A program made the position numbers and the translations under genes. Positions 1 through 64,000 of a stretch of DNA of 64,000 nucleotides are shown one piece after another. The number at the start of each line of letters is the position of its first letter. Position 1 is the stretch's first letter. The notes under the pieces were generated by a model. That model was not told where the DNA came from and made no database searches. It saw only the letters and a list, made by a program, of their open reading frames with translations. The DNA comes from Dickeya poaceiphila (GTDB taxonomy: Bacteria; Pseudomonadota; Gammaproteobacteria; Enterobacterales; Enterobacteriaceae): assembly GCF_007858975.2 (NCBI RefSeq), contig NZ_CP042220.2, forward strand, positions 806,001 to 870,000, in the 5' to 3' direction.

Positions 1-1158
1 AACGGCGTGGTGGATGAGGAGTACGCCGCTTATATCGATAACCTGATTGACGAACTACACCGTCAGGGCATCGAACCGATGCTGTGTCTGGAACACTATG
101 AGTTGCCAGCGGTGCTGTTTGAGAAGTATCAGGGCTGGTCGTCGAAGCAGGTGGTGGAGTGGTTCGTGCAGTACGCCGACGCGGTGTTCGCCCGTTATGC
201 CGGCAAGGTCAAACGCTGGTTCACCTTTAACGAACCGATTGTGGTGCAAACCCGCGTCTATCTGGACGCGGTGCGCTACCCCTACCAGCAGGACACCGGC
301 GTCTGGATGCAGTGGAACCACCACAAGAATCTGGCAACCGCCAACGTGGTGCAACTGTTCCGCGACAAAGGTTATCACCAGCAGGGCGGCAGCATCGGGG
401 TGATCCTCAACCCTGAGGTCACCTATCCGCGCTCCAGCGCTGTACACGATGTGGAAGCAGCAAGGCTGTATGACCTGTTCTACAACCGGGTATTTCTGGA
501 CCCGGCGCTGAAGGGCGAATACCCGGCGGAATTACTGGCGCTGCTGGAAAAGCATCAGGTGAACTGGGATTACAACGCCGACGAACTGGCGATTATCCGC
601 GCCAACACCGTGGACGAGGTCGGGATCAATCTCTACTACCCGCACCGGGTCAAAGCGCCCAGTCGGGCCTGGAACAGCAACACGCCGTTCCATCCAGCCT
701 GCTACTACGAGCATTTCGAGTTGCCTGGCCGCCGCATGAATAAGTCCCGTGGTTGGGAGATCAATCCCCGCATTATTTACGACATGGCGATGCGCCTGAA
801 GGATGACTACGGCAACGTGCCCTGGTTTGTGTCGGAAAACGGCATGGGGATCGAAAACGAAGGCCAGTTCAAAGACCGCCACGGCGTGATACAGGACGAC
901 TACCGTATCGCGTTTATCGCCGAGCACCTTTACTGGACGCTGAAGGCGCGTGAAGAGGGTGCCAACTGTCTGGGTTACATGCTGTGGGCGTTTACCGACA
1001 ACGTCTCGCCGATGAACGCTTTTAAGAACCGTTACGGCCTGATTGAAATCGATTTGGAGCATGACCGGCAGCGGCGGCCTAAGAAATCGGCAGGTTGGTT
1101 CCGTCAGGTGCGGGACAGCGGCGTGCTGGCATTCGAACTGGACGATGAAGATAAATAG
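1..1158 (+). CDS. 6-phospho-beta-glucosidase, GH1 family (5' end outside window)
   Basis: Glycoside hydrolase family 1 enzyme that would hydrolyse phosphorylated beta-glucosides delivered by a PTS, in the cytoplasm. The reading frame is open from base 1, so the first roughly 80-90 residues of a normal 460-480-residue GH1 protein lie upstream. The acid/base glutamate sits in FTFNEP and the nucleophile in SENGMG, so both catalytic residues are present. A PTS IIB gene follows 8 bp downstream, which supports a 6-phospho-beta-glucosidase rather than a plain beta-glucosidase. The particular substrate (cellobiose, arbutin, salicin) cannot be read from the sequence. Confidence 0.93.
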   Translation, partial: NGVVDEEYAAYIDNLIDELHRQGIEPMLCLEHYELPAVLFEKYQGWSSKQVVEWFVQYADAVFARYAGKVKRWFTFNEPIVVQTRVYLDAVRYPYQQDTGVWMQWNHHKNLATANVVQLFRDKGYHQQGGSIGVILNPEVTYPRSSAVHDVEAARLYDLFYNRVFLDPALKGEYPAELLALLEKHQVNWDYNADELAIIRANTVDEVGINLYYPHRVKAPSRAWNSNTPFHPACYYEHFELPGRRMNKSRGWEINPRIIYDMAMRLKDDYGNVPWFVSENGMGIENEGQFKDRHGVIQDDYRIAFIAEHLYWTLKAREEGANCLGYMLWAFTDNVSPMNAFKNRYGLIEIDLEHDRQRRPKKSAGWFRQVRDSGVLAFELDDEDK

Positions 1159-1166
1159 GGGGAAAG

Positions 1167-1484
1167 ATGAAACGGATTGTACTGGCCTGCTCGGCAGGTA
1201 TGTCCACGTCGCTGGTGGTGACTAAAATGGAAAAAGAAGTGGCTGCACGTGGCATGGAATATCAGATTTACGCCATTCCTGAACAGAACCTGCGGGATGA
1301 ATTACAGACTTATGGCGACGATATCATCGCGGTGCTGCTGGGACCACAGGTGCGCTTCAAACTTGCGGAAAACAAAAAGCTGACCGACGAGTACCACATC
1401 CCCATCGCGGTGATCGACCCGGTAGCCTACGGCACCCTGAACGGTGCAAAGGTACTCGATCAGGCGCTGAGTTTGGTAAACTGA
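1167..1484 (+). CDS. PTS system, lactose/cellobiose-type IIB component
   Basis: Small cytoplasmic phosphocarrier that passes phosphate from IIA to an incoming beta-glucoside held by IIC. At 105 residues it has the family's usual size. The phosphorylated cysteine lies in the N-terminal loop CSAGMSTS (residues 8-15), the ChbB/CelA-type signature. A GGGGAAAG ribosome site precedes the ATG. It is the last gene of the beta-glucoside operon visible here; the IIC and IIA genes are presumably upstream of the window. No terminator was located before the following regulator gene. Confidence 0.92.
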   Translation: MKRIVLACSAGMSTSLVVTKMEKEVAARGMEYQIYAIPEQNLRDELQTYGDDIIAVLLGPQVRFKLAENKKLTDEYHIPIAVIDPVAYGTLNGAKVLDQALSLVN

Positions 1485-1597
1485 ATTTCTGATTGCTGTA
1501 GTGTATGGCCGGGGGCCGGATTTCCCGGCCATGCGGTTCTCCGGCCCGACGTCGGTACGGCAGCGATGTTCAATTCTTGGCCGTTCAGGGTGACATT

Positions 1598-2365
1598 GTG
1601 GCAAAGGTTGTGGTTCTACAAGAAAGAAAGCAATACCAGGAGATAGGGTGTGACCTGCGGGAGAAAATCCAGCAGGGGGAGTACCCGGTTGGGGCGCGTC
1701 TTCCGCCGGAGCGGAATATTGCGGAAACCTACGGCGTGAGCCGTACCATCGTGCGTGAAGCGTTGCTGATGCTGGAACTGGAAGGCACGGTGGATATTCG
1801 TCAGGGTTCTGGCGTCTATGTGCTGCGCGTGCCGTCGGTGGAGGAGCCGTCCCCTAATGCGCAAAACCGCATCGGCGCGTTTGAAATGTTGCAGGCGCGT
1901 CAATTGCTGGAAAGCAATATCGCCGCGTTTGCCGCGCGCATGGCGACCCGCAATGATATTGATATCCTGCGGCGCACGCTGGAACAGGAGCAGGCGGCTA
2001 TCGCCGCTAATGATTACCGCAGCGACTTCGATAAAATTTTTCATCTGCAGGTGGCGGGTGCTACCCAAAATCAGATGTTGCTGGAAACCGTCAGCAATAT
2101 CTGGTCCTGCCGGGATGAAAGCCCTATCTGGCAGCAGCTTTACAGCCATGTCGGCAACCATGGTTACCGGCTGAAATGGCTGGCGGACCATCAGACGATA
2201 CTGGCGGCGCTGCGTCGTCGTGATGTCAGTGGGTCGTATCAGGCGATGTGGCAGCATCTGGAAAACGTCAAAACTACACTGATGGAGATTTCCGACGCAC
2301 AAGCGCCGGAGTTTGACGGCTATCTGTTCGATTCAGTGCCGATTTTTCAGGGAAAACTGGTCTGA
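1598..2365 (+). CDS. GntR/FadR-family transcriptional regulator, UxuR/ExuR-like
   Basis: DNA-binding regulator with an N-terminal winged helix (about residues 10-75: YQEIG, GARLPPERNIAETYGVSR, VREALLMLELEG, IRQGSGVYV) and a C-terminal all-helical FCD ligand domain. The winged helix resembles the hexuronate regulators UxuR and ExuR. I chose the GTG at 1598, which has AGGGTGA in front; the open frame continues upstream, but that part does not look like protein. It lies just after the beta-glucoside PTS genes and could regulate them, but FCD regulators more often bind organic or sugar acids. The ligand is unknown. Confidence 0.85.
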   Translation: MAKVVVLQERKQYQEIGCDLREKIQQGEYPVGARLPPERNIAETYGVSRTIVREALLMLELEGTVDIRQGSGVYVLRVPSVEEPSPNAQNRIGAFEMLQARQLLESNIAAFAARMATRNDIDILRRTLEQEQAAIAANDYRSDFDKIFHLQVAGATQNQMLLETVSNIWSCRDESPIWQQLYSHVGNHGYRLKWLADHQTILAALRRRDVSGSYQAMWQHLENVKTTLMEISDAQAPEFDGYLFDSVPIFQGKLV

Positions 2366-2368
2366 CGT

Positions 2369-2842
2369 ATGACGATGATGGAAATTAAGCCAACCATTGG
2401 CTATCTGGCGGATTATCCGCATTGTGAGGCGCAGGTCGTCGACTGGCTGTGGCAGGCGTTTGGCGACGGGCTGAGTCGGGATTTTTTTGCCAGCGTGGTG
2501 CACCACAGCATGGATAAGAGCGCGTTGCCGCTGACGTTCGTGGCGCTGGCGGGCGACCAACTGGTCGGTACGGTCGGGCTGTGGCGTTGTGATTTGATAA
2601 GCCGCCAGGATTTAACCCCGTGGCTGGCGGCGCTGTATGTGGACGAGCGCTACCGCGACCGTGGTCTGGGCGCCGAACTTCAGCGTTTTGTCATCGAATT
2701 CAGCCGCGAGCGCGGTTTTGACTCTCTCTACCTGTACGCTGGTTTCAGCGGTTACTACGAGCGCCACGGCTGGCGTTACATCGGCGATGCGCCGGATTAC
2801 CCCGATAAAACCGTGCGGCTGTACCACCGCTCTCTCGGTTGA
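2369..2842 (+). CDS. GNAT-family N-acetyltransferase
   Basis: Acetyl-CoA-dependent acetyltransferase fold of about 155 residues. The central motif A is visible as LYVDERYRDRGLGAELQRFV, with the pyrophosphate-binding R-x-x-G-L-G. The C-terminal part (YAGFSGYYERHGWRYIG) has the tyrosine and beta-bulge pattern common in the family. It begins 4 bp after the GntR gene, so the two are probably co-transcribed. Several ATG codons occur close together at the start (2369, 2375, 2378), so the exact start is uncertain. The acceptor substrate cannot be predicted. Confidence 0.85.
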   Translation: MTMMEIKPTIGYLADYPHCEAQVVDWLWQAFGDGLSRDFFASVVHHSMDKSALPLTFVALAGDQLVGTVGLWRCDLISRQDLTPWLAALYVDERYRDRGLGAELQRFVIEFSRERGFDSLYLYAGFSGYYERHGWRYIGDAPDYPDKTVRLYHRSLG

Positions 2843-2886
2843 TTTTGTGCTGTTGACAAACAGCCTTGTTGTTTTTTACTGCCGAT

Positions 2887-3290
2887 TCATTTGAGCGTGG
2901 TGAGAGATTTCGTGCTTGATGACGTTGGTATCCCTTTGCAACATCGTCGCACGCACGACAAGGAGAGGCTCAAACGCCGCCTCTCCTTGACCACTGGCTG
3001 AGGGCTAAACTGTGCCGCTGGCGCGGTGCCTTCGGTGTTCGCCTTCGCTATTCGGGCCACCCGTGACGTGGTTACTCGCCCCATCCCTGGGGCTCGCCCT
3101 TCGGGCCAGCGTAACCGCTGTTCAAAAACGTTCCCGACGTTTTTGTCCCGGCACGGCACGGGTTTTCGCGGCGTCCTGCCGCTCACCCGGCGAAGTCGCA
3201 CGCCTCAGCACAGTTTTTGACGCCGTAAAACCATCACCTTCAGCTAAAGGGACTTACCAGTGTCTGCTGCGTCTTAATGCCTTACTAATT
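2887..3290. other. Non-coding, highly structured GC-rich intergenic stretch
   Basis: About 400 bases between the acetyltransferase and galR contain no credible gene. Several strong inverted repeats are visible, for example AAGGAGAGGC (about 2960) with its complement 16 bases on, CCCCATCCCTGGGG near 3079, and AAAACGTTCCCGACGTTTTT near 3124. Open frames through it exist on both strands, but they are low in sequence likelihood and conflict with one another. It looks like a composite intergenic repeat of the genus or a folded RNA. Its function is not known. Confidence 0.45.
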
Positions 3291-4300
3291 TAGTGCCCAT
3301 TATTCAAACTGGCGACGGAATGCCGTCGAATCAACGTGGGATTGAACAGGTTGATGGCATTGGGCAATGGCGTGTCGTTGGCCAGCGCCAGCGCAATTTG
3401 CGCCGCCTGCGTCGCCATGGCGGTAATCGGATAACGGATGGTGGTCAGTCGCGGGCGCAGGTAACGCGACAGCAGTACATCATCGAAGCCGATCAGCGAC
3501 ATATCTCGCGGCACCTGAATGTCGTTATCACTCAGTACCGCCAGCGCGCCGGCGGCCATTGGGTCGTTGTAGCAGGTCAGCGCAGTGACTGGCCGGCCAC
3601 GCTCCAGCAGCGTGGTCATTGCTGCCTCACCGCCGCTTTCGTCCGGCTCGCCGTAGGCAATCAACTGTTCATTCAGCGTAATATTATGTTCGGCCAGTGC
3701 ATCCCGGTAGCCAGCCAGACGGTCATCGGCGTCGGAAATGGCATGGTTGGAACACAAAATGCCGATTTGACGATGCCCTTGCAGGATTAAATGACGGGTC
3801 GCCAGCCAGGCGCCGTAGCGGTTATCCAATGCCACGCAACGCGCTTCATACCCCGGCATAATACGGTTAATCAGCACCATACCCGGAATCTGTTCCATCA
3901 ACTGCGCCAGCTCTTCATCCGGTAGCGCCTTGGCGTGAACCACCAGCGCCGCACAGCGGTGACGAATTAGCTGTTCGATGGCCTGACGCTCTTTGTGCGC
4001 CATATGATAACCATTGCCAATTAACAGGAAGTTACCGGTACGGTAGGCTTCCTGCTCCACCGCCTTGACCATGGTGCCGAAAAACGGGTCGGACACGTCG
4101 GATACCACCAACCCCAGTGTTTCGGTTGACTGCTGGGCCAGCGCACGGGCGTTGGCATTCGGATGGTATTGCAACTGCTGCATGGCTTGCAGTACGGCGC
4201 TGCGCGCTTGTTCGCTGGCTTTGGGCGAATCATTGATGACGCGTGATACGGTGGCGACCGACACACCCGCCAGCCTGGCGACGTCCTTAATGGTGGCCAT
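3290..4300 (-). CDS. galR: Galactose operon repressor GalR, LacI family
   Basis: LacI-type repressor, 336 residues, that binds gal operators and is released by D-galactose. The N-terminal helix-turn-helix and hinge (TIKDVARLAGVSVATVSRVI, then NANARALAQQ) are followed by a periplasmic-binding-protein-like core. Long stretches match E. coli GalR, including GNFLLIGNGYH, RHRCAALVVHAK and the C-terminal PTLIRRHSV. Its place next to aas-lplT and the omrA-type sRNA is the enterobacterial arrangement. The start ATG at 4300 has AGGAAACTTCC upstream. Confidence 0.96.
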   Translation of the reverse strand: MATIKDVARLAGVSVATVSRVINDSPKASEQARSAVLQAMQQLQYHPNANARALAQQSTETLGLVVSDVSDPFFGTMVKAVEQEAYRTGNFLLIGNGYHMAHKERQAIEQLIRHRCAALVVHAKALPDEELAQLMEQIPGMVLINRIMPGYEARCVALDNRYGAWLATRHLILQGHRQIGILCSNHAISDADDRLAGYRDALAEHNITLNEQLIAYGEPDESGGEAAMTTLLERGRPVTALTCYNDPMAAGALAVLSDNDIQVPRDMSLIGFDDVLLSRYLRPRLTTIRYPITAMATQAAQIALALANDTPLPNAINLFNPTLIRRHSVASLNNGH

Positions 4301-4676
4301 GGAAGTTTCCTGTGGTTCCTGGTGTAAAAATGGTGCGCTGAATCGAGTGACTGTCTGAGTGTCACGGAATTAGGCCACGACCGCAAGAGGCGGGGATCGC
4401 AACTTTCAGCGCTGGTGCGTTGCTGTCTGTCATTAAACGGTCACAATCGCGCAGGGAAATGTGACAAAGTCGTTGCCAGTAATGGTTGGATAAGTTAATC
4501 CGGTTTTTTCATCTAATGCACTGATTTGCATACTGGCGTATGTTGAGCGAGCTATCGTTGCTTTTTCACCGCTTTATTACAGCTCATCCGAGAATTTTAC
4601 AGTTGGTTTCACTTAGAGCGTTTATCTTTCGATTATGAGCTAGTGATTCAGGGGGACTCTCTTTAAAGTAACAAGT

Positions 4677-4767
4677 CCCAGAGGTATTGATGGGTGACAA
4701 TCGATGTGTTCTCCACATTGAACCATTAAAATTTCACCGACCTACGCGGATGCGTAGGTTTTTTTTT
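4677..4767 (+). ncRNA. omrA: OmrA/OmrB-type small regulatory RNA
   Basis: The 5' end CCCAGAGGTATTGATGGGTG is nearly identical to the conserved seed region shared by enterobacterial OmrA and OmrB. The 3' end is a terminator with the stem ACCTACGC-GGAT-GCGTAGGT and nine T residues, also as in OmrA/B. A plausible -10 (TAAAGT) lies about 7 bases before the start. The position between galR and aas matches E. coli, where two copies are found; I see one here. In E. coli these Hfq-dependent RNAs are activated by OmpR and repress outer-membrane, curli and flagellar regulators. Targets here are an inference from that. Confidence 0.93.
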
Positions 4768-5370
4768 GCTTGCGACTGGTAGGATCAAAAATAATACGCT
4801 TGTCACCAATAAAAAATAAATCCCATCACCCTAAAACACCTTGATTAAAAAGATAAAATATGGTTGAGACGGTGTTGCCGGAGGCTTACGTTTGTCGTTT
4901 GTTCGCTCGATAATTTATAATATTGGATTTGACGATAATATCGGTAATATAAAACAAATGACGCAATTGATTTATTAGATACCAAATATCGCTCAATATT
5001 ATTTTCAGGTATCACTGAATAAAAATAGCAAAAATAATCACCATCTTTATTGCCCACCTGATGTTTTTCCCCGACAAGTAATAGAAGACGTCACGCTGGA
5101 TAATGCAGTCGGGCGAAGCCATTACCCACCCGCTCTTTTTACACAGCAGCCTAATGATTTTGGGCTGTTTTTTACTCGCCTTCTTCGTTGCTGTGTTAGC
5201 GTTTTCATCACCAGTATTGATGCGGTTTATGGTATTGTTGAACCCTTTAACATGATGTGTCGTTGCGGTGTGTGCGTCGTCCCGATATTGCGGTTATTCC
5301 GGTGGTGAATGTGAATGATCGCAGGGGACGATCATGAACAATGGGCGGCATGTGCGTCCAGACCGGGCTG
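4768..5370. other. AT-rich intergenic region before aas
   Basis: About 600 bases downstream of the sRNA terminator and before the tandem repeat. I find no convincing gene: the one 70-codon frame on the minus strand has no ribosome site and no recognisable protein pattern. The promoter of aas presumably lies in its last part. Otherwise nothing was recognised. Confidence 0.4.
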
Positions 5371-5404
5371 CATTGTTGTTTACAATACATTGTTGTTTAC
5401 AATA
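5371..5404. repeat. Exact 17-bp tandem duplication just upstream of aas
   Basis: CATTGTTGTTTACAATA occurs twice head to tail at 5371-5387 and 5388-5404 with no mismatch. Each unit contains the dyad ATTGT-N5-ACAAT. The second copy ends about 10 bases before the aas start codon and immediately precedes its GGGAGG ribosome site. It could be a double operator, or simply a slippage duplication in the leader. Confidence 0.85.
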
Positions 5405-5414
5405 GGGAGGTGGG

Positions 5415-7613
5415 ATGATTTATACCTTTTTACGCTGGATACTGAAACACCTGTATCGCATCCAGATCACGGGTGATGAAAGCAGTTTCCAGCAGCCGAG
5501 GGTATTGATTACCCCAAACCACGTTTCATTCCTTGATGGCGTGTTGATGGCGCTGTTTCTGCCGGTGCAAAACAAACTGGTGTTTGCCGTCTATTCTCGT
5601 ATTGCCGAACATTGGCTGATGCGTTTGTTAAAGCCGTACGTCGATTTTCTACCGCTGGACCCAACCAATCCTCTGGCTATCAAACAGTTGATTCGACTGG
5701 TGGAACAGGGGCGCCCGGTGGTGGTATTTCCAGAAGGGCGTATCACAGTGACCGGTTCACTGATGAAGATTTACAGCGGGGCGGCGTTCGTCGCTGCCCG
5801 TTCCGGCGCAGCGGTGGTGCCGGTGCGTATCGAAGGGCCGGAGTTTACCCATTTTGGCCGCCTGGGTGGGGTGTTGCGCCGCCGGCTGTTTCCTCAGTTT
5901 TCTCTGCACTTTCTGCCGCCAACCCGGTTACCGATGCCGGTAGCGCCGTCGTCGCGTGAGCGCCGCGAACTGGCCGGCGAGGCGCTGCACCGCATCATGA
6001 TGGACGCACGTATGGCGGTGCGTCCGCGCCATACGTTGTATCAGGCGTTTCTTGCTGCCTGTGATCGTTATGGCTACCACTCGCCCTGTATTGAAGACAT
6101 CAACCTGAACGAAGATAGCTACCATGGTTTGCTGAAAAAATCGCTTGGGGTGGCGCGCATTCTGCAGCGCTTTACCGGCGAGCGTGAGCATGTCGGGTTG
6201 TTGCTGCCCAATACGACGGTTACCGCTGCCGCGATTCTCGGTGCCTCGCTCAGTAGCCGGGTGCCGGCGATGCTGAATTACACTGCCGGGGTGAAAGGGA
6301 TTCAAAGCGCGATGATCGCCGCGCGGATCAAAACCATCGTCACCTCGCGGCAGTTTCTGGAAAAAGGCAAACTGACCCACCTGCCACAGCAGGTGAAAGA
6401 GGCTAACTGGGTCTATCTGGAAGATTTGAAAAATACCGTCACGCTGTCGGACAAACTGTGGATTTTGTTCCACCTGTTGTTACCAAAGCGCGCTATGCAG
6501 CCGCAACAGCCGGACGACGCGGCGGTAATTCTGTTCACCTCTGGTTCGGAAGGCCATCCGAAAGGGGTGGTGCACTCCCATAACAGTGTGATGGGCAACG
6601 TAGAGCAGATCCGCACCGTGGCTGATTTCACGCCGCGCGACCGTTTCATGTCGGCATTGCCGCTGTTCCACGCCTTTGGGCTGACCGTCGGGCTGCTGAC
6701 GCCGCTGATGACCGGCGCGCGGGTATTCCTCTATCCAAGCCCACTGCATTACCGCATTGTGCCGGAACTGGTGTATGACCGTAACTGCACGGTGCTGTTC
6801 GGTACCTCCACCTTTCTTGGGCACTATGCGCGCTTCGCCCACCCGTATGATTTCGCCCGCCTGCGTTACGTGGTGGCCGGTGCGGAAAAGCTGTCTGAAC
6901 AGGTGCGAACCCTGTGGCAGGACAAATTCGGCATTCGCATTCTGGAAGGCTACGGTGTGACTGAGTGTGCGCCGGTGGTCGCTATCAACGTACCGATGGC
7001 CTGTAAACCGCATTCCGTTGGCCGACTGCTGCCGGGCATGGAGTCGAGATTGATTCCGGTGCCAGGTATCCACCACGGCGGTCGTCTGCAATTGCGTGGG
7101 CCGAACGTGATGAGCGGCTATCTGCGGGTGGAAAACCCCGGTGAGCTGGAACCACCCGCCGCGGAGAATGAACAAGGGTGGCGTGAAGCGAACTGGTACG
7201 ACACCGGTGATATTGTCGATTTTGATGAACAGGGTTTCTGCACCATCCTTGGCCGTGTTAAGCGTTTCGCCAAACTGGCCGGAGAAATGGTGTCGCTGGA
7301 GAGTGTGGAGCAACTGGCGAATCAGGTGTCGCTACAGGCGCAACACGCTGCCAGCGCCCGCAGCGACAGCAGCAAAGGAGAAGCGCTGGTGCTGTTTACC
7401 ACCGACGCTACGCTGACCCGCGACCGCCTGTTGACGCAAGCGCGAGTAAGCGGCGTGCCGGAATTGGCGGTGCCGCGCGATATTCGTTATCTGAAAGATC
7501 TGCCGCTGTTAGGCAGCGGCAAGCCGGACTTCGTTACGCTGCGTCAACTGGCGGAACAGCCTGCCGATGCGGCGCAAGACGTTGCGGACGCACAACCGGA
7601 GCATGATGCATGA
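5415..7613 (+). CDS. aas: Bifunctional 2-acyl-glycerophosphoethanolamine acyltransferase / acyl-ACP synthetase
   Basis: Inner-membrane enzyme that re-acylates lysophosphatidylethanolamine, using acyl-ACP it makes itself. At 732 residues it has the normal two-domain length. The N-terminal PlsC acyltransferase domain has the HX4D motif in NHVSFLD and the FPEGR motif near residue 110. The C-terminal AMP-binding domain has the P-loop-like [15 protein letters not shown] near residue 375 and [10 protein letters not shown]. The ATG follows GGGAGGTGGG. It overlaps lplT by 4 bases, so flippase and acyltransferase are translationally coupled, as in other enterobacteria. Confidence 0.97.
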
Positions 7614-8857
7614 GTCACCAGATGTCTTCCTCGTCGTCGCTGTTTTCCCGCGGTATGAATGCGGTGATGGTCGCGCAGTTTTTCTCCGCCTTCGGCGATA
7701 ATGCGCTGCTGTTCGCTACGTTGGCGCTGGTGAAATCGCTGGCGTATCCCGACTGGAGCCATCCCTTCCTGCAAATGGGGTTTGTCGCCGCCTATATTGT
7801 ACTGGCGCCGTTTGTCGGTCAGTTTGCCGATAGTTTCGCTAAAGGGCGGGTGATGATGCTTGCCAACGCCCTGAAACTACTCGGTGCGTTGCTGATCTGC
7901 TTAGGGGGCAATCCGTTTTTGGGCTACACGCTGGTGGGGGTGGGCGCAGCGGCCTATTCCCCGGCTAAGTACGGTATTTTGGGCGAAATCACCCGTGGCG
8001 ATCAGTTGGTGAAAGCCAACGGTCTGATGGAAGCCTCTACCATCGCGGCCATTCTTATCGGTTCGGTATTCGGCGGTGTTCTGGCTGACTGGCACATCTA
8101 TGGTGCGCTGGCGGTGTGTGCGCTGGCTTATGGCATCGCGCTGGTCGCCAACCTGCTGGTTCCGCGATTGGCAGCCGCTCGCCCTGGTGCTTCCTGGCGT
8201 CCGGTACGCATGACCCGATCATTCTTTGACGCCTGCCGTGTACTGTGGCGCAACGGTGAAACCCGTTTTTCGCTGGTCGGCACCAGCATGTTTTGGGGGG
8301 CGGGCGTGACGCTGCGTTTCCTGTTGGTGCTGTGGGTGCCGCTGGCGCTGGGTATCAACGATAATTCGACGCCGACGCTGCTCAACGCCATGGTGGCGGT
8401 GGGGATTGTGGTCGGCGCAGCCGCTGCGGGCAAACTGGTGATGCTGAAAACCGTGCGGCGTTGTTTGCCCGCCGGGGTATTGATCGGCGTTATGGTGGGG
8501 GTATTCACCCTGCAGCATAATTTGCTGAGTGCTTACGCCTGCCTGTTGGCGCTGGGGGCGTTGGGCGGCTTTTTCATCGTGCCGCTTAATGCGCTGTTGC
8601 AGGAACGCGGTCGGGAAAGCGTGGGTGCAGGTAACGCTATTGCCGTGCAGAATTTAGGTGAAAACGGTGCCATGTTGTTGATGCTGGCGCTCTACTCGCT
8701 GGCGGTGAAGCTCGGTGTGCCGGTACTGGCGATAGGCGTTGGCTTTGGCGTGCTGTTTGCACTGGCGATTGCCGGACTGTGGGTTTGGGTGCAGGTGACT
8801 CAGTGGCGGCGTCGGCCAACATCTGCGGCCATGGATACGTCCGATGAGCGTGAATAA
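7610..8857 (+). CDS. lplT: Lysophospholipid transporter LplT
   Basis: Major-facilitator-type inner-membrane protein of 415 residues with about 12 hydrophobic segments. In E. coli it flips lysophosphatidylethanolamine from the outer to the inner leaflet for re-acylation by Aas. The segments [25 protein letters not shown] start, [10 protein letters not shown] and [23 protein letters not shown] are characteristic of this family. The ATG overlaps the aas stop in ATGA; a second Met four codons on (SHQ-MSSSSS) is an alternative start. Confidence 0.95.
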
Positions 8858-8868
8858 CGGGAGTAGCG

Positions 8869-9324
8869 ATGAGTCTGATTTGGCATGACTGGGGTGTGAA
8901 AGACCTGAATCCGTACGCGTTGTATGACATTTTGCGCCTGCGCAACCAGGTGTTTGTGGTGGAACAGCAATGCGTTTATCAGGACCTGGATGGGCTGGAT
9001 CTGGTCGATGGCAATCGCCATGTGACGGCCTGGCAAAACGGCAGATTAATGGCCTGCGCGCGGCTGCTGGCGCCTCATGATCGACAAGATGTCGTGACTA
9101 TTGGCCGGGTGGTCGTTGCCCCTGAGATACGTGGTCAGCGGCTTGGGCACCAGTTATTGATGCATTCGCAAGCAGTCTGCGCCCGACACTGGCCGGGGCG
9201 GGCGCAATATCTTTCCGCGCAGGCGCATTTGCAGCATTTCTACCAGCAATTTGGTTTTGTGGTCTGCGGCGACGGTTATGATGAGGATGGTATTCCCCAT
9301 GTACCGATGCGAACGGCGGGATAG
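8869..9324 (+). CDS. elaA: ElaA-family GNAT acetyltransferase
   Basis: 151-residue GNAT-fold protein. It matches E. coli ElaA along its whole length: LRNQVFVVEQQCVYQDLDG near the start, IGRVVVAPEIRGQRLG as the acetyl-CoA motif, and QAHLQHFYQQFGFV with EDGIPH at the end. The physiological acceptor of ElaA is not established. It starts 11 bp after lplT with a GGGAGTAGCG site and may be transcribed with it. Confidence 0.93.
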   Translation: MSLIWHDWGVKDLNPYALYDILRLRNQVFVVEQQCVYQDLDGLDLVDGNRHVTAWQNGRLMACARLLAPHDRQDVVTIGRVVVAPEIRGQRLGHQLLMHSQAVCARHWPGRAQYLSAQAHLQHFYQQFGFVVCGDGYDEDGIPHVPMRTAG

Positions 9325-9462
9325 TGCGGCGGCAGGTCGTACAGTAGCAGGCGTACAGAAGCATGAGTACAGCGGCATAGTGTTCGGTTGCGGCGCTGCT
9401 GGCCTATGGTGTGCCGTAGCCCTCGGTCAGACTGTCGTCGGGCTGGTTTGGTCTGGCGTTAG

Positions 9463-9591
9463 TCAACTGGCGGAATGGGAAATGGTGCTGCCTAGCTTCT
9501 GAATGTCCTGACCAAAGCCGCGAGCAGTGTTGCATCCGCTCAGCGTGGTTGCCATGAAGGCGGTTGCGATCAGTAACATAACAATTTTCAT
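9463..9591 (-). CDS. Entericidin-type small lipoprotein
   Basis: 42-codon gene. The product begins MKIVMLLIATAFMATTL, then the lipobox LSGC, then NTARGFGQDIQKLG and ISHSAS. This is the pattern of entericidin A/B (signal, lipidated Cys, NTxRGxGxDI). The mature lipoprotein would have about 23 residues. AAGGT lies 9 bases before the ATG. In E. coli EcnA and EcnB are encoded in tandem as an antidote/toxin pair; here a single copy stands alone between elaA and a diguanylate cyclase gene, so the role in lysis or envelope stress is only inferred. Confidence 0.88.
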   Translation of the reverse strand: MKIVMLLIATAFMATTLSGCNTARGFGQDIQKLGSTISHSAS

Positions 9592-9793
9592 GGTAGTTTA
9601 CCTTGATGTGGAGTTTTATTCTGGATAGGGAAAATCCTGTGTTTACTTTGTCATAATCTCAAGTTTCGATTCAATGCTTTGTCAGTCTGTTAGCTTAGAT
9701 AGTTGTGCTGAACCGCGTTTGCGGGCAGGTTGATGGTATCCCTGCCGTAGGATGTTGGATGTCGGTTCGGTTTATTCAGTTACAAGGAGCGTC

Positions 9794-11221
9794 ATGTCTG
9801 GTCTGTTTCGCTGGTTAAACGCGTTTTGGTCAAGAAAACATCGACAACAAACGATGCCTGCAATCGAGGGCGCCGGACAAATTGTATCGGCCTGTAGTTC
9901 GTTGCTGATGAATGCCCCAACGCAGGCGGCGATTATTTCCACTGATCCGGATAATCAGATAACGCTGTTCAATTCGGGAGCAGAGCGGTTGTTTGGTTTT
10001 CTCGCCAGCGAGGTCCTCGGTTGTGATGCCAGTACGGTCGTGCTGCGTCAGGGCGAAATGGGTCAACTGTCGCCACAAGAACTGCTACGCGATAACCGGC
10101 AATTTTCTGCATGGTGTTACCGGAAAAAAAATGGCGAGACGTTCTGGGGGGAGTTGAGTTTTCATGAGGTCCGCTTGCCTGAAGGGACGTTACTGGGCTA
10201 CCTCAGTATTATTACTGATATTACCGAACGTAAACGGTTGCTGGAGCAGCTACAGCAACAGCAAAAAATGATGAATCTGCTGTTGCAACGCGTTCCGGCG
10301 GTGCTCTACACGTTTCTTATTCGTGACGATGAGTTGCGATTTGTCTACTGTAGCCCGGTATCCGACCGTGTGTTGGGCCTGACGCCTCAGGAAATGACCG
10401 CCCTACCGTTCGGCCCCGGTCATCCGCTGCAAAACATGATTCTGCAAGAAGATCTTGAGCATATCGTCGATCATTACGCCAGTGACGATGGTCGGCACCA
10501 TAGCTGGCGCAGTGATTTTCGCATCCGTACCGAAAACGGCGAGATACGCTGGATTCATGCCGAAGCGGTAACGCCTTACCCGGAAGACGACGGCATCGTG
10601 TTTTATGGTTCGATGCTCGATATTACCGATCTCAAACAGTCCGAGACATTGTTGCAGGTATTGGCACAGACCGACTTTCTGACGGGTGTTGCTAATCGTC
10701 GTTATGTCGATGAACGTTATCAACAACTATGGCTACAGCATGAACCTACCCGGCAGCCCTTGTCGTTACTGATGATAGACATTGATCGCTTCAAGCGCTT
10801 CAACGATAGCTACGGCCATAGCCAGGGGGATGCCTGCATTAAGTCGGTCGTGAAAACGCTGGCGGATCAACTGCCATCACCAGAATGCTTGCTGGGGCGT
10901 TATGGTGGCGAAGAGTTTATTGTGGTATTGCCGCAAACTGACTACCAACTGGCGTTGTCGCTGGCGGAGCGCTGCCGTCAGGCCGTCGAGTCGATGGCGA
11001 TTCCTCATAGCGCGTCGTCACAGGGGGTGGTGACGGTGAGCATTGGCGTTGCGGTAGCAAGGCCGGGCCGCGATGGTTGCAGCATCACGCAGTTAAGCAA
11101 TGATGCTGATCAGGCGCTTTACCGTGCTAAGCATTTGGGCCGCAATCGGGTGGAGGGCGCAGGCGAGCCGGAACCAGAAGGCTGTGCCAGCCTGATAACG
11201 GCTCACCCGCAAGCGTTGTGA
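9794..11221 (+). CDS. Diguanylate cyclase with PAS sensory domains
   Basis: 475-residue signalling protein that would make cyclic di-GMP. Two PAS-type regions come first (about residues 40-165, with a typical PAC segment LGYLSIITDITERKR, and about 185-300, ending FYGSMLDITDLKQ). The GGDEF domain follows, with the intact active-site motif RYGGEEF. I do not see the RxxD inhibitory-site motif just before it, so product inhibition may be absent. No membrane segment is obvious, so it is probably cytoplasmic. The ATG at 9794 has AAGGAGCGTC in front and is preferred to the longer frame from 9752. Confidence 0.93.
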   Translation: MSGLFRWLNAFWSRKHRQQTMPAIEGAGQIVSACSSLLMNAPTQAAIISTDPDNQITLFNSGAERLFGFLASEVLGCDASTVVLRQGEMGQLSPQELLRDNRQFSAWCYRKKNGETFWGELSFHEVRLPEGTLLGYLSIITDITERKRLLEQLQQQQKMMNLLLQRVPAVLYTFLIRDDELRFVYCSPVSDRVLGLTPQEMTALPFGPGHPLQNMILQEDLEHIVDHYASDDGRHHSWRSDFRIRTENGEIRWIHAEAVTPYPEDDGIVFYGSMLDITDLKQSETLLQVLAQTDFLTGVANRRYVDERYQQLWLQHEPTRQPLSLLMIDIDRFKRFNDSYGHSQGDACIKSVVKTLADQLPSPECLLGRYGGEEFIVVLPQTDYQLALSLAERCRQAVESMAIPHSASSQGVVTVSIGVAVARPGRDGCSITQLSNDADQALYRAKHLGRNRVEGAGEPEPEGCASLITAHPQAL

Positions 11222-11246
11222 CAAACATAAGCGTTGTGACAAACAT
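11211..11246. repeat. Exact 18-bp tandem duplication over the stop codon of the diguanylate cyclase gene
   Basis: AAGCGTTGTGACAAACAT occurs twice in a row (11211-11228 and 11229-11246). The first copy contains the last sense codons and the TGA, so the second is non-coding and harmless. It looks like a recent slippage event. Confidence 0.85.
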
Positions 11247-11261
11247 AGCGGGTCACTCTTT

Positions 11262-12401
11262 TTATTCTTCCGCCAGAAATAGCTCCAGCAGCGAGTTGAG
11301 AAACAGCTTACCGTGCTCGGTCACCTGCCAGTGCTGCCCGGTTTCCGTCAGGTAACCTTGCGCCAGCGCGGCATCCAGTTGTGTTCTGATGACGCTTTCC
11401 GGCAGTCCGGTGTAGGCAGTAAACTCGGTACGCGGCGCGGGTTCCAACAGCCGCAAGCGGTTCATAAAGAATTCGAAGGGCCGGTCGGCCAGCGCGACTT
11501 CGCTGCGTTGTTGCAGATAGTTTCCCTGCATATAGCCGCGCGGGTGGCGGGTTTTCACCGTGCGCACGATAGCGCCGTCGGCGAAGGTGATTTTGCCGTG
11601 TGCACCGCATCCAATGCCCAGATAATCACCGAAGCGCCAGTAGTTGAGATTATGCTGGCACTGGTAACCCGGTTTGGCGTAGGCCGACGTCTCATACTGC
11701 TGATAGCCGGCGTCGCTCAGCAAACGGTGGCCTTGCTCGAAAATATCCCACAGTGCGTCGTCGTCCGGCAGCACTGGCGGCCTGGAGCCAAACAGCGTAT
11801 TCGGCTCGATGGTGAGCTGATACCAGGACAGGTGCGGCGGGTTGAGCGCTATCGCCTGACGCAAATCGTCCAGCGCTTCATCCAGCAATTGTTCCGGCAG
11901 CCCGTGCATCAGGTCCAGATTGAAACTGCGCAACCCCAGACCAGCAGCCAGACGAGCAGCGCGTTTGGCCTCTTCCGGGCCGTGGATGCGGCCTAGCCGC
12001 GTTAGCTTATCCGGGCTGAAACTCTGTACGCCGATGGATATTCGGTTAACGCCCGCCCGCTGGTAGCCGCTAAACCGGTCGGCTTCCACCGTACCGGGAT
12101 TGGCTTCCATGGTGATTTCCGCATCCGGCGTTAGTGGTAACCGCGCCCGTACGCCGTCCAGCACGTGTTGCATCGCCCCGGCGCTGAGCAGGCTTGGTGT
12201 GCCGCCGCCAATAAAAATGCTGTGCAGGGGGCGACCACCCGCCAGAAGCAGGTCAGCATCCAGATCCGCCAGCAGGTGTGCCACATAATCGTCGTGCGGC
12301 ACCTCGCCTTTGAGCGCGTGGGAGTTGAAGTCGCAGTAAGGGCACTTTTGCACGCACCAGGGAATGTGGATGTACAGGCTGAGCGGCGGCAGATTAAGCA
12401 T
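11262..12401 (-). CDS. hemW: Haem chaperone HemW, radical SAM family
   Basis: 379-residue radical-SAM protein related to oxygen-independent coproporphyrinogen oxidase but acting as a haem chaperone. The [4Fe-4S] cluster motif is [13 protein letters not shown] (C-x3-C-x2-C). IFIGGGTPS and ISIGVQSF are further family motifs, and the C-terminal HemN domain is present. The ATG at 12401 gives [16 protein letters not shown]; the frame runs on upstream inside rdgB but this is not protein. It overlaps the rdgB stop by 8 bases, in the conserved yggS-to-hemW operon. Confidence 0.95.
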
Positions 12402-12987
12402 GTCGCAGCGCATCCAGTAACTGGCGCAGCGCCTGACCACGGTGGGAGTGAGCGTTTTTCTCTCCATGGCTGAGTTCTGCGGCGGTTTTGCCGAGTTGCG
12501 GCACGAAGAACACTGGGTCATAGCCGAAGCCGCCTTCGCCGACAGGCGCACGGGTGATGATGCCCTGCCAACTGCCATGGCACACCAGCGGCGTGGGGTC
12601 GTCGGCATGGCGCAGATACACCAGTACGCAGTGGAAGCTGGCCTGACGCTGCTCGTCCGGTACGTTATCCAGCGCCACCAGCAGTTTGTCCAGATTCTGC
12701 CGGTCACTGGCGTCTTCCCCGGCATAGCGGGCGGAATAGATGCCCGGTGCGCCACCCAATGCGTTGACCGCCAGCCCCGAATCATCGGCGATGGCGGGCA
12801 GGCCGGTTTCACGTGCGGCGTGGCGTGCTTTCAGAATGGCGTTTTCGATAAAGGTCAAACCGGTTTCTTCGGCGGAATCGACGCCCAGCGTGGTTTGCGC
12901 CACCACGTCAAGACCGAAATCCGCCAGCAGACCGGCGAGTTCACGCACTTTACCGGCATTGCCGGTGGCTAAAACCACGTTTTGCAT
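12394..12987 (-). CDS. rdgB: dITP/XTP pyrophosphatase RdgB
   Basis: Ham1-family housecleaning enzyme, 197 residues, that hydrolyses dITP, ITP and XTP to monophosphates and keeps them out of DNA. It starts [17 protein letters not shown] and carries [27 protein letters not shown] and [10 protein letters not shown], all near-identical to E. coli. The ATG at 12987 has AGGAACAACAG before it; a Met five codons upstream is less likely. It lies between yggU and hemW and overlaps hemW. Confidence 0.95.
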
Positions 12988-13034
12988 CTGTTGTTCCTGC
13001 AATCTGTTTCAGGGTGTTGGTTCAGGGAATAGAC

Positions 13035-13325
13035 TCAGACGATGAGGCCCGCGACATCGGTCGGGATGGCTTGCGGGTTGACGATTCTAATCTGTTTATG
13101 ACGCCCAAGCTCCCCTTTTTCGATGGTCACCATGCTTTTGGCGACACGGAACTGTTTGGCAAGAAATTTGATCAGGTGGGCGTTGGCCTGGCCGTCTACC
13201 GGCGGTGCGGTGATGGCGACTTTGAGTTCGTCGCCATGCAACCCGATAATCTGGTCCCGGCTGGCTTTCGGCTGAATATACAGCCGAATCACCAGCCCGT
13301 CTTCACAGCGACTGACGGCACTCAC
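13035..13325 (-). CDS. yggU: YggU family (DUF167) small protein
   Basis: 96-residue DUF167 protein. [19 protein letters not shown] and [19 protein letters not shown] are the family signatures and align with E. coli YggU. I use the GTG at 13325, whose GTGA overlaps the yggT stop and which gives SAVSRCEDG as in the E. coli protein; an ATG four codons upstream is possible. The function is unknown. The gene is part of the conserved ygg operon. Confidence 0.9.
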
Positions 13326-13876
13326 AGCAGGAACCACAGCCCCGGAAAAAAGTCCATGCCGAGATAGTTCAACAGGTACAGCACTAAAATGACGATCATC
13401 GGCGAGAAATCCAACCCGCCGGCTGATGGCAGAATGCGGCGCAGCGGTCCTGTCAGCGGTTCGGTCAACTGATACAGCATGTAGTCTACCGGGCTGCGGC
13501 CCTGGCTGACCCAGCTCATCAGCGAGCGGATAATCACGACCCAGAACACCAGATAACCGGCGGATTTAATCAGCGCCAGCAGTCCGACCAGCAGGTTGAT
13601 CGGGCTGAGCGACAGCGAGCCGACCTGAATCAGCAACAACAATGGATATTTCAGCGTAGTAAGCAGAAACGCCAGCAGCAGCGAGGCGCTGTCTATCGGA
13701 CCCAGCGACGGAATAATGCGGCGCAACGGGCCGATGATCGGTTGGGTGAGTTTCACCACGAACTGGGCCAGTGGGTTGTAAAAATCACTGCGCGCCCACT
13801 GCATCCAGATACGCAGCAGCAACACCATTACGTACAGGTCAATCAGGGTCTTGACCAGAAAAGTCAGGGTAAGCAT
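13322..13876 (-). CDS. yggT: YggT family inner-membrane protein
   Basis: 184-residue integral membrane protein with two YggT repeats. Each has a hydrophobic segment followed by a short conserved stretch: [20 protein letters not shown] in the first and [20 protein letters not shown] in the second. YggT proteins have been linked to osmotic stress, but the molecular role is not established. It lies between proC and yggU and is co-transcribed with both. Confidence 0.93.
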
Positions 13877-13918
13877 GAGACAGTCATTCCTTCATTTAAA
13901 GTCATGTTTCAGACGGCA

Positions 13919-14740
13919 TCAAAACAACGATTCCATTTCTTTTGCACGGTGCACGGCGGCCTGCATGGCATCAGCGACAATCTGTCCCAACTGGCGTTCG
14001 TTGAACACGCGTAGCGCCTCGGCGGTGGTGCCGCCTTTAGAGGTCACATTTTCCCGCAATGTCGATAATGGCGTATCCGGGCTTGCCTCCACCAGCGCCG
14101 CCGCGCCGCTGGCCGCCTGTTGCACCAGCAGGCGGGCGGTATCGGCGTCGAATCCCTGACGAATCGCTTCCTGCTGCATGGCTTCCATAAACAGGAAAAA
14201 ATAGGCGGGGGCGCTGCCGGCGGCAGCAATCACGCCATTAATGTGCGACTCGTCGGCGACCCAACACAGCTTACCGACGCTGTTCATCAGGTCGGCGGCA
14301 AACGCGCGATCAGTTTCGCTAACCTCGGCTGGCGCGTACAGACCGCTCATGCCCTGGCCCACCAGCGACGGGGTATTGGGCATAATACGTACGATATTGA
14401 GCGATGCGCCCAATAACTGGCGGAACCGGGCGATGCTGACGCCGGCGGCGATTGACAGTACCAGTTTACCGCTGAAATCCACCTGCTGTGCCAGCTCCCC
14501 GCAAACCTCGGCCATCAGTTGCGGTTTAACCGCCAGCACCACAACCGCGGCATCACGGGCGCAGGCGACATTGTCGCTCAGGCTGGTAATGCCATAGCGG
14601 GCGGCCAGTGTGTCCCGGTGGGTGGCGGACGGTGCGCTGACGCTGATGTGGCTGGCCGGATAACCGCCTGCCATCAGACCGGCGATGATCGCCTGCGCCA
14701 TATTGCCCGCGCCGATAAAGGCTATTTTACGGTGTTCCAT
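13919..14740 (-). CDS. proC: Pyrroline-5-carboxylate reductase
   Basis: Last enzyme of proline synthesis, reducing pyrroline-5-carboxylate with NAD(P)H. At 273 residues it has normal length. The Rossmann motif is IAFIGAGNMAQAIIAGLM at the start. The C-terminal dimerisation domain has GSAPAYFFLFMEAM and TSKGGTTAEALRVF. It lies between yggS and yggT, an order common in gammaproteobacteria though not in E. coli itself. Confidence 0.96.
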   Translation of the reverse strand: MEHRKIAFIGAGNMAQAIIAGLMAGGYPASHISVSAPSATHRDTLAARYGITSLSDNVACARDAAVVVLAVKPQLMAEVCGELAQQVDFSGKLVLSIAAGVSIARFRQLLGASLNIVRIMPNTPSLVGQGMSGLYAPAEVSETDRAFAADLMNSVGKLCWVADESHINGVIAAAGSAPAYFFLFMEAMQQEAIRQGFDADTARLLVQQAASGAAALVEASPDTPLSTLRENVTSKGGTTAEALRVFNERQLGQIVADAMQAAVHRAKEMESLF

Positions 14741-14773
14741 CAGATTCTCGCTGTTCTTATTTGTCCGTTAAGG

Positions 14774-15511
14774 TTAACTGGTGGGTGAGTGGTAATCACG
14801 TGCGCCAAAAATCGCGGTGCCGATCCGCACCAGTGTGCTGCCTGCTTCAATAGCGGCGGCCATGTCGTCGGTCATTCCCATCGACAAGGTATCCAAAGTG
14901 CCATAATCCGCTTTCAGTTGCAGAAAAAGTTCGGTCATTTGACGAAATACCGCCAGTTGACGGGTGTGATCCGTTTCCGGTGCGGGGATCGCCATCAACC
15001 CACGTAGCCGCAGATTCGGCAACCGCGCCACGCTGGCTGCCAGTTCCGGCAGGTCGCTGGCCATCATGCCGGACTTGCTCGCTTCCTGACTGATATTGAC
15101 CTGTAACAGCACGTTGAGCGGCGGCAGATGTGCCGGGCGCTGTTCGTTCAGTCGCTGGGCGATGCGCAGTCGGTCGATGGTGTGACACCAGTCGAAATGC
15201 TCTGCCACCAGGCGGCTCTTATTCGACTGCAACGGCCCGATAAAATGCCATTCCAACACGGTATCCGGCTGGGCGGCCTGAAAATGAAGGATCTTATCCA
15301 CGCCTTCCTGTACATAGTTTTCGCCAAACGCCCGTTGTCCGGCTGCAATAGCTTCTTCGAGCGCGCTCACAGGTTTGGTTTTGCTGACGGCAAGCAATGT
15401 AATCTCTTCTGAAGCACGGCCACAACGTTGCGCCGCCGCTGAGATTTTCTGCCGGACGTCCTGTAGATTTTGCTGAACTGTCGATATCGTCGCTACCGGT
15501 GTCATCGTCAT
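14774..15511 (-). CDS. yggS: PLP homeostasis protein, YggS/PROSC family
   Basis: Pyridoxal-phosphate-binding TIM-barrel protein of 245 residues, related to the N-terminal domain of alanine racemase but not a racemase. It buffers PLP and affects amino-acid metabolism. The PLP lysine is in ITLLAVSKTKP. Further motifs are FGENYVQEG, WHFIGPLQSNKS and LSMGMTDDM. It is the first gene of the leftward operon and is divergent from the PilT-like gene, with only 22 bases between their starts. Confidence 0.95.
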   Translation of the reverse strand: MTMTPVATISTVQQNLQDVRQKISAAAQRCGRASEEITLLAVSKTKPVSALEEAIAAGQRAFGENYVQEGVDKILHFQAAQPDTVLEWHFIGPLQSNKSRLVAEHFDWCHTIDRLRIAQRLNEQRPAHLPPLNVLLQVNISQEASKSGMMASDLPELAASVARLPNLRLRGLMAIPAPETDHTRQLAVFRQMTELFLQLKADYGTLDTLSMGMTDDMAAAIEAGSTLVRIGTAIFGARDYHSPTS

Positions 15512-15533
15512 AGTGATTTAAGGAGGCCAATCA

Positions 15534-16556
15534 ATGGATGTGAGTGAATGGGTGAGCGCTAGTGTAAAACAGAATGTATCCGATCTGCACCTGTGTAGCG
15601 GTCACCCGCCGGTGTGGCGTATCGACGGTCAACTGGTGACGGATGTCGCCCAGCCGCCGTTGCACAATGCTGAGCTGGAGCAGTGGTGCCGCAGTTGGCT
15701 GGACCCGGCCTGCGATCAGCAACTGCGCCAATACGGGCAGACCGACTGTGCGCTGACGCTGCCGGAAGGTCAGCGGTTACGGGCAAACCTGTTTATGCAG
15801 CGTCACGGTTTGTCGGCAGCACTACGCTTGATCCCGCAACATCAGCCTGATTTGCAGGTGCTGGGTGCGCCGCCGGTGATAGCGGGTCTGGTCACCTGCA
15901 CCGATGGCCTGATTCTGGTGACGGGGGCGACCGGCAGCGGTAAATCCACCACGCTGGCAGCGATGATAGCCGAACTTAATCAACGCCGTGCTTGCCACAT
16001 CATTACGCTGGAAGACCCGATAGAGTTCCTGCATACCAGCACGCGCTGCCTGATCCAACAGCGGGAAATGGGCCGTCACAGCGAAGGGTTCGCCAGTGCG
16101 TTGCGAGCCGCGTTGCGTGAAGACCCGGACGTGCTGTTGCTCGGTGAGCTGCGCGACAGCGAGACGATTCGACTGGCGCTGACGGCGGCGGAAACCGGTC
16201 ACCTGGTACTGGCTACGCTGCATACCCGGCGGGCTGTACAGGCGGTGGATCGGTTAGTCGATGTGTTCCCTGCCGAGGAGAAAGCGTTTGTGCGTGCGCA
16301 ACTGGCTGCGAGTTTGCAGGCGGTGGTGGCGCAGAAATTAGTACCGGGGGTGCAAGGCGGACGCGTGGCACTGTTTGAGGTACTGACTGCTACGCCCGCG
16401 GTCAGCAACCTGATCCGCGAAGGCAAAACTCACCAGTTGACCAGTGTGCTGCAAACCGGCAGTCAGGTGGGGATGCAAACCTTTGAGCAGAGCTATCAGC
16501 AGCGGTATCGGGAAGGCGTGTTGCCGGATGATGCGCCTGACGGCGCATCATCATAA
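15534..16556 (+). CDS. PilT-like type IV pilus twitching ATPase (YggR family)
   Basis: Hexameric secretion ATPase fold, 340 residues. The Walker A motif is VTGATGSGKSTTLAA (about residues 130-144), followed by LEDPIEFLH, the Walker B LLLGELRDSET and the His box HLVLATLHT. This corresponds to E. coli YggR, a PilT relative that lies in the same divergent position next to yggS. In true PilT systems it powers pilus retraction. No pilus genes are nearby, so its role here is uncertain. The ATG follows AGGAGGCCAATCA. Confidence 0.93.
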   Translation: MDVSEWVSASVKQNVSDLHLCSGHPPVWRIDGQLVTDVAQPPLHNAELEQWCRSWLDPACDQQLRQYGQTDCALTLPEGQRLRANLFMQRHGLSAALRLIPQHQPDLQVLGAPPVIAGLVTCTDGLILVTGATGSGKSTTLAAMIAELNQRRACHIITLEDPIEFLHTSTRCLIQQREMGRHSEGFASALRAALREDPDVLLLGELRDSETIRLALTAAETGHLVLATLHTRRAVQAVDRLVDVFPAEEKAFVRAQLAASLQAVVAQKLVPGVQGGRVALFEVLTATPAVSNLIREGKTHQLTSVLQTGSQVGMQTFEQSYQQRYREGVLPDDAPDGASS

Positions 16557-16595
16557 AGGCATCAGCTCATCTCTCGGCTTGGCGTGTTGCGGTGT

Positions 16596-18668
16596 TTAGT
16601 CCGACTTCGCCACAGCAGTGTCGGCTATGGTTTGTAGCATCGCCGTAAACTCAGGAGCGGGCACCGGGCGCGAAAACAGAAAACCCTGAGCATAGTCGCA
16701 ACCGATGCGGGCGAGGGTGTCGCACTGTTGCTGTGTTTCAATCCCTTCCGCCACCACTTTGAGGCCAAGGCTGTGCGCCATGGCGATAATCGCCACACAG
16801 AGTTCAAACCCGACACCATCGATATCCTCAACAAAGGAGCGATCGATTTTCAGGCAATCAATGTCGAATTTTCTGAGATAGGCGAGTGAGGAATACCCGG
16901 TCCCGAAATCATCAATGGCGATCTGGATGCCGGTGTCACGAAACAGATGCAGGTTGTTGTTGACCCGCAGTTCGGCATTCAACAGCAAACCTTCTGTGAT
17001 TTCGATGATCACGGCGCTTCCGTCCAGCCCGTGTCGCTCCAGTTCCTGGACCCAGCTCATGTCAGAGAAGTCTTTGCTGCGCAATTGGATTGGTGACTGG
17101 TTGATGGCGATTTGGAAATTCGGGTCGAATGTTTTACGCCACTGTGCCAGTTGGGTGATGGCCTGCCGGGCGACCCAGTCACCGAGTGGCACAATCAGGC
17201 CGGTATCCTCGGCAAGAGGAATAAACTCCGCCGGGCTGACCATACCGCGTGTGGGATGGTGCCAGCGCACCAGCGCTTCGGCTTTGACTACGTTGTTGCT
17301 TGCCAGTTCGATGATGGGTTGGTAATACACTTCGAATTGGTCGCACTGGATGGCATCACGCAAATCGTTGGTCAGACGTAAACGGGCGCGTGCCGCCTGT
17401 TGTAAGGCTGGAGTGTAGTAATTAAAACAGTTGCGCCCGGCTCCTTTGGCGGCATACATGGCCTGATCGGCATTTTTGAACAACCCTTCCAACGTGTCGC
17501 TATCGTTGGGAAATAAGGCAATACCGATACTCGCTGAAACCAACATGCTTTCTCCGTCGATATTGAACGGGCGTGCCAGATGTTCCAACAGGGTTTTGGC
17601 TATACGTTCGCAATCGTCGGCGCGGAGCAGATCAGACAAGATGATCGCAAATTCGTCGCCCCCCAAACGGGCGATAGTATCAGCCCCCTGAATACAATCG
17701 GTAATGCGGTTTGAAACCGCAAAGAGCAGCGCATCGCCGGCACTGTGTCCCAGGCTGTCATTGACCGATTTGAAATGGTCAAGGTCAATCAGCATCAGTG
17801 CCATTGGGCGTCCGGTACGTTTAGCGCATTCAACCGCTCGCTCAAGCTTATCCTGAAACATATGCCGGTTTGGCAGCGTGGTCACCGCGTCATAGTTGGC
17901 CTGTCGCCAGATCAGTTCCTCCTGCTTTTTGCGCTGTGTGATGTCGGAAAACATGCCGACATAACTTAACGGCGTGCCTGCTGCGTCTTTGACTACATTA
18001 ATCGTCAGCTCTTTGAGGTAGGGAGTGCCATCTTTTTTGCGATCCCACATTTCACCGATCCACAACCCTTCTTCGTTCAAGGTACGCCCCATGGCGTTAT
18101 AGAAATCGTCATCGTGTTGGTCGGATCTAAACATGTGCGAAGGTTGCCCGACTATTTCGGCTGGGCTATACCCGGTCAGGTGGGTGAACGCTGGGTTGAT
18201 GGCAATCACTTGATTATTGGTACCAATAACGATGATGGCTTCCTGACTGCTTTCATAGACTGTGGCGGCAATCTTCATCTGTTCTCGTGCTTTTTGACGC
18301 TCGGTAATATCAAGCACGTATACCAGTCGGTCCGCCCTGTGCCCATGCTGCGCAAAAGGGACGGATTCTGACCAAACAGTAATAACGGCGCCATCATGGC
18401 GAACCACAGTCCATTCTCCCCCCAGCGTGCTGCCTTCATTCAGAAATAACTGATGACGAGCCAGTACGGATTCGCGGGCGGACTCCGGAAAAACCATGGT
18501 AAAGGAGCGGTTAATCATTTCTTCTTGGGTATAGCCATAGATGGCGCTATAGGCTGGGTTGACAGTGACATAATTTCCGTCGTAATTGATAACGGCAATA
18601 CCTACCGGGCAGCGGTCAAGAATGGCCTGAAACAGACTTTCTGAATTCCATGGATAACCTGTCATCAT
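16596..18668 (-). CDS. PAS-GGDEF-EAL cyclic-di-GMP signalling protein
   Basis: 690-residue multidomain protein. Two PAS/PAC units (about residues 10-130 and 130-255) end in the usual VLDITERQ and GMFSDITQRKKQ linkers. The GGDEF domain is intact (RLGGDEF), as is the EAL phosphodiesterase domain (AEALVRWHH, IAIDDFGTGYSSLAYL, CLKIDRSFV). Both making and breaking c-di-GMP are therefore possible; one activity commonly dominates. No transmembrane segment is evident. It is transcribed towards the pilT-like gene, converging with it. Confidence 0.93.
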   Translation of the reverse strand: MMTGYPWNSESLFQAILDRCPVGIAVINYDGNYVTVNPAYSAIYGYTQEEMINRSFTMVFPESARESVLARHQLFLNEGSTLGGEWTVVRHDGAVITVWSESVPFAQHGHRADRLVYVLDITERQKAREQMKIAATVYESSQEAIIVIGTNNQVIAINPAFTHLTGYSPAEIVGQPSHMFRSDQHDDDFYNAMGRTLNEEGLWIGEMWDRKKDGTPYLKELTINVVKDAAGTPLSYVGMFSDITQRKKQEELIWRQANYDAVTTLPNRHMFQDKLERAVECAKRTGRPMALMLIDLDHFKSVNDSLGHSAGDALLFAVSNRITDCIQGADTIARLGGDEFAIILSDLLRADDCERIAKTLLEHLARPFNIDGESMLVSASIGIALFPNDSDTLEGLFKNADQAMYAAKGAGRNCFNYYTPALQQAARARLRLTNDLRDAIQCDQFEVYYQPIIELASNNVVKAEALVRWHHPTRGMVSPAEFIPLAEDTGLIVPLGDWVARQAITQLAQWRKTFDPNFQIAINQSPIQLRSKDFSDMSWVQELERHGLDGSAVIIEITEGLLLNAELRVNNNLHLFRDTGIQIAIDDFGTGYSSLAYLRKFDIDCLKIDRSFVEDIDGVGFELCVAIIAMAHSLGLKVVAEGIETQQQCDTLARIGCDYAQGFLFSRPVPAPEFTAMLQTIADTAVAKSD

Positions 18669-19052
18669 TCACCTCATCATTGATGCTGCTTTTGTGACAA
18701 ACCGTGTTGACTGACGGGTAATCGCGTTGCCATGCCGCCAGCTTATGGATGGTACGCAAGCCTGGTTTGTACGCTTCGTCTTGTGGTTAATTTATTATTT
18801 TTAATGTGAATCTTTCTGTATGCATCAAACTGGCCATAAGCGCTGCCGTCGTTCCGTTTCGATGAAGGTGTTTGTCTCATTCATTTTCTTTTAGCTCATT
18901 TTGCAGAAACTGTCCTGACAGAGAAATTATCGACCACTGACAGCAACTTCTGAGAAGTCTGTATTGAATTAAGGAAAAAAAATAGGTTTAGAGAAAAACA
19001 GAAGATGATGTACGGTGGGCTGCCTACGCGTGTGGTCAATGTATCTTCTTGG
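18669..19052. other. Intergenic region with no gene seen
   Basis: About 380 bases upstream of the PAS-GGDEF-EAL gene and beyond the end of the broken deaminase gene. It is moderately AT-rich and must hold the promoter of the signalling gene. I recognise no further gene or structured RNA in it. Confidence 0.4.
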
Positions 19053-19078
19053 AAAAGGGTGATGATTTTCCATCACCC
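19053..19078 (-). terminator. Probable terminator of the deaminase operon
   Basis: A perfect 8-bp stem, GGGTGATG (19057-19064) with CATCACCC (19071-19078), and a 6-base loop. On the minus strand it is followed by TTTTCC. It lies about 60 bases after the end of the codA-like gene. Confidence 0.6.
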
Positions 19079-19139
19079 AATCGTGTCTTTCCCGTTTATT
19101 GCGCTATAGCGGCTATTTTGCGCTATTGCGGCATGATGA

Positions 19140-20407
19140 TTATTGCAGCATGGAGGGATAGCGTACGCGTTCAGGGTCGCGCTGCATGATGATACGCCCG
19201 TGGCGGATGGACAACCGCGCTTTAGCCTGACGCTGCACGGCGTCGTAGTCGTTTTCCGCATCCAGAATCAGTAGGTTGGCCGGGCGGCCAACGGCGAGAC
19301 CATAGCGTTCGCCCAGATGCAGTGCCTTGGCGCTGTTGTCGGTGACGAAATCAAGACAGCGTTGCAGGTCCTGGTACCCCATCATGTGGCAGATATGTAG
19401 CCCGGCGTCGAGAATACGCAGAATGTTGCCGTTGCCGAGCGGATACCAGGGATCTTTGATGGAATCCTGTCCGAAGCAGACGTTCATGCCGGCGCGGTCC
19501 AGTTCGGCTACCCTGGTGACGCCGCGGCGTTTGGGGAAGCTGTCGAATCGGCCTTGCAGGTGGATGCTTTCGGTTGGACACGACACGAAGCTAATGCCCG
19601 AACGCCGTAGCAGACGGAACAGTTTTGAGCAGGACGGAACAGTTTTGAGCAGTAAGCGTTGTCATAAGACCCCATGGCTACGGTGTGGCTGGCGGTGACG
19701 CGCGCTCCCATATCCCGCATCCGCGCCTCCTCTGCCAGCACCTCCAGAAAACGTGAGTGTGGATCGTCGGTTTCGTCGCAATGTACATCGACCAGACAAC
19801 CGGTACGCTCCGCCAGATCCATCAGAAATTTCACCGAGCTGACCCCTTGTTCGCGGGTGTTTTCAAAATGAGGAATGCCACCGACCACGTCGGCACCCAG
19901 CGTGATGGCGCGCTCCATCAACTGGCGGCCTTCCGGGTATGAGTCGATGCCCTCTTGCGGAAAAGCGACGATTTGCAGGTCGATCAGATCTTTTACTTCG
20001 TCTTTGACGTCCAGCATCGCTTCCAGCGCCGCCAGCGATGGATCGGTAACATCGACATGAGTGCGAACGTGCTGGATGCCGTGGTCGCGCAGCATACCGA
20101 TCGCCGTATGAGCACGACGCCGGGTGTCTTCGCGGGTAATCGTGGCTTTGCGCTGGCTCCAGCGCTCAATCCCTTCAAACAGCGTGCCACTCATGTTCCA
20201 TTCCGGCTCGCCTGCGGTCAGGACGGCATCAAGATGAATGTGCGGCTCTACCAGCGGTGGGATGACCAGTTGCCCGGCGGCATCAATGGCGTCCGGCGTG
20301 GTGGGCAGCATAGTGGGTTGGACATCTATCGCAGCAATCAGGCCGTTGTGAAGTTGCAGCGTGTAAAACCCAGCCTGATGACGCAACGCAGCGTTGATAA
20401 TCTTCAT
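19140..20407 (-). pseudogene. codA: Cytosine-deaminase-like amidohydrolase, frameshifted by a 20-bp tandem duplication
   Basis: CodA-type metal-dependent amidohydrolase. The N-terminal part (20407 to about 19650) has the metal motif PHIHLDAV, RTHVDVTDPSL, DVHCDETDD and ASHTVAMGSYDNAY. The C-terminal part continues in another frame from about 19612, with SIHLQGRFDSFPKRRGVTRV, GQDSIKDPWYPLGNGN and SANL-type end motifs. The two halves together match CodA end to end. An exact 20-bp tandem duplication at the junction shifts the frame; removing one copy restores KLFRLLRRSGISFVSCPTES and a protein of about 415 residues. Full-length enzyme is therefore not made unless the duplication collapses. It overlaps its regulator gene in ATGA. 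Confidence 0.92.
19613..19652. repeat. Exact 20-bp tandem duplication that breaks the codA-like gene
   Basis: GACGGAACAGTTTTGAGCAG occurs at 19613-19632 and again at 19633-19652 with no mismatch. As 20 is not a multiple of three, the reading frame shifts. A direct tandem repeat of this size is a typical slippage product and could revert. Confidence 0.95.
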
Positions 20408-21345
20408 AACGACTCCTGTTCCTGTGGGAGGATATTGAACAGCGGTATCGCGGTTTCCTGCGTCGGTGAACCGGACAGACGCCAGATTAACAGTGCAACG
20501 GTAGCGCTGAGGCGAAACAACGGGTCATTCAGGCTGCTGCCCGACAGCTGTTCAATACGTTGCAGACGTTGATGCAGTGTATTGCGATGGATGTCCAGTC
20601 GCTCGGCGGCTTTGAGCAGATTGCTGTTTTCCTGCAATACCGCATCCAGCGTTTCAATCAGCAAATAAGGTGATTTGCGGCTATTTTCCATCAGATTGTC
20701 CAGTATGTTGTGCATAAATCGGGTGAGCAATGCCGGGTCGCTGACGGCGTTCAGCAATTGCAGCACCCCTGGTTCAGTGTAGTCGCACAAGCCGGTTTCA
20801 GGCCGCATAGCCGCAGCGGCGTTCAGCGCTTGTCTGGCTTCGTTGAGTCCGCGCCGGTAGTGCGAGGCCGTGCTGACCGGGCCGGATATCCCGCCGTGCA
20901 ACGTCAGTGGCGCGATATCGGCGTTGACGGCCTGGCGGAATGCCGCAAGCCCATGATGCCGTTGTTGCAGCAGCGGACTGTTGGCCGGTAACACCGTAAG
21001 CCATAGATCACCGAGCGTGACCGGCGGCAGGGCGTCGGGCATCCGTTTCTGTAGCTGTTGCTGCAACTGCTGGTGCGCCCCATGCAGTTGTGCTTCTGGG
21101 TAAGTTTGTGCTTCCGGGCAAGCGTCATGAGGTGAAGAAAACAAGGAGGCTATGTCGCATAAGCGCCATGCTATCACCCGGTGCGGCTGGTCCAGCGGCC
21201 ATTGCAACCGGGCGGCGCGCAGATAAATAAGCGACAGATCCAGTGAGTCGCTGGTCAGCAACTGGAGCAGAATATCGCTGCGCCATTTATCCCGGTCGCT
21301 TTCGCTATGACGATAAAACACCTTCCTGTGATGAGATGCCGACAT
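20404..21345 (-). CDS. PucR/CdaR-type helix-turn-helix regulator
   Basis: 313-residue regulator. The C-terminal helix-turn-helix is the PucR type: LLIETLDAVLQENSNLLKAA followed by AERLDIHRNTLHQRLQRIEQL. The middle has a GGDEF-like non-catalytic segment typical of CdaR/PucR proteins. The ATG at 21345 is preceded by GAGGGATCATC, so the longer frame upstream is rejected. It overlaps the deaminase gene in ATGA and probably controls uptake or breakdown of a purine, pyrimidine or related compound through it. Confidence 0.85.
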   Translation of the reverse strand: MSASHHRKVFYRHSESDRDKWRSDILLQLLTSDSLDLSLIYLRAARLQWPLDQPHRVIAWRLCDIASLFSSPHDACPEAQTYPEAQLHGAHQQLQQQLQKRMPDALPPVTLGDLWLTVLPANSPLLQQRHHGLAAFRQAVNADIAPLTLHGGISGPVSTASHYRRGLNEARQALNAAAAMRPETGLCDYTEPGVLQLLNAVSDPALLTRFMHNILDNLMENSRKSPYLLIETLDAVLQENSNLLKAAERLDIHRNTLHQRLQRIEQLSGSSLNDPLFRLSATVALLIWRLSGSPTQETAIPLFNILPQEQESL

Positions 21346-21627
21346 GATGATCCCTCTGACTTTGTCCCGATAGGGGAAACGGCAATGTCTGTGAAACGCA
21401 GCAAGAAACGTGCCGGTTTTGCTGTGAGCGGCGGTGCGGTGATGGGGGAGCAATCCTGTGCAGGCTGCATGATTTGGCGTCAAAATATGGCATGTCATGC
21501 CCGTTTGCTGTGCGTTGTGCTGTGTTATGCACCGCAAGTGTGACGCTGTCGGACGATCGAGAAGACGGGTCGCTAAGACTAAGAAACGGCAGTGGCCGTG
21601 ATGGCCACTGCCGAAGCAGAGGGGGAA

Positions 21628-23214
21628 TCAGCGTGTTTGCAGCAGAGGCGTATGCTCTTCAATACGGAACATCGCCATTGCCTGCACCAACTGGCGAGAC
21701 TGCTCTTCCAGCGATTGGGTAGTGTCGGTCGATGCCTTGACCAGCGAAGCATTCTGCTGGGCTACTTTGTCAATCTGGGTGAAGGCGATATTCACCTGTT
21801 CAATGCCGCGATGCTGTTCCTGAGAGGCGTAGGAGATCTCTTTCATCAGGCTGGTGATGCGGTTGATCTCTTCCGCTACGTCGTCCATGGTTTCACCCGC
21901 TTTGGCCGCCAGATCCAGCCCTTGCGACACATGGGACTGAGAGTCCAGAATCAGCGTGCGGATCTCTTTGGCGGCCTGGGCGCTGTGCTGCGCCAGATTC
22001 CGCACTTCGCCTGCGACCACGGCAAAACCTTTGCCCTGCTCACCGGCGCGGGCGGCTTCCACGGCGGCGTTGAGCGCCAGAATGTTGGTCTGGAAGGCAA
22101 TGCCGTCGATAACGCCGAGAATATCGCTGATGCGTTTGGCGCTGGTGGCGATTTCACGCATTTTCTCCACTACATAGTTAACGGATTCATTGCCGCGATC
22201 CGTGGTGTCGGAAACCTGATTGGTCAACTGGTGGGCCAGTTCAGCGTTATCGGCATTGCGTTTAACCGTCGCACTCAGTTCTTCCAGGCTGGCGGCTGTC
22301 TGCTCCAGCGCCGCGACCGACTCCTCGGTGCGTTCTGCCAGATGGCGGTTACCGCTGAACAGTTCACGACTGCCTTGATCAATCTGATAACTGGCGTCAC
22401 GTACCTGACCGACTGAATTCAGCAACGCCAGTTGCATACGCTCGATGGCATCGTTCAGCCGCCCCAGTTCATTGTTGCCTGCAGGCGTAACGCGGCGGGT
22501 CAAATCACCGGAAGCCACGTGCTCCAGTTGCTCAATAGCGTTGTCCAGCGGTTTGAGCAGCATGTGGCGCAATGCCAACCAACCCAGCAGTACCAGCAGC
22601 AAAGATAACAAACAGGCAAACCCGATCAGCATCAGCATTAACCGTTCGTTGCTATTGGCCTGTTGGATGTGTTGTGCGGAGAGTTGTTGGGAGTAGCTGC
22701 GGAAATTCTGGATGGATTTATCAAACGCATCGCTAAGCGGGGTCAGATTGTTTTCCAGCAAGGTGTAATATTCGTCGGTGTACTGTCTTTTCAGGGCGTC
22801 TAACATCGGTTTTAGCCCCTGGTTCAGGTAATCCTGATAACTTTTCAACACCTGTTGCGCCAGTTTCTGTTCTGGTTCGCTCGTGGTTTCCACACTGCTG
22901 AACTGGCGAATTTCCTTGTCGGATTGTTGTACGTAGCTGTCCAATTTATCCGTTTCTTTGGCGCCTACGTCCAGCAACCCGATTTCTATTTTACGTACCG
23001 CCAGCGTAGCGGACGCTCTGGCACGTAACGTCAGGTTATAACCATTCATCAACGCGCCCAACTGTTCACCCTGGATCTGATTGAGCGACGTCAGGGAAGC
23101 GCGGCTCTTATTGATAGCCTGAATCCCCATACCGCTGACCAGCAGTAATAACAGGGTGATAACGGCCAGCAGCGTCAGCAGACCGGTACGGATGGAGATA
23201 TTTTTTAAACGCAT
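21628..23214 (-). CDS. Methyl-accepting chemotaxis protein, Tar/Tsr type
   Basis: 528-residue chemoreceptor. It has an N-terminal transmembrane helix (about residues 10-32), a periplasmic four-helix-bundle sensor, a second helix near 185-210, a HAMP linker and the cytoplasmic signalling domain. The hairpin tip is [33 protein letters not shown]. The C-terminus ends without the NWETF-type CheR-docking pentapeptide, so it may depend on other receptors for methylation. The ligand is unknown. A weak hairpin pairing near 21587-21612 follows the gene. Confidence 0.94.
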   Translation of the reverse strand: MRLKNISIRTGLLTLLAVITLLLLLVSGMGIQAINKSRASLTSLNQIQGEQLGALMNGYNLTLRARASATLAVRKIEIGLLDVGAKETDKLDSYVQQSDKEIRQFSSVETTSEPEQKLAQQVLKSYQDYLNQGLKPMLDALKRQYTDEYYTLLENNLTPLSDAFDKSIQNFRSYSQQLSAQHIQQANSNERLMLMLIGFACLLSLLLVLLGWLALRHMLLKPLDNAIEQLEHVASGDLTRRVTPAGNNELGRLNDAIERMQLALLNSVGQVRDASYQIDQGSRELFSGNRHLAERTEESVAALEQTAASLEELSATVKRNADNAELAHQLTNQVSDTTDRGNESVNYVVEKMREIATSAKRISDILGVIDGIAFQTNILALNAAVEAARAGEQGKGFAVVAGEVRNLAQHSAQAAKEIRTLILDSQSHVSQGLDLAAKAGETMDDVAEEINRITSLMKEISYASQEQHRGIEQVNIAFTQIDKVAQQNASLVKASTDTTQSLEEQSRQLVQAMAMFRIEEHTPLLQTR

Positions 23215-23579
23215 GGTTCCATTTCCTATGTGTGTGCAGAGAACAAAAAAACCACTGACAAAGCCTGTTTATGGCTCGCCGTACGTTAAGGTGCTGTAGG
23301 GGTAATTTTGTTCAGAACATAGCAGATGAAACAGTCCGTTAGAAAGTGAGATTCTCTTATATTTTGTGAATGGAAATATATATATATTCGGGGAATTAAT
23401 CTTTAGGGAAGATCAAATGGCGCTAAATAAATTCGCCCGGCGCTGATCACTGGTTTATCATCTGCTGATAAAAAATGAACATAATGGGCCGATGCCTTGG
23501 CTGGCGAGCGCCATACCAGTTCTGGTCCGCGTTTTCCGGGGCAGTCGAATGAATGTCCGGCAAGGTTTCCGAGGTTTCT
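23215..23579. other. Divergent intergenic region between chemoreceptor and nsrR
   Basis: 365 bases holding the promoters of two divergent genes. It includes an AT-run (ATATATATATAT near 23372). I see no gene, and no convincing sigma-28 site for the chemoreceptor. Confidence 0.4.
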
Positions 23580-24005
23580 GTGCAGTTAACAAGTTTTACA
23601 GATTATGGTTTGCGAGCGCTGATTTATATGGCGTCACTGCCGGAGGGCAAAATGACCAGCATTTCAGAAGTCACTGAAGTGTATGGCGTGTCACGCAATC
23701 ATATGGTGAAGATAGTCAATCAACTGAGTCATGCCGGGTTGGTTATGGCCGTACGCGGTAAAAATGGCGGCATCCGATTGGGACGCGATCCGTCTGCTAT
23801 CCGCATTGGCGATGTGGTGCGGGAATTGGAGCCGCTCTCTCTGGTTAACTGTAGCAAGGAGTTTTGTCATATCACCCCCGCCTGCCGTTTAAAGCAAGCC
23901 TTGCATCAGGCGGTACAGAATTTCCTGAAAGAACTGGATAATTATACGCTCGCCGATATGGTGGAAGAAAATCCGCCCCTCTATAAATTACTTCTGGTTG
24001 ATTAA
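23580..24005 (+). CDS. nsrR: Nitric-oxide-sensing repressor NsrR
   Basis: Rrf2-family iron-sulphur repressor, 141 residues, that loses DNA binding on reaction with NO. It begins [20 protein letters not shown] after the initiator, has the winged helix [20 protein letters not shown], and the three cluster cysteines in [13 protein letters not shown]. The match to E. coli NsrR is close throughout. The GTG at 23580 has GAGGTTTCT in front and gives the same N-terminus as E. coli. rnr follows, as in E. coli. Confidence 0.95.
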
Positions 24006-24045
24006 GCCTGTTCAGCCAACTGCTGATGACAACGGAGGAACCGCA

Positions 24046-26520
24046 ATGTCACAAGATCCGTTTCTGGAACGTGAAGCAGAAAAATACGAATTCCCTATCC
24101 CCAGCCGCGAGTACATTCTGGAGCATCTGGCAAAACGAGATACGCCTATCAGCCGCGAGGAGTTGGCTTCTGATCTACAACTGACCAGCGATGAACAACT
24201 GGAAGGGTTGCGTCGTCGGCTGCGCGCCATGGAGCGTGATGGACAACTGGTGTTTACTCGCCGCCAGTGTTACGCGCTGCCGGAAAAACTGGATTTGCTG
24301 CGCGGTACGGTGATTGGTCATCGTGATGGCTATGGTTTTCTGCGGGTGGAAGGGCGTAAAGATGACCTTTACCTGTCCGCCGAACAAATGAAAACCGTGA
24401 TTCATGGCGATGTGGTGCTGGCTCAGTCGCTGGGGGAAGACCGCCGGGGACGTCGGGAAGGGCGCATCGTACGCGTACTGGAGCCGCGCAACAGCCAGAT
24501 AGTCGGGCGTTACTTCACCGAAGCCGGCACCGGTTTTGTGGTGCCGGACGACAGCCGCCTGAGTTTTGACATCCTGATTCCGCCGGAATTTATCGCCGGT
24601 GCCCGTATGGGGTCGGTGGTGGTAGTGGATCTGACCCAACGTGCGACCCGCCGCACCAAGGCTATCGGCAAGATAGTGGAGATTCTCGGCGATAACATGG
24701 GGACCGGGCTTGTGGTAGACATCGCGCTACGCACCCATGAGATCCCGCATAGTTGGCCGCCCAAAGTGGAAGAGCAGGTGAGTGACCTGACGGAAGAGGT
24801 GCCGGAAGACGCCAAACAAGGCCGGGTCGATTTACGTAAACTGCCGCTGGTCACCATTGACGGTGAAGACGCGCGCGATTTTGACGACGCCGTGTACTGT
24901 GAGAAGAAACGCGGCGGCGGCTGGCGACTGTGGGTGGCTATCGCTGACGTCAGCTACTATGTGCGTCCTGGTACGGCGTTGGACCATGAGGCCCGCGCGC
25001 GCGGCACCTCGGTTTACTTCCCGTCGCAGGTGGTGCCGATGCTGCCGGAAGTGCTTTCCAACGGGCTGTGTTCGCTCAACCCACAGGTAGATCGCCTGTG
25101 TATGGTGTGTGAAATGACCGTTTCCGCGCAGGGCAAATTATCCGGCTACCAATTCTATGAAGCGGTGATGAGTTCTCATGCCCGTCTCACCTACACCAAG
25201 GTGTGGAATATTTTGCAGGGCGACGACGCGTTGCGCGAGCATTACCAGCCGCTGGTGGCACCGCTGGAAGAGCTGCACCGGATGTATAAGGTGCTGGAAC
25301 ATGCGCGTGAGGTGCGTGGCGGTATCGCATTTGAAACCGAAGAAGCCAAATTCATCTTTAACGCTGAACGTCGCATCGAACGGGTGGAAGCGGTGGTGCG
25401 TAACGATGCGCACAAGCTGATTGAAGAGTGCATGATTCTGGCGAATATCTCGGCGGCGAAGTTTGTCGAGAAGAGCGAAGAGCCGGCGTTGTTCCGTGTG
25501 CATGACCAGCCCAGCGAAGACCATGTGCTGGCGCTGCGCAGCGTGCTTGGCGAGCTGGGGCTGACGCTGAACGGCGGCATGAAACCGCAGCCGAAAGATT
25601 ATGCCGAACTGATGAATTCCATCGCTGAGCGGCCCGATCATGAAATGTTGCAGACTATGCTGCTGCGCTCAATGAAGCAGGCTATCTACGACCCGGAAAA
25701 CCGCGGTCACTTTGGGCTGGCGCTGACCTCGTATGCACACTTTACCTCGCCTATCCGGCGTTATCCGGACCTGTCGCTGCACCGTGCCATTAAGTATCTG
25801 TTGAGCGACCGTAAAGCCCGCTGGACTCACAGCGGTGGCTGGCACGCCGATTTCAACGAGATGTTACAACTGGGCGAGCACTGCTCGATGACGGAACGCC
25901 GGGCCGACGAAGCTACGCGTGATGTGGCCGACTGGCTGAAGTGTGACTTCATGCAGGATCATGTTGGGGAAACCTTTACCGGCATTATCTCCAGCGTCAC
26001 CGGTTTTGGTTTCTTCGTACGCCTCAATGACCTGTTTATCGATGGTCTGGTGCACGTCTCCACGCTGGATAACGATTATTATCGCTATGACAACGTCGGC
26101 CAGCGTTTGATCGGCGAATCCCGTGGTCAGACTTATCGACTGGGGGACGAGGTGGAAATCCGTGTTGAAGCGGTACACATGGATGAACGCAAGATTGATT
26201 TTGCGTTGATCTCTTCCACCCGTAAGGTGCGTGGTGCAGGCAAAACCGCGCGTGATCGGGTGAAGAAAGGCAGCGATGCAGGCGCGAAGCCACCGCGTCG
26301 TCGGCGCACCGGCCAGCGCGCCAACTTTGAGCCGGATAGCGCGTTCCGCCCTGAAGGCGACGGTAAAAAACGCCAGCCTGCCAGCAAGGATAAAGGTAAG
26401 GAGAAAACCGGCGGTAAAAAGAAGGCGGCAAAATCGCAAAAGAACGCTGAAAAAACGCGTAAGATTGCGGCAGCCACTCGCGCTAAGCGCGCCAGCAAAA
26501 AGACGAAACCGGCAGAGTGA
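24046..26520 (+). CDS. rnr: Ribonuclease R
   Basis: Processive 3'-5' exoribonuclease that degrades structured RNA, 824 residues. In order it has an N-terminal helix-turn-helix region ([16 protein letters not shown] onwards), cold-shock domains, the RNB catalytic domain with [14 protein letters not shown], an S1 domain ([20 protein letters not shown]) and a long Lys-rich tail from about residue 725. The ATG at 24046 follows ACGGAGGAACCGCA; the frame extends 16 codons upstream but the start matches E. coli. It lies between nsrR and rlmB. Confidence 0.97.
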
Positions 26521-26607
26521 CGCAGGTCGCCTGACCGTTGTATGTGTATCATGGGCAGCCGGGTTGGCTGCCTTAACCTGTTTGAAGCGTATTATTAAAG
26601 AGTAGTA

Positions 26608-27342
26608 ATGAGCGAAATTATTTACGGCATCCATGCGGTGAAAGCGCTGCTGGAACAAGATCCCCAACGTTTTCTGGACGTGTTCATCCTAAAAGGGCGT
26701 GAAGACCGCCGCCTGCAACCGCTGATCACCGAGCTGGAAGCCAACGGCATCGCGGTGCAGGTTGCCAGCCGCCAGTGGCTGGATGATAAGGTGGATGGCG
26801 CGGTGCATCAGGGCATTGTCGCCAGGGTGAAAGAAGGCAGACAGTATCAGGAAAACGACCTGCCGGGGCTGCTGGCATCGTTGGATACTCCGTTCCTGCT
26901 GGTGCTGGATGGGGTGACCGACCCGCACAATCTGGGTGCCTGCCTGCGTAGTGCTGACGCGGCGGGGGTTCACGCAGTGATTGTGCCGCGTGATCGTTCC
27001 GCCCAACTGAATGCCACCGCGAAGAAAGTCGCCTGCGGCGCAGCGGAAACGGTGCCGCTGATCCGCGTCACCAATCTGGCGCGCACGCTGCGTTTCTTGC
27101 AGGAACAAAACGTCTGGATCGTCGGTACGGCGGGCGAAGCGGATCATACCTTGTATCAAAGTAAACTGACTGGCCCACTGGCGTTGGTGATGGGGGCTGA
27201 AGGCGAGGGAATGCGTCGCCTGACCCGTGAGCATTGCGATGAGCTGATCAGCATTCCAATGGCGGGTAGTGTGTCGTCGCTGAATGTCTCGGTCGCCACC
27301 GGCGTCTGCCTGTTTGAGGCGGTGCGTCAGCGTTTGGTGTAA
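26608..27342 (+). CDS. rlmB: 23S rRNA (guanosine-2'-O-)-methyltransferase RlmB
   Basis: SpoU/TrmH-type methyltransferase, 244 residues, that methylates G2251 of 23S rRNA in E. coli. The N-terminal substrate domain begins [16 protein letters not shown]. The knotted SAM domain has the three SPOUT motifs: [28 protein letters not shown] and [16 protein letters not shown]. It follows rnr in the usual enterobacterial order. Confidence 0.97.
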
Positions 27343-27389
27343 CGGTGGCGGGCGTGCGCTAAAAGAAACCGACACCGGGGAGATATCCG

Positions 27390-27423
27390 GCAACAGGGCA
27401 ACCGTCACGGGTTGCCCTGTTGC
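27390..27423. terminator. Long perfect hairpin after rlmB
   Basis: A 14-bp perfect stem, GCAACAGGGCAACC (27390-27403) with its complement at 27410-27423, and a 6-base loop. It lies in the convergent gap between rlmB and the small secreted-protein gene and may serve both. No T-run follows in either direction, so it is not a classical intrinsic terminator. A near-perfect 15-bp tandem repeat (TGCTATCGG[A/G]TGAAG at 27421 and 27436) lies directly after. Confidence 0.5.
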
Positions 27424-27457
27424 TATCGGATGAAGTGCTATCGGGTGAAGACAGGCG

Positions 27458-27733
27458 TTATTTCTTCAGGCTGGCGATTTTCTGTTCTACCGCCGCGCAC
27501 CATAGTACCGAATTGCGCGATGGCCAGGACGAGGCGGGTAAACGGCTTTCTACCGCCTGCTGCCACACCAACGACCCGATATCGACATTACCCAGCAGTT
27601 CGCGTGTGTTGACCAGCGATTCTATCCAGGCATTCCATTCCGGGCTGCGGCACGGATACTCCGAAGCCGCGACCGCACCGCTAAAGCCGCTGGTCAGCAG
27701 TAACAACGCGATGGCGGCAATCTTTGTTTTCAT
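27458..27733 (-). CDS. Small secreted hypothetical protein
   Basis: 91-residue protein that I do not recognise. It has a clear signal peptide (KTKIAAIALLLLTSGFSGAVAA, cut probably after AVAA) and a mature part of about 68 residues with two cysteines (EYPCRSPEWNAW and VLWCAAVEQK) that could form a disulphide. The ATG at 27733 has AGGATAAGG directly before it. It lies 49 bp after bsmA and may be in the same transcript. Confidence 0.75.
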   Translation of the reverse strand: MKTKIAAIALLLLTSGFSGAVAASEYPCRSPEWNAWIESLVNTRELLGNVDIGSLVWQQAVESRLPASSWPSRNSVLWCAAVEQKIASLKK

Positions 27734-27782
27734 CCTTATCCTCTCAATCTTGCTGTAGTGGTACTGATTTTGTCTGAGCGGT

Positions 27783-28151
27783 TCATGGTCGTGGCGCGGT
27801 TGGCAATGGCCGATAGAAGACCGCATAACCGTGCCAGCTATTCCGCAGCACATGTTCGTTTTCTGTCAGGCTGACGACCTGGTAGTAAGGCATACCACGT
27901 GCGTTGGCCTGACGCTGTATTTCCTGTACCGCATCATCCAGGCTGCCGTATACAGTGACCGAGACAGACCCGGTCTTTTGCAGTAGATAGCTTTGCTCTC
28001 TGGAGACTTCGACTGCCTGTTTTGCGGGGGGTGGTGGCGGAACCGGTTTGCCAGCCAGCAACGCGCAACTGCTGAGTAACATCGACAGCGTGGTGCTTAA
28101 CAATACCTTGCGCCAGAGCGTCGGACTAAACAGCCATGATAGGCGAGCCAT
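27783..28151 (-). CDS. bsmA: Biofilm/peroxide stress lipoprotein BsmA, DUF1471
   Basis: 122-residue lipoprotein: N-terminal signal, lipobox LSSC, a proline-rich linker (PVPPPPPAK) and a YhcN/DUF1471 domain with GSVSVTVYGSLDDAVQEI and ANARGMPYYQVVSL. E. coli BsmA (YjfO) has this layout and the same position near rlmB; there it influences biofilm and stress resistance. I use the ATG at 28151, with an upstream GTG at 28166 as alternative. Confidence 0.85.
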   Translation of the reverse strand: MARLSWLFSPTLWRKVLLSTTLSMLLSSCALLAGKPVPPPPPAKQAVEVSREQSYLLQKTGSVSVTVYGSLDDAVQEIQRQANARGMPYYQVVSLTENEHVLRNSWHGYAVFYRPLPTAPRP

Positions 28152-28252
28152 AATGCAATGCTCCACTCAGTTCAGTGTGAAAGTACAGGTAGTGTAACCG
28201 CTTGAGGAAAAGAGAGATACCGCTGGCGTGTAAAGGGGAAAACGCACTACGG

Positions 28253-28283
28253 CAAACCTCCGCCGCTAGCCAGCGGAGGTTTG
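28253..28283 (-). terminator. Hairpin after the second chemoreceptor gene
   Basis: CAAACCTCCGC (28253-28263) pairs perfectly with GCGGAGGTTTG (28273-28283), with a 9-base loop. It lies 23 bases past the chemoreceptor stop on the minus strand. Only a short T-tract follows. Confidence 0.6.
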
Positions 28284-28305
28284 AAACGATCCGTGCCTGA
28301 AACGA

Positions 28306-30246
28306 TCAATGCTGGATGGCGAACACGCTGACGACATCGCTCAGATGGTGGCCTTTCTCACGTAGCCCTTGGGCCGTGTTTACCGAGTTTTGTACCAGCG
28401 AGGCGTTCTGGTGAATCGCTTGTCCAATCTGGCTGATAGCCACATTAACCTGCTCGATTCCCAGCGCTTGTTCGCGTGAGGCGAGATCAATATCGTTGAC
28501 GATTGTGCTGACCTGCTGGCTGCGTTGCAGCAGATCGTCCATGACCGTGCGGGTTTTTTCCGAGAAATGGTAGCCGGTTTCGATCTGATGCAAAGATTCG
28601 GCAATCAGCGCTTCGATTTCCTTCACCGCTGAAGCGCTGCGCTGGGCCAGCGAGCGTACCTCGGCGGCGACCACGGCGAAGCCCTTGCCGTGCTCGCCAG
28701 CGCGAGAGGCTTCCACGGCGGCGTTGAGCGCCAGAATGTTAGTCTGAAATGCGATGGACTCAATAGTGGTGGTGATGTCGGCTATCTTCTGCGATGAGCG
28801 TTTGATTTCACTCATGGTTTCCACCGAGTCCGCCACGGTTTTGCTGCCATTTTGCGCGGCGCTGGCGCTTTGCGCCGCCAGATTTTTGGCGGCGGAAACG
28901 TTGTCGGCATTTTGTTTCACTGTTGATGCCAACTGTTCCATCGTCGCTGAGGTTTCTTCCACACTGCTGGCCTGACGAGAAATCTGCTCGCTGATATTAC
29001 CGCTGTCTTCGGCCAGCGCATCAGTACCGACGGCGATCTCCTGCTCAGCATCACGCACCTGCGACACCAGCCGGGTCAGGCCGTGTCCCATACCGTTGAT
29101 GGCGTCTACCAACCTGCCTACTTCATCCTGACTCTGGGTGGTAAGCGTAGCCTGTAGATTCCCGGCGGCGAACTGTTCCGCCACGTTAACCACTTCATCC
29201 AATGGCCGGCTTAACCAGCGGCGGATGAGATAGACAAAGAACAGGGCAAACAGTGCTACCAGCGCGATACCACCGCCTAAAAACAGATTGCGGATAGTGG
29301 TGATTTCCGCAAGCAGGCTGGCTTTGCTGATGGTGCCGACGACAACCCATTTCCATTGCGGTACGCTGCGGTACACCATCACTTGGGTACGATCATCGCC
29401 GTTCAGGCTGTTATCGGCGTATTCCAGACTGCCGCTGTCATTTTTCAACACCCGTTGCAGTACATCGCCAGACCAGTTCGGTTTTTGCCCGATCAGCGTC
29501 GGGTGTACCAGATAGGTGCCGGCTGCGGCGTCTGCCTTGTTGAGTACGATAAAATGGCCGGTATCACCAATTTGCTTATCCAGAATGCGTTTTTGCATTA
29601 GGGCAAATTCTTTGCTGATATCAATCCCGACGAACAGAATGGCGATGACGTTACCGCTGGCGTCGGTAACCGGTTGGTACTGGGTGATATATTGTTTGCC
29701 GAACAGTACCGCCAACCCGCTAAAAGCGTTGTTGCCGGAGACTGAGGTAAACGCCGGACTGGTGCGATCCAGTTTGGTGCCGATGGCGCGTGAGCCGTCC
29801 TCTTTTTTTAGCGATGTGGCGATGCGTACGAAGTCGTCGCCATCGCGCACGAAAATGGTGGAGATAGCGCCGGTACGGTTGAAGAAATCGTCGGTAACGG
29901 CGGTATTCATATTGAGAATGGTATCACCGGACTTCAGTGTCGGCGCGGTGGTGCCGCTGATGGGTAAACGCGCCTGATTATCTACGGTGAAACGAGAAGG
30001 AAGAAAGCTGGCAAACAGATTGGTGTAGTTGTTGACGCTGGCCTGCAGGCTCGTGTCGTACATGGCTATCATATCCGTAATACCGGTGACCTGACTTTCC
30101 ATGTCATGCATTGTCAAGGATTCCAGCTTATCGCCTGCTGAGCGCGTCAGACTGAGGCTGAAAGCAAGAAACAGCACTGCCACACTCAGGGAGGCAATGA
30201 CCGAAAGTTTGACACCGAGGCTCCAGCGTCTAAAAGCAAGCTGCAT
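28306..30246 (-). CDS. Methyl-accepting chemotaxis protein with large periplasmic Cache-type sensor
   Basis: 646-residue chemoreceptor. After an N-terminal membrane helix (about residues 12-35) comes a periplasmic domain of some 270 residues. Its pattern ([53 protein letters not shown]) is that of a Cache3/Cache2-type double sensor. A second helix near 310-335, HAMP and the signalling domain ([26 protein letters not shown]) follow. The C-terminus lacks a CheR-docking pentapeptide. The ATG at 30246 is chosen over an upstream start because [16 protein letters not shown] is a normal receptor start. Confidence 0.93.
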
Positions 30247-30412
30247 GATGATTCTCTTTACTGTGGGACATGATTGGGGGTTGATTAATGCCGTTAACGA
30301 CAAAAAAGCGCAGAATTTTACACTAATTGATGTTTTTGTAATTAATTTGATTAAAGTCATTGCAAGTTGTCGTGTGGGTTATCTGTCGGGTGGTGAGAAA
30401 AAGGAGACGATG

Positions 30413-31162
30413 ATGGTAGAGATGGGAAGTGAGAATGTTTCAGGAATAGAGGTGCTACATGCTTTTCCATCTGGTTGCAGAATGCGGCCATTACCGACCA
30501 TTTTCTTTTTTCATGGCTATACCTCGTCGAAGGAGGTCTACTCGTATTTTGCCTATGCGCTGGCGAAGGCCGGATTTCGTGTTATCGCACCGGACGCGTT
30601 GATGCATGGCGCACGGTTTGACGGCGATGACGCGCGGCGCTGGCGCTGTTTTTGGGATATTTTGCTGAATAATGTGCAGGAGTTGCCAGGGTTTCGGGTC
30701 TGGTGCCGTGAACACGGGCTGATTGACGGTGATAGAGTCGGAATGTGTGGCGCGTCGATGGGCGGGATGACGGCACTGGCTGCGATGACGCAATACCCCT
30801 GGCTGCGCTCGGTCGCGTGTTTTATGGGTTCCGGCTATTTTTCGTCGCTGTCGCAGACGCTGTTTCCGCCGGTAATGTCGGATGAACCGCAAGCGCAGGC
30901 GCAGTTGCAAGCGCTGGCTGAACGGGTCGCGCCCTATGATGTGCGCCATCAGTTGGATAAGCTTGCCGACCGACCCCTGTTGCTCTGGCATGGTCTGGCG
31001 GATGAACTGGTACCGGCGCAGGAGAGTGAACGATTGTACCGGGAACTGAGCGCCCGTCAGTTACAGCAGCACCTGACTTATCTGACCGAGGCTGGCATTG
31101 GTCACAAGATTACCCCGACCGCTCTGGAAGCCTGTGTGGATTTTTTCTCTCGAACACTGTGA
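30413..31162 (+). CDS. yjfP: Esterase YjfP, dienelactone-hydrolase-like
   Basis: Alpha/beta hydrolase of 249 residues. The oxyanion segment FFFHGYTSSKEVYSYFAYAL, the nucleophile elbow GASMG (MCGASMGGMTAL), the acid in LLWHGLADELVP and a late HKITP histidine complete the fold. It aligns over its length with E. coli YjfP, an esterase with no fixed physiological substrate. AAGGAG lies 6 bases before the ATG at 30413; the adjoining ATG at 30410 is too close to the ribosome site. Confidence 0.92.
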   Translation: MVEMGSENVSGIEVLHAFPSGCRMRPLPTIFFFHGYTSSKEVYSYFAYALAKAGFRVIAPDALMHGARFDGDDARRWRCFWDILLNNVQELPGFRVWCREHGLIDGDRVGMCGASMGGMTALAAMTQYPWLRSVACFMGSGYFSSLSQTLFPPVMSDEPQAQAQLQALAERVAPYDVRHQLDKLADRPLLLWHGLADELVPAQESERLYRELSARQLQQHLTYLTEAGIGHKITPTALEACVDFFSRTL

Positions 31163-31241
31163 TTTTTTCTCTATCAGGCCCACCGGCAGCCGATTCGCTC
31201 TGGTTTTCCGGTTTTCTCATGCCGGAAATCAGCAATATGGC

Positions 31242-31270
31242 TTGTTTTCCCATATGGAGGTCATTATAAT
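31242..31270 (+). promoter_or_regulatory. Sigma-70 promoter of the rpsF operon
   Basis: TTGTTT at 31242-31247, a 17-base spacer and a perfect TATAAT at 31265-31270. It lies about 100 bases upstream of rpsF, a fitting place for a strong ribosomal-protein promoter. Confidence 0.7.
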
Positions 31271-31299
31271 TACGCGTCATTTTTTCAGCCGTACACAAC

Positions 31300-31761
<462 letters not shown>

Positions 31762-31769
31762 TTGTTGTG

Positions 31770-32319
<550 letters not shown>

Positions 32320-32348
32320 TCGGCCACTGTCCATTAACGAGACTTTGA

Positions 32349-32810
<462 letters not shown>

Positions 32811-32837
32811 TTTTTACTTCGCTGCATGATAACGCGT

Positions 32838-32864
32838 AAAACGCTGGCCTTGTGCCAGCGTTTT
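32838..32864 (+). terminator. Terminator of the rpsF-priB-rpsR-rplI operon
   Basis: AAAACGCTGGC and GCCAGCGTTTT form a perfect 11-bp stem with a 5-base loop, ending in TTTT. Confidence 0.85.
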
Positions 32865-33193
32865 GCATTTCTGCACTATCATCATGTCTGCGCTATCATC
32901 ATTTTTGTATCACCATCATCTTTGTACTCTCTCATCGCTATTAGCCATTCACTGGAAAGATCATCAGCACCTATTTCCAGTATAAAGGTAGGGCTATTTA
33001 GCTGCCTTTCTCTGATTTTTTACTCTATTTTATTGATATTTAAATATTTAATTAATTTCATCACTGTGTTTTTTCTGCTTAATAATTTTCTGTGATGTTA
33101 TTCACATATATTTTTTTCACCTGAAAAGCGACGTCGAATAAATGTCAGGTGGCGATACTCATCACACTCCATGCTGAAATTTTCATCGTCTTC
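32865..33193. other. AT-rich intergenic region with no gene
   Basis: About 330 bases from the rplI terminator to the control region of the catabolic islet. It is strongly AT-rich (long T and A runs around 32990-33110) and marks the left edge of the islet. An 89-codon frame here has no ribosome site and no protein-like pattern, so I do not call it. Confidence 0.4.
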
Positions 33194-33225
33194 TTGACAG
33201 TGATACGCCCTTCATCGGAAAAATA

Positions 33226-33247
33226 TGCAAACGTTCCTGCAAACGTT
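33226..33247. promoter_or_regulatory. Tandem LacI-type operator upstream of the MFS transporter gene
   Basis: TGCAAACGTT occurs twice (33226-33235 and 33238-33247), two bases apart, and continues into TTT. The core AAACGTTT is the kind of palindromic centre bound by LacI-family proteins. The same double site with the same 12-bp spacing occurs in front of the aldolase gene at 39782-39803. The LacI regulator at 37406-38452 is the obvious candidate to bind both. Confidence 0.7.
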
Positions 33248-33264
33248 TTATAAAAAAGAATGTA

Positions 33265-33455
33265 TTAAAAAAACCCTACAGAAGAAAGAGGACACGATGA
33301 AAAACATCAATATAGCGATGGGCTTATGCTGCGGCAGTTTACGTATGAGAGGAAACGGTAGCGCCGGTGTAAAACCGGCGGCATCACGCCATGGTGCGTT
33401 TGTTACCAGAACAAAGAGGGTAAGAGGAAGACCGGACGGTTATACGGCGAACTAA
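33265..33455 (+). other. Duplicated aldolase-gene leader and start, now a small orphan frame
   Basis: ACCCTACAGAA, then AAAGAGGACA, then ATG-AA-ACATCAATAT is almost the same as the leader and first codons of the aldolase gene at 39733. The frame from 33297 begins MKNINIAMGL (aldolase: MKDINIDLRG) but then diverges and ends at 33455 without any aldolase signature. I read it as a copied promoter-leader module that now drives the transporter gene 125 bp further on, with a short meaningless or leader peptide. Confidence 0.6.
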
Positions 33456-33580
33456 ACAGCCTCACCGTAACTGTTACAGCGTGCTGAACATCATTAAGCC
33501 AGTCAGGGAAATAGCGAGAAGTCTTTTCCTGAATGGGTAACCCACAGCACATCCTCACCATCCTTTCTGGAGAAAAACCT

Positions 33581-34993
33581 ATGTCAACGCATGACATGAG
33601 TGTCGGCGCGATGAGTGGTGCCGTCAGTACTGTTGCCTCTGGGGGCACAACATCGGCTGAATTGGTAGCCCGCCTTGAACGAATGCCGATTACCCGCCAG
33701 TTGATGACAATTCGTGTAGTAGTTGGTCTTTCAACCTTCTTTGATGCTTATACCGTACTGGCAATCGCATTTGCCATGCCGCAACTGGCGGCAGAATGGG
33801 GATTGAATGCGACGGATATTGGAATGATTATCGCCGCCAGCTATGTCGGGCAATTAGTCGGAGCCGTATTTTTTGGTTCTCTGGCCGAAAAAATTGGTCG
33901 TCTCGGCGTATTAAAGATAACGATTGTTCTTTTTGTGATAATGGATGCATCCTGCCTGTTTGCCTGGAGCGGTACCTCAATGATGGTATTCCGTTTCCTG
34001 CAAGGCGTGGGTATTGGCGCTGAAGTGCCGGTCGCCAGTTCCTATATCAATGAATTCGTCGGTGCCAAAAAGCGTGGGCGATTCTTTCTGTTGTATGAAG
34101 TCATTTTCCCAATAGGCATGATGTTTGCGGGCATCGCTGGGTATTTTCTGGTGCCGATTTATGGCTGGAAGGCGATGTTTATCGTGGGGCTGATTCCATC
34201 CATCATCACGGTGCCGTTACGCTGGTTTATGCCGGAGTCACCTCGCTGGCTGGCTTCCAGGGGACGCCTGGCCGAAGCGGACGCCGTGGTAAAAAAACTT
34301 GAGGATGAAGTGATTCGCCATGGCGGCACGCTGCCTGAACCGGTGGTTCGCCAAACTGAGGAGAAAGCTGTTGCCCGGCAAGGGTGGCGTGAATTGTTTC
34401 ATGGTATTTACCGCAAGCGTACGTTTACCATTTGGGCACTGTGGGTGTGTGGATATACCATCAATAATGGTCTGGTGACCTGGTTGCCAACGCTGTATAA
34501 AAAGGTGTTCGGATTACCGATTGAAACCGCACTGGCGTATGGCTGGACGACATCGGCGTTTGGTGTGTTGGCCTCGATTGTCTGCGCGTTGTCGATTGAT
34601 AAAGTAGGGCGTAAGCCCTGGTATGCAGCAGCATTCCTATTGGCGATCATTCCTCTGGTTACGCTGACCGGGCTGGGAGCGACCAGTCCGATGCAGATTC
34701 TGGTTTGTGCGACGGCGGCATACGCCATATTACAAACCGTCACCTTCTCTTTGTATCTCTACTCTTCAGAACTTTATCCGACGCGGTTACGCGCCATCGG
34801 CACCGGGCTTGGTAGCGCATGGCTGCGAGCAGGCTCTGCCGTTGGCCCTATGCTGGTCGGTATTATCGTCAGCGATTTTGGTATTCGGTATGTGTTTGTC
34901 GCCTTTGCGTTGATAGCCTTGATCGGGGGTGTGGTAACGCTGTTGTACGCGATTGAAACCAAAGGAAAGGTCCTGGAGGAATTATCGCCATAG
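33581..34993 (+). CDS. MFS transporter, sugar/aromatic acid porter type
   Basis: 470-residue inner-membrane symporter with 12 hydrophobic segments. Family motifs are visible: GSLAEKIGRLGVLK in the loop after helix 2, FLQGVGIGAEVPVASSYINEF, PESPRWLASRGRLAEA in the central loop and SIDKVGRKPWY in the second half. Substrate is probably a sugar or organic acid metabolised by the linked aldolase, as both genes share operators. GGAGAAAAACCT precedes the ATG at 33581; the frame opens 16 codons earlier without a ribosome site. Confidence 0.88.
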   Translation: MSTHDMSVGAMSGAVSTVASGGTTSAELVARLERMPITRQLMTIRVVVGLSTFFDAYTVLAIAFAMPQLAAEWGLNATDIGMIIAASYVGQLVGAVFFGSLAEKIGRLGVLKITIVLFVIMDASCLFAWSGTSMMVFRFLQGVGIGAEVPVASSYINEFVGAKKRGRFFLLYEVIFPIGMMFAGIAGYFLVPIYGWKAMFIVGLIPSIITVPLRWFMPESPRWLASRGRLAEADAVVKKLEDEVIRHGGTLPEPVVRQTEEKAVARQGWRELFHGIYRKRTFTIWALWVCGYTINNGLVTWLPTLYKKVFGLPIETALAYGWTTSAFGVLASIVCALSIDKVGRKPWYAAAFLLAIIPLVTLTGLGATSPMQILVCATAAYAILQTVTFSLYLYSSELYPTRLRAIGTGLGSAWLRAGSAVGPMLVGIIVSDFGIRYVFVAFALIALIGGVVTLLYAIETKGKVLEELSP

Positions 34994-35447
34994 CGGCTCC
35001 TGATCTCGTTTGCCCCGTGTCTGCGGGGCAAACCCATCAGTGACTGATCGTTAATTGGGCTGATTCTATATGGAGAAATTGGCAGTGGTCGTTTTGCCAT
35101 ACCTACTGCCTGTTGCTAAGACAATACGATTAAGGATAGTTATCTGCATCAGATGATTGATTTTATGAATAGCGTTTCAGGCACCCAATGACAATAATAA
35201 AGATAAGATACGGTAGACTGTCGGGGGATAACAGACGCTCTTATCTTTTAATTTATTGAACCCGTAAGCATTAATAGACTTGATATTGTTAGACCCGTCA
35301 CGTTTCTGTATTTTTTTTGACGAAAAATGTAATTTTGTCGTGCCCTAAGCAAAACGAATACAGCATATTCAATGCACCAAAACCGTTACCGATAATATGA
35401 CAATATAACGTAATTTTTCTCTTCTGGTCGTCAAGGGTGGGATAGAT
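34994..35447. other. Intergenic region between transporter and chemoreceptor
   Basis: Beyond the hairpin at 35008-35033 this 450-base stretch is AT-rich and shows no gene. Near the chemoreceptor start there is an imperfect palindrome, GACGAAAAATGTAATTTTGTC (two arms at about 35319-35339, given here as GACGAAAA and TTTTGTC), and ACCGATAA at 35388, reminiscent of a sigma-28 -10 element but without a good -35. Confidence 0.35.
35008..35033 (+). terminator. Hairpin after the MFS transporter gene
   Basis: GTTTGCCCCG and CGGGGCAAAC form a perfect 10-bp stem with loop TGTCTG, 14 bases after the stop codon. No T-run follows. Confidence 0.6.
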
Positions 35448-37352
35448 ATGGGTTTTATTAATAAGCTAATGAATAGAATGAAAGTGTCTCATAAGTTATA
35501 TGGGGGCTTTTCGGTCGTTCTCATGTTGGTGATTATCGCCTCAGGATTTGCTGCGGTTCGTTTTTTTACTATCCGTGATCTCTATATAAAGACGACGATC
35601 ATGAATGAGATGAACCATTACCTTGATCAGTCGAAAATCGCGAGAATTAAATATTTCTTTTCCTTTGACGAGTCCAATCTTAATAATCTGGTGAATTATA
35701 ACAACCAGATAGTTGGGAGTATTAATAAAACCAAAACGTTATCATGGGACGATGAATATTCTGCTTCTTTGAATAGCCTTGATCTGAATATGAAGCAGTA
35801 CTGGCTGGATCTGGATGTGGAGAAGGCGGCATTAAATAAAGTCAGGGAGACGAATAATACTATTGATGCGCTGGGTGGGGGGAATCAACTGACTCAGGCT
35901 ATCGGCAGTGTAGTGCTGAAGCCCGATGAGACTGGCTTGCTGGCAAAGCGCGATGCGATGTTGTTGGCAATCGCTAAACTGAGCGTCAGTACGCAGGTAT
36001 TGCAGCGGGTCGGTAATGCAGATTCGCTAAAAGCGCAGCAGCGTAATTATGATGAGGCGCTGAAAGCGCAGGCCGATCTTGCCGGGGCGCTTGATAGTGA
36101 GCGAAAAGCCAGGCTGGCCGATGCTGCTGCCTACATTGACAGTTATGGTCGGGTCGGCAAACAGTATTTTGACAACCTGACCAACCTGAAGACCGCTGAT
36201 ACGAAATTTCGCGCTACGGGGGATAAAATCACTGCAGATATTGCCAGCATTGTCAACAATATAGATGCAAAAAATAGCGTGATCGTTAACAACTCGGTAT
36301 TGCAGATGATAATCCTCGGTGGGGTTGCCGTATTGTTCGGTTTGCTGATTTCCTGGTCGATAACCCGACAGATCACCCGCCCTATTATGTCCAACCTGAA
36401 ACTGGCGGAAACCATTGCCGATGGCGATTTGTCTACCTCAGTGACGATTGAACGTAACGACGAACTGGGAATGCTGACGAGCGCCATGATGGATATGACA
36501 TTACGATTGCGCAAGCTGGTGGCGGATATTCGCCACAGCGTCCATCGTGTAGCAGGCGCATCGACGGCTATCGCTTCAGGTAATAATGATCTTTCATCGA
36601 GAACGGAACAGCAATCCAGTGCGATTGTGGAAACGGCAGCCAGTATGGAACAGCTGACCTCAACGGTGAAAAACAATGCCGATAACGCCCGCCATGCCAG
36701 CCAGATTACCAGTCAGGCATCCAATATTGCTAATCAGGGCGGCGATATTATCCGGCAGGTGATTCGCACTATGTCCGATATTTCCGGCAGTTCCAAGAAG
36801 ATTTCCGATATTACTTCCGTCATTAATAGCATCGCGTTTCAGACCAATATCCTGGCGTTGAACGCCGCTGTGGAGGCAGCTCGTGCCGGGGAGCAAGGCC
36901 GTGGATTTGCGGTTGTCGCCAGCGAAGTGCGCAGTTTGGCGCAGCGCAGTTCTCAGGCGGCCAAAGAGATTGAATCGCTGATTTCTGAATCGGTTTCCCG
37001 TGTGGATGTGGGGGCGGAGCTGGTGACGAAAGCGGGCGCGACTATGGATGAAATCGTCGAGTCGGTAAACTCGGTCAATAACCTGATGAGCGAAATCGCT
37101 ATCGCGTCTGATGAACAGAGCCGTGGTATTTCGCAGATCGGTAGCGCTGTGACCGAAATGGATTCGACCATCCAGCAGAATGCCTCCATGGTCAGTGAAT
37201 CCTCGTTAGCGGCACATGCGCTGGAAGAGCAAGTGGCGCGTCTGGCTGAATTGATTGCGGTCTTCCATCTGCCTGAAGGCAGTGATGATGATGCGGAATC
37301 AGACTATGGTCGCCCTGCGGCGCTGGTGTCGGCGCGTCGGTTGTTATCGTAA
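35448..37352 (+). CDS. Methyl-accepting chemotaxis protein with helical-bundle sensor
   Basis: 634-residue chemoreceptor. The first membrane helix is about residues 18-40. A long periplasmic all-helical sensor follows (to about 280), with a HBM-like pattern, then a second helix (about 282-305), HAMP, and the signalling tip [33 protein letters not shown]. No CheR-docking pentapeptide is seen at the C-terminus. It lies between the transporter and the LacI regulator, so it may sense the compound taken up and used by this islet; that is inference from context. Confidence 0.92.
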
Positions 37353-37365
37353 CGCAATCCGCTCT

Positions 37366-37398
37366 GGCCGCTCTGGTTAACAGAGCGGCCTGTTTTTT
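37366..37398 (+). terminator. Terminator of the third chemoreceptor gene
   Basis: GGCCGCTCTG (37366-37375) pairs perfectly with CAGAGCGGCC (37381-37390), followed by TGTTTTTTT. It lies between convergent genes and ends the chemoreceptor transcript. Confidence 0.88.
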
Positions 37399-37405
37399 TA
37401 GTGAG

Positions 37406-38452
37406 TCAGCGCCTGAAAGGGGTGCTGGAGCTGCGGGGGATCAGGCTGGGAATCACCCGACTGATGGGCGCATCGCCATGTGGAGGTGAAAGCAACAGAT
37501 CCACTGCCAGCGAGGCGACATGATCCAACGGCACATGCACCGACGAAAGCGGCACCGGCAGGCGCGCTACCAGCGGAATATCGTTATACCCTACCAGCGA
37601 CAGATCCTGACCAATTGCCAGGCCGACACGGTGTGCGGCAGCCATGACGCCTATCGCCAGATCGTCATTGATCGCAAAAATGGCGCTGGGGCGGTTTGTC
37701 GGCGTGAGCAGTGCCAACCCTTCCTTTTCTCCTGATTCAATACCAAAGCCTGACTCACGAATCCATTCGGGGCGTATTGGCAATCCTGCTTCTTGCATAG
37801 CACGCTGAAATCCCAGGCGGCGATCACGCGCACCTGAGGTGAAATGAGGACCAGCAATCAGACCGATATCCCGATGGCCTAAATCAATCAAATGGCGGGT
37901 GGCCAGATAACCGCCTTGCTCATCATTACCAATCGCCGAAGGACTGATGCCGTCGGTGCGCAGTACCAATACGTGGGAAATATTCTGCTGACGCAACTCA
38001 GCGGGTAATTGGTCGTCAAGTCGGCTGGTAGCCAGAATCAGGCCATCAACACGGCGGTCAAGCAACGATTCTACGGCCTGTTTTTCCTGGGCCGGATCAT
38101 CGCCGCAGGTGGCAACGATAGTGAAATAGCCGTGCCGTTCTGCGGCGCGAAAAATAGCTTCATACAACAGAGCCATGACCATATCGCTTAAGCGTGGCAC
38201 CAGTACACCGATAGTCCCTGTGCCGCCACGACGCAGACTGGATGCCATGATATCTCGTCGGTATCCCAGCTCTTGCGCCACCTGCCGCACCCGTTCTGCG
38301 GCTTTACTGCGCGAAGGGGGCAGACGTTCATCCAGTACGCGCGACACGGTAGACACACTCACACCGGCTGCTGTTGCTACGTCCTGCAGTGTTACCGGTT
38401 TATTGCTCAACTTCCGGTTTGCACCAGGTTGCGAAAATGCGTTTGAATCCAT
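37406..38452 (-). CDS. LacI-family repressor of the catabolic islet
   Basis: 348-residue regulator. The N-terminal DNA-binding domain (VTLQDVATAAGVSVSTVSRV, then MASSLRRGGTGTIGVLVPRL) and sugar-binding core (DRRVDGLILATSR, GYNDIPLVARLPVPLSSVHV) are both complete. Near-identical tandem operators in front of the MFS and aldolase genes suggest that it controls both. The inducer is unknown. It is not GalR, GntR or KdgR: the core sequence is only generally similar to these. Confidence 0.9.
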   Translation of the reverse strand: MDSNAFSQPGANRKLSNKPVTLQDVATAAGVSVSTVSRVLDERLPPSRSKAAERVRQVAQELGYRRDIMASSLRRGGTGTIGVLVPRLSDMVMALLYEAIFRAAERHGYFTIVATCGDDPAQEKQAVESLLDRRVDGLILATSRLDDQLPAELRQQNISHVLVLRTDGISPSAIGNDEQGGYLATRHLIDLGHRDIGLIAGPHFTSGARDRRLGFQRAMQEAGLPIRPEWIRESGFGIESGEKEGLALLTPTNRPSAIFAINDDLAIGVMAAAHRVGLAIGQDLSLVGYNDIPLVARLPVPLSSVHVPLDHVASLAVDLLLSPPHGDAPISRVIPSLIPRSSSTPFRR

Positions 38453-38743
38453 GTCGTCCTTAGTATTAAGTCAGTAGGGGAGTCTCCCCGATCAGACTCC
38501 GGGTGTCTGGGGTTATCCGCGTGGTGCGGATGGCGTAAGCAGCCAGGGAAACGGCTGTGTTAATGCCTATTTATTATGTAATGGCACCTGTGAATTAGCC
38601 ATATTTTTGGCATTGTGCCGCAGATAGCGCTATGAAATTCACTGGATGAGAGACGCGCTGGATGAAGGGATGCATGACATCAGGGACTGTGTGCGAAGTG
38701 AAATACGGCGTCACGAAAGCGGGTTGCCCTCATTGTGTCAGAA
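38453..38743. other. Intergenic region upstream of the LacI gene
   Basis: About 290 bases with the LacI promoter at its left side and the end of the aldolase transcript at its right. I see no gene and no copy of the TGCAAACGTT operator, so autoregulation through that site is not indicated. Confidence 0.35.
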
Positions 38744-38784
38744 TATGTGGATGCCCACACCGGGTAGCGGCGGGCATCCACATA
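38744..38784 (-). terminator. Hairpin after the aldolase gene
   Basis: TATGTGGATGCCC (38744-38756) pairs perfectly over 13 bp with GGGCATCCACATA (38772-38784). It lies 13 bases past the aldolase stop on the minus strand. T-run absent, so it may act as an RNA-stabilising end as well as a terminator. Confidence 0.6.
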
Positions 38785-38797
38785 GTGATGGAGAGCA

Positions 38798-39733
38798 TCA
38801 GCCAACGCGAGGTAGCTCAGCCGCGCGGATAGCGGCCATGATTTCCTCTGCTGCGCCCGCTTCGAGCGGCATCAACGGTGAGCGTACCGTTGCGTGATCC
38901 AGAATGCCCCGTGCTACCAGCGCATGTTTCAGCGCCACTGTCCCTTCCATATGCGAGCCGCGATGGTACACGCTCTTCGTGACTGGCAGCAGGCGGTCAT
39001 GGATAGCGCGTGCAGCGGCGTAGTCTTTCGCTTTGCCTGCTTTAATCATTTCCACCAGCAGCTCCGGCGCAATATTGCCATAACCGACCAGGAAGCCATC
39101 CACATCAAATACCGTTGACAGCAGGTATTCGTCATGGCAACTCAGGATTTGCAAATCAGGGCGTTCGCGGCGAATGACCGGAATTTCAGTATCCCAGCGG
39201 CGCATGTTTCTCACCCCGTTCTTCATCGCAAAGACGCCGGGCTGCGCTGCGATATCCAGCATTGTCTCCAGGTTGTAGGTACATTTGGTCGCATCTGGAT
39301 ACTGGAACAGGATAAGCGGCAGACCGCTTTCCTCATACACATGGCGATATTTGTCCTGTGGCGCACCTTTCTGATAACCGAAACGCAGCCAACCGTGGGA
39401 AGGGTACAGCAACCCAGCAGACGCACCCGCTTTGACGGCACGTTTGGCTTCTTCCGCCGCTACTGCGGTTCCTTCCAGGGTAATGCCTGCGATAATCGGG
39501 ATAGCGCCGTTCACTGCTTCGGCAAAGGCTTCAATGACTTTCATCTGCTCGTCTTGCGACAGGAAGGTACCTTCCCCGGCGTGGCCCAGCACGGTCAGGC
39601 TTTTCACGCCGTCAATGCTTGCCAGCCAACTCCCCAGTTTTTTACAAGCTGCGTAATCCACCGCCCCGTCGCGGGTGAAAGGTGTGATCGGTGCTGGGTT
39701 CAGGCCACGTAAATCGATATTGATGTCTTTCAT
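38798..39733 (-). CDS. DapA/NanA-family class I aldolase or dehydratase
   Basis: 311-residue TIM-barrel enzyme of the dihydrodipicolinate synthase / N-acetylneuraminate lyase superfamily. The Schiff-base lysine is in FAMKNG (about residue 167) and the catalytic tyrosine in LILFQYPDA. The N-terminus NPAPITPFTRDGAVDY and GHAGEGTFLSQDEQ are also typical. It is not biosynthetic DapA: context (MFS transporter, LacI regulator, shared operators) points to breakdown of a 2-keto-3-deoxy sugar acid or similar. AAAGAGGACATT precedes the ATG at 39733. Confidence 0.88.
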   Translation of the reverse strand: MKDINIDLRGLNPAPITPFTRDGAVDYAACKKLGSWLASIDGVKSLTVLGHAGEGTFLSQDEQMKVIEAFAEAVNGAIPIIAGITLEGTAVAAEEAKRAVKAGASAGLLYPSHGWLRFGYQKGAPQDKYRHVYEESGLPLILFQYPDATKCTYNLETMLDIAAQPGVFAMKNGVRNMRRWDTEIPVIRRERPDLQILSCHDEYLLSTVFDVDGFLVGYGNIAPELLVEMIKAGKAKDYAAARAIHDRLLPVTKSVYHRGSHMEGTVALKHALVARGILDHATVRSPLMPLEAGAAEEIMAAIRAAELPRVG

Positions 39734-39781
39734 AATGTCCTCTTTTTTTCTGTAGGGTATTTTCAAGTACATCGCAAATGA

Positions 39782-39803
39782 AACGTTTGCGGGAACGTTT
39801 GCA
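39782..39803. promoter_or_regulatory. Tandem LacI-type operator upstream of the aldolase gene
   Basis: On the minus strand TGCAAACGTT (39803-39794) and CGCAAACGTT (39791-39782) lie two bases apart, followed by TTCAT. The arrangement equals that at 33226-33247, only inverted with its gene. It sits about 50-70 bases before the aldolase start. Confidence 0.7.
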
Positions 39804-39874
39804 GTTTTTACCAAACCAGCAGATCCTGTCAAGGATTATTTGCGAGAGATTAGATCTGGGGTCTATTCAGCAAC

Positions 39875-40138
39875 ATGTCCCCGTGTGTGGACGGGACGGT
39901 GGCGCCGGATCATGAATTGCGGCGCTGGTTTCACGCCAATTCGCTGCAATGGGAAACCTTTGTTGGGATGTACCGTGCGCAGTTGCGTCAGCACACGGCG
40001 TGGCAGCCGTTGGTGGCGTTACTGCGTCAGGGGCAATCCATCACCCTGCTGTATGGCAGCCGTGATAGGGAGCGGAATCATGCGATAGTCTTGCGTGATT
40101 TTCTGATAGAACAGGTAACGCTTAGCGAACGCGGATAA
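39875..40138 (+). pseudogene. 5'-truncated DUF488 (YeaO-like) gene
   Basis: The 87-codon frame has the C-terminal half of a DUF488 protein: APDHELRRWFHANSLQWETF, QSITLLYGSRDRERNHAIVL and DFLIEQV, aligning with E. coli YeaO from its WDKEITPSTELRK region on. The first 40-45 residues, with the RLWPRG motif, are missing, and upstream lies the aldolase control region. I take it as a remnant cut off where the catabolic islet was inserted. A short functional form cannot be excluded. It overlaps ytfB convergently by 17 bases. Confidence 0.7.
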
Positions 40139-40832
40139 AAGAGCCGTCTTGCTGACGGGAGAATTGTACCTGCTGACCATCCGGGGTATCGATTTCAAGC
40201 TGGCTCACCATGCCTTGCATATTAAGCTGCAACTGAACTTTCTGCCCGGCCCGCAGATTGCTAAGCGGCTTGCTTTGCCCCTCTACCTGCGCCATGGCAA
40301 AGACATCGTTGACGGGAAGATTGTTGTCTCGAAATAGCTGGGCCAACGTCTGGCCGGGGGCGATCTGGTAGGATTGCCAGTGGATGCCAGACGTCGCCGG
40401 GGGCGGCGTCTGGCTGGCGGTGGCCGTAGGGTCCACCAGTTGCGCCTGTATCGGCGCGGTCTGTGAGCTGAGCGGTACCTCTACCTGACGGGACGGCGTG
40501 GACGCTGGTGGCGAAACCGGCCACAGCAGCACCAGCAACAGCATACATAGCAAGATCAGAATGCAACGACGGTGAAAATAGGGCAGTGGTTCCATCCAAC
40601 TGAAATCATCCGGCAGATGCCACAGGCGTCGTAGCCAGGATGATTGTCCGCAGCGACCCAGGTGGCGCAATGCTGTGGCCGTGGCAAGCGTTTGTGCCTC
40701 GTCTATGCGTTCTTCCGGCTCACCGGGACTCTCCTTACGTTGGCGCCACTGGGCTAACCAGTTCATGCAGGACTGCCACTGCGTCGGGGGATTCCAGGTG
40801 GATTGCTTTCTCCTGGGCGCGATTCTGCCCAT
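40122..40832 (-). CDS. ytfB: OapA-family cell-envelope protein YtfB
   Basis: 236-residue bitopic membrane protein. It has a cytoplasmic N-terminal part with WHLPDDFSWMEPLPYFHRRC, one membrane helix (ILILLCMLLLVLLWPV, about residues 90-105), a Pro/Ser/Thr-rich linker and a periplasmic OapA/LysM-like domain (WQSYQIAPGQTLAQLFRDNN, DVFAMAQVEG, SRQQDGSFIRVR). It aligns with E. coli YtfB, which binds glycan strands and is connected with cell division. The N-terminal 50 residues are longer than in E. coli. It is divergent from fklB, as usual. Confidence 0.93.
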   Translation of the reverse strand: MGRIAPRRKQSTWNPPTQWQSCMNWLAQWRQRKESPGEPEERIDEAQTLATATALRHLGRCGQSSWLRRLWHLPDDFSWMEPLPYFHRRCILILLCMLLLVLLWPVSPPASTPSRQVEVPLSSQTAPIQAQLVDPTATASQTPPPATSGIHWQSYQIAPGQTLAQLFRDNNLPVNDVFAMAQVEGQSKPLSNLRAGQKVQLQLNMQGMVSQLEIDTPDGQQVQFSRQQDGSFIRVR

Positions 40833-41100
40833 GGTGACCTCTCTTAGAACCGTATTAAAGGTGAAAACAACCTAATTATATCGGCAATTGACGACAGATA
40901 ACCAGTTAAGGCCATCGTCATTCGGCGTCAGCGCTGTAAACGTAAGCGTTTTGAATCGATAAGGTTGTGAGATAGCGACAGATTGTTTTACCCCCAATCG
41001 ACTCGCTGTTATGCTGCGCTTTGTCACTTTTACAGATTTCTTATTTCACAGATTTCTGCTTTTCATTGATTTCTTATTTTACAGATTAAAAGGAACATTC

Positions 41101-41721
41101 ATGACTACGCCTTCTTATGACAGCGTCGAAGCACAGGCAAGCTACGGCATTGGCCTGCAGATTGGTCAACAACTGCAGGAGTCCGGTCTGCAAGGGTTGA
41201 TTCCTGATGCGTTGCTGGCAGGTCTGTGCGATGCACTGGAAGGAAAAGCGCCTGCGGTGCCGGTTGATGTGGTACATCGCGCGTTGCGCGAAGTTCATGA
41301 GCGGGCAGATGCTGTGCGTCGTGAGCGTCAGCGTGAGCAGGCGGCTGAAGGGCTGCGTTTTCTGGAGGCTAACGCCGCTAAAGAGGGTGTCAACAGCACC
41401 GAATCCGGCCTGCAGTTCCGTGTTCTGACGCAAGGTGAAGGCGCGATTCCGGCACGACAGGATCGGGTTCGGGTTCACTATACTGGTCGTTTGATTGACG
41501 GTACCGTGTTCGACAGCTCGGTACAACGCGGTCAGCCGGCGGAATTCCCGGTCAGCGGCGTTATTCCCGGCTGGATCGAAGCACTGACGTTGATGCCGGT
41601 CGGTTCAACGTGGGAACTCTATATTCCTCAGAATCTGGCGTATGGCGAACGTGGCGCAGGCGCGTCTATCCCGCCGTTCAGCACGCTGATTTTTGAAGTA
41701 GAACTGCTGGAAATTCTGTAA
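41101..41721 (+). CDS. fklB: FKBP-type peptidyl-prolyl isomerase FklB (FKBP22)
   Basis: 206-residue V-shaped dimeric prolyl isomerase. The helical dimerisation part ([20 protein letters not shown]) covers about the first 95 residues. The FKBP domain follows, with [36 protein letters not shown] and [25 protein letters not shown] lies before the ATG at 41101; the frame opens 30 codons earlier in non-coding leader. There is no signal peptide, so it is probably cytoplasmic. Confidence 0.96.
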
Positions 41722-41729
41722 GTTTCTCC

Positions 41730-41758
41730 GCCGGGTTCACTCGTGACCCGGCATGTTT
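41730..41758 (+). terminator. Terminator of fklB
   Basis: GCCGGGTT and a matching GACCCGGC arm (41730-41752) followed by ATGTTTTC. The stem has one wobble pair near the loop. Confidence 0.6.
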
Positions 41759-42037
41759 TCCTCTGAGTTCTCAGGCGCGGGTCGCGCCAGCTCCATGGTT
41801 TTTCATCGGCTATTCACCCATGTTGGCAGGCGAATCTTGTGTTGTGTAACGGTTCGATACACCTTGTAAATGTAGGCTGACGATTGTCTCGTTAGACTGA
41901 ATTTCGCCAACGGTGCTAAAACCCGAATTGCTTTCCTGAAGTTATTAATATTTAGCCATTTTCTGATGGCGATTTGAGGGTGGCGCGCCGTATAAGTGAG
42001 TCATCCGCCGCATTGCGGTGAATCAGAGGTTAACAAA

Positions 42038-42391
42038 ATGATTAAGCCACTTTTATTGGGTGCCATCATGACGGGCGTGCTGCTGTCGGCGATGCCTGCT
42101 GCACAGGCTAATAGCCTGAGTCTGGCGCTGCCGGGTGTGTATCTCCACATTGGTGATCGTGATGCTCGTGGCTATTACTGGGACGGCAATCGATGGTGTG
42201 ATCCAGACAGCTGGTATCGTCGGCCCCATCATGTCCGCCAGGTTTATTACTACGACTATGCACCGCCACCCCCGCCACGTGTTGTGGTGGTTGAACCACA
42301 GCCGGTTTATGTCCTTCCTGCTGAGCCACGCGGTTATGGTCGGGGATGGGGGTGGGGACCTCACCACCACGGCGGCGGCCCGCGCTGGTAA
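42038..42391 (+). CDS. DUF2502 (YpeC-like) periplasmic protein
   Basis: 117-residue secreted protein. A signal peptide (IKPLLLGAIMTGVLLSAMPAAQA) is followed by LPGVYLHIGDRDARGYYWDG, the DUF2502 pattern found in E. coli YpeC. The rest is low-complexity: Tyr/Pro/Val-rich, then a Gly/His-rich tail (GWGWGPHHHGGGPRW) that could bind metal ions. AGAGGTTAACAAA precedes the ATG at 42038. The function is unknown. It is convergent with cpdB. Confidence 0.85.
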   Translation: MIKPLLLGAIMTGVLLSAMPAAQANSLSLALPGVYLHIGDRDARGYYWDGNRWCDPDSWYRRPHHVRQVYYYDYAPPPPPRVVVVEPQPVYVLPAEPRGYGRGWGWGPHHHGGGPRW

Positions 42392-42410
42392 ACCGTGATT
42401 GATAGCGAAC

Positions 42411-42445
42411 CTAAAATAAAAAACCGCGCCGGACAAGCGCGGTTT
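42411..42445 (-). terminator. Terminator of cpdB (probably bidirectional)
   Basis: AAACCGCGC (42421-42429) pairs with GCGCGGTTT (42437-42445). On the minus strand it is followed by TTTTTTATTTTAG. The A-rich upstream side means it can also end the DUF2502 transcript. Confidence 0.85.
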
Positions 42446-42455
42446 GGTGAGGGGA

Positions 42456-44402
42456 TTATTTTTGCAGATCCAGACGGTATACGGCGAATCCGATATCGTC
42501 GTTACCCACCTGTGTCATCGGGTACTGCGATTTTTCCTTGATGAAGGTTGCCGCCTTTGGCGATGGCGAGGTTTCCACCCGGATATCCAGCGGAATATCG
42601 CTGACAATCTTCGCCAGACGCCAGTTGTTGTCTGCTGATGGGGTGACCTCGCCGGCTTTTTGGGTTTCAGAACTGATATAGGCGGCCAGTACTGCGCGGT
42701 TTTCATCCGGTGACGCGAACGCGACCTGTTTTTCACCGGTGCCGGCAAATTTCTCACCGTAGGCACGGTAGTTATTAGTGGCGACAAGGAACGTAGCCTG
42801 CGGATCGATAGGTTTGCCTTTAAAGGTCAGATCCTTAATGCGATGCGCATGACTGTTGATCAACTGACACTCGCCGTCATAGCGGGCGGGCTGAGTGACA
42901 TCTATCTGATAGTTTACGCCGTCGATAACGTCAAAGTTGTAGGTACGAAAGCCGTCCCAGTTAATAAGCGATTGTGGTTCGCGTTTTTGCACGTCAATCT
43001 GGTTGAACTGACCGGCGGAGCATTCCAGCCATTCCTGCACTTGTTCGCCCTTAACTTTCACCACCACCAGCGTGTTGGGGTAGAGGTAAAGATCGGCGGC
43101 GTTACGGAAGGTCAACTGGCCTTTCTCCACTTCCACGTAACTCGCCGGGTCATTCTTGCGACCACCCGCCTTGAATGGCGCGGCGGCAGAGAGCACCGGC
43201 AGTTCCGCCAAATCCGGGTCGCCCTGAATAAAGTGCTCGACGTAAGCTTTCTGCGCATTATTGACTATCTGGACTGTCGGGTCGTCCTGAATCAGCGACA
43301 GGTAGCTGTACATGTTGTCGGAGGATTTACCGATAGGCTGGCTGACAAATTCACGGGTTTTCTGATGGGCATCCGCCAGTACGTTAACCAGTTGCGCATC
43401 TTCCGCCGCCAGTGATTTCTTCTGGGCTTTGTCGAAGATCGGGCGGGCTTCCGCCTTGCCTTCAGTGACTTTCCACTGGCCGCTGTCGTTATTTAGTACC
43501 AGATCGACGACCCCAAGGTGATCACCCCACTGGCCGGGCATGACGGCGGGAATGCCGTTCAGCGTGCCTTTGGCGATATCGGCGCCGTGGATGCTGGCGA
43601 AATCCTTGCCTGGGAACACTGCGTGGGCATGGCCGAACATAATGGCATTAATGCCGGGGATCTGGCTTAAGTAGTAGACCGAGTTTTCCGCCATCGCTTT
43701 GTATGGCTCTGCCGACAGGCCGGAATGCGCAATGGCAATCACCATATCCGCCCCTTGTTTTCGCAGCTCTGGCACCCATTTTTTTGCGGTTTCGGTGATA
43801 TCCGCCACGGTGACTTTACCGCTCAGGTTAGCTTTATCCCACACCATGATTTGCGGCGGCACGAAACCGATATAACCGATGCGCAGTTCGTGGGATGCGC
43901 CATCCCGGTCTTTCACGATTTTCTTTTCGATCAGGTACGGCGTAAACAGCGGCTTACCGGTTTTGGCGTCCAGCACATTGGCGTTGATGTAAGGGAAATG
44001 GGCACCAGACAACGCATTATGCAGGTAATCCAGCCCATAGTTGAATTCGTGGTTGCCGATATTGCCGACCGAATAATCCAGCGTGTTCATCGCCAGGTAG
44101 ACCGGGTGCACATCGCCCTTATGCAACCCTTTGGCCGCCATGTAGTCGCCCAGTGGGCTGCCCTGAATAATGTCGCCGTTGTCCACCAGTACGCTGTTGA
44201 TGACCTGCCCACGGGCAACCTGAATCAGGCTGGCGGTACGGACCAGTCCGAATTTATCCGTTGGACTGTCTTTATAGTAATCGTAGTCCATCATATTGCT
44301 GTGGAGATCGGTAGTTTCCAGCACCCGTAAATCGACGGTGGCTGCCTGGGTAGCGGTAGTGATAGCCATCGCAAGCAGGCTCAGCACCAGCTTATGCTTC
44401 AT
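42456..44402 (-). CDS. cpdB: 2',3'-cyclic-nucleotide 2'-phosphodiesterase / 3'-nucleotidase
   Basis: 648-residue periplasmic enzyme that lets the cell use external 2',3'-cyclic nucleotides. A signal peptide ([20 protein letters not shown]) comes first. The metallophosphoesterase domain has [39 protein letters not shown] and a late [10 protein letters not shown]. The C-terminal 5'-nucleotidase domain holds the nucleoside base. AGGAGCGACTTTT precedes the ATG at 44402. It is divergent from cysQ, as in E. coli. Confidence 0.97.
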
Positions 44403-44602
44403 AAAAGTCGCTCCTGTGACGAGGTATTGGCATGACGACGCCTGCACAGTCAGGTAGTCGTGCGTTGACTGGCGACGGGGCCAGAATGTATATCGCAGAT
44501 TTTGATGAATATCGTGTTAAATATCAGCCTGAAGTGTGAAGCATGGCATAGAATTCCGGGTATAGAGATAAAAAGGGCCTGTGAGTATAACGAGGTGAAA
44601 CG

Positions 44603-45343
44603 ATGTTAGAGCAGATCTGCCAACTGGCGCGTGAGGCAGGCGATGCCATCATGCAGGTATATAACGGTCAACAACCCTTGAATGTGGCGCATAAAAAAGA
44701 TGACTCGCCGGTAACAGCGGCTGACCTGGCGGCACACCGGGTAATTGCGCGTGGGCTGGCTGAACTATCTCCCGATATTCCGATGTTATCAGAAGAAGAT
44801 CCGCAGGCGTGGTCCGAACGTCAGCACTGGCAGCGTTACTGGCTGGTAGATCCGCTGGATGGCACGAAAGAATTTCTTAATCGCAACGGCGAATTTACCG
44901 TTAATATCGCGTTGATTGATAACGGCCAGCCGGTGCTGGGGGTGGTATACGTGCCGGTAACCGGCGTAATGTACGCGGCGGCGGACGGCAAAGCCTGGAA
45001 GGAAGAGAAAGGGACGCGTCGCCCCATTCGGGTCAAAGATGCCAGGCCACCGCTGGTGGTCGTGAGCCGATCCCACGCTGATGCAGAGCTGGATGATTAT
45101 CTGCGCCAGTTGGGGGAACACCAGACCGTATCCGTCGGTTCGTCGCTGAAATTCTGTCTGGTGGCGGAAGGTAAAGCGCAGCTCTATCCGCGGTTCGGGC
45201 CGACCAATATCTGGGACACCGCCGCCGGACACGCGGTGGCGCTGGCTGCTGGCGCACAGGTGCATGACTGGTGCGGGCGCACGCTCTCCTATTTGCCGCG
45301 TGAATCTTTCCTGAATCCGGGGTTCCGCGTGTCGCTATTCTGA
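44603..45343 (+). CDS. cysQ: 3'(2'),5'-bisphosphate nucleotidase CysQ
   Basis: 246-residue Mg2+-dependent, Li+-sensitive phosphatase that removes PAP formed in sulphate assimilation. The inositol-monophosphatase fold motifs are present: [25 protein letters not shown] and [15 protein letters not shown]. The protein matches E. coli CysQ along its length. AACGAGGTGAAACG lies before the ATG. Confidence 0.97.
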
Positions 45344-45801
45344 TGTGTATGTTCTGATGTAGATGTTTATGTTCTGATATATCGCTCTGCTGGTCGTGAT
45401 GCGTCGGCCAGACTTTTCCTGATGTTATCGACGGCAGGCGGGTCGCCTGCCGTTATTCCTCCCTCCATGCCTTCATCTTTAACACGACTTACGACGAACT
45501 GTCGTTTTTGGGTCACATTCTCACGCTAGATTGGCGGCCTTTAATGCGTTCGCCATGGCATGTTCGAGTTTGCGGCATATCGCTCATACGGCAATAACTT
45601 GAAGGTTTATACTGATTTAAAAATTATGGCATTAGTCTGTTCTGTAAAATTATGTAATTGCCGTAAATAATTCTGTCATCGCGGGAACTAACCGCAGAAT
45701 AAAAGCACTAATCAGTTGTACGTGATTGCTGCGCTGAGTGTCATCCGGCTCTCATTAGGGTTGGGGAGGCGCGGCGGAAAAAACGGGAGGAGAGGAAGAC
45801 G
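45344..45801. other. Intergenic region between cysQ and ytfK
   Basis: Apart from the cysQ terminator this 460-base stretch holds no gene that I recognise. Two overlapping copies of ATGTTCTGAT-type sequence lie at 45349-45380, just after cysQ. The ytfK promoter must be in the right half. Confidence 0.4.
45431..45457 (+). terminator. Terminator of cysQ
   Basis: ACGGCAGGCG and CGCCTGCCGT form a perfect 10-bp stem with loop GGT, followed by TATT. Confidence 0.7.
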
Positions 45802-46008
45802 ATGAGGATCTTCGAGCGGTACAATCCCCTAAAAGTGGCCAAGTATGTGAAAATCCTGTTTCGGGGAAGACTTTACATTAAGGGTATTGGCGCTTTTGAG
45901 TTTGATCAGGGGCGTATCCTGTTGCCCAAAACACAGGATAAACAACATCTGGTGGTGATGTCCGAAGTCAACCGTCAGGTACTGAAGTTGCAGGCTGATC
46001 TGGGTTGA
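45802..46008 (+). CDS. ytfK: YtfK family stress protein
   Basis: 68-residue protein almost colinear with E. coli Ytf[35 protein letters not shown] and [13 protein letters not shown]. In E. coli YtfK binds SpoT and tips it towards (p)ppGpp synthesis in phosphate or fatty-acid starvation. GGAGGAGAGGAAGACG precedes the ATG. In E. coli ytfL follows; here a 17-kb insertion separates the two. Confidence 0.96.
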
Positions 46009-46055
46009 TGGAACCGCCCCTGCGACAGGAAAACCGCCCACTACGGGCTAATGCC

Positions 46056-46085
46056 AGCCAGTTAAGCCACTGACTGGCTTTTTTT
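46056..46085 (+). terminator. Terminator of ytfK
   Basis: AGCCAGT (46056-46062) pairs with ACTGGCT (46073-46079), followed by seven T residues. Confidence 0.8.
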
Positions 46086-46108
46086 ATGTGCTTTTTATTG
46101 TGTGATTT

Positions 46109-46247
46109 ATATACCCAAAATAATTCGAGTTGCAGGACAACACGCTAGCGTGTTGCACAACGCAACGCGTTGGCCCGAAGGGCGAGGCCCATTGATGGGC
46201 CGAGTAACGTAGCCAACACACCTGCAACCTGAAGTATGACGGGTATA
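46109..46247. repeat. Palindromic enterobacterial intergenic repeat, complete copy, left border of the island
   Basis: About 139 bases with inverted ends: ATATACCCAAAATAATTCGA followed by GTTGCAGG on the left, and CCTGCAACCTGAAGTATGAC followed by GGGTAT on the right. Between them lie smaller hairpins (ACACGCTAGCGTGTT, CAACGCGTTG, GGCCCATTGATGGGCC). This resembles repeats spread through soft-rot enterobacterial intergenic regions. A copy of its right-hand end, in reverse orientation, lies at the other border at 63764-63791. Confidence 0.8.
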
Positions 46248-46362
46248 GACACCGTTTCCATTTTCTCAGTTCAGGTTCAGGTTTGTAATTTTGCGCCGCT
46301 ATATGCGCTTCATCGGGATGATAGTTCGCATGAATGCATCAAAGTATGGATTTCATCAAGGC

Positions 46363-47670
46363 TCACGATGTCAGATGTTCACGTAATGTCCTTCCTGTAT
46401 ATTCCTGGCGAAAGAGTCCCCGCCGTCTTAATTCGGGAACGACCCATTGAGTAAAATCGTTAAATCCACCAGGCAGCCAGGGCGACATAATATTAAAACC
46501 ATCCGTTGCGTTCTGACGGAACCAGTATTCCATCTCGTCTGCAATTTGCGAGGCCGTACCGACAAGCTGCCAATGGCCTCTTGCTCCTGCCACATGTCGG
46601 CATAGCTGACGCAGGGTATATCTCTCCCGCCTGGCCAGTTCAATGAGTAAATGACGACGGCTGTGACTGGCGTTACTGGCCGGAAGTGGTGGAAGAGGTG
46701 CGTCCAGGGAGAACGACGACAGATCCACACCACCGAGTTGTACCTGAAGAAGTGCCAGGCTGACGTCATCATCGATCAACGCCTGGAGCTGTTCGAATTT
46801 CTCCTGCGCTTCTTGCGTACTGCGCCCTACAAAGGGAAACAACCCTGTCATGATTAATGGGGCACTGCGTTCAATTGCCGCAGCCCGCTGATGAATATCC
46901 TGGTAAAAATCTTTTGCACTGGCGAAATCATGCTGTGCGGAAAAGATAACCTCACTGGTTCGTGTTGCGAGTCTGCGACCCGCATCGGACGCACCAGCTT
47001 GTACGATGACCGGATTTCCACCTGGACAGGCGGGAACATTCAGTGGGCCTTTTACCCGAAAATACTCCCCCTGGTGATTAAGGATATGAAGTCCGTCAAC
47101 ATTGAAAAATGTCCCTTGAACCTTGTCATAGCAAAATGCATCCTCATCCCAGCTTTGCCACAGTCCTTTGACGACATCAAAAAATTCCTCGGCACGCTGG
47201 TAGCGCTGATGATGATCAGGATGGTTTTCCAAACCAAAATTGCCAGCCTCAAACGGATTTTGCGACGTCACCAGATTCCAGCCCACCCGGCCTTTACTAA
47301 GATGAGCCAACGAGGCAAACTGCCGCGCCAGCATATAGGGACTGTTGTAAGTTGTAGTAGCCGATGCAACAAGGCCGATACGCGTGGTTACGGTACTCAA
47401 GGCTGAAATCAGCGTCAGGGGTTCAAACTGCCCCACATAGCGATGCGCTCCTTTACTGAGCACGTTCCAGTCATCTCCTTTAACGGCAAGGCTATCTGCC
47501 AGAAAAATAAAATCGAAGGCGGCTTGCTCTGCCTGTTGGGCAAATGCAATGCAGTGTTCGATGTTCACCCCAGCGTTAGCTGGCACGTCTGGATGCCGCC
47601 ACGCTGCAATGTGGTAACCGGTCGGATACCAGAAAGCGCCAAGTTTCATCATCGGATTGGCTGTTTGCAT
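46363..47670 (-). CDS. Flavin-dependent monooxygenase, NtaA/SnaA/DszA family
   Basis: 435-residue luciferase-fold enzyme that would use reduced FMN and O2 supplied by a separate reductase. It begins KLGAFWYPTGYHIAAWRHPD, then FDFIFLADSLAV, VATTTYNSPYMLARQF-type residues (SATTTYNSPYMLARQFASL), GRVGWNLVTSQNPFEAGNFG and GNPVIVQAGASDAGRRLA, all typical of the NtaA group. Known members oxidise N- or S-containing carbon compounds, some N-hydroxylating and some cleaving C-N or C-S bonds. It is the last gene of the leftward operon, 3 bases after the nucleotidyltransferase-like gene. The ATG at 47670 lacks a good ribosome site; the MM six codons on is an alternative. Confidence 0.88.
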   Translation of the reverse strand: MQTANPMMKLGAFWYPTGYHIAAWRHPDVPANAGVNIEHCIAFAQQAEQAAFDFIFLADSLAVKGDDWNVLSKGAHRYVGQFEPLTLISALSTVTTRIGLVASATTTYNSPYMLARQFASLAHLSKGRVGWNLVTSQNPFEAGNFGLENHPDHHQRYQRAEEFFDVVKGLWQSWDEDAFCYDKVQGTFFNVDGLHILNHQGEYFRVKGPLNVPACPGGNPVIVQAGASDAGRRLATRTSEVIFSAQHDFASAKDFYQDIHQRAAAIERSAPLIMTGLFPFVGRSTQEAQEKFEQLQALIDDDVSLALLQVQLGGVDLSSFSLDAPLPPLPASNASHSRRHLLIELARRERYTLRQLCRHVAGARGHWQLVGTASQIADEMEYWFRQNATDGFNIMSPWLPGGFNDFTQWVVPELRRRGLFRQEYTGRTLREHLTS

Positions 47671-47673
47671 ATT

Positions 47674-48900
47674 TTATGGTTCCAGGTCAGGTGTGAGCTG
47701 GAAGAACGGAGCATTGATGACACTTTGCAAATACTCAGTCTCTTCATCACTGAAAAGGCCAACACCGCCCAGCAGAAACGTGCCTGCCGGGGTTGTCAGC
47801 AGTAAATAGTGCCGATGTTTTATCAGGTGCAATGGGTGTGGATAAGTATTCAGGTGAATACCGTAAACAGGGAAGGCAAAACGCATCGCAAGGCGAATAG
47901 CCCATGGCCTATCTAGCAGACTGAGTAGGCGCAGTGCCAGATTCCCCGTCTGACACGCGCGATCTAGTGCCTGTCTTAGCCGGTTACGCCAGCCGAGCTT
48001 ACCTTCCGGGGAAAGAGAACGTATTTTTTCCGCCAGATGAACCAGTTCGTTTGGCGGTGACTGATTAAATTGGAAAAAGGCCGAGAGCAGTTTAGTTACC
48101 TGAGCGCCGAGTCCTTCATCATTAAGTGTTGTGGCCAGTGCATCGATATCGTTTTTATCCGTAAGCGTCATGCACAGACAATAACCATCGTAGAGATCCC
48201 GCAGCATACATTCCGGGCGAGTGGCTAGCTCCATAAAAAAAATGACGAGCATCATTCGGCTATCAGGTACGCAAAGCGGGAGCGACTCAATGCATTTTTT
48301 CACGGCGTGCTGACGCAACATCGGCCATGTGATCACATGGTGTTCGTCAACGGCAAACTGCCCAATGTGCAGTTCAATGCCTCCGTCTTCATTGCCATTA
48401 CGATGAATGAAACGGGCCAGTCCTTGCCAACTCTGCTGCTCTTTTCGCCAGACAAACTGTGCCATAAAGGGTAAATGAAAGTCGCCATGGAGTAACTCGG
48501 TTGCTATCCGGCAGAATGTGCTGAAATCAGCCACTACTATGTCCAGGTCTTTGGCAAACCTGTCCATTTTTTCAGGGTAGAGAATTTCATGGCCAAACCC
48601 CTTCATCAACATGGCGTCAGCAGTCTGGCTAAACGGAGTGGTAATACGCAGAGCATCAAACCAGCTGCGTCGCTCCACTTCATGAGTGTGCAAAATGCTC
48701 TGATACTTTTCCGGCAGTGGCTCATCATGATACAGATGATAAAACGCGGCGACGTGCGGCAGGATTTTATGGCTGACAGCACAGTCAAGGCTAAGTTGCC
48801 ACTGTTCGGTCGTCAGCGTTCGTGCCAACTCCTCGGTACGCTGGGGATCAAACAGAAAGCAGGTCAGTACACGATCAATATCGGTCCGTGTTGTTGTCAT
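47674..48900 (-). CDS. Nucleotidyltransferase-fold protein of unknown function
   Basis: 408-residue protein. Residues 85-125 have the pattern of uncharacterised minimal nucleotidyltransferases (NTP_transf_5 type): MLMKGFGHEILYPEKMDRFA followed by KDLDIVVADF, where the K-D-L-D-I motif would hold the catalytic aspartates. A later ELHIGQFAVDEHHVITWP resembles the third-acid region of that family. The rest is helical. Such proteins occur in biosynthetic and surface-sugar loci, mostly without known substrates. The ATG at 48900 overlaps the aminotransferase stop in ATGA, so the longer frame is rejected. Function here is unknown. Confidence 0.7.
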   Translation of the reverse strand: MTTTRTDIDRVLTCFLFDPQRTEELARTLTTEQWQLSLDCAVSHKILPHVAAFYHLYHDEPLPEKYQSILHTHEVERRSWFDALRITTPFSQTADAMLMKGFGHEILYPEKMDRFAKDLDIVVADFSTFCRIATELLHGDFHLPFMAQFVWRKEQQSWQGLARFIHRNGNEDGGIELHIGQFAVDEHHVITWPMLRQHAVKKCIESLPLCVPDSRMMLVIFFMELATRPECMLRDLYDGYCLCMTLTDKNDIDALATTLNDEGLGAQVTKLLSAFFQFNQSPPNELVHLAEKIRSLSPEGKLGWRNRLRQALDRACQTGNLALRLLSLLDRPWAIRLAMRFAFPVYGIHLNTYPHPLHLIKHRHYLLLTTPAGTFLLGGVGLFSDEETEYLQSVINAPFFQLTPDLEP

Positions 48901-49970
48901 CGTTTTTCTCCCTTCAGGACATTTTCCAGCCATAGCATCCTGCTTTCCTGTAACGGCACACTGAGGCGCAACAGCGTGGTGGTTGTGTCGGCTTCTTGCC
49001 AAAAATGGTGGCGCTTTGTACCAATACCGAGATGACGGAGTGTCGTTTCCTCATTTGTCGGCAGAAAAAGGTAGGGCATTGCATTACTGGAAGGCATTAC
49101 AGGCCACCCTTCAAACAACATGATCGCAGCCTGCTTTTGCTGTTGAATTCGCGCACGCAGCCACGCGGTGCTGTCCCCCATGGTCAACACATCGTGAACA
49201 ATGCGCAATGTTAAAGAAGGGTTAAGCAATGGAGGAATGATTTCCCGTAGCGTCTCCTTTAGTGCTGGTGACGATATGCAGAGTCCCGTACGGAGACTGC
49301 CTAATCCCCACGCCTTTGATACCCCCCGTAACACGATGATATTTGGCAGATACGCCAGCAGATGAACCGCGCTGTAGGAGGGGGGCTGGTAGTTGGCATT
49401 AGATTCATCAATCAACAGAGTGATCCCGGCTCCCGCTAATGACATTCCCAGCTCATACACCGTATCAAGTGACATAAAAGTATCTTCCCGGACACCGGGA
49501 CGCTCGATGAAAAACACATCCGCACCCAAGCTGATGGCCTGCTTCACACAGCCAGTTACGGTTTTTGCGCGGATTCGCCATACACTCCGGCCTGATTTCT
49601 TAAGCCACCAGGGAAAGTCAGGATAAATTTCATCGGCCACAGCGACACTGCCCTTTACGCTCAATGCCGGCAATACACTTAAGAGTTGAATCACTCCTGC
49701 GCCACAGGAGAGCGACAAGCCATCTTCTTTCACGCCAAAATAGCTACAAACTGCCGGGGTAAGACGCCGCTCTCCCCAAGGATCGTCTACGGCGTAATGC
49801 CAGATATCAGGTAACTTACGGTCAATTTCATGATACAAACTCTGCTCAATAAGGGAGGGAAGTGGCGGAGTAATAAAGTCACGTTCATCCTTTGTCCACG
49901 CCAGATTCAGCAACGTTGGCGTATCGTCAAGTGAGAGGTGACGATAAGAGTCAATAGCGCGATTTAACAT
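48897..49970 (-). CDS. PLP-dependent aminotransferase, class I/II (HisC-like fold)
   Basis: 357-residue fold-type I PLP enzyme. Recognisable parts are SLSCGAGVIQLLSVLPAL (cofactor phosphate loop), FFIERPGVRED, TLLIDESNANY (Asp that binds the pyridine N) and LRGVSKAWGLGSLRTGL with the PLP lysine in S-K-A-W. The pattern is closest to histidinol-phosphate aminotransferase and cobalamin CobD-like decarboxylases. Whether it transaminates or decarboxylates cannot be told. GGGAGG lies 5 bases before the ATG at 49970, and it overlaps the upstream phosphatase gene by 7 bases and the next gene by 4. Confidence 0.85.
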   Translation of the reverse strand: MLNRAIDSYRHLSLDDTPTLLNLAWTKDERDFITPPLPSLIEQSLYHEIDRKLPDIWHYAVDDPWGERRLTPAVCSYFGVKEDGLSLSCGAGVIQLLSVLPALSVKGSVAVADEIYPDFPWWLKKSGRSVWRIRAKTVTGCVKQAISLGADVFFIERPGVREDTFMSLDTVYELGMSLAGAGITLLIDESNANYQPPSYSAVHLLAYLPNIIVLRGVSKAWGLGSLRTGLCISSPALKETLREIIPPLLNPSLTLRIVHDVLTMGDSTAWLRARIQQQKQAAIMLFEGWPVMPSSNAMPYLFLPTNEETTLRHLGIGTKRHHFWQEADTTTTLLRLSVPLQESRMLWLENVLKGEKR

Positions 49971-50998
49971 TGTGCCTCCCATACCGCATAAAAGACATCA
50001 AGCTCATCTGCCTGGCGCGAGCCGTGCTCGTAGCACCAACCGATGGGCGCGATAAAGCGTTCACCGCGGGCGATAAGAAATAGATCTCCCGCTCGGTGTC
50101 CCACCTCGGCCAATTCCGTACCAGGCACGATGTCGGCAACATCGCTGAATGCCGTTATCAGAGCGTTCTGGAACGCCGGTATGTTCTCTTTAGCAACGTA
50201 AAACCAACGTGTTAGTCCGGCTCCTCCCATCGTCGCACCAAATTGATCACACAAAACGGCAATAAGGCGAGCCATCTCCTCATCATGGACAACAGGCACT
50301 AAACCATGATCGGAGTGCGCGATGACGTCATATCCCTGATGTGTCAGGTGCTGCGCTAGTTCATCAATGCCTTGCAGAAACGTTGTAACCAGGCTGTCGT
50401 AGCCATGGGTGTGAATGTAGTGATCGACATCAATAAACACCCAAATCAGGCAAGGCGTGGCTGACCGGGCAAGCGCCCGTTCGACAGCTGTCTCAACAGT
50501 CTCTAGTTGTGCCTTGGGATTCAATGGCGGAGTAAGCGTGAAAAAGGCCGTCGGATCGGTAAACTCGGCTCCTTGTAACAATGCGCGAGTCCAGGCTCCT
50601 TCAATGGGAAGCAGATCACCCATGATAGCCTGCGGTAGGTAGCCACTGCGGCGAGCGTCATGGAAAATGCTCTCCCCAGGAATCGCCAGTTTGTCTCCCT
50701 GATACTGGCAAATGTTGATAAGTGTCTCCTGCACACACTTGTCTTGAAATACTACGCCTGGAATGCCGTGTTCAGATACGCTTAAACCAGTCAGACTACT
50801 AAGCCAGCACGTTGTTGAGGTAGTAGGAAAAACGGCCTGCCAACGCTCGATAGTCGGTATGTGCCAGATCGCATCGGCCAATTTCCCAGGAATCCCATCT
50901 AACGCGAAAATAATCTGATGTCTGTTGCGTGGTAAGCGTGCGGCAATACGATGGCGAAACTGACGCAGGCTTAAAGGCACAGTGGTTTCCACGGTCAT
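49964..50998 (-). CDS. Alkaline-phosphatase-superfamily phosphodiesterase/nucleotide pyrophosphatase-like protein
   Basis: 344-residue protein with the complete metal-site set of the superfamily: Asp in IIFALDGIPG, the Thr nucleophile in FPTTSTTCWLSSLTGL, HGIPGVVF, Asp and His in DVDHYIHTHG, Asp-His in HSDHGLVP and a late His in CYEHGS. Members split phosphodiesters, pyrophosphates or phosphonate esters, or move phosphate. There is no signal peptide when started at 50998 (ATGA overlap with the FAD gene), so it acts in the cytoplasm, which suits a biosynthetic step better than nutrient scavenging. Confidence 0.85.
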   Translation of the reverse strand: MTVETTVPLSLRQFRHRIAARLPRNRHQIIFALDGIPGKLADAIWHIPTIERWQAVFPTTSTTCWLSSLTGLSVSEHGIPGVVFQDKCVQETLINICQYQGDKLAIPGESIFHDARRSGYLPQAIMGDLLPIEGAWTRALLQGAEFTDPTAFFTLTPPLNPKAQLETVETAVERALARSATPCLIWVFIDVDHYIHTHGYDSLVTTFLQGIDELAQHLTHQGYDVIAHSDHGLVPVVHDEEMARLIAVLCDQFGATMGGAGLTRWFYVAKENIPAFQNALITAFSDVADIVPGTELAEVGHRAGDLFLIARGERFIAPIGWCYEHGSRQADELDVFYAVWEAQC

Positions 50999-53121
50999 AA
51001 ACTCTCGATTTCCTGTGCTGTTTGCGAAAATTGAGTCATCCATTCAATCAGCTCCGTTGCCCAGCCATGCACGGCAGTGAGGATAGTGCTGTTTGAGTCT
51101 GGACGTGCCGCCGAATTCTGAAAAAAGCAGAGTCCTTCAACTGGAGCGCCCAGGAAGGTCAACCGTCTTTCCACCCGGTTATCACAATCAATGGGATGAA
51201 AATCGGATGTTAAGTCAAGCGCGCCTGGAATGAAGCTCTCACCGCTCGCGCCACGGTTCTCCCATAAGCGAACCAGTCCTGCTGTCAACATGGAGGGGTA
51301 AAGCGGATTGTGTTGTCGGCGAGCGTCGAAAGGATGTAAACGAGCACAACACAAGTAATCGACCTGTTGGTGAAATTTTCGACCGACTAAACGGTATCCC
51401 TGGCGTTTTCCGGATGAGCGAATACGAGTAACTGCGGGAGCGATCATCACTCGCCCTTCACGTATCAATGTGCCCAGTTTCTCCATGGCTTCGATACCGG
51501 CACCATTAGACAGGCGATTATAGTGAGAGAGCCAATGTTGCATAAAATCCCGATGTGAGTCGGGTGTCAGGCCGCCAAAATCAGTGACGCTGGAGAACAC
51601 TGCACGTAAATCACGCCACACACCATCACAGGCAGCCTTCATCGGATTCGAGAGATTTCCTTGTTCGGCATAGGCCAGATCTCGTTCCAGAGCCTCAAGA
51701 ATAGCAGCCTTGTGCGAGCGGCCTGGCTGTGTTGTTGGGTGAAAAATTTCTTCCCAATCAAACAGATGATCGTTAATGTCGGGAGGGTGACGCCATTTGA
51801 TGGCCTCAGGCGGAAGTGAGCGTAAACGTCTGATTGCGTCACCGGGTGCGACCGTCTCATCGGTCAACGTACGAAGAAAGGCTACCGCAGCCTCTTCAAT
51901 GGCAGGCGTAGTTCGGGTTGTTACGGGACAGGCTGTTGTCAACGCTTGTGCCATCTGATGAAAACGCTGAGTCAATGTGGACAACAGGATGTCGATATCG
52001 CACTGAACACCGCGCGATGGTCGGGTCAGAAAATCTTGATAATGTACAATAAGCGTTGTACTAGCCTCCTGTACAAACCGATCACCAAGTAAGGTACGGT
52101 AATAGACCCACGCCATTTCCAGCACGATCAAAGGGAAAACATCGCGTTGAAAATCCAGCTGTCGGCAGATGCGTCCGTCTCTCTGAACGCTTGTTACACC
52201 GCGATAACGACGCAGAATGTCTATAGCATCAGGACAAAAAAAACGGGCTTGATGTGCATCTGCGGCATTTTTTTCATTACGGGGGCGGGCCGAATAGATC
52301 TGGCCGCTGCGACTAAACGCAATAATTTGTGCCGGTTCAGCACCGCAGGGGTGATAATGTAGCCCGCCATCCGCCGCGTTGACGAAATGCCCCCCTCGTC
52401 CTTCAGTAAGATGAAGACAAATGTCGATTGCAGTTAACCCCATGCCGCTCAATGCAACACGACTGCCTGGATATACGATATCCACTCTTTCCAGCGGATA
52501 AGCGTAAGGGATGTAGCGTAACCCGCGATGAAAACGAGCTTCTGCCGTTTTCCAGTGGGCGCGGCAGGGAGTATGCCCTGTGACAAATAGTGCATAATGG
52601 AAACGAAAGCCCGTCGGAAATCCCGTGCTATGCAGAACAAAAGCCTTATCGTCACGGCTGACACGGGTGACATCATCGCTATGGGTAGCAACGTCCACAT
52701 TAGGCAGTTCTCGCAAGGCCTCGGAGTAAGCATCGAAATACTCGCGTAGCGCAAGGCCGTGCAGATAACGATGCGGCATATCGTGCGGCTGAAGATCAAA
52801 CTGCTTATTACCCGTTTCGTAAAATCGCTGGCGACACCAGTGGTAAAAATTGAGACGTAAATAAGCAGGTAGCAAGGTATCTGTCGCGCTTACCGATTCA
52901 TCGGCGGCAAACGCAATTTGATTGACCGGACGATTTAGATAACAGCTTTTACTTTGCAAATCACTGTGCGCCATCCCTGCGCCAAAACGTCCTGTATTAT
53001 CGAAAATATGTATAGATATAGGGAACGCAGGAGGACTCGTGGTCAGCAGTGCCAGCAGACGCTCAAGCGCATACACCGAACGTGGGCCACCGCCGATAAT
53101 CGCTACCACTACTTTTTCCAT
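50995..53121 (-). CDS. Large FAD/NAD(P)-binding oxidoreductase-like protein
   Basis: 708-residue protein with an N-terminal dinucleotide-binding motif VVVAIIGGGPRSVYALERLL of the NAD_binding_9 type (FAD-NAD(P)-binding). Further Rossmann-like parts are VALSGMGLTAIDICLHLTEG near residue 218 and LFVTGHTPCRAHW near 180. The second half is helical, then KRQGYRLVGRKFHQQVDYLC. The family is found beside biosynthetic genes in many bacteria and is thought to oxidise or N-hydroxylate small substrates, without firm biochemistry. GAGGAATGT precedes the ATG; it begins 14 bases after the PEP-barrel gene. Role here is unknown. Confidence 0.8.
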   Translation of the reverse strand: MEKVVVAIIGGGPRSVYALERLLALLTTSPPAFPISIHIFDNTGRFGAGMAHSDLQSKSCYLNRPVNQIAFAADESVSATDTLLPAYLRLNFYHWCRQRFYETGNKQFDLQPHDMPHRYLHGLALREYFDAYSEALRELPNVDVATHSDDVTRVSRDDKAFVLHSTGFPTGFRFHYALFVTGHTPCRAHWKTAEARFHRGLRYIPYAYPLERVDIVYPGSRVALSGMGLTAIDICLHLTEGRGGHFVNAADGGLHYHPCGAEPAQIIAFSRSGQIYSARPRNEKNAADAHQARFFCPDAIDILRRYRGVTSVQRDGRICRQLDFQRDVFPLIVLEMAWVYYRTLLGDRFVQEASTTLIVHYQDFLTRPSRGVQCDIDILLSTLTQRFHQMAQALTTACPVTTRTTPAIEEAAVAFLRTLTDETVAPGDAIRRLRSLPPEAIKWRHPPDINDHLFDWEEIFHPTTQPGRSHKAAILEALERDLAYAEQGNLSNPMKAACDGVWRDLRAVFSSVTDFGGLTPDSHRDFMQHWLSHYNRLSNGAGIEAMEKLGTLIREGRVMIAPAVTRIRSSGKRQGYRLVGRKFHQQVDYLCCARLHPFDARRQHNPLYPSMLTAGLVRLWENRGASGESFIPGALDLTSDFHPIDCDNRVERRLTFLGAPVEGLCFFQNSAARPDSNSTILTAVHGWATELIEWMTQFSQTAQEIESL

Positions 53122-53135
53122 ACATTCCTCATCCG

Positions 53136-54068
53136 TTAAGATTTAACCTTTTTGTGCCAGTGCAGGCCCTGAATTGTCATTGACGTGGTGTCGTTTGCGA
53201 CGTCTAGCAGAGACTGTGCCCACAGTCGCAAGCGCTTGCGGTTATCCTGCTTTTTGAAGTTGAGCATGAAATCCATGTCCTGATAGTTTGAAAACTGTTC
53301 GCCAAAAAAAGCTGGGAAGGAGGAGTAATGCACGGTAATAGCATCCATACCTATCTGTTTTGCCGTCTCCAGAAACTCAGGTTTCATATAGCCAGCAACG
53401 CTGATTCGTCCGTCACTGAGAGTCTGGCGCAACATCGTTAGCATCCCGATGATCGCCGGATGGTTATGACGATCAAAACCGCTGCCGCGACTGGCACCGG
53501 CTACCAGGCTGCTTAGATCATTCATCCCGACCAGGAAATATTCCAGACCCAATCGCTGGATGTCCTTTGCGTGCCACAAGGCGGCGGGGGTTTCCATCAT
53601 GCAGGACACTTTATTAGGGAAGTTAAAGCGACGTACGTAATCCATACCAAATTCGATTTCCGACATTTCACAAATGTACGGAAAGAGGATGTGTAAGTTT
53701 TTATGCTTTCTGGCAAGCGTAGTAACGACGTCAAACTCCAGATCAAAGGTACGTGGCAACTCCATAGCACGACGCATACCGCGCAAGCCTATTGTTGGGA
53801 ACTCTTCCAACACGTATTCGTCGTAGCCCTCCAGCATGTTGATTTCATTCGCAGGTGCATCAATGAAGCGATACCAAACATCCTTATCCGGGAAAATACG
53901 GAGAACGTTTTCAATATACTCTTCCATAAGCTGGCGTCCGTCCGGTGCCGTCAGGTATTTTCCTGCGCGCCGGAAAATATACTCACCCCGGAGCAGACCG
54001 ACAGCAGACACTTCCTCATAAAGACGGGCGTCAGGCAGTTCACCACTAAGAGAGACTTCAATATCCAT
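53136..54068 (-). CDS. Stand-alone PEP-binding barrel of the PTS enzyme I / PPDK C-terminal type, catalytic Cys missing
   Basis: 310-residue protein equal to only the C-terminal TIM barrel of PEP-utilising enzymes; the swivelling His domain and other domains are absent. The PEP-site residues are kept: SAVGLLRGEYIF (Arg27), PTIGLRGMRRAM (Arg96), CMMETPAAL (Glu159), VGMNDLSSL (Asn183, Asp184) and GASRGSG (Arg194). The segment that carries the proton-donating Cys in enzyme I (MCGE-type) reads ISVAGYM, with Ala225 in its place. PEP or a similar phospho-enol may be bound, but ordinary phosphotransfer to a His domain is unlikely. AGGAGCC lies before the ATG. Confidence 0.83.
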   Translation of the reverse strand: MDIEVSLSGELPDARLYEEVSAVGLLRGEYIFRRAGKYLTAPDGRQLMEEYIENVLRIFPDKDVWYRFIDAPANEINMLEGYDEYVLEEFPTIGLRGMRRAMELPRTFDLEFDVVTTLARKHKNLHILFPYICEMSEIEFGMDYVRRFNFPNKVSCMMETPAALWHAKDIQRLGLEYFLVGMNDLSSLVAGASRGSGFDRHNHPAIIGMLTMLRQTLSDGRISVAGYMKPEFLETAKQIGMDAITVHYSSFPAFFGEQFSNYQDMDFMLNFKKQDNRKRLRLWAQSLLDVANDTTSMTIQGLHWHKKVKS

Positions 54069-54091
54069 AATAGGCTCCTGATAAAAAGTAA

Positions 54092-54748
54092 TTACCTGTC
54101 AAATTGGGCAACGAAGGTGCGGGAGATGGCCTGGGTTATCTCCTGAAAAACCGCCGACTCCGGTTTTTTACCGTCGATTTTCGTCCAGTTTTGCTCTACT
54201 CCTTGTCGAAGCAAAATCTGGTATACCTTATTCATTTGAGCCAGGAAGAAGCCATCGCTACAGTCTGGCTGGTTTCCGCACTCGTAGGGCGCGTGGGTAT
54301 CCTGGTTTTGCCGACGCCAATCGAGGATCGTCTTAGGATCGACATCAAGGAAAATCGTCAGGTCGGGACGGGGAAAAATGCTGATAAGATTATTGAGCCA
54401 CTGCTCATCCAAACCCAATGCCATTTCAGTAGCGACATGCTTTTGCCAGCCGCCATCCAGTACCACGATTTCGTTATCCTGTACGGGCTGGTGGCAAAGG
54501 GGAATGGCGAGCAGATTAAAGATAAATAGAGCCCGGCTTGCTCCGCGCATCTCTGGCAGAATGTCATACATCAGCGTGTGATAGTCGCAGCCGAAGTAGC
54601 GAGCTTCAGGGATCGCTGCAATATTCAACGCATCTCTTTTTGCCAGTGTGCGTACTGGCAGGGAAAAGTGCATCTCAAGCCACGGTAACAATTTGCGTAG
54701 TTGGGTTGATTTACCACAGCCGTCGCATCCTAAAAGATTAATGAGCAT
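54092..54748 (-). CDS. Thymidylate-kinase-like P-loop kinase with altered DR motif
   Basis: 218-residue P-loop protein of the dTMP kinase fold. The Walker A is GCDGCGKST (residues 7-15), preceded by a short LINLL strand. ARPDLTIFLDVDP-like sequence (FPRPDLTIFLDVDPKTILDW) and a lid of charged residues follow. The conserved D-R-[YHF] after strand 3, needed for the nucleotide substrate in true thymidylate kinases, reads LDGGW (Asp98-Gly99). So another acceptor than dTMP is likely. It lies in the middle of the leftward operon and is not the housekeeping tmk. Confidence 0.8.
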   Translation of the reverse strand: MLINLLGCDGCGKSTQLRKLLPWLEMHFSLPVRTLAKRDALNIAAIPEARYFGCDYHTLMYDILPEMRGASRALFIFNLLAIPLCHQPVQDNEIVVLDGGWQKHVATEMALGLDEQWLNNLISIFPRPDLTIFLDVDPKTILDWRRQNQDTHAPYECGNQPDCSDGFFLAQMNKVYQILLRQGVEQNWTKIDGKKPESAVFQEITQAISRTFVAQFDR

Positions 54749-54797
54749 AGAAAATCCTCAGGCTGATGTTGTCAGGCGCAGTGCGCTGAAGTCGGGA

Positions 54798-56066
54798 TTA
54801 GTGCTGTGTGCGCAGAATCTCTTCTGCTTGCTCATCAAGGCTTTCACCTCTGGCATCGCTGAGCATCTTTTTGAACTGATGGCGCAGCGCCAGCGGTACC
54901 ATTCGTTCAACGTAGAAGCCAAGTTGTTCGTCAAGGTGGTACTCAACAGGGTTCTGTTCCGCTAGCAGTGACAGTCCGCGTGCCATCTGCTCAGGAAAAC
55001 CAGGATAGCCGGATTGAAGCGTATAAATGACGCTGTAGTACAGATTGCGCCCAAGAGAGAAACAGGGATAGCGTGCTTCATAGTTGTCAAGGGAGTATTT
55101 GGGGAAACAACCGTCGATTATCCGTTTTGGGCACATCCAGAGAGGCATCACCAGCGTCATGTCACCGATTTTGCGCGCCGGACATGAGGCGGGCTTGAGG
55201 CCGGTTGACACGCGATACAGGTTTTCACACAGAACATCTTCGAGGTTAAGTCCGGTGCTGATGTAGGTGGTATTAAGCTCGCGCGCATAGCGGGTCAGCG
55301 AGAGGCGTATTAGCAAGGTGCCGAGAAATTCAAAATCGTCACCAACGAAATGGCGTTCAAAACGATCAATAAGGCTTTCACTGTCGGGAGGGATACCGAG
55401 CAAGGATTTCACCTCATTTTCATCAAACACTTTTAGGTTGAACTGATATTTCTCACACAGCGCTTTGGCTCGAGGTACACCTTTATCCCAGTCGGGGATA
55501 CCCATAATAATAACCGGATGAATATGCACGTAATCACGGATCAAGCTCAGTCCATGTAACATCGCATTGCTATCGCCACCTCCGCTAACACCCACGACAA
55601 GATGTGCGCCTTCTGGCATGTTCTCTTTAATAGTGTCAGCAACGCGTTGTGCAATAATGGTCTGGCATTCTTCCGGTGTCAGTTTTTTCAGGTAACTTTG
55701 AGCTGTGGCATCACTGTTTTGTAGATTCTGATAAATATATTCTGTCGATTGCTTCTCATCATCGACACTGGGAATAATACGAAAGTTATCAGGAGAAAAT
55801 TTAAAAGGATTGACGTTGCGATTGAAGTAAAGGAGTAGCTCATCAGCATCGAACTCTGACATTCTCTTTTCAAGGCCAGAGCATAGGCGTATTGTTTTGT
55901 CATTTTCGTTACGCTGATAAATAGAAACAGCAGACCAGGGTACGTTATTGCGATTAAGGACTTCAATCAATCGCTCATCCTTATGGCTGACGAGTTGTTG
56001 GCGTCCATGCGCGGTAATTACTGAAATTTCAGGCCCCTCTACATTTAACGATAATTTTACCGACAT
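54798..56066 (-). CDS. PP-loop (N-type ATP pyrophosphatase) enzyme with N-terminal beta-grasp-like part
   Basis: 422-residue protein. Residues 150-185 carry the PP-loop: HLVVGVSGGGDSNAMLHGL (SGGGDS at 161-166), as in TilS/TtcA and asparagine-synthetase-type enzymes that adenylate a carboxyl or carbonyl with release of pyrophosphate. The first 85 residues (NVEGPEISVITAHGRQQLV, then DERLIEVLNRNNVPWSAVSIY) resemble a ubiquitin-like beta-grasp or ThiS-type domain. There are several Cys (CPARK, WMCPKR, CFPKY) that might bind a metal. Amide bond formation or sulphur transfer are both conceivable. First enzyme gene of the leftward operon; GAGGTGATGTA precedes the ATG. Confidence 0.82.
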   Translation of the reverse strand: MSVKLSLNVEGPEISVITAHGRQQLVSHKDERLIEVLNRNNVPWSAVSIYQRNENDKTIRLCSGLEKRMSEFDADELLLYFNRNVNPFKFSPDNFRIIPSVDDEKQSTEYIYQNLQNSDATAQSYLKKLTPEECQTIIAQRVADTIKENMPEGAHLVVGVSGGGDSNAMLHGLSLIRDYVHIHPVIIMGIPDWDKGVPRAKALCEKYQFNLKVFDENEVKSLLGIPPDSESLIDRFERHFVGDDFEFLGTLLIRLSLTRYARELNTTYISTGLNLEDVLCENLYRVSTGLKPASCPARKIGDMTLVMPLWMCPKRIIDGCFPKYSLDNYEARYPCFSLGRNLYYSVIYTLQSGYPGFPEQMARGLSLLAEQNPVEYHLDEQLGFYVERMVPLALRHQFKKMLSDARGESLDEQAEEILRTQH

Positions 56067-56168
56067 TACATCACCTCACATTTACCCTGAGTCATTGGAT
56101 GTTATTAGCGTAATAAACCGCCTCTTATCGGTTTATTAAACCATTAGTTATTAATATGTAATGAAAGT

Positions 56169-56192
56169 AAGGCCACGCAGAGACGTGGCCTT
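56169..56192 (-). terminator. Hairpin between the 70-codon gene and the PP-loop gene
   Basis: AAGGCCACG (56169-56177) pairs perfectly with CGTGGCCTT (56184-56192), 6-base loop. On the minus strand it comes 11 bases after the stop of the small gene and is followed by ACTTTCATTA. It could be an attenuator or RNA-stabilising stem that raises the level of the small gene over the enzyme genes. Confidence 0.7.
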
Positions 56193-56203
56193 GGGTATTT
56201 ATT

Positions 56204-56416
56204 TTATTGCGCACCCGTTTCGCAGCTGGCGCCACAAATAGTTTCAATACCGTATCGGGAAGCCGGAATAAATGCACGGCTTGCACGCATTGATTCCAGT
56301 TCGCTGACAGACAGGGCTGAATATTGGTGATGAGTACTATGCGCGATCAGATTTACAGTTTCGTTTTTCAGGTTGAAGTTATTGCTTTGGTTTTGTTTTA
56401 AAACAGTTTTTTGCAT
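56204..56416 (-). CDS. 70-residue peptide, candidate precursor at head of the leftward operon
   Basis: I do not recognise a family. The peptide starts MQKTVLKQNQSNNFNLKNET, is polar and rich in Asn, Ser and Gln, has a helix-prone centre (ALSVSELESMRASRAF) and ends IPASRYGIETICGASCETGA followed by Gln, with its only two cysteines three residues apart near the end. Size, position at the head of an operon, strong promoter and trailing hairpin are those of a RiPP-type precursor with leader and C-terminal core. GAGGATGTGAGA lies before the ATG at 56416. An accessory or carrier role is also possible. Confidence 0.65.
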   Translation of the reverse strand: MQKTVLKQNQSNNFNLKNETVNLIAHSTHHQYSALSVSELESMRASRAFIPASRYGIETICGASCETGAQ

Positions 56417-56506
56417 TCTCACATCCTCGTTTGAAAATGGAACACCCGATCTGTCACATGAATAAAACAAATAAAACAAATTAAAAACATACATGCAACA
56501 AATTTA

Positions 56507-56534
56507 TTTATAGATCTAAATAGCTATTTGTCAA
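56507..56534 (-). promoter_or_regulatory. Promoter of the leftward biosynthetic operon
   Basis: On the minus strand TTGACA (56534-56529), a 16-base spacer and TATAAA (56512-56507). The leader to the 70-codon gene would be about 85 bases. The surrounding 350 bases are strongly AT-rich. Confidence 0.65.
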
Positions 56535-56664
56535 TATCGATTATTACTTTCAAATTATAATTTTTATGTATTTCTTGAAGTAATTTACCCGCTTATATTA
56601 TTACTTATGTAAACTATTTCGATTTAAATGTATTTTTAATGATACGGGATTGTGTGTTTTTTGC

Positions 56665-56692
56665 TTGACATTTGTTACCACCATGATAAGAC
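56665..56692 (+). promoter_or_regulatory. Probable promoter of the rightward biosynthetic operon
   Basis: TTGACA at 56665-56670, then 16 bases and TAAGAC at 56687-56692 as a weak -10. The leader to the 16-codon gene would be about 75 bases. The -35 is perfect but the -10 is poor, which suggests help from an activator. Confidence 0.45.
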
Positions 56693-56772
56693 TAAATTGC
56701 TGTTTAATTCTCCACCGCGTGAATAAACAGAACATAATGCATAAACCTGAATCTTTTTTAAGGAGAGTCGTT

Positions 56773-56823
56773 ATGAATGCGAAGAAACTGAAAAAAGTAC
56801 GTCGTGGTAGTGCAGCATTGTAA
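56773..56823 (+). CDS. 16-residue basic peptide gene, candidate precursor or leader peptide
   Basis: A complete 16-codon gene coding for MNAKKLKKVRRGSAAL with a very strong ribosome site (AAGGAGAG, 6 bases before the ATG) and a perfect 12-bp hairpin after the stop. The peptide has four Lys and two Arg and ends in a small neutral GSAAL. Next comes the gene of a protein that looks like a peptide-recognition domain joined to a diiron oxidase, so it may be a minimal substrate peptide. The alternative is a regulatory leader peptide that works with the hairpin as an attenuator. Far too short for homology to decide by eye. Confidence 0.6.
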   Translation: MNAKKLKKVRRGSAAL

Positions 56824-56836
56824 TTTTTAATGACAC

Positions 56837-56867
56837 GGTTAATGGCACAGATATTGTGCCATTAACC
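56837..56867 (+). terminator. Hairpin after the 16-codon gene
   Basis: GGTTAATGGCAC (56837-56848) pairs perfectly over 12 bp with its complement at 56856-56867, 7-base loop. It is followed by ATAATTAAATATT rather than a T-run, so it may be an attenuator, partial terminator or mRNA-protecting stem. Confidence 0.7.
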
Positions 56868-56910
56868 ATAATTAAATATTACCGCTATTGCCTTTTATTA
56901 GGGGCTGCCA

Positions 56911-57864
56911 ATGATCTATTTACCCGATTATATAAAAATAAAATCCCACGGAAATACACTATTCTTTTATGTTTTTGAACAAGTATTTGAAATCACCTTT
57001 GATGATGAGGTGCAATATATTGCTGCACAACAGCTTGTCAATGAGATAGAAAATAAAGGATGTACTGAAAGGGATAATACACCATTCTGTGAATATCTAT
57101 TGGAAAACAATCTTGTTTTTGAGCAGGTCGATAATATTGTCCCGAACAATGCGTTTGGTAGCACAGGTAGTGCGTTTTATAACCGCCTGTTCAACATCGT
57201 CAATAATCAGTGGTTGTTAGAAAAAGGTGAGACACCACTAGCTCAAGCGCTACTGGAACCGGAGAAACACCGTGCGTTATTACTCGGTTGGACACTAGAG
57301 TATTTTCACGTTACTCGTTTAGCGATCACCTCACTTATAGGTATTCTTGGGCACGAGCTTTCTCCGGAATTAGCGGTGCTTGCCCACGACTTTGTAAAAG
57401 AAGAGTTGTTCCATGAGCGCATTATGGCAAAAGCGTTCATTGATACCCCATGGGATGAAAAGCAAGTGTTCGCCTCACGACCATTGCCTTCGACGCAGGC
57501 CTATATGGATTTCCTTAAAGATATTGCTTTCCGTCGTCCACACTCGTTTTTTGCCAGCCTGTTTTTCTACGAAGGTGACGATGAAGACATGCTGATGTTC
57601 TCTGAACTTATCCCTGATACACCAGAGTTTCGCCGAATACGTGACAGTCATCTCGCACACGCTCGTATTAATATTCAAGGAGAACACTCTGATTTTTCAT
57701 ACCTCTATTTCTCGCAGATACCGTTCCTGACTCACGAACAACAACATGAGATTCTTGATGATATGGCCTATCTCAATTTTTTGTTCTACGACATGCAGGA
57801 TGACGTTTTTACTTTTTATCGGGATGAAATGGCGATAGAGGAGCGGCTATGTATCAATCAATGA
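56911..57864 (+). CDS. Haem-oxygenase-like diiron oxidase with N-terminal RRE-like domain
   Basis: 317-residue protein. Residues 1-72 (IYLPDYIKIKSHGNTLFFYV to ENNLVF) have three strands then three helices, the pattern of the PqqD-like RiPP recognition element, which holds leader peptides. Residues 85-310 look like the TenA/haem-oxygenase-like fold, with possible iron ligands in LEYFHV (Glu130, His133), KEELFHE (Glu165, His168), YEGDDED and HLAHARI (His247, His250). Such enzymes activate O2 to cut C-C or C-N bonds, hydroxylate or desaturate. The fusion, if right, points to oxidation of a peptide-bound residue. It follows the 16-codon gene directly. Confidence 0.75.
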   Translation: MIYLPDYIKIKSHGNTLFFYVFEQVFEITFDDEVQYIAAQQLVNEIENKGCTERDNTPFCEYLLENNLVFEQVDNIVPNNAFGSTGSAFYNRLFNIVNNQWLLEKGETPLAQALLEPEKHRALLLGWTLEYFHVTRLAITSLIGILGHELSPELAVLAHDFVKEELFHERIMAKAFIDTPWDEKQVFASRPLPSTQAYMDFLKDIAFRRPHSFFASLFFYEGDDEDMLMFSELIPDTPEFRRIRDSHLAHARINIQGEHSDFSYLYFSQIPFLTHEQQHEILDDMAYLNFLFYDMQDDVFTFYRDEMAIEERLCINQ

Positions 57865-58187
57865 TATTCCAGTTGGTCAGCCTTGGGATTGCGATGAGTG
57901 CAGAGCCGTCAGTGGATTTACGTGGTGTATGGAAAAAGATGACCCTGCTGGATGACATTGAAAAAACCCTGAGTTTTGAGCAAAGGGCAATTGTAACGCG
58001 CGGACGTATATTGATGTTTGAAGGACAAACTCGCTTTTTCGCCTTTTTGCAGAGCGTCTGTCATGAACTTCCAGATACGCCGTGGAAAAGCGAGATGAGT
58101 GAATTGCTTGCCCAGGTAGGCTTGCCGGCATTTATTGAGGATCGGGAATTTATTTCCCACTATATAAAGGATAAAGCCAAATCATGA
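57849..58187 (+). CDS. Small unknown protein of the island
   Basis: 112-residue protein not recognised. It has an N-terminal hydrophobic stretch (MIFQLVSLGIAM) but no clean signal site, then a mainly helical, charged remainder (DDIEKTLSFEQRAIVTRG, FEGQTRFFAFLQSVCHEL). It overlaps the oxidase gene by 16 bases and the exporter gene by 4, with GAGGAG before its ATG, so it is translated together with both. A partner subunit of the oxidase or an immunity protein would fit the position, but nothing in the sequence proves either. Confidence 0.7.
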   Translation: MYQSMIFQLVSLGIAMSAEPSVDLRGVWKKMTLLDDIEKTLSFEQRAIVTRGRILMFEGQTRFFAFLQSVCHELPDTPWKSEMSELLAQVGLPAFIEDREFISHYIKDKAKS

Positions 58188-59356
58188 CCGTACTGTTAAT
58201 CATTGCCATGCTGAAAGCAGTTGCCGAAAAAATAAGTAATTTTATTTTGCCGCTATGGGCATTTCAGCAGACCCAGTCTAACGACCTGATGAGTTATGTA
58301 CGCATGTTTGAATACCTCCCTTTTATGGTGTTGGGATTCATCATTGGTGCTCTGGTGGATAGGGTTGGTAGCCGACGTGGCTTTACGTTTGGTACGACGG
58401 GACAGGTTATCGTGCTGGCAGTGCTAGCCTGGTACGGTATCCAGTCACCACACCTGCTTTTCATGCTGGTATTCATGCTGATGGGGATGACCTATTTCGC
58501 CAACAATTCCCTTATCGTGCAATCCCGGCTCACGCTGCCAGACAACCGACTCATAACATATAATCGGTACACCAATATGGTGAGCAACGTTATGGAAAGT
58601 GCGGGGCCGGCGATCATTGGCGCTCTGTTATTGCTGTTGAGCTACACTCAGGCGTTGCATTTTTCGTATGTGCTGCTGTTTATCTCACTGTTACTTGGGG
58701 TTAACTCGTTCAGACAGGCCCCTCCTGTGGAAAAAAAACCATTTATTCCAGATATAATGCACGGTTTTCGTGCTTTATATCGTCTGCGTAACCTCTGGGT
58801 TCTGTCCTGGTGGACAGCGTTCGCCAATGCCATCATTGTGGTGTCTGAAGTCGTCGTCATGTACTGTGCGAAATCGACATTTTCCTTTACGGATTTTCAG
58901 GTCGGAGTATTGTTTGCGGTCGGCGGTCTGGGCGCAATAAGTGGATCATGGTTCTCTGAACGTATTGAGCAGCATTTTGGTGTGATTCGGGTACTAGCCT
59001 ACAGTATCCCGCTGATTGGCCTGATATATCTCTTTATTAGCGTTCACATAACGCCTGTCACTCTGGGAATCATGCTTTTTTGTGAGTCCTTCCTTTTTTC
59101 CCTCTATATTGTCTGCGTTCGTACCTACAGACTGGTAGTCGCCCCCGCAAATGATCTCGGCAAAATAAACGGCATTACAGGCAGTATCTTTAAAATGTTT
59201 ATTCCCGTTTCGCTCACACTCTATGCCCTGTGGGGAAACCAGATTTCAACAGGGACAGTGCTGGGAATAATGGGGATATTATTTGTGTCAGGATCGATTG
59301 CCTTAGTCGCCTCCAGCGCGCTCAAAATGCAGGAAAAATTGTCGGATAACTACTAA
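58184..59356 (+). CDS. MFS exporter, EntS-like
   Basis: 390-residue membrane protein with about 12 helices. Family traits are the N-terminal FEYLPFMVLGFIIGALVDRV, GSRRGFTFGT in the first cytoplasmic loop, and NRYTNMVSNVMESAGPAIIG in the fifth helix region, as in EntS/MFS_3-type efflux proteins for siderophores and macrolides. It probably exports the product of the island and gives self-protection. The ATG overlaps the preceding stop in ATGA. Confidence 0.87.
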   Translation: MTVLLIIAMLKAVAEKISNFILPLWAFQQTQSNDLMSYVRMFEYLPFMVLGFIIGALVDRVGSRRGFTFGTTGQVIVLAVLAWYGIQSPHLLFMLVFMLMGMTYFANNSLIVQSRLTLPDNRLITYNRYTNMVSNVMESAGPAIIGALLLLLSYTQALHFSYVLLFISLLLGVNSFRQAPPVEKKPFIPDIMHGFRALYRLRNLWVLSWWTAFANAIIVVSEVVVMYCAKSTFSFTDFQVGVLFAVGGLGAISGSWFSERIEQHFGVIRVLAYSIPLIGLIYLFISVHITPVTLGIMLFCESFLFSLYIVCVRTYRLVVAPANDLGKINGITGSIFKMFIPVSLTLYALWGNQISTGTVLGIMGILFVSGSIALVASSALKMQEKLSDNY

Positions 59357-59388
59357 TTGCCGGATCACTACTAAGTAAGAGGCGAATC

Positions 59389-61017
59389 ATGGCGCAAGAA
59401 TGGCTCGAATGGGTGCTGAATGAGAGCAATGAAACACGGATGCTCAACATCATTACTGCGCTGAGTGCATTTGATCGTTATCAGGCATCGCAGGGAATGT
59501 TGAACGCGGCAGCATTTGTCTCTCATGAAGCCAGAAAACGGATGATGGTGGATGTAGATATTCACCATTTTGATGCCGATGGTTCACGAAGTTGGTGGGA
59601 TTTTCACGCCCCCGTAGCCTGGACACCGCTAAAAGCTGTTTTATCCCTGCCCCAGTTACCACAGTTCCTGGATCATCAGACGGAGCCTTTCACGTTAGCC
59701 ACCTATTCGAGGGAAGCCAGCGGCTATTACCCCCTAGTGTTATATAAACACACAAGGGATGTATCAGGAAAAACAGATAGTTCGGGAAAGGTGGTGCTGA
59801 TCACCGCGGCAGACTATCTCTGCAGCAGTGTACTGGAGCATCTAAAACAAACAGGAGCTGCTGGCTTTATAACCGATGCCTTTGCCCGATTTGACGCATT
59901 GTCCGGTTGCTACTGGCGTGGGCGTATTGAACTTGCACCAGATAGCGGGTTATTTGCCTTTAGTGTACTTCCCGATGAGCTATGCACCCTGAGGCGAGCG
60001 GCGGATGCGGGAGTCGAAGCGAACATTGAAATTACTATTGATCGTAACGCAACCATGCCAGTGGTGAGTGCGTTAATCCCAGGAAAGCATCAAGAACGGG
60101 AGATCTGGGTTACGGCACACCTGTGTCATGCACGTGCAGGGGCGAATGATAATGCGTCTGGGGTAAGCGCATCACTTGAGCTAACTGCTCTATTGCAACA
60201 ACTGATCGAAAAAATGGGAAGGCTCCGCTATCCACTACGCACTATCTGGGGGCCTGAATTTTTAGGTGTCGCTGCAATGCAGCATAAAAGACGCCATCAA
60301 CCCGGTCCGATCGCAGTCATTAATCTGGATATGGTGGGGGAAGACCAGCGCCTCTGCGGATCGCCAATGTGCGTTGAACTGCCACTCGAAGGATTTGCGT
60401 CACCGCTGGGTGACATGGCGCAAACGCTCATGCAGCGTGTTTTTGAATTGACGGCTGAACACTCCGGTTCGTGGTTGAGTATGCCATTTCAAGGTTTTTC
60501 CGATCACGCTCTATTTATGAACCATGGCGAAACGAATAATAACTGCCCAGCTGTGCAGTTGTGCCATATCAATGATCGATTCAACCATACCGCTGGCGAT
60601 ACGCCGGATAAAGTCTCACTGATAGAAATGAAACGCACTGTGGCTGTTGCGCTGGCACTCATCATGCAGTTGCAAAACCTTAGCCCTGAACAAATTAGTC
60701 CCCGGCGAAAACCATCAACGCGTAAGGAGGGCGGAATTGTGGGTTGCTGGACAGGGCCGCTTAATCTTCGAAGGCTTATCCAGCAGTTGGAAAATCCGCT
60801 TCGACAAGTGGTTGAACGGTTAATTGCGGAGGATAAACGTTATCTATCATTGCTGCATCACTGTGCGCTTAACGCTGATGGGCGTCAGCGCGAAATTCTC
60901 CTTGATGAATCTGTCCGCATAACAGGGCTTGAGTTGTCAGAGGAAAACGTTGCCACATTATATGCCGTTTTTGATGCATCTGATTATTTTCAGGTCTGCA
61001 CGGCAGATCCTCTTTGA
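59389..61017 (+). CDS. M28-type zinc aminopeptidase-like protein (DUF4910)
   Basis: 542-residue protein. The metal-site residues of the M28 fold are seen in order: VTAHLCHARAGANDNASGVS (His244, Asp254), WGPEFLGVAAM (Glu290), VINLDMVGED (Asp314) and GFSDHALFMNHG (His373). An inserted PA-like domain covers about residues 90-235, and a C-terminal winged-helix-like part follows residue 430, which fits DUF4910 proteins. There is no signal peptide. It could trim an N-terminal amino acid or leader from the product, or cut an amide in an intermediate. AGAGGCGAATC precedes the ATG. Confidence 0.85.
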   Translation: MAQEWLEWVLNESNETRMLNIITALSAFDRYQASQGMLNAAAFVSHEARKRMMVDVDIHHFDADGSRSWWDFHAPVAWTPLKAVLSLPQLPQFLDHQTEPFTLATYSREASGYYPLVLYKHTRDVSGKTDSSGKVVLITAADYLCSSVLEHLKQTGAAGFITDAFARFDALSGCYWRGRIELAPDSGLFAFSVLPDELCTLRRAADAGVEANIEITIDRNATMPVVSALIPGKHQEREIWVTAHLCHARAGANDNASGVSASLELTALLQQLIEKMGRLRYPLRTIWGPEFLGVAAMQHKRRHQPGPIAVINLDMVGEDQRLCGSPMCVELPLEGFASPLGDMAQTLMQRVFELTAEHSGSWLSMPFQGFSDHALFMNHGETNNNCPAVQLCHINDRFNHTAGDTPDKVSLIEMKRTVAVALALIMQLQNLSPEQISPRRKPSTRKEGGIVGCWTGPLNLRRLIQQLENPLRQVVERLIAEDKRYLSLLHHCALNADGRQREILLDESVRITGLELSEENVATLYAVFDASDYFQVCTADPL

Positions 61018-61029
61018 AGAGTGCACCTT

Positions 61030-61236
61030 ATGGACCCAGAACAACTTTTTGAGTATTGCATTGCAAAAGAGAAGATCAGTGTGCCACAAGAATGGCGGGC
61101 TGGAACACTCCAGTGCGTCATGGAACTCCGTCGTGCGGTAGAACTGGTCTGTACTCAACGCTTTGATCAGGCAGAGCCGGCAAATGGCTTTTTTCCGAAA
61201 GCAATAGTTGACCATTATGAGGCGACGCGTGGATAA
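61030..61236 (+). CDS. AtzG-like (DUF4089) small subunit of the amidase
   Basis: 68-residue protein with the DUF4089/AtzG pattern: PEQLFEYCIAKEKISVPQEW, then RAGTLQCVMELRRAVELV, then a short AEPANGFFP. AtzG is the GatC-like partner that stabilises the amidase AtzE in cyanuric-acid breakdown. Here it lies directly before an AtzE/GatA-type amidase and overlaps it by 8 bases, the same pairing. I choose the ATG at 61030, 9 bases after GAAGA; a GTG at 61021 is possible. Confidence 0.78.
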   Translation: MDPEQLFEYCIAKEKISVPQEWRAGTLQCVMELRRAVELVCTQRFDQAEPANGFFPKAIVDHYEATRG

Positions 61237-62659
61237 GGCACTTCATCTGCTTTCGCTTACAGAGCTGTCTCGATTGTTGCACCAGCGAGCATTGACATCG
61301 GTTGCACTGACCGAGTATTTCCTGGCACGCATTACACGATTTAACCCAGTGCTAAACGCCTTTATTTACGTTGATGCTGAGCGTGCCCTCCGCGATGCCC
61401 GGTGCGCTGATGAAGCGCTAAATCAGGGAAAAGCCAGCGGTCCATTGACGGGAATACCTTATGCACTAAAGGATATTTTTGACGTTGAAGGTGAGCCAAC
61501 GACCTGTCATTCGCATCTGATGCTGCACCATCGCGCAGCGCGCAGTAGCACTGTAGAACGTCGCCTTTCAGCCTCCGGCGCGGTCTATCTGGGCAAGCTG
61601 GCGACGCATGAGTTTGCTCTGGGCGGACCAAGCCATGAACTACCATTTCCTCCCGCACGCAATCCCTGGAATAGGTCGCATTTTACTGGGGCATCATCTT
61701 CGGGGGCGGGGGCGGCAGTTGCCGCCGGACTTGTCCCCATCGCAATCGGCTCGGACACCAGCGGCTCAATACGCGGCCCTGCCTGTTTGTGTGGTGTTGT
61801 AGGTTTTAAACCAACTTATGGACTGGTTTCTCGTGCCGGGGTGTTTCCACTTTCATGGACATTGGATCACTGCGGACCATTAACGCGTTTTAGTGACGAC
61901 GCACGGTGGGTAATGCAGGTGATTGCAGGATACGACTCCGCCGACCCCACCACACTCACTCGCAAGCTGGATTTTTCTCCTCGTACTGTAGCATGGCCTC
62001 AGCACAGAATTGCCTGGCCACGACATCTGCTAACGGATAACCCTCATACCGACCCCGCATTAATTGCCGCAATGGATCGTGTTGTCGAAAATCTTACTGA
62101 TGCAGGGGCTCAGGTTGAGGAAATCACGTTTAAGGACTTTGCGCTGTTTAACGCCTGCGGACGCATCATCATGGCTGCAGAGTCTTTTGCCGTTCATCAA
62201 CATAATCTTCGCGAACGTGGTAATGAGTATGGACGCTTCACATACCAGCGCATTCTGCCTGGCGCAACGATTTCAGCTGCGGAGTTGATGGATGCGTTAC
62301 GTCTGCGTACAGCGCTGACAGGCTGGTTGAACAGGGAACTCTTTTCTCATTTTTCACTGCTTTTGTTCCCAGGAACATTACGCGCTGCGCCACGCTTCAG
62401 TGAGTTTTCGCCGGACTGGCCGCCAGCCAGTTACGTCGTACCAACACAAACCATCCCATTTAACGTCACTGGCAACCCGGCCTTGAGTCTGCCTTTAGGG
62501 CTCACGAATGAAAAGCTGCCGTTAGGTATGCAGCTCGTTGGCAGGCTGTTTGACGATAGCCGAGTGCTGGACGCAGGTGATTCAATGGAGAAATGGCTCA
62601 CGATGCCAGCCCTGAGTGATGATGTCATTCTGCATCAGCAGATAGAACCCGCAGCGTAA
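61229..62659 (+). CDS. Amidase-signature hydrolase, AtzE/GatA-like
   Basis: 476-residue amidase-signature enzyme with the Ser-cisSer-Lys triad: Lys in GIPYALKDIFDVEG, cis-Ser and Gly-rich loop in TGASSSGAGAAVAAGL, and the nucleophile in IGSDTSGSIRGPACL. FKPTYGLVSRAGVFPL and LDHCGPLTR follow as usual. The GTG at 61229 has GAGG 7 bases upstream; TTG 61208 and ATG 61217 in the same frame have no ribosome site. Paired with the AtzG-like protein it would split an amide, urea or carbamoyl bond in an intermediate or the exported product. Confidence 0.85.
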   Translation: MDKALHLLSLTELSRLLHQRALTSVALTEYFLARITRFNPVLNAFIYVDAERALRDARCADEALNQGKASGPLTGIPYALKDIFDVEGEPTTCHSHLMLHHRAARSSTVERRLSASGAVYLGKLATHEFALGGPSHELPFPPARNPWNRSHFTGASSSGAGAAVAAGLVPIAIGSDTSGSIRGPACLCGVVGFKPTYGLVSRAGVFPLSWTLDHCGPLTRFSDDARWVMQVIAGYDSADPTTLTRKLDFSPRTVAWPQHRIAWPRHLLTDNPHTDPALIAAMDRVVENLTDAGAQVEEITFKDFALFNACGRIIMAAESFAVHQHNLRERGNEYGRFTYQRILPGATISAAELMDALRLRTALTGWLNRELFSHFSLLLFPGTLRAAPRFSEFSPDWPPASYVVPTQTIPFNVTGNPALSLPLGLTNEKLPLGMQLVGRLFDDSRVLDAGDSMEKWLTMPALSDDVILHQQIEPAA

Positions 62660-63704
62660 AACGTGAATAGCTACGTGCAAGTAGTTTTTCAAGATGAGTA
62701 TTCACCTGGCCGTGGCGCAAAATCAAATGAGCCAGACTAAGAAAATATTGGACATAAGGTACACCGGTCCAGACGAAAAGGGGGGCTTTTGTCAGCAGCC
62801 ATTCCGGCGTTTTGCGACTGGAGCAATAAAGCGGATTGTTATCCAGAGCATAGCGAAAAGCGCGTTCGACGCCATATTCTGGCGCAAGAAGAGGGAAAAG
62901 GGCGAAGACAGATTGCTTGATGGCCTCCAGTGACCAGGCACGCAAATCGAGGTGAGGGGAGCTTGCTGTGCACAGACGCCACTCCTCTTCAAAAGCGGGC
63001 AACTCGGTGTCCCAGAAGGGAAGCGCAAAATCGCCGCAGGGATGGGGACAGGTGAGATGATTACGACAGTGACCAATCTCATGTGCCAGTTCGAGAGCCT
63101 CACGTGTAGTTAACTGGGTGAAATCAGCTGCGTTAAGCGCAATACTTGCGCTGCGCAGCCCTTCTTCAACACGTAGATCGGCATAGTTATCACTATCTGA
63201 GACAATTTCGATCTCATAACCATTAATATTAATGAGCGCAGAATCAGGCGCATAGTTAACGCAGTCAATATTCAAAGCCTGACAAACGTGTTGCACGGAT
63301 GAAAAATTATGAAGAAAGGGGTTTAGATATTCAAATCGCATATACTCCGGATGCTCAGGAGAAAAATTAAGATCATCCCACTGAGTCTGTCTGGCAATAT
63401 TCTGGGTTATTTCCACGATATCTTCTGCCAGAGCTGATCTGTCTACGTTGCAATAGCAGGAATTAAAATAGTGCTTCGTTTTGGCATAGATCTCATCAAA
63501 TCGTTTAACTCTGTTTTTACTCTCAGGGTGTGAGAGTAAGTCATCGTACTTATCTAACAGTTTATTGTCTCTGACGTTAGCCAATATATACAACCACGAT
63601 AATCGCTGTGGTAGTTCAATTTCTGTTGCCAGAGAGAGTAAACGTGCTTCAGAAATGTCATCGTCGAATAAAAGAGAAATATTTTTAGCTGTGATTATGT
63701 TCAT
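62625..63704 (-). CDS. HEIGH-motif zinc metallopeptidase-like protein
   Basis: 359-residue protein. The zincin motif HEIGH (residues 208-212) lies in a helix, TTREALELAHEIGHCRNHLT, with an acidic stretch FEEEWRL about 30 residues later that could give the third ligand. The motif and the length between resemble ImmA/IrrE-type or other short gluzincins. The flanks are not recognised. It is transcribed towards the amidase gene, overlapping it by 35 bases at the 3' ends. It could process a peptide product, or be a regulator or immunity factor. ATG 63704 or GTG 63719 may be the start; neither has a strong ribosome site. Confidence 0.7.
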   Translation of the reverse strand: MNIITAKNISLLFDDDISEARLLSLATEIELPQRLSWLYILANVRDNKLLDKYDDLLSHPESKNRVKRFDEIYAKTKHYFNSCYCNVDRSALAEDIVEITQNIARQTQWDDLNFSPEHPEYMRFEYLNPFLHNFSSVQHVCQALNIDCVNYAPDSALININGYEIEIVSDSDNYADLRVEEGLRSASIALNAADFTQLTTREALELAHEIGHCRNHLTCPHPCGDFALPFWDTELPAFEEEWRLCTASSPHLDLRAWSLEAIKQSVFALFPLLAPEYGVERAFRYALDNNPLYCSSRKTPEWLLTKAPLFVWTGVPYVQYFLSLAHLILRHGQVNTHLEKLLARSYSRFTLRVLSADAE

Positions 63705-63763
63705 TTTGTTAATCGTCACTAATTAATTTATCTTCCATTACCAATAAAATCATATTTTTGTCA

Positions 63764-63791
63764 ATATACCCGCCATACTTCACGTTGCAGG
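63764..63791. repeat. End fragment of the palindromic intergenic repeat, right border of the island
   Basis: ATATACCCGCCATACTTCAC followed by GTTGCAGG matches, with few differences, the reverse complement of the right-hand end of the repeat at 46109-46247. The rest of the element is missing. The fragment overlaps the last codons and the stop of ytfL. Confidence 0.75.
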
Positions 63792-64000
63792 CGTTTCGGC
63801 GTTGAACATCGCTTTTTCTTCCAATCGAGTGACCAGCAACTGGTCAATTTTGTAGCTGTCGATATCCACCACTTCGAATTTATACCCGGCGTAGCGAACA
63901 AAATCGGTACGTTTGGGGATCTTGCGCAGCGTGTACATCATAAACCCGCCGATGGTTTCATAGTTGTCGGAATGCGGAAACTCGTCAATGCTGAGTGCGC
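63780..64000 (-). CDS. ytfL: YtfL, CNNM/CorC-type membrane protein (C-terminal end only)
   Basis: The visible 73 codons give SIDEFPHSDNYETIGGFMMY, then the CorC/HlyC-domain end RYAGYKFEVVDIDSYKIDQL and LEEKAMFNAETPAT. This matches the C-terminus of YtfL, in E. coli the neighbour of ytfK and linked to cadaverine/putrescine and pH homeostasis. The gene continues beyond the window. Its last codons and TGA lie within a repeat-like end, so the C-terminus may differ from relatives. Confidence 0.88.
   Translation of the reverse strand, partial: ALSIDEFPHSDNYETIGGFMMYTLRKIPKRTDFVRYAGYKFEVVDIDSYKIDQLLVTRLEEKAMFNAETPAT

Follow-up and report, generated by a model that had tools for sequence, protein, structure and literature searches.

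An island in Dickeya poaceiphila, probably acquired horizontally and probably encoding a RiPP-type pathway of an undescribed class

What do the roughly 17 genes between ytfK and ytfL of Dickeya poaceiphila make, and do they form a pathway? We analysed them within a window of 64,000 nucleotides (the whole stretch of DNA studied, to which all positions refer), where the island covers approximately 46049-63789. The 17.5-kb insertion between ytfK and ytfL reported by the first-pass annotation was confirmed: the site is empty in 8 of 8 congeners, in which homology picks up again after 47-115 nt. The 27-bp end of a MITE-like repeat at the left edge (Table 1) is found again at 63765-63791 in the opposite orientation. 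The genome holds 64 copies of its 18-bp end (at most 2 mismatches), compared to 0 in the reversed-pattern control.

Table 1. Features of the island and its left edge, with positions in the window
Feature	Position	Strand	Basis
MITE-like repeat, left edge	46110..46247	+	repeat comparison
NtaA/MoxC-family FMN monooxygenase (LLM)	46363..47670	-	TIGR03860 530 bits
NTP_transf_5 nucleotidyltransferase-like	47674..48900	-	PF14907 36.3 bits, cut-off 31.2
PLP enzyme, nearest named family CobD	48897..49982	-	TIGR01140 E 8.7e-19, far under cut-off; PF00155
Alkaline-phosphatase (AP)-fold phosphodiesterase-like hydrolase	49964..51043	-	PF01663; motifs PTTST, DVDH, SDHG
FAD/NADPH monooxygenase, L-Asp N-hydroxylase (CreE/FzmM) family, altered substrate pocket	50995..53121	-	8cp2 homology, residues
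Isolated PEP-utilizing-enzyme barrel, ICGQ region reads VAGY	53136..54068	-	PF02896; PEP synthase alignment
Thymidylate-kinase-like P-loop kinase	54092..54748	-	PF02223 30.3 bits, cut-off 27; P-loop present
PP-loop ATP pyrophosphatase (TtuA/NcsA/TilS fold), extra N-terminal domain	54798..56066	-	fold and SGGxDS motif
Precursor peptide, 70 aa, tail ICGASCETGAQ	56204..56416	-	homologues, alignment, tail codons
16-codon ORF, strong ribosome-binding site, then 13-bp hairpin	56773..56823	+	conserved in Pantoea Mb-10
RRE-like domain fused to haem-oxygenase-like (putative diiron) oxidase	56911..57864	+	sequence and fold comparison
Small protein, 112 aa, no family match	57849..58187	+	65% in Pantoea Mb-10
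MFS exporter	58184..59356	+	PF07690
M28-family peptidase	59389..61017	+	PF04389, PF16254
Small protein preceding amidase	61021..61236	+	conserved in 3/4 other clusters
GatA/AtzE-type amidase	61208..62659	+	PF01425 1e-97
HExxH protein, possible metallopeptidase	62625..63719	-	61% in Pantoea Mb-10; motif HEIGH; no family match

Co-occurrence in other genomes had been proposed as the check on this gene set, and the genes do recur together in four other, unrelated backgrounds. Pantoea sp. Mb-10 holds 16 of the 17 island genes queried, and altered versions of the cluster lie on a P. agglomerans plasmid, in a Lysobacteraceae MAG and in a Sulfitobacter MAG. All five clusters read share the FAD monooxygenase, the PLP enzyme, the AP-fold hydrolase, the NTP_transf_5 protein, the amidase and the M28 peptidase. 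Searches of E. coli genomes, near and distant, and of phages gave no result; viral contigs yielded 16 pattern matches and 0 relatives, and six partly overlapping genome samples each returned just the centre genome. This rare distribution, the low GC and the repeats at both edges would fit genes brought together by chance, genes in decay or a defence island, a reading that we consider scarcely credible given the conserved gene sets and the open, overlapping frames. Matches to PADLOC models, sought for a defence island, were found for 0 of 10 island proteins scanned.

The candidate precursor peptide, for which Pfam gave no match, has 18 other homologues. Its leader varies, whereas the tail is nearly invariant: all 15 close relatives in the alignment, including that of Nocardiopsis, retain ICG(A/G)SCETGAQ, and synonymous codon differences occur in the tail. 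The precursor gene adjoins the PP-loop ATP pyrophosphatase gene in all five clusters read, so that, as in RiPP pathways, an encoded peptide lies next to, and is conserved together with, candidate modifying enzymes. The first-pass annotation proposed a natural-product pathway of an unusual class, perhaps peptide-based; the recurrence of the genes in unrelated backgrounds, together with this nearly invariant tail, supports that proposal. We conclude that the island probably came in by horizontal transfer and represents an undescribed class of RiPP-type cluster, combining a fixed-tail precursor with an inferred enzyme route to a small product. The enzyme set probably modifies the peptide or uses it as a holder for natural-product assembly. 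The fixed tail suggests a single product made from or on it, by analogy with PQQ or 3-thiaglutamate, and not a series of differing peptides.

Alternatively, the peptide could be exported like a bacteriocin, with the leader cut after the GA or GG of ICG(A/G) and with SCETGAQ, bearing nucleotide or phosphate groups, as the product. Double-glycine-type leaders are cleaved after such a pair, which ICGA and ICGG resemble, and a peptidase-ABC exporter and an HlyD-like protein, judged by eye, adjoin the Lysobacteraceae cluster. However, bacteriocin cores usually vary and this one does not, the Ile-Cys-Gly preceding the cleavage point varies no more than the core does, and export in the island and in Pantoea Mb-10 is of the MFS type; we regard the bacteriocin-like reading as unlikely. 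It would gain from the known tailoring of a RiPP, pseudomycoidin, by a kinase and a nucleotidyltransferase-like protein (PMC9266682). The island resembles the clusters of lasso peptides tailored in this way (paeninodin, pseudomycoidin) in encoding such a pair, but contains no match to a lasso cyclase or B protein.

The PP-loop protein is 59-76% identical to 15 relatives from several phyla and scores below its Pfam cut-off; actinobacteria and myxobacteria are among the groups with homologues. It has the PP-loop ATPase fold and the SGGxDS loop of the tRNA-modifying enzymes TilS, TtuA and NcsA. Unlike these, it carries an extra N-terminal domain, is linked to a peptide gene and lacks the NcsA-type CxxC. 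We asked whether it could thiolate the peptide to a thioamide or thioacid, as TtuA and NcsA do on tRNA, with the N-terminal domain as sulfur carrier. The CSFC of NcsA (6scy) aligns with F245-E-F-L248, in which F245 is invariant (16 of 16), and five N-terminal pieces had no Pfam match; on these alignments TtuA-type thiolation is disfavoured and appears quite doubtful.

The RRE-like/oxidase protein encoded next to the 16-codon ORF matches 3dde with an E value of 4e-5, and its homologue at L026:5931-6938 scores above the PF14518 cut-off and retains E130, E165, H168, H247 and H250. This places it by homology among the haem-oxygenase-like iron oxidases, with putative metal binding, although Pfam gave no match for the island protein itself. 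The structural model reaches a mean pLDDT of 62.7 and is poor in the oxidase half; for this reason the protein is assigned as an oxidase from its sequence. The domain fused to the oxidase is possibly an RRE, a leader-binding domain that many but not all RiPP pathways have, and the weak Foldseek matches include a PqqCD fusion. The PQQ pathway includes PqqA, PqqC and PqqD. The island resembles it in having a ribosomal precursor with fixed residues, peptidases, and a possible RRE and a haem-oxygenase-like oxidase, here apparently fused. It differs in its conserved residues, in the absence of a radical-SAM PqqE and in its PP-loop, N-hydroxylase, kinase, PEP and amidase functions.

The FAD enzyme is homologous to the class B monooxygenase CreE in both halves (8cp2, E 2.4e-40; residues 5-345 and 451-683 of 708). 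Arg13, Asn62, Arg266, Arg409, Arg412 and Arg577 are kept, whereas the Asp-binding Arg276, Asn413 and Arg416 are replaced by Ala289, Ala507 and Ser510, and Trp51 by His. Judged from these replacements, free Asp is therefore probably not the substrate. PMC10404684 describes the N-hydroxylase family of CreE and FzmM and groups it with PcxL of phosphonocystoximate. A second flavoenzyme, the LLM monooxygenase, has NTA monooxygenase and YtnJ/MoxC as solved relatives and is 84% identical in Pantoea Mb-10, 62% in P. agglomerans and 56% in the Lysobacteraceae MAG.

The PcxL grouping would fit a phosphonate pathway, with the barrel functioning as PEP mutase and a C-P bond in the product; so would the presence of a PEP barrel, an enolase and an AP-fold hydrolase. 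The AP-fold family includes phosphonoacetate hydrolase. Nevertheless, none of the five cluster-bearing genomes or records has a PEP mutase above the curated cut-off (319.55 bits), weaker matches occur in 2 of 5 (up to 118.7 bits) compared to 6 of 14 control genomes, and the solved structures related to the PEP barrel at E<=0.001 come from PEP synthases and EI proteins. Canonical phosphonate chemistry is thus disfavoured, and we judge it very unlikely. PEP synthases and EI proteins work through PEP-site motifs and a catalytic Cys; the barrel retains GLLRGE, METPAA and GMNDLS, but its Cys region is replaced, SICGQ of 9dae aligning with SVAGY.

Phosphorus-linked steps, also put forward by the first-pass annotation, are plausible, and we infer them from phosphodiesterase-like and nucleotidyltransferase-like proteins in 5 of 5 clusters, accompanied by either the PEP barrel and kinase or enolase and NDK-like proteins. 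PF14907 was above cut-off in 5 of the 8 genomes or records searched. Where the PEP barrel and the thymidylate-kinase-like protein are missing, in two clusters, an enolase and two NDK-like proteins are encoded in their place; one of the two NDK-like proteins scanned was above its Pfam cut-off and one below. The Lysobacteraceae and Sulfitobacter MAGs, which may be incomplete, each have a single enolase, the cluster copy, and because of this it could serve as their housekeeping gene. A second enolase of Pantoea Mb-10 was dropped as a cluster part: it is on a different contig and its neighbour, judged by eye, is CrcB-like, a locus that we take to resemble a fluoride-resistance set.

In our best reading, the product of the RiPP-type cluster is one small N-oxygenated, phosphate- or PEP-linked compound. 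The RRE-like domain would hold the leader while the PP-loop enzyme adenylates a carbonyl in or at the tail; a nucleophile would then displace AMP, comparable to TilS acting on cytidine. This nucleophile may be a tail Cys, giving a thiazoline-type ring; if it is an amine building block instead, the step would be a ligation. The haem-oxygenase-like oxidase and the N-hydroxylase-family flavoenzyme would oxidise the adduct or the building block, the latter enzyme at nitrogen. The kinase, AP-fold hydrolase, nucleotidyltransferase-like protein and PEP barrel would add and remove phosphate or PEP-derived groups, and in other lineages the enolase and NDK-like pair would take the barrel's role. Finally, the M28, amidase and HExxH enzymes would free the small product for export by the MFS protein. 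The best NCBIfam matches of the amidase are GatA and AtzE, both under cut-off, and Pfam gave no match for four small amidase-partner proteins.

The first-pass annotation had listed no YcaO, radical-SAM, lanthipeptide or PEARL enzyme, and this held: Pfam and NCBIfam scans of island proteins gave no match to YcaO, lanthionine synthetase, radical SAM, lasso cyclase or a lantibiotic-dehydratase-like PEARL ligase. PEARL pathways, one of which makes 3-thiaglutamate, likewise use a peptide tail as the scaffold for a small molecule that is later cut off; the island differs in having no match to a PEARL ligase or MNIO, and its PP-loop enzyme is the candidate ATP-using ligase. In the Microcin C pathway a short peptide is also adenylated, and chains of its enzyme MccB are among the fold matches, but MccB is ThiF/E1-like and the island enzyme has the PP-loop fold. 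Among the literature matches listed, in which subscription journals are thinly covered, there was no gene-for-gene match to a described cluster and no described RiPP class with this enzyme set. The precursor, with its tail fixed across phyla, and the adjacent PP-loop enzyme point to chemistry outside the RiPP classes known to us or found in these matches. We tentatively propose, with somewhat less confidence than an even chance would warrant, that the cluster represents a new class of RiPP pathways in proteobacteria, actinobacteria and perhaps myxobacteria. In this class the peptide tail would be activated by an ATP pyrophosphatase of the TilS/TtuA fold, and not by a YcaO, ThiF or PEARL enzyme, and would serve as the fixed scaffold on which one small N-oxygenated, PEP- or phosphate-derived metabolite is assembled. 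If true, this would be, to our knowledge, the first link of tRNA-lysidine-type chemistry to peptide natural products.

The island is a candidate source of a new family of small molecules that tools working class by class could overlook, because neither the precursor nor the RRE-oxidase has a Pfam match and the score of the PP-loop protein falls short of its cut-off; the tail motif can be used as a mining handle. An Rfam scan gave one snoRNA match, below its cut-off and regarded as chance, and a sigma-70 scan found 9 sites compared to 24 expected. The segment 56740-56911 folds with a z of -4.3.

The island carries a genuine, conserved cluster of RiPP type. From the divergent centre outward, the minus strand encodes the precursor peptide, PP-loop protein, thymidylate-kinase-like protein, PEP barrel and FAD enzyme, followed by the AP-fold hydrolase, PLP enzyme, NTP_transf_5 protein and luciferase-type monooxygenase (LLM). 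The plus strand encodes a 16-codon ORF, the RRE-oxidase, a small protein, an MFS protein, an M28 protein, another small protein and an amidase, beyond which lies an HExxH protein gene on the minus strand.

The first-pass annotation had suspected a natural-product pathway and named gene co-occurrence in other genomes as a check; with 17 island proteins as tblastn queries we observed such recurrence in four further settings. Pantoea sp. Mb-10 holds 16 of the 17 on a single contig at 61-92% identity, the 44-aa ORF being the query without a match. A P. agglomerans plasmid holds 11 of 17 and, by profile, one NTP_transf_5 protein; the 31 kb read gave no match for the RRE-oxidase, its small neighbour, or the MFS and HExxH proteins. 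The peptide, PP-loop, FAD, AP-fold, PLP, amidase and M28 proteins, an enolase and two NDK-like proteins are shared by a Lysobacteraceae and a Sulfitobacter MAG. The former adds the LLM, two NTP_transf_5 proteins and a 28% identical RRE-oxidase homologue; the latter has one NTP_transf_5, a small amidase partner and no match for LLM or RRE-oxidase. Sulfitobacter also carries two dioxygenase-family proteins, together with an AMP-binding and a weakly condensation-like protein, a pair that is perhaps an NRPS-like extension.

Precursor homologues number 19 proteins, the island's own counted. The tail ICGASCETGAQ ends 14 of 16 aligned rows and 16 of 16 listed database peptides, a conservation to be read with caution because the peptide search favours shared words; its unbiased part is the four other clusters, found via the PP-loop protein (4/4). 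The two other rows are the Lysobacteraceae peptide, whose tail reads ICGGSCETGAQ, and a distant peptide from a Xenorhabdus plasmid, which ends DICGGSTRVVSG. Tail codons differ synonymously between the five clusters, and the leader, an NF(N/D)LK patch excepted, is far more variable than the tail.

The cluster is apparently undescribed so far, a novelty that is provisional because most subscription papers lie outside the literature searched. No account of it appeared in the partial texts of the matches listed for PP-loop/TilS, enolase/NDK or N-hydroxylase with RiPP, for RRE with iron oxidase, or for the tail sequence. Searched by term, neither of two RRE papers gave a match for PP-loop; PMC12710340 likewise gave none for kinase, oxidase, PqqC or TilS, with 'oxygenase' once, within a reference, and PMC7470986 none for heme oxygenase, TENA, luciferase, Klebsiella or Pantoea.

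The mechanism we propose is built of inferred steps. Two long segments of the FAD protein are homologous to 8cp2, an L-Asp N-hydroxylase from Streptomyces (family in PMC10404684), with six core residues kept and three Asp-pocket residues altered; the protein's sequence suggests an N-oxygenase acting on a substrate other than Asp. Matches for the PEP barrel and the thymidylate-kinase-like protein turned up in the three enteric clusters alone. The enolases encoded in the Lysobacteraceae and Sulfitobacter clusters share 64% identity, against 56-60% with the two main enteric enolases, a modest gap. We infer that the pathway requires something enolase- or PEP-related and a phosphotransfer step, both roles being filled by non-homologous proteins.

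The chromosome is one 4.3 Mb contig. A ytfK-like gene ends at 46008, left of the island, and the 3' end of a ytfL-like gene lies at 63780. In 8/8 same-genus genomes searched, the flank homologies are only 47-115 nt apart and the PP-loop gene is absent, so this genome carries about 17.7 kb more at the site. The island has a GC content of 0.484, compared with 0.544 for its left flank; between the divergent operons the value drops to 0.304. The left-edge repeat is ERIC-like. Its 18-bp end has 64 genomic copies versus 0 for a reversed control pattern, so a part in the insertion is unproven.

Features of the island and of related loci
Feature	Position	Strand	Remark
MITE-like repeat	46110-46247		left island edge
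27-bp end of MITE-like repeat	63765-63791		inverted; right island edge
16-codon ORF MNAKKLKKVRRGSAAL	56773-56911, with 13-bp hairpin	+	strong ribosome-binding site; precedes RRE-oxidase operon
Sulfitobacter AMP-binding and condensation-like proteins	L008 14388-17041, 19552-21021		stand-alone AMP-binding, Pfam match; nearby condensation match weak, sub-cut-off
Lysobacteraceae peptidase-ABC exporter and HlyD-like protein	L026 2378-6938		adjoin RRE-oxidase homologue (by eye)
Pantoea Mb-10 second enolase	L029 4070-6487		adjoins CrcB-like gene (by eye)
Xenorhabdus nematophila plasmid set	L003 14768-18794		distant PP-loop protein (32%), peptide ending ICGGSTRVVSG, MFS, AAA ATPase
Geobacillus plasmid PP-loop homologue	L005 11523-15016		47-aa peptide gene adjoins
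Paenarthrobacter plasmid PP-loop homologue	L004 11671-12879

PP-loop homologues number 371 at E<=0.001, and the 120 listed include named entries from Kluyvera, Vibrio, Pectobacterium, Dickeya, Streptomyces, Micromonospora, Myxococcus and Burkholderia. A selection of 15 shares 59-76% identity with the island's own protein. The gene is rare among species representatives (1/97, 1/398, 1/369, 1/61, 1/250, 1/390 and 1/394 in seven partly overlapping samples, the sole positive each time being the centre genome). One Klebsiella peptide entry represents 41 contigs, so the cluster is possibly commoner within some species. This distribution is consistent with a horizontally moving accessory cluster.

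Judging by the Xenorhabdus plasmid set, the PP-loop family may have a second product. We take the Pantoea enolase and CrcB-like pair to be, probably, a fluoride-resistance set. The 16-codon ORF and hairpin region, possibly an attenuator or arrest peptide, is kept in Pantoea Mb-10.
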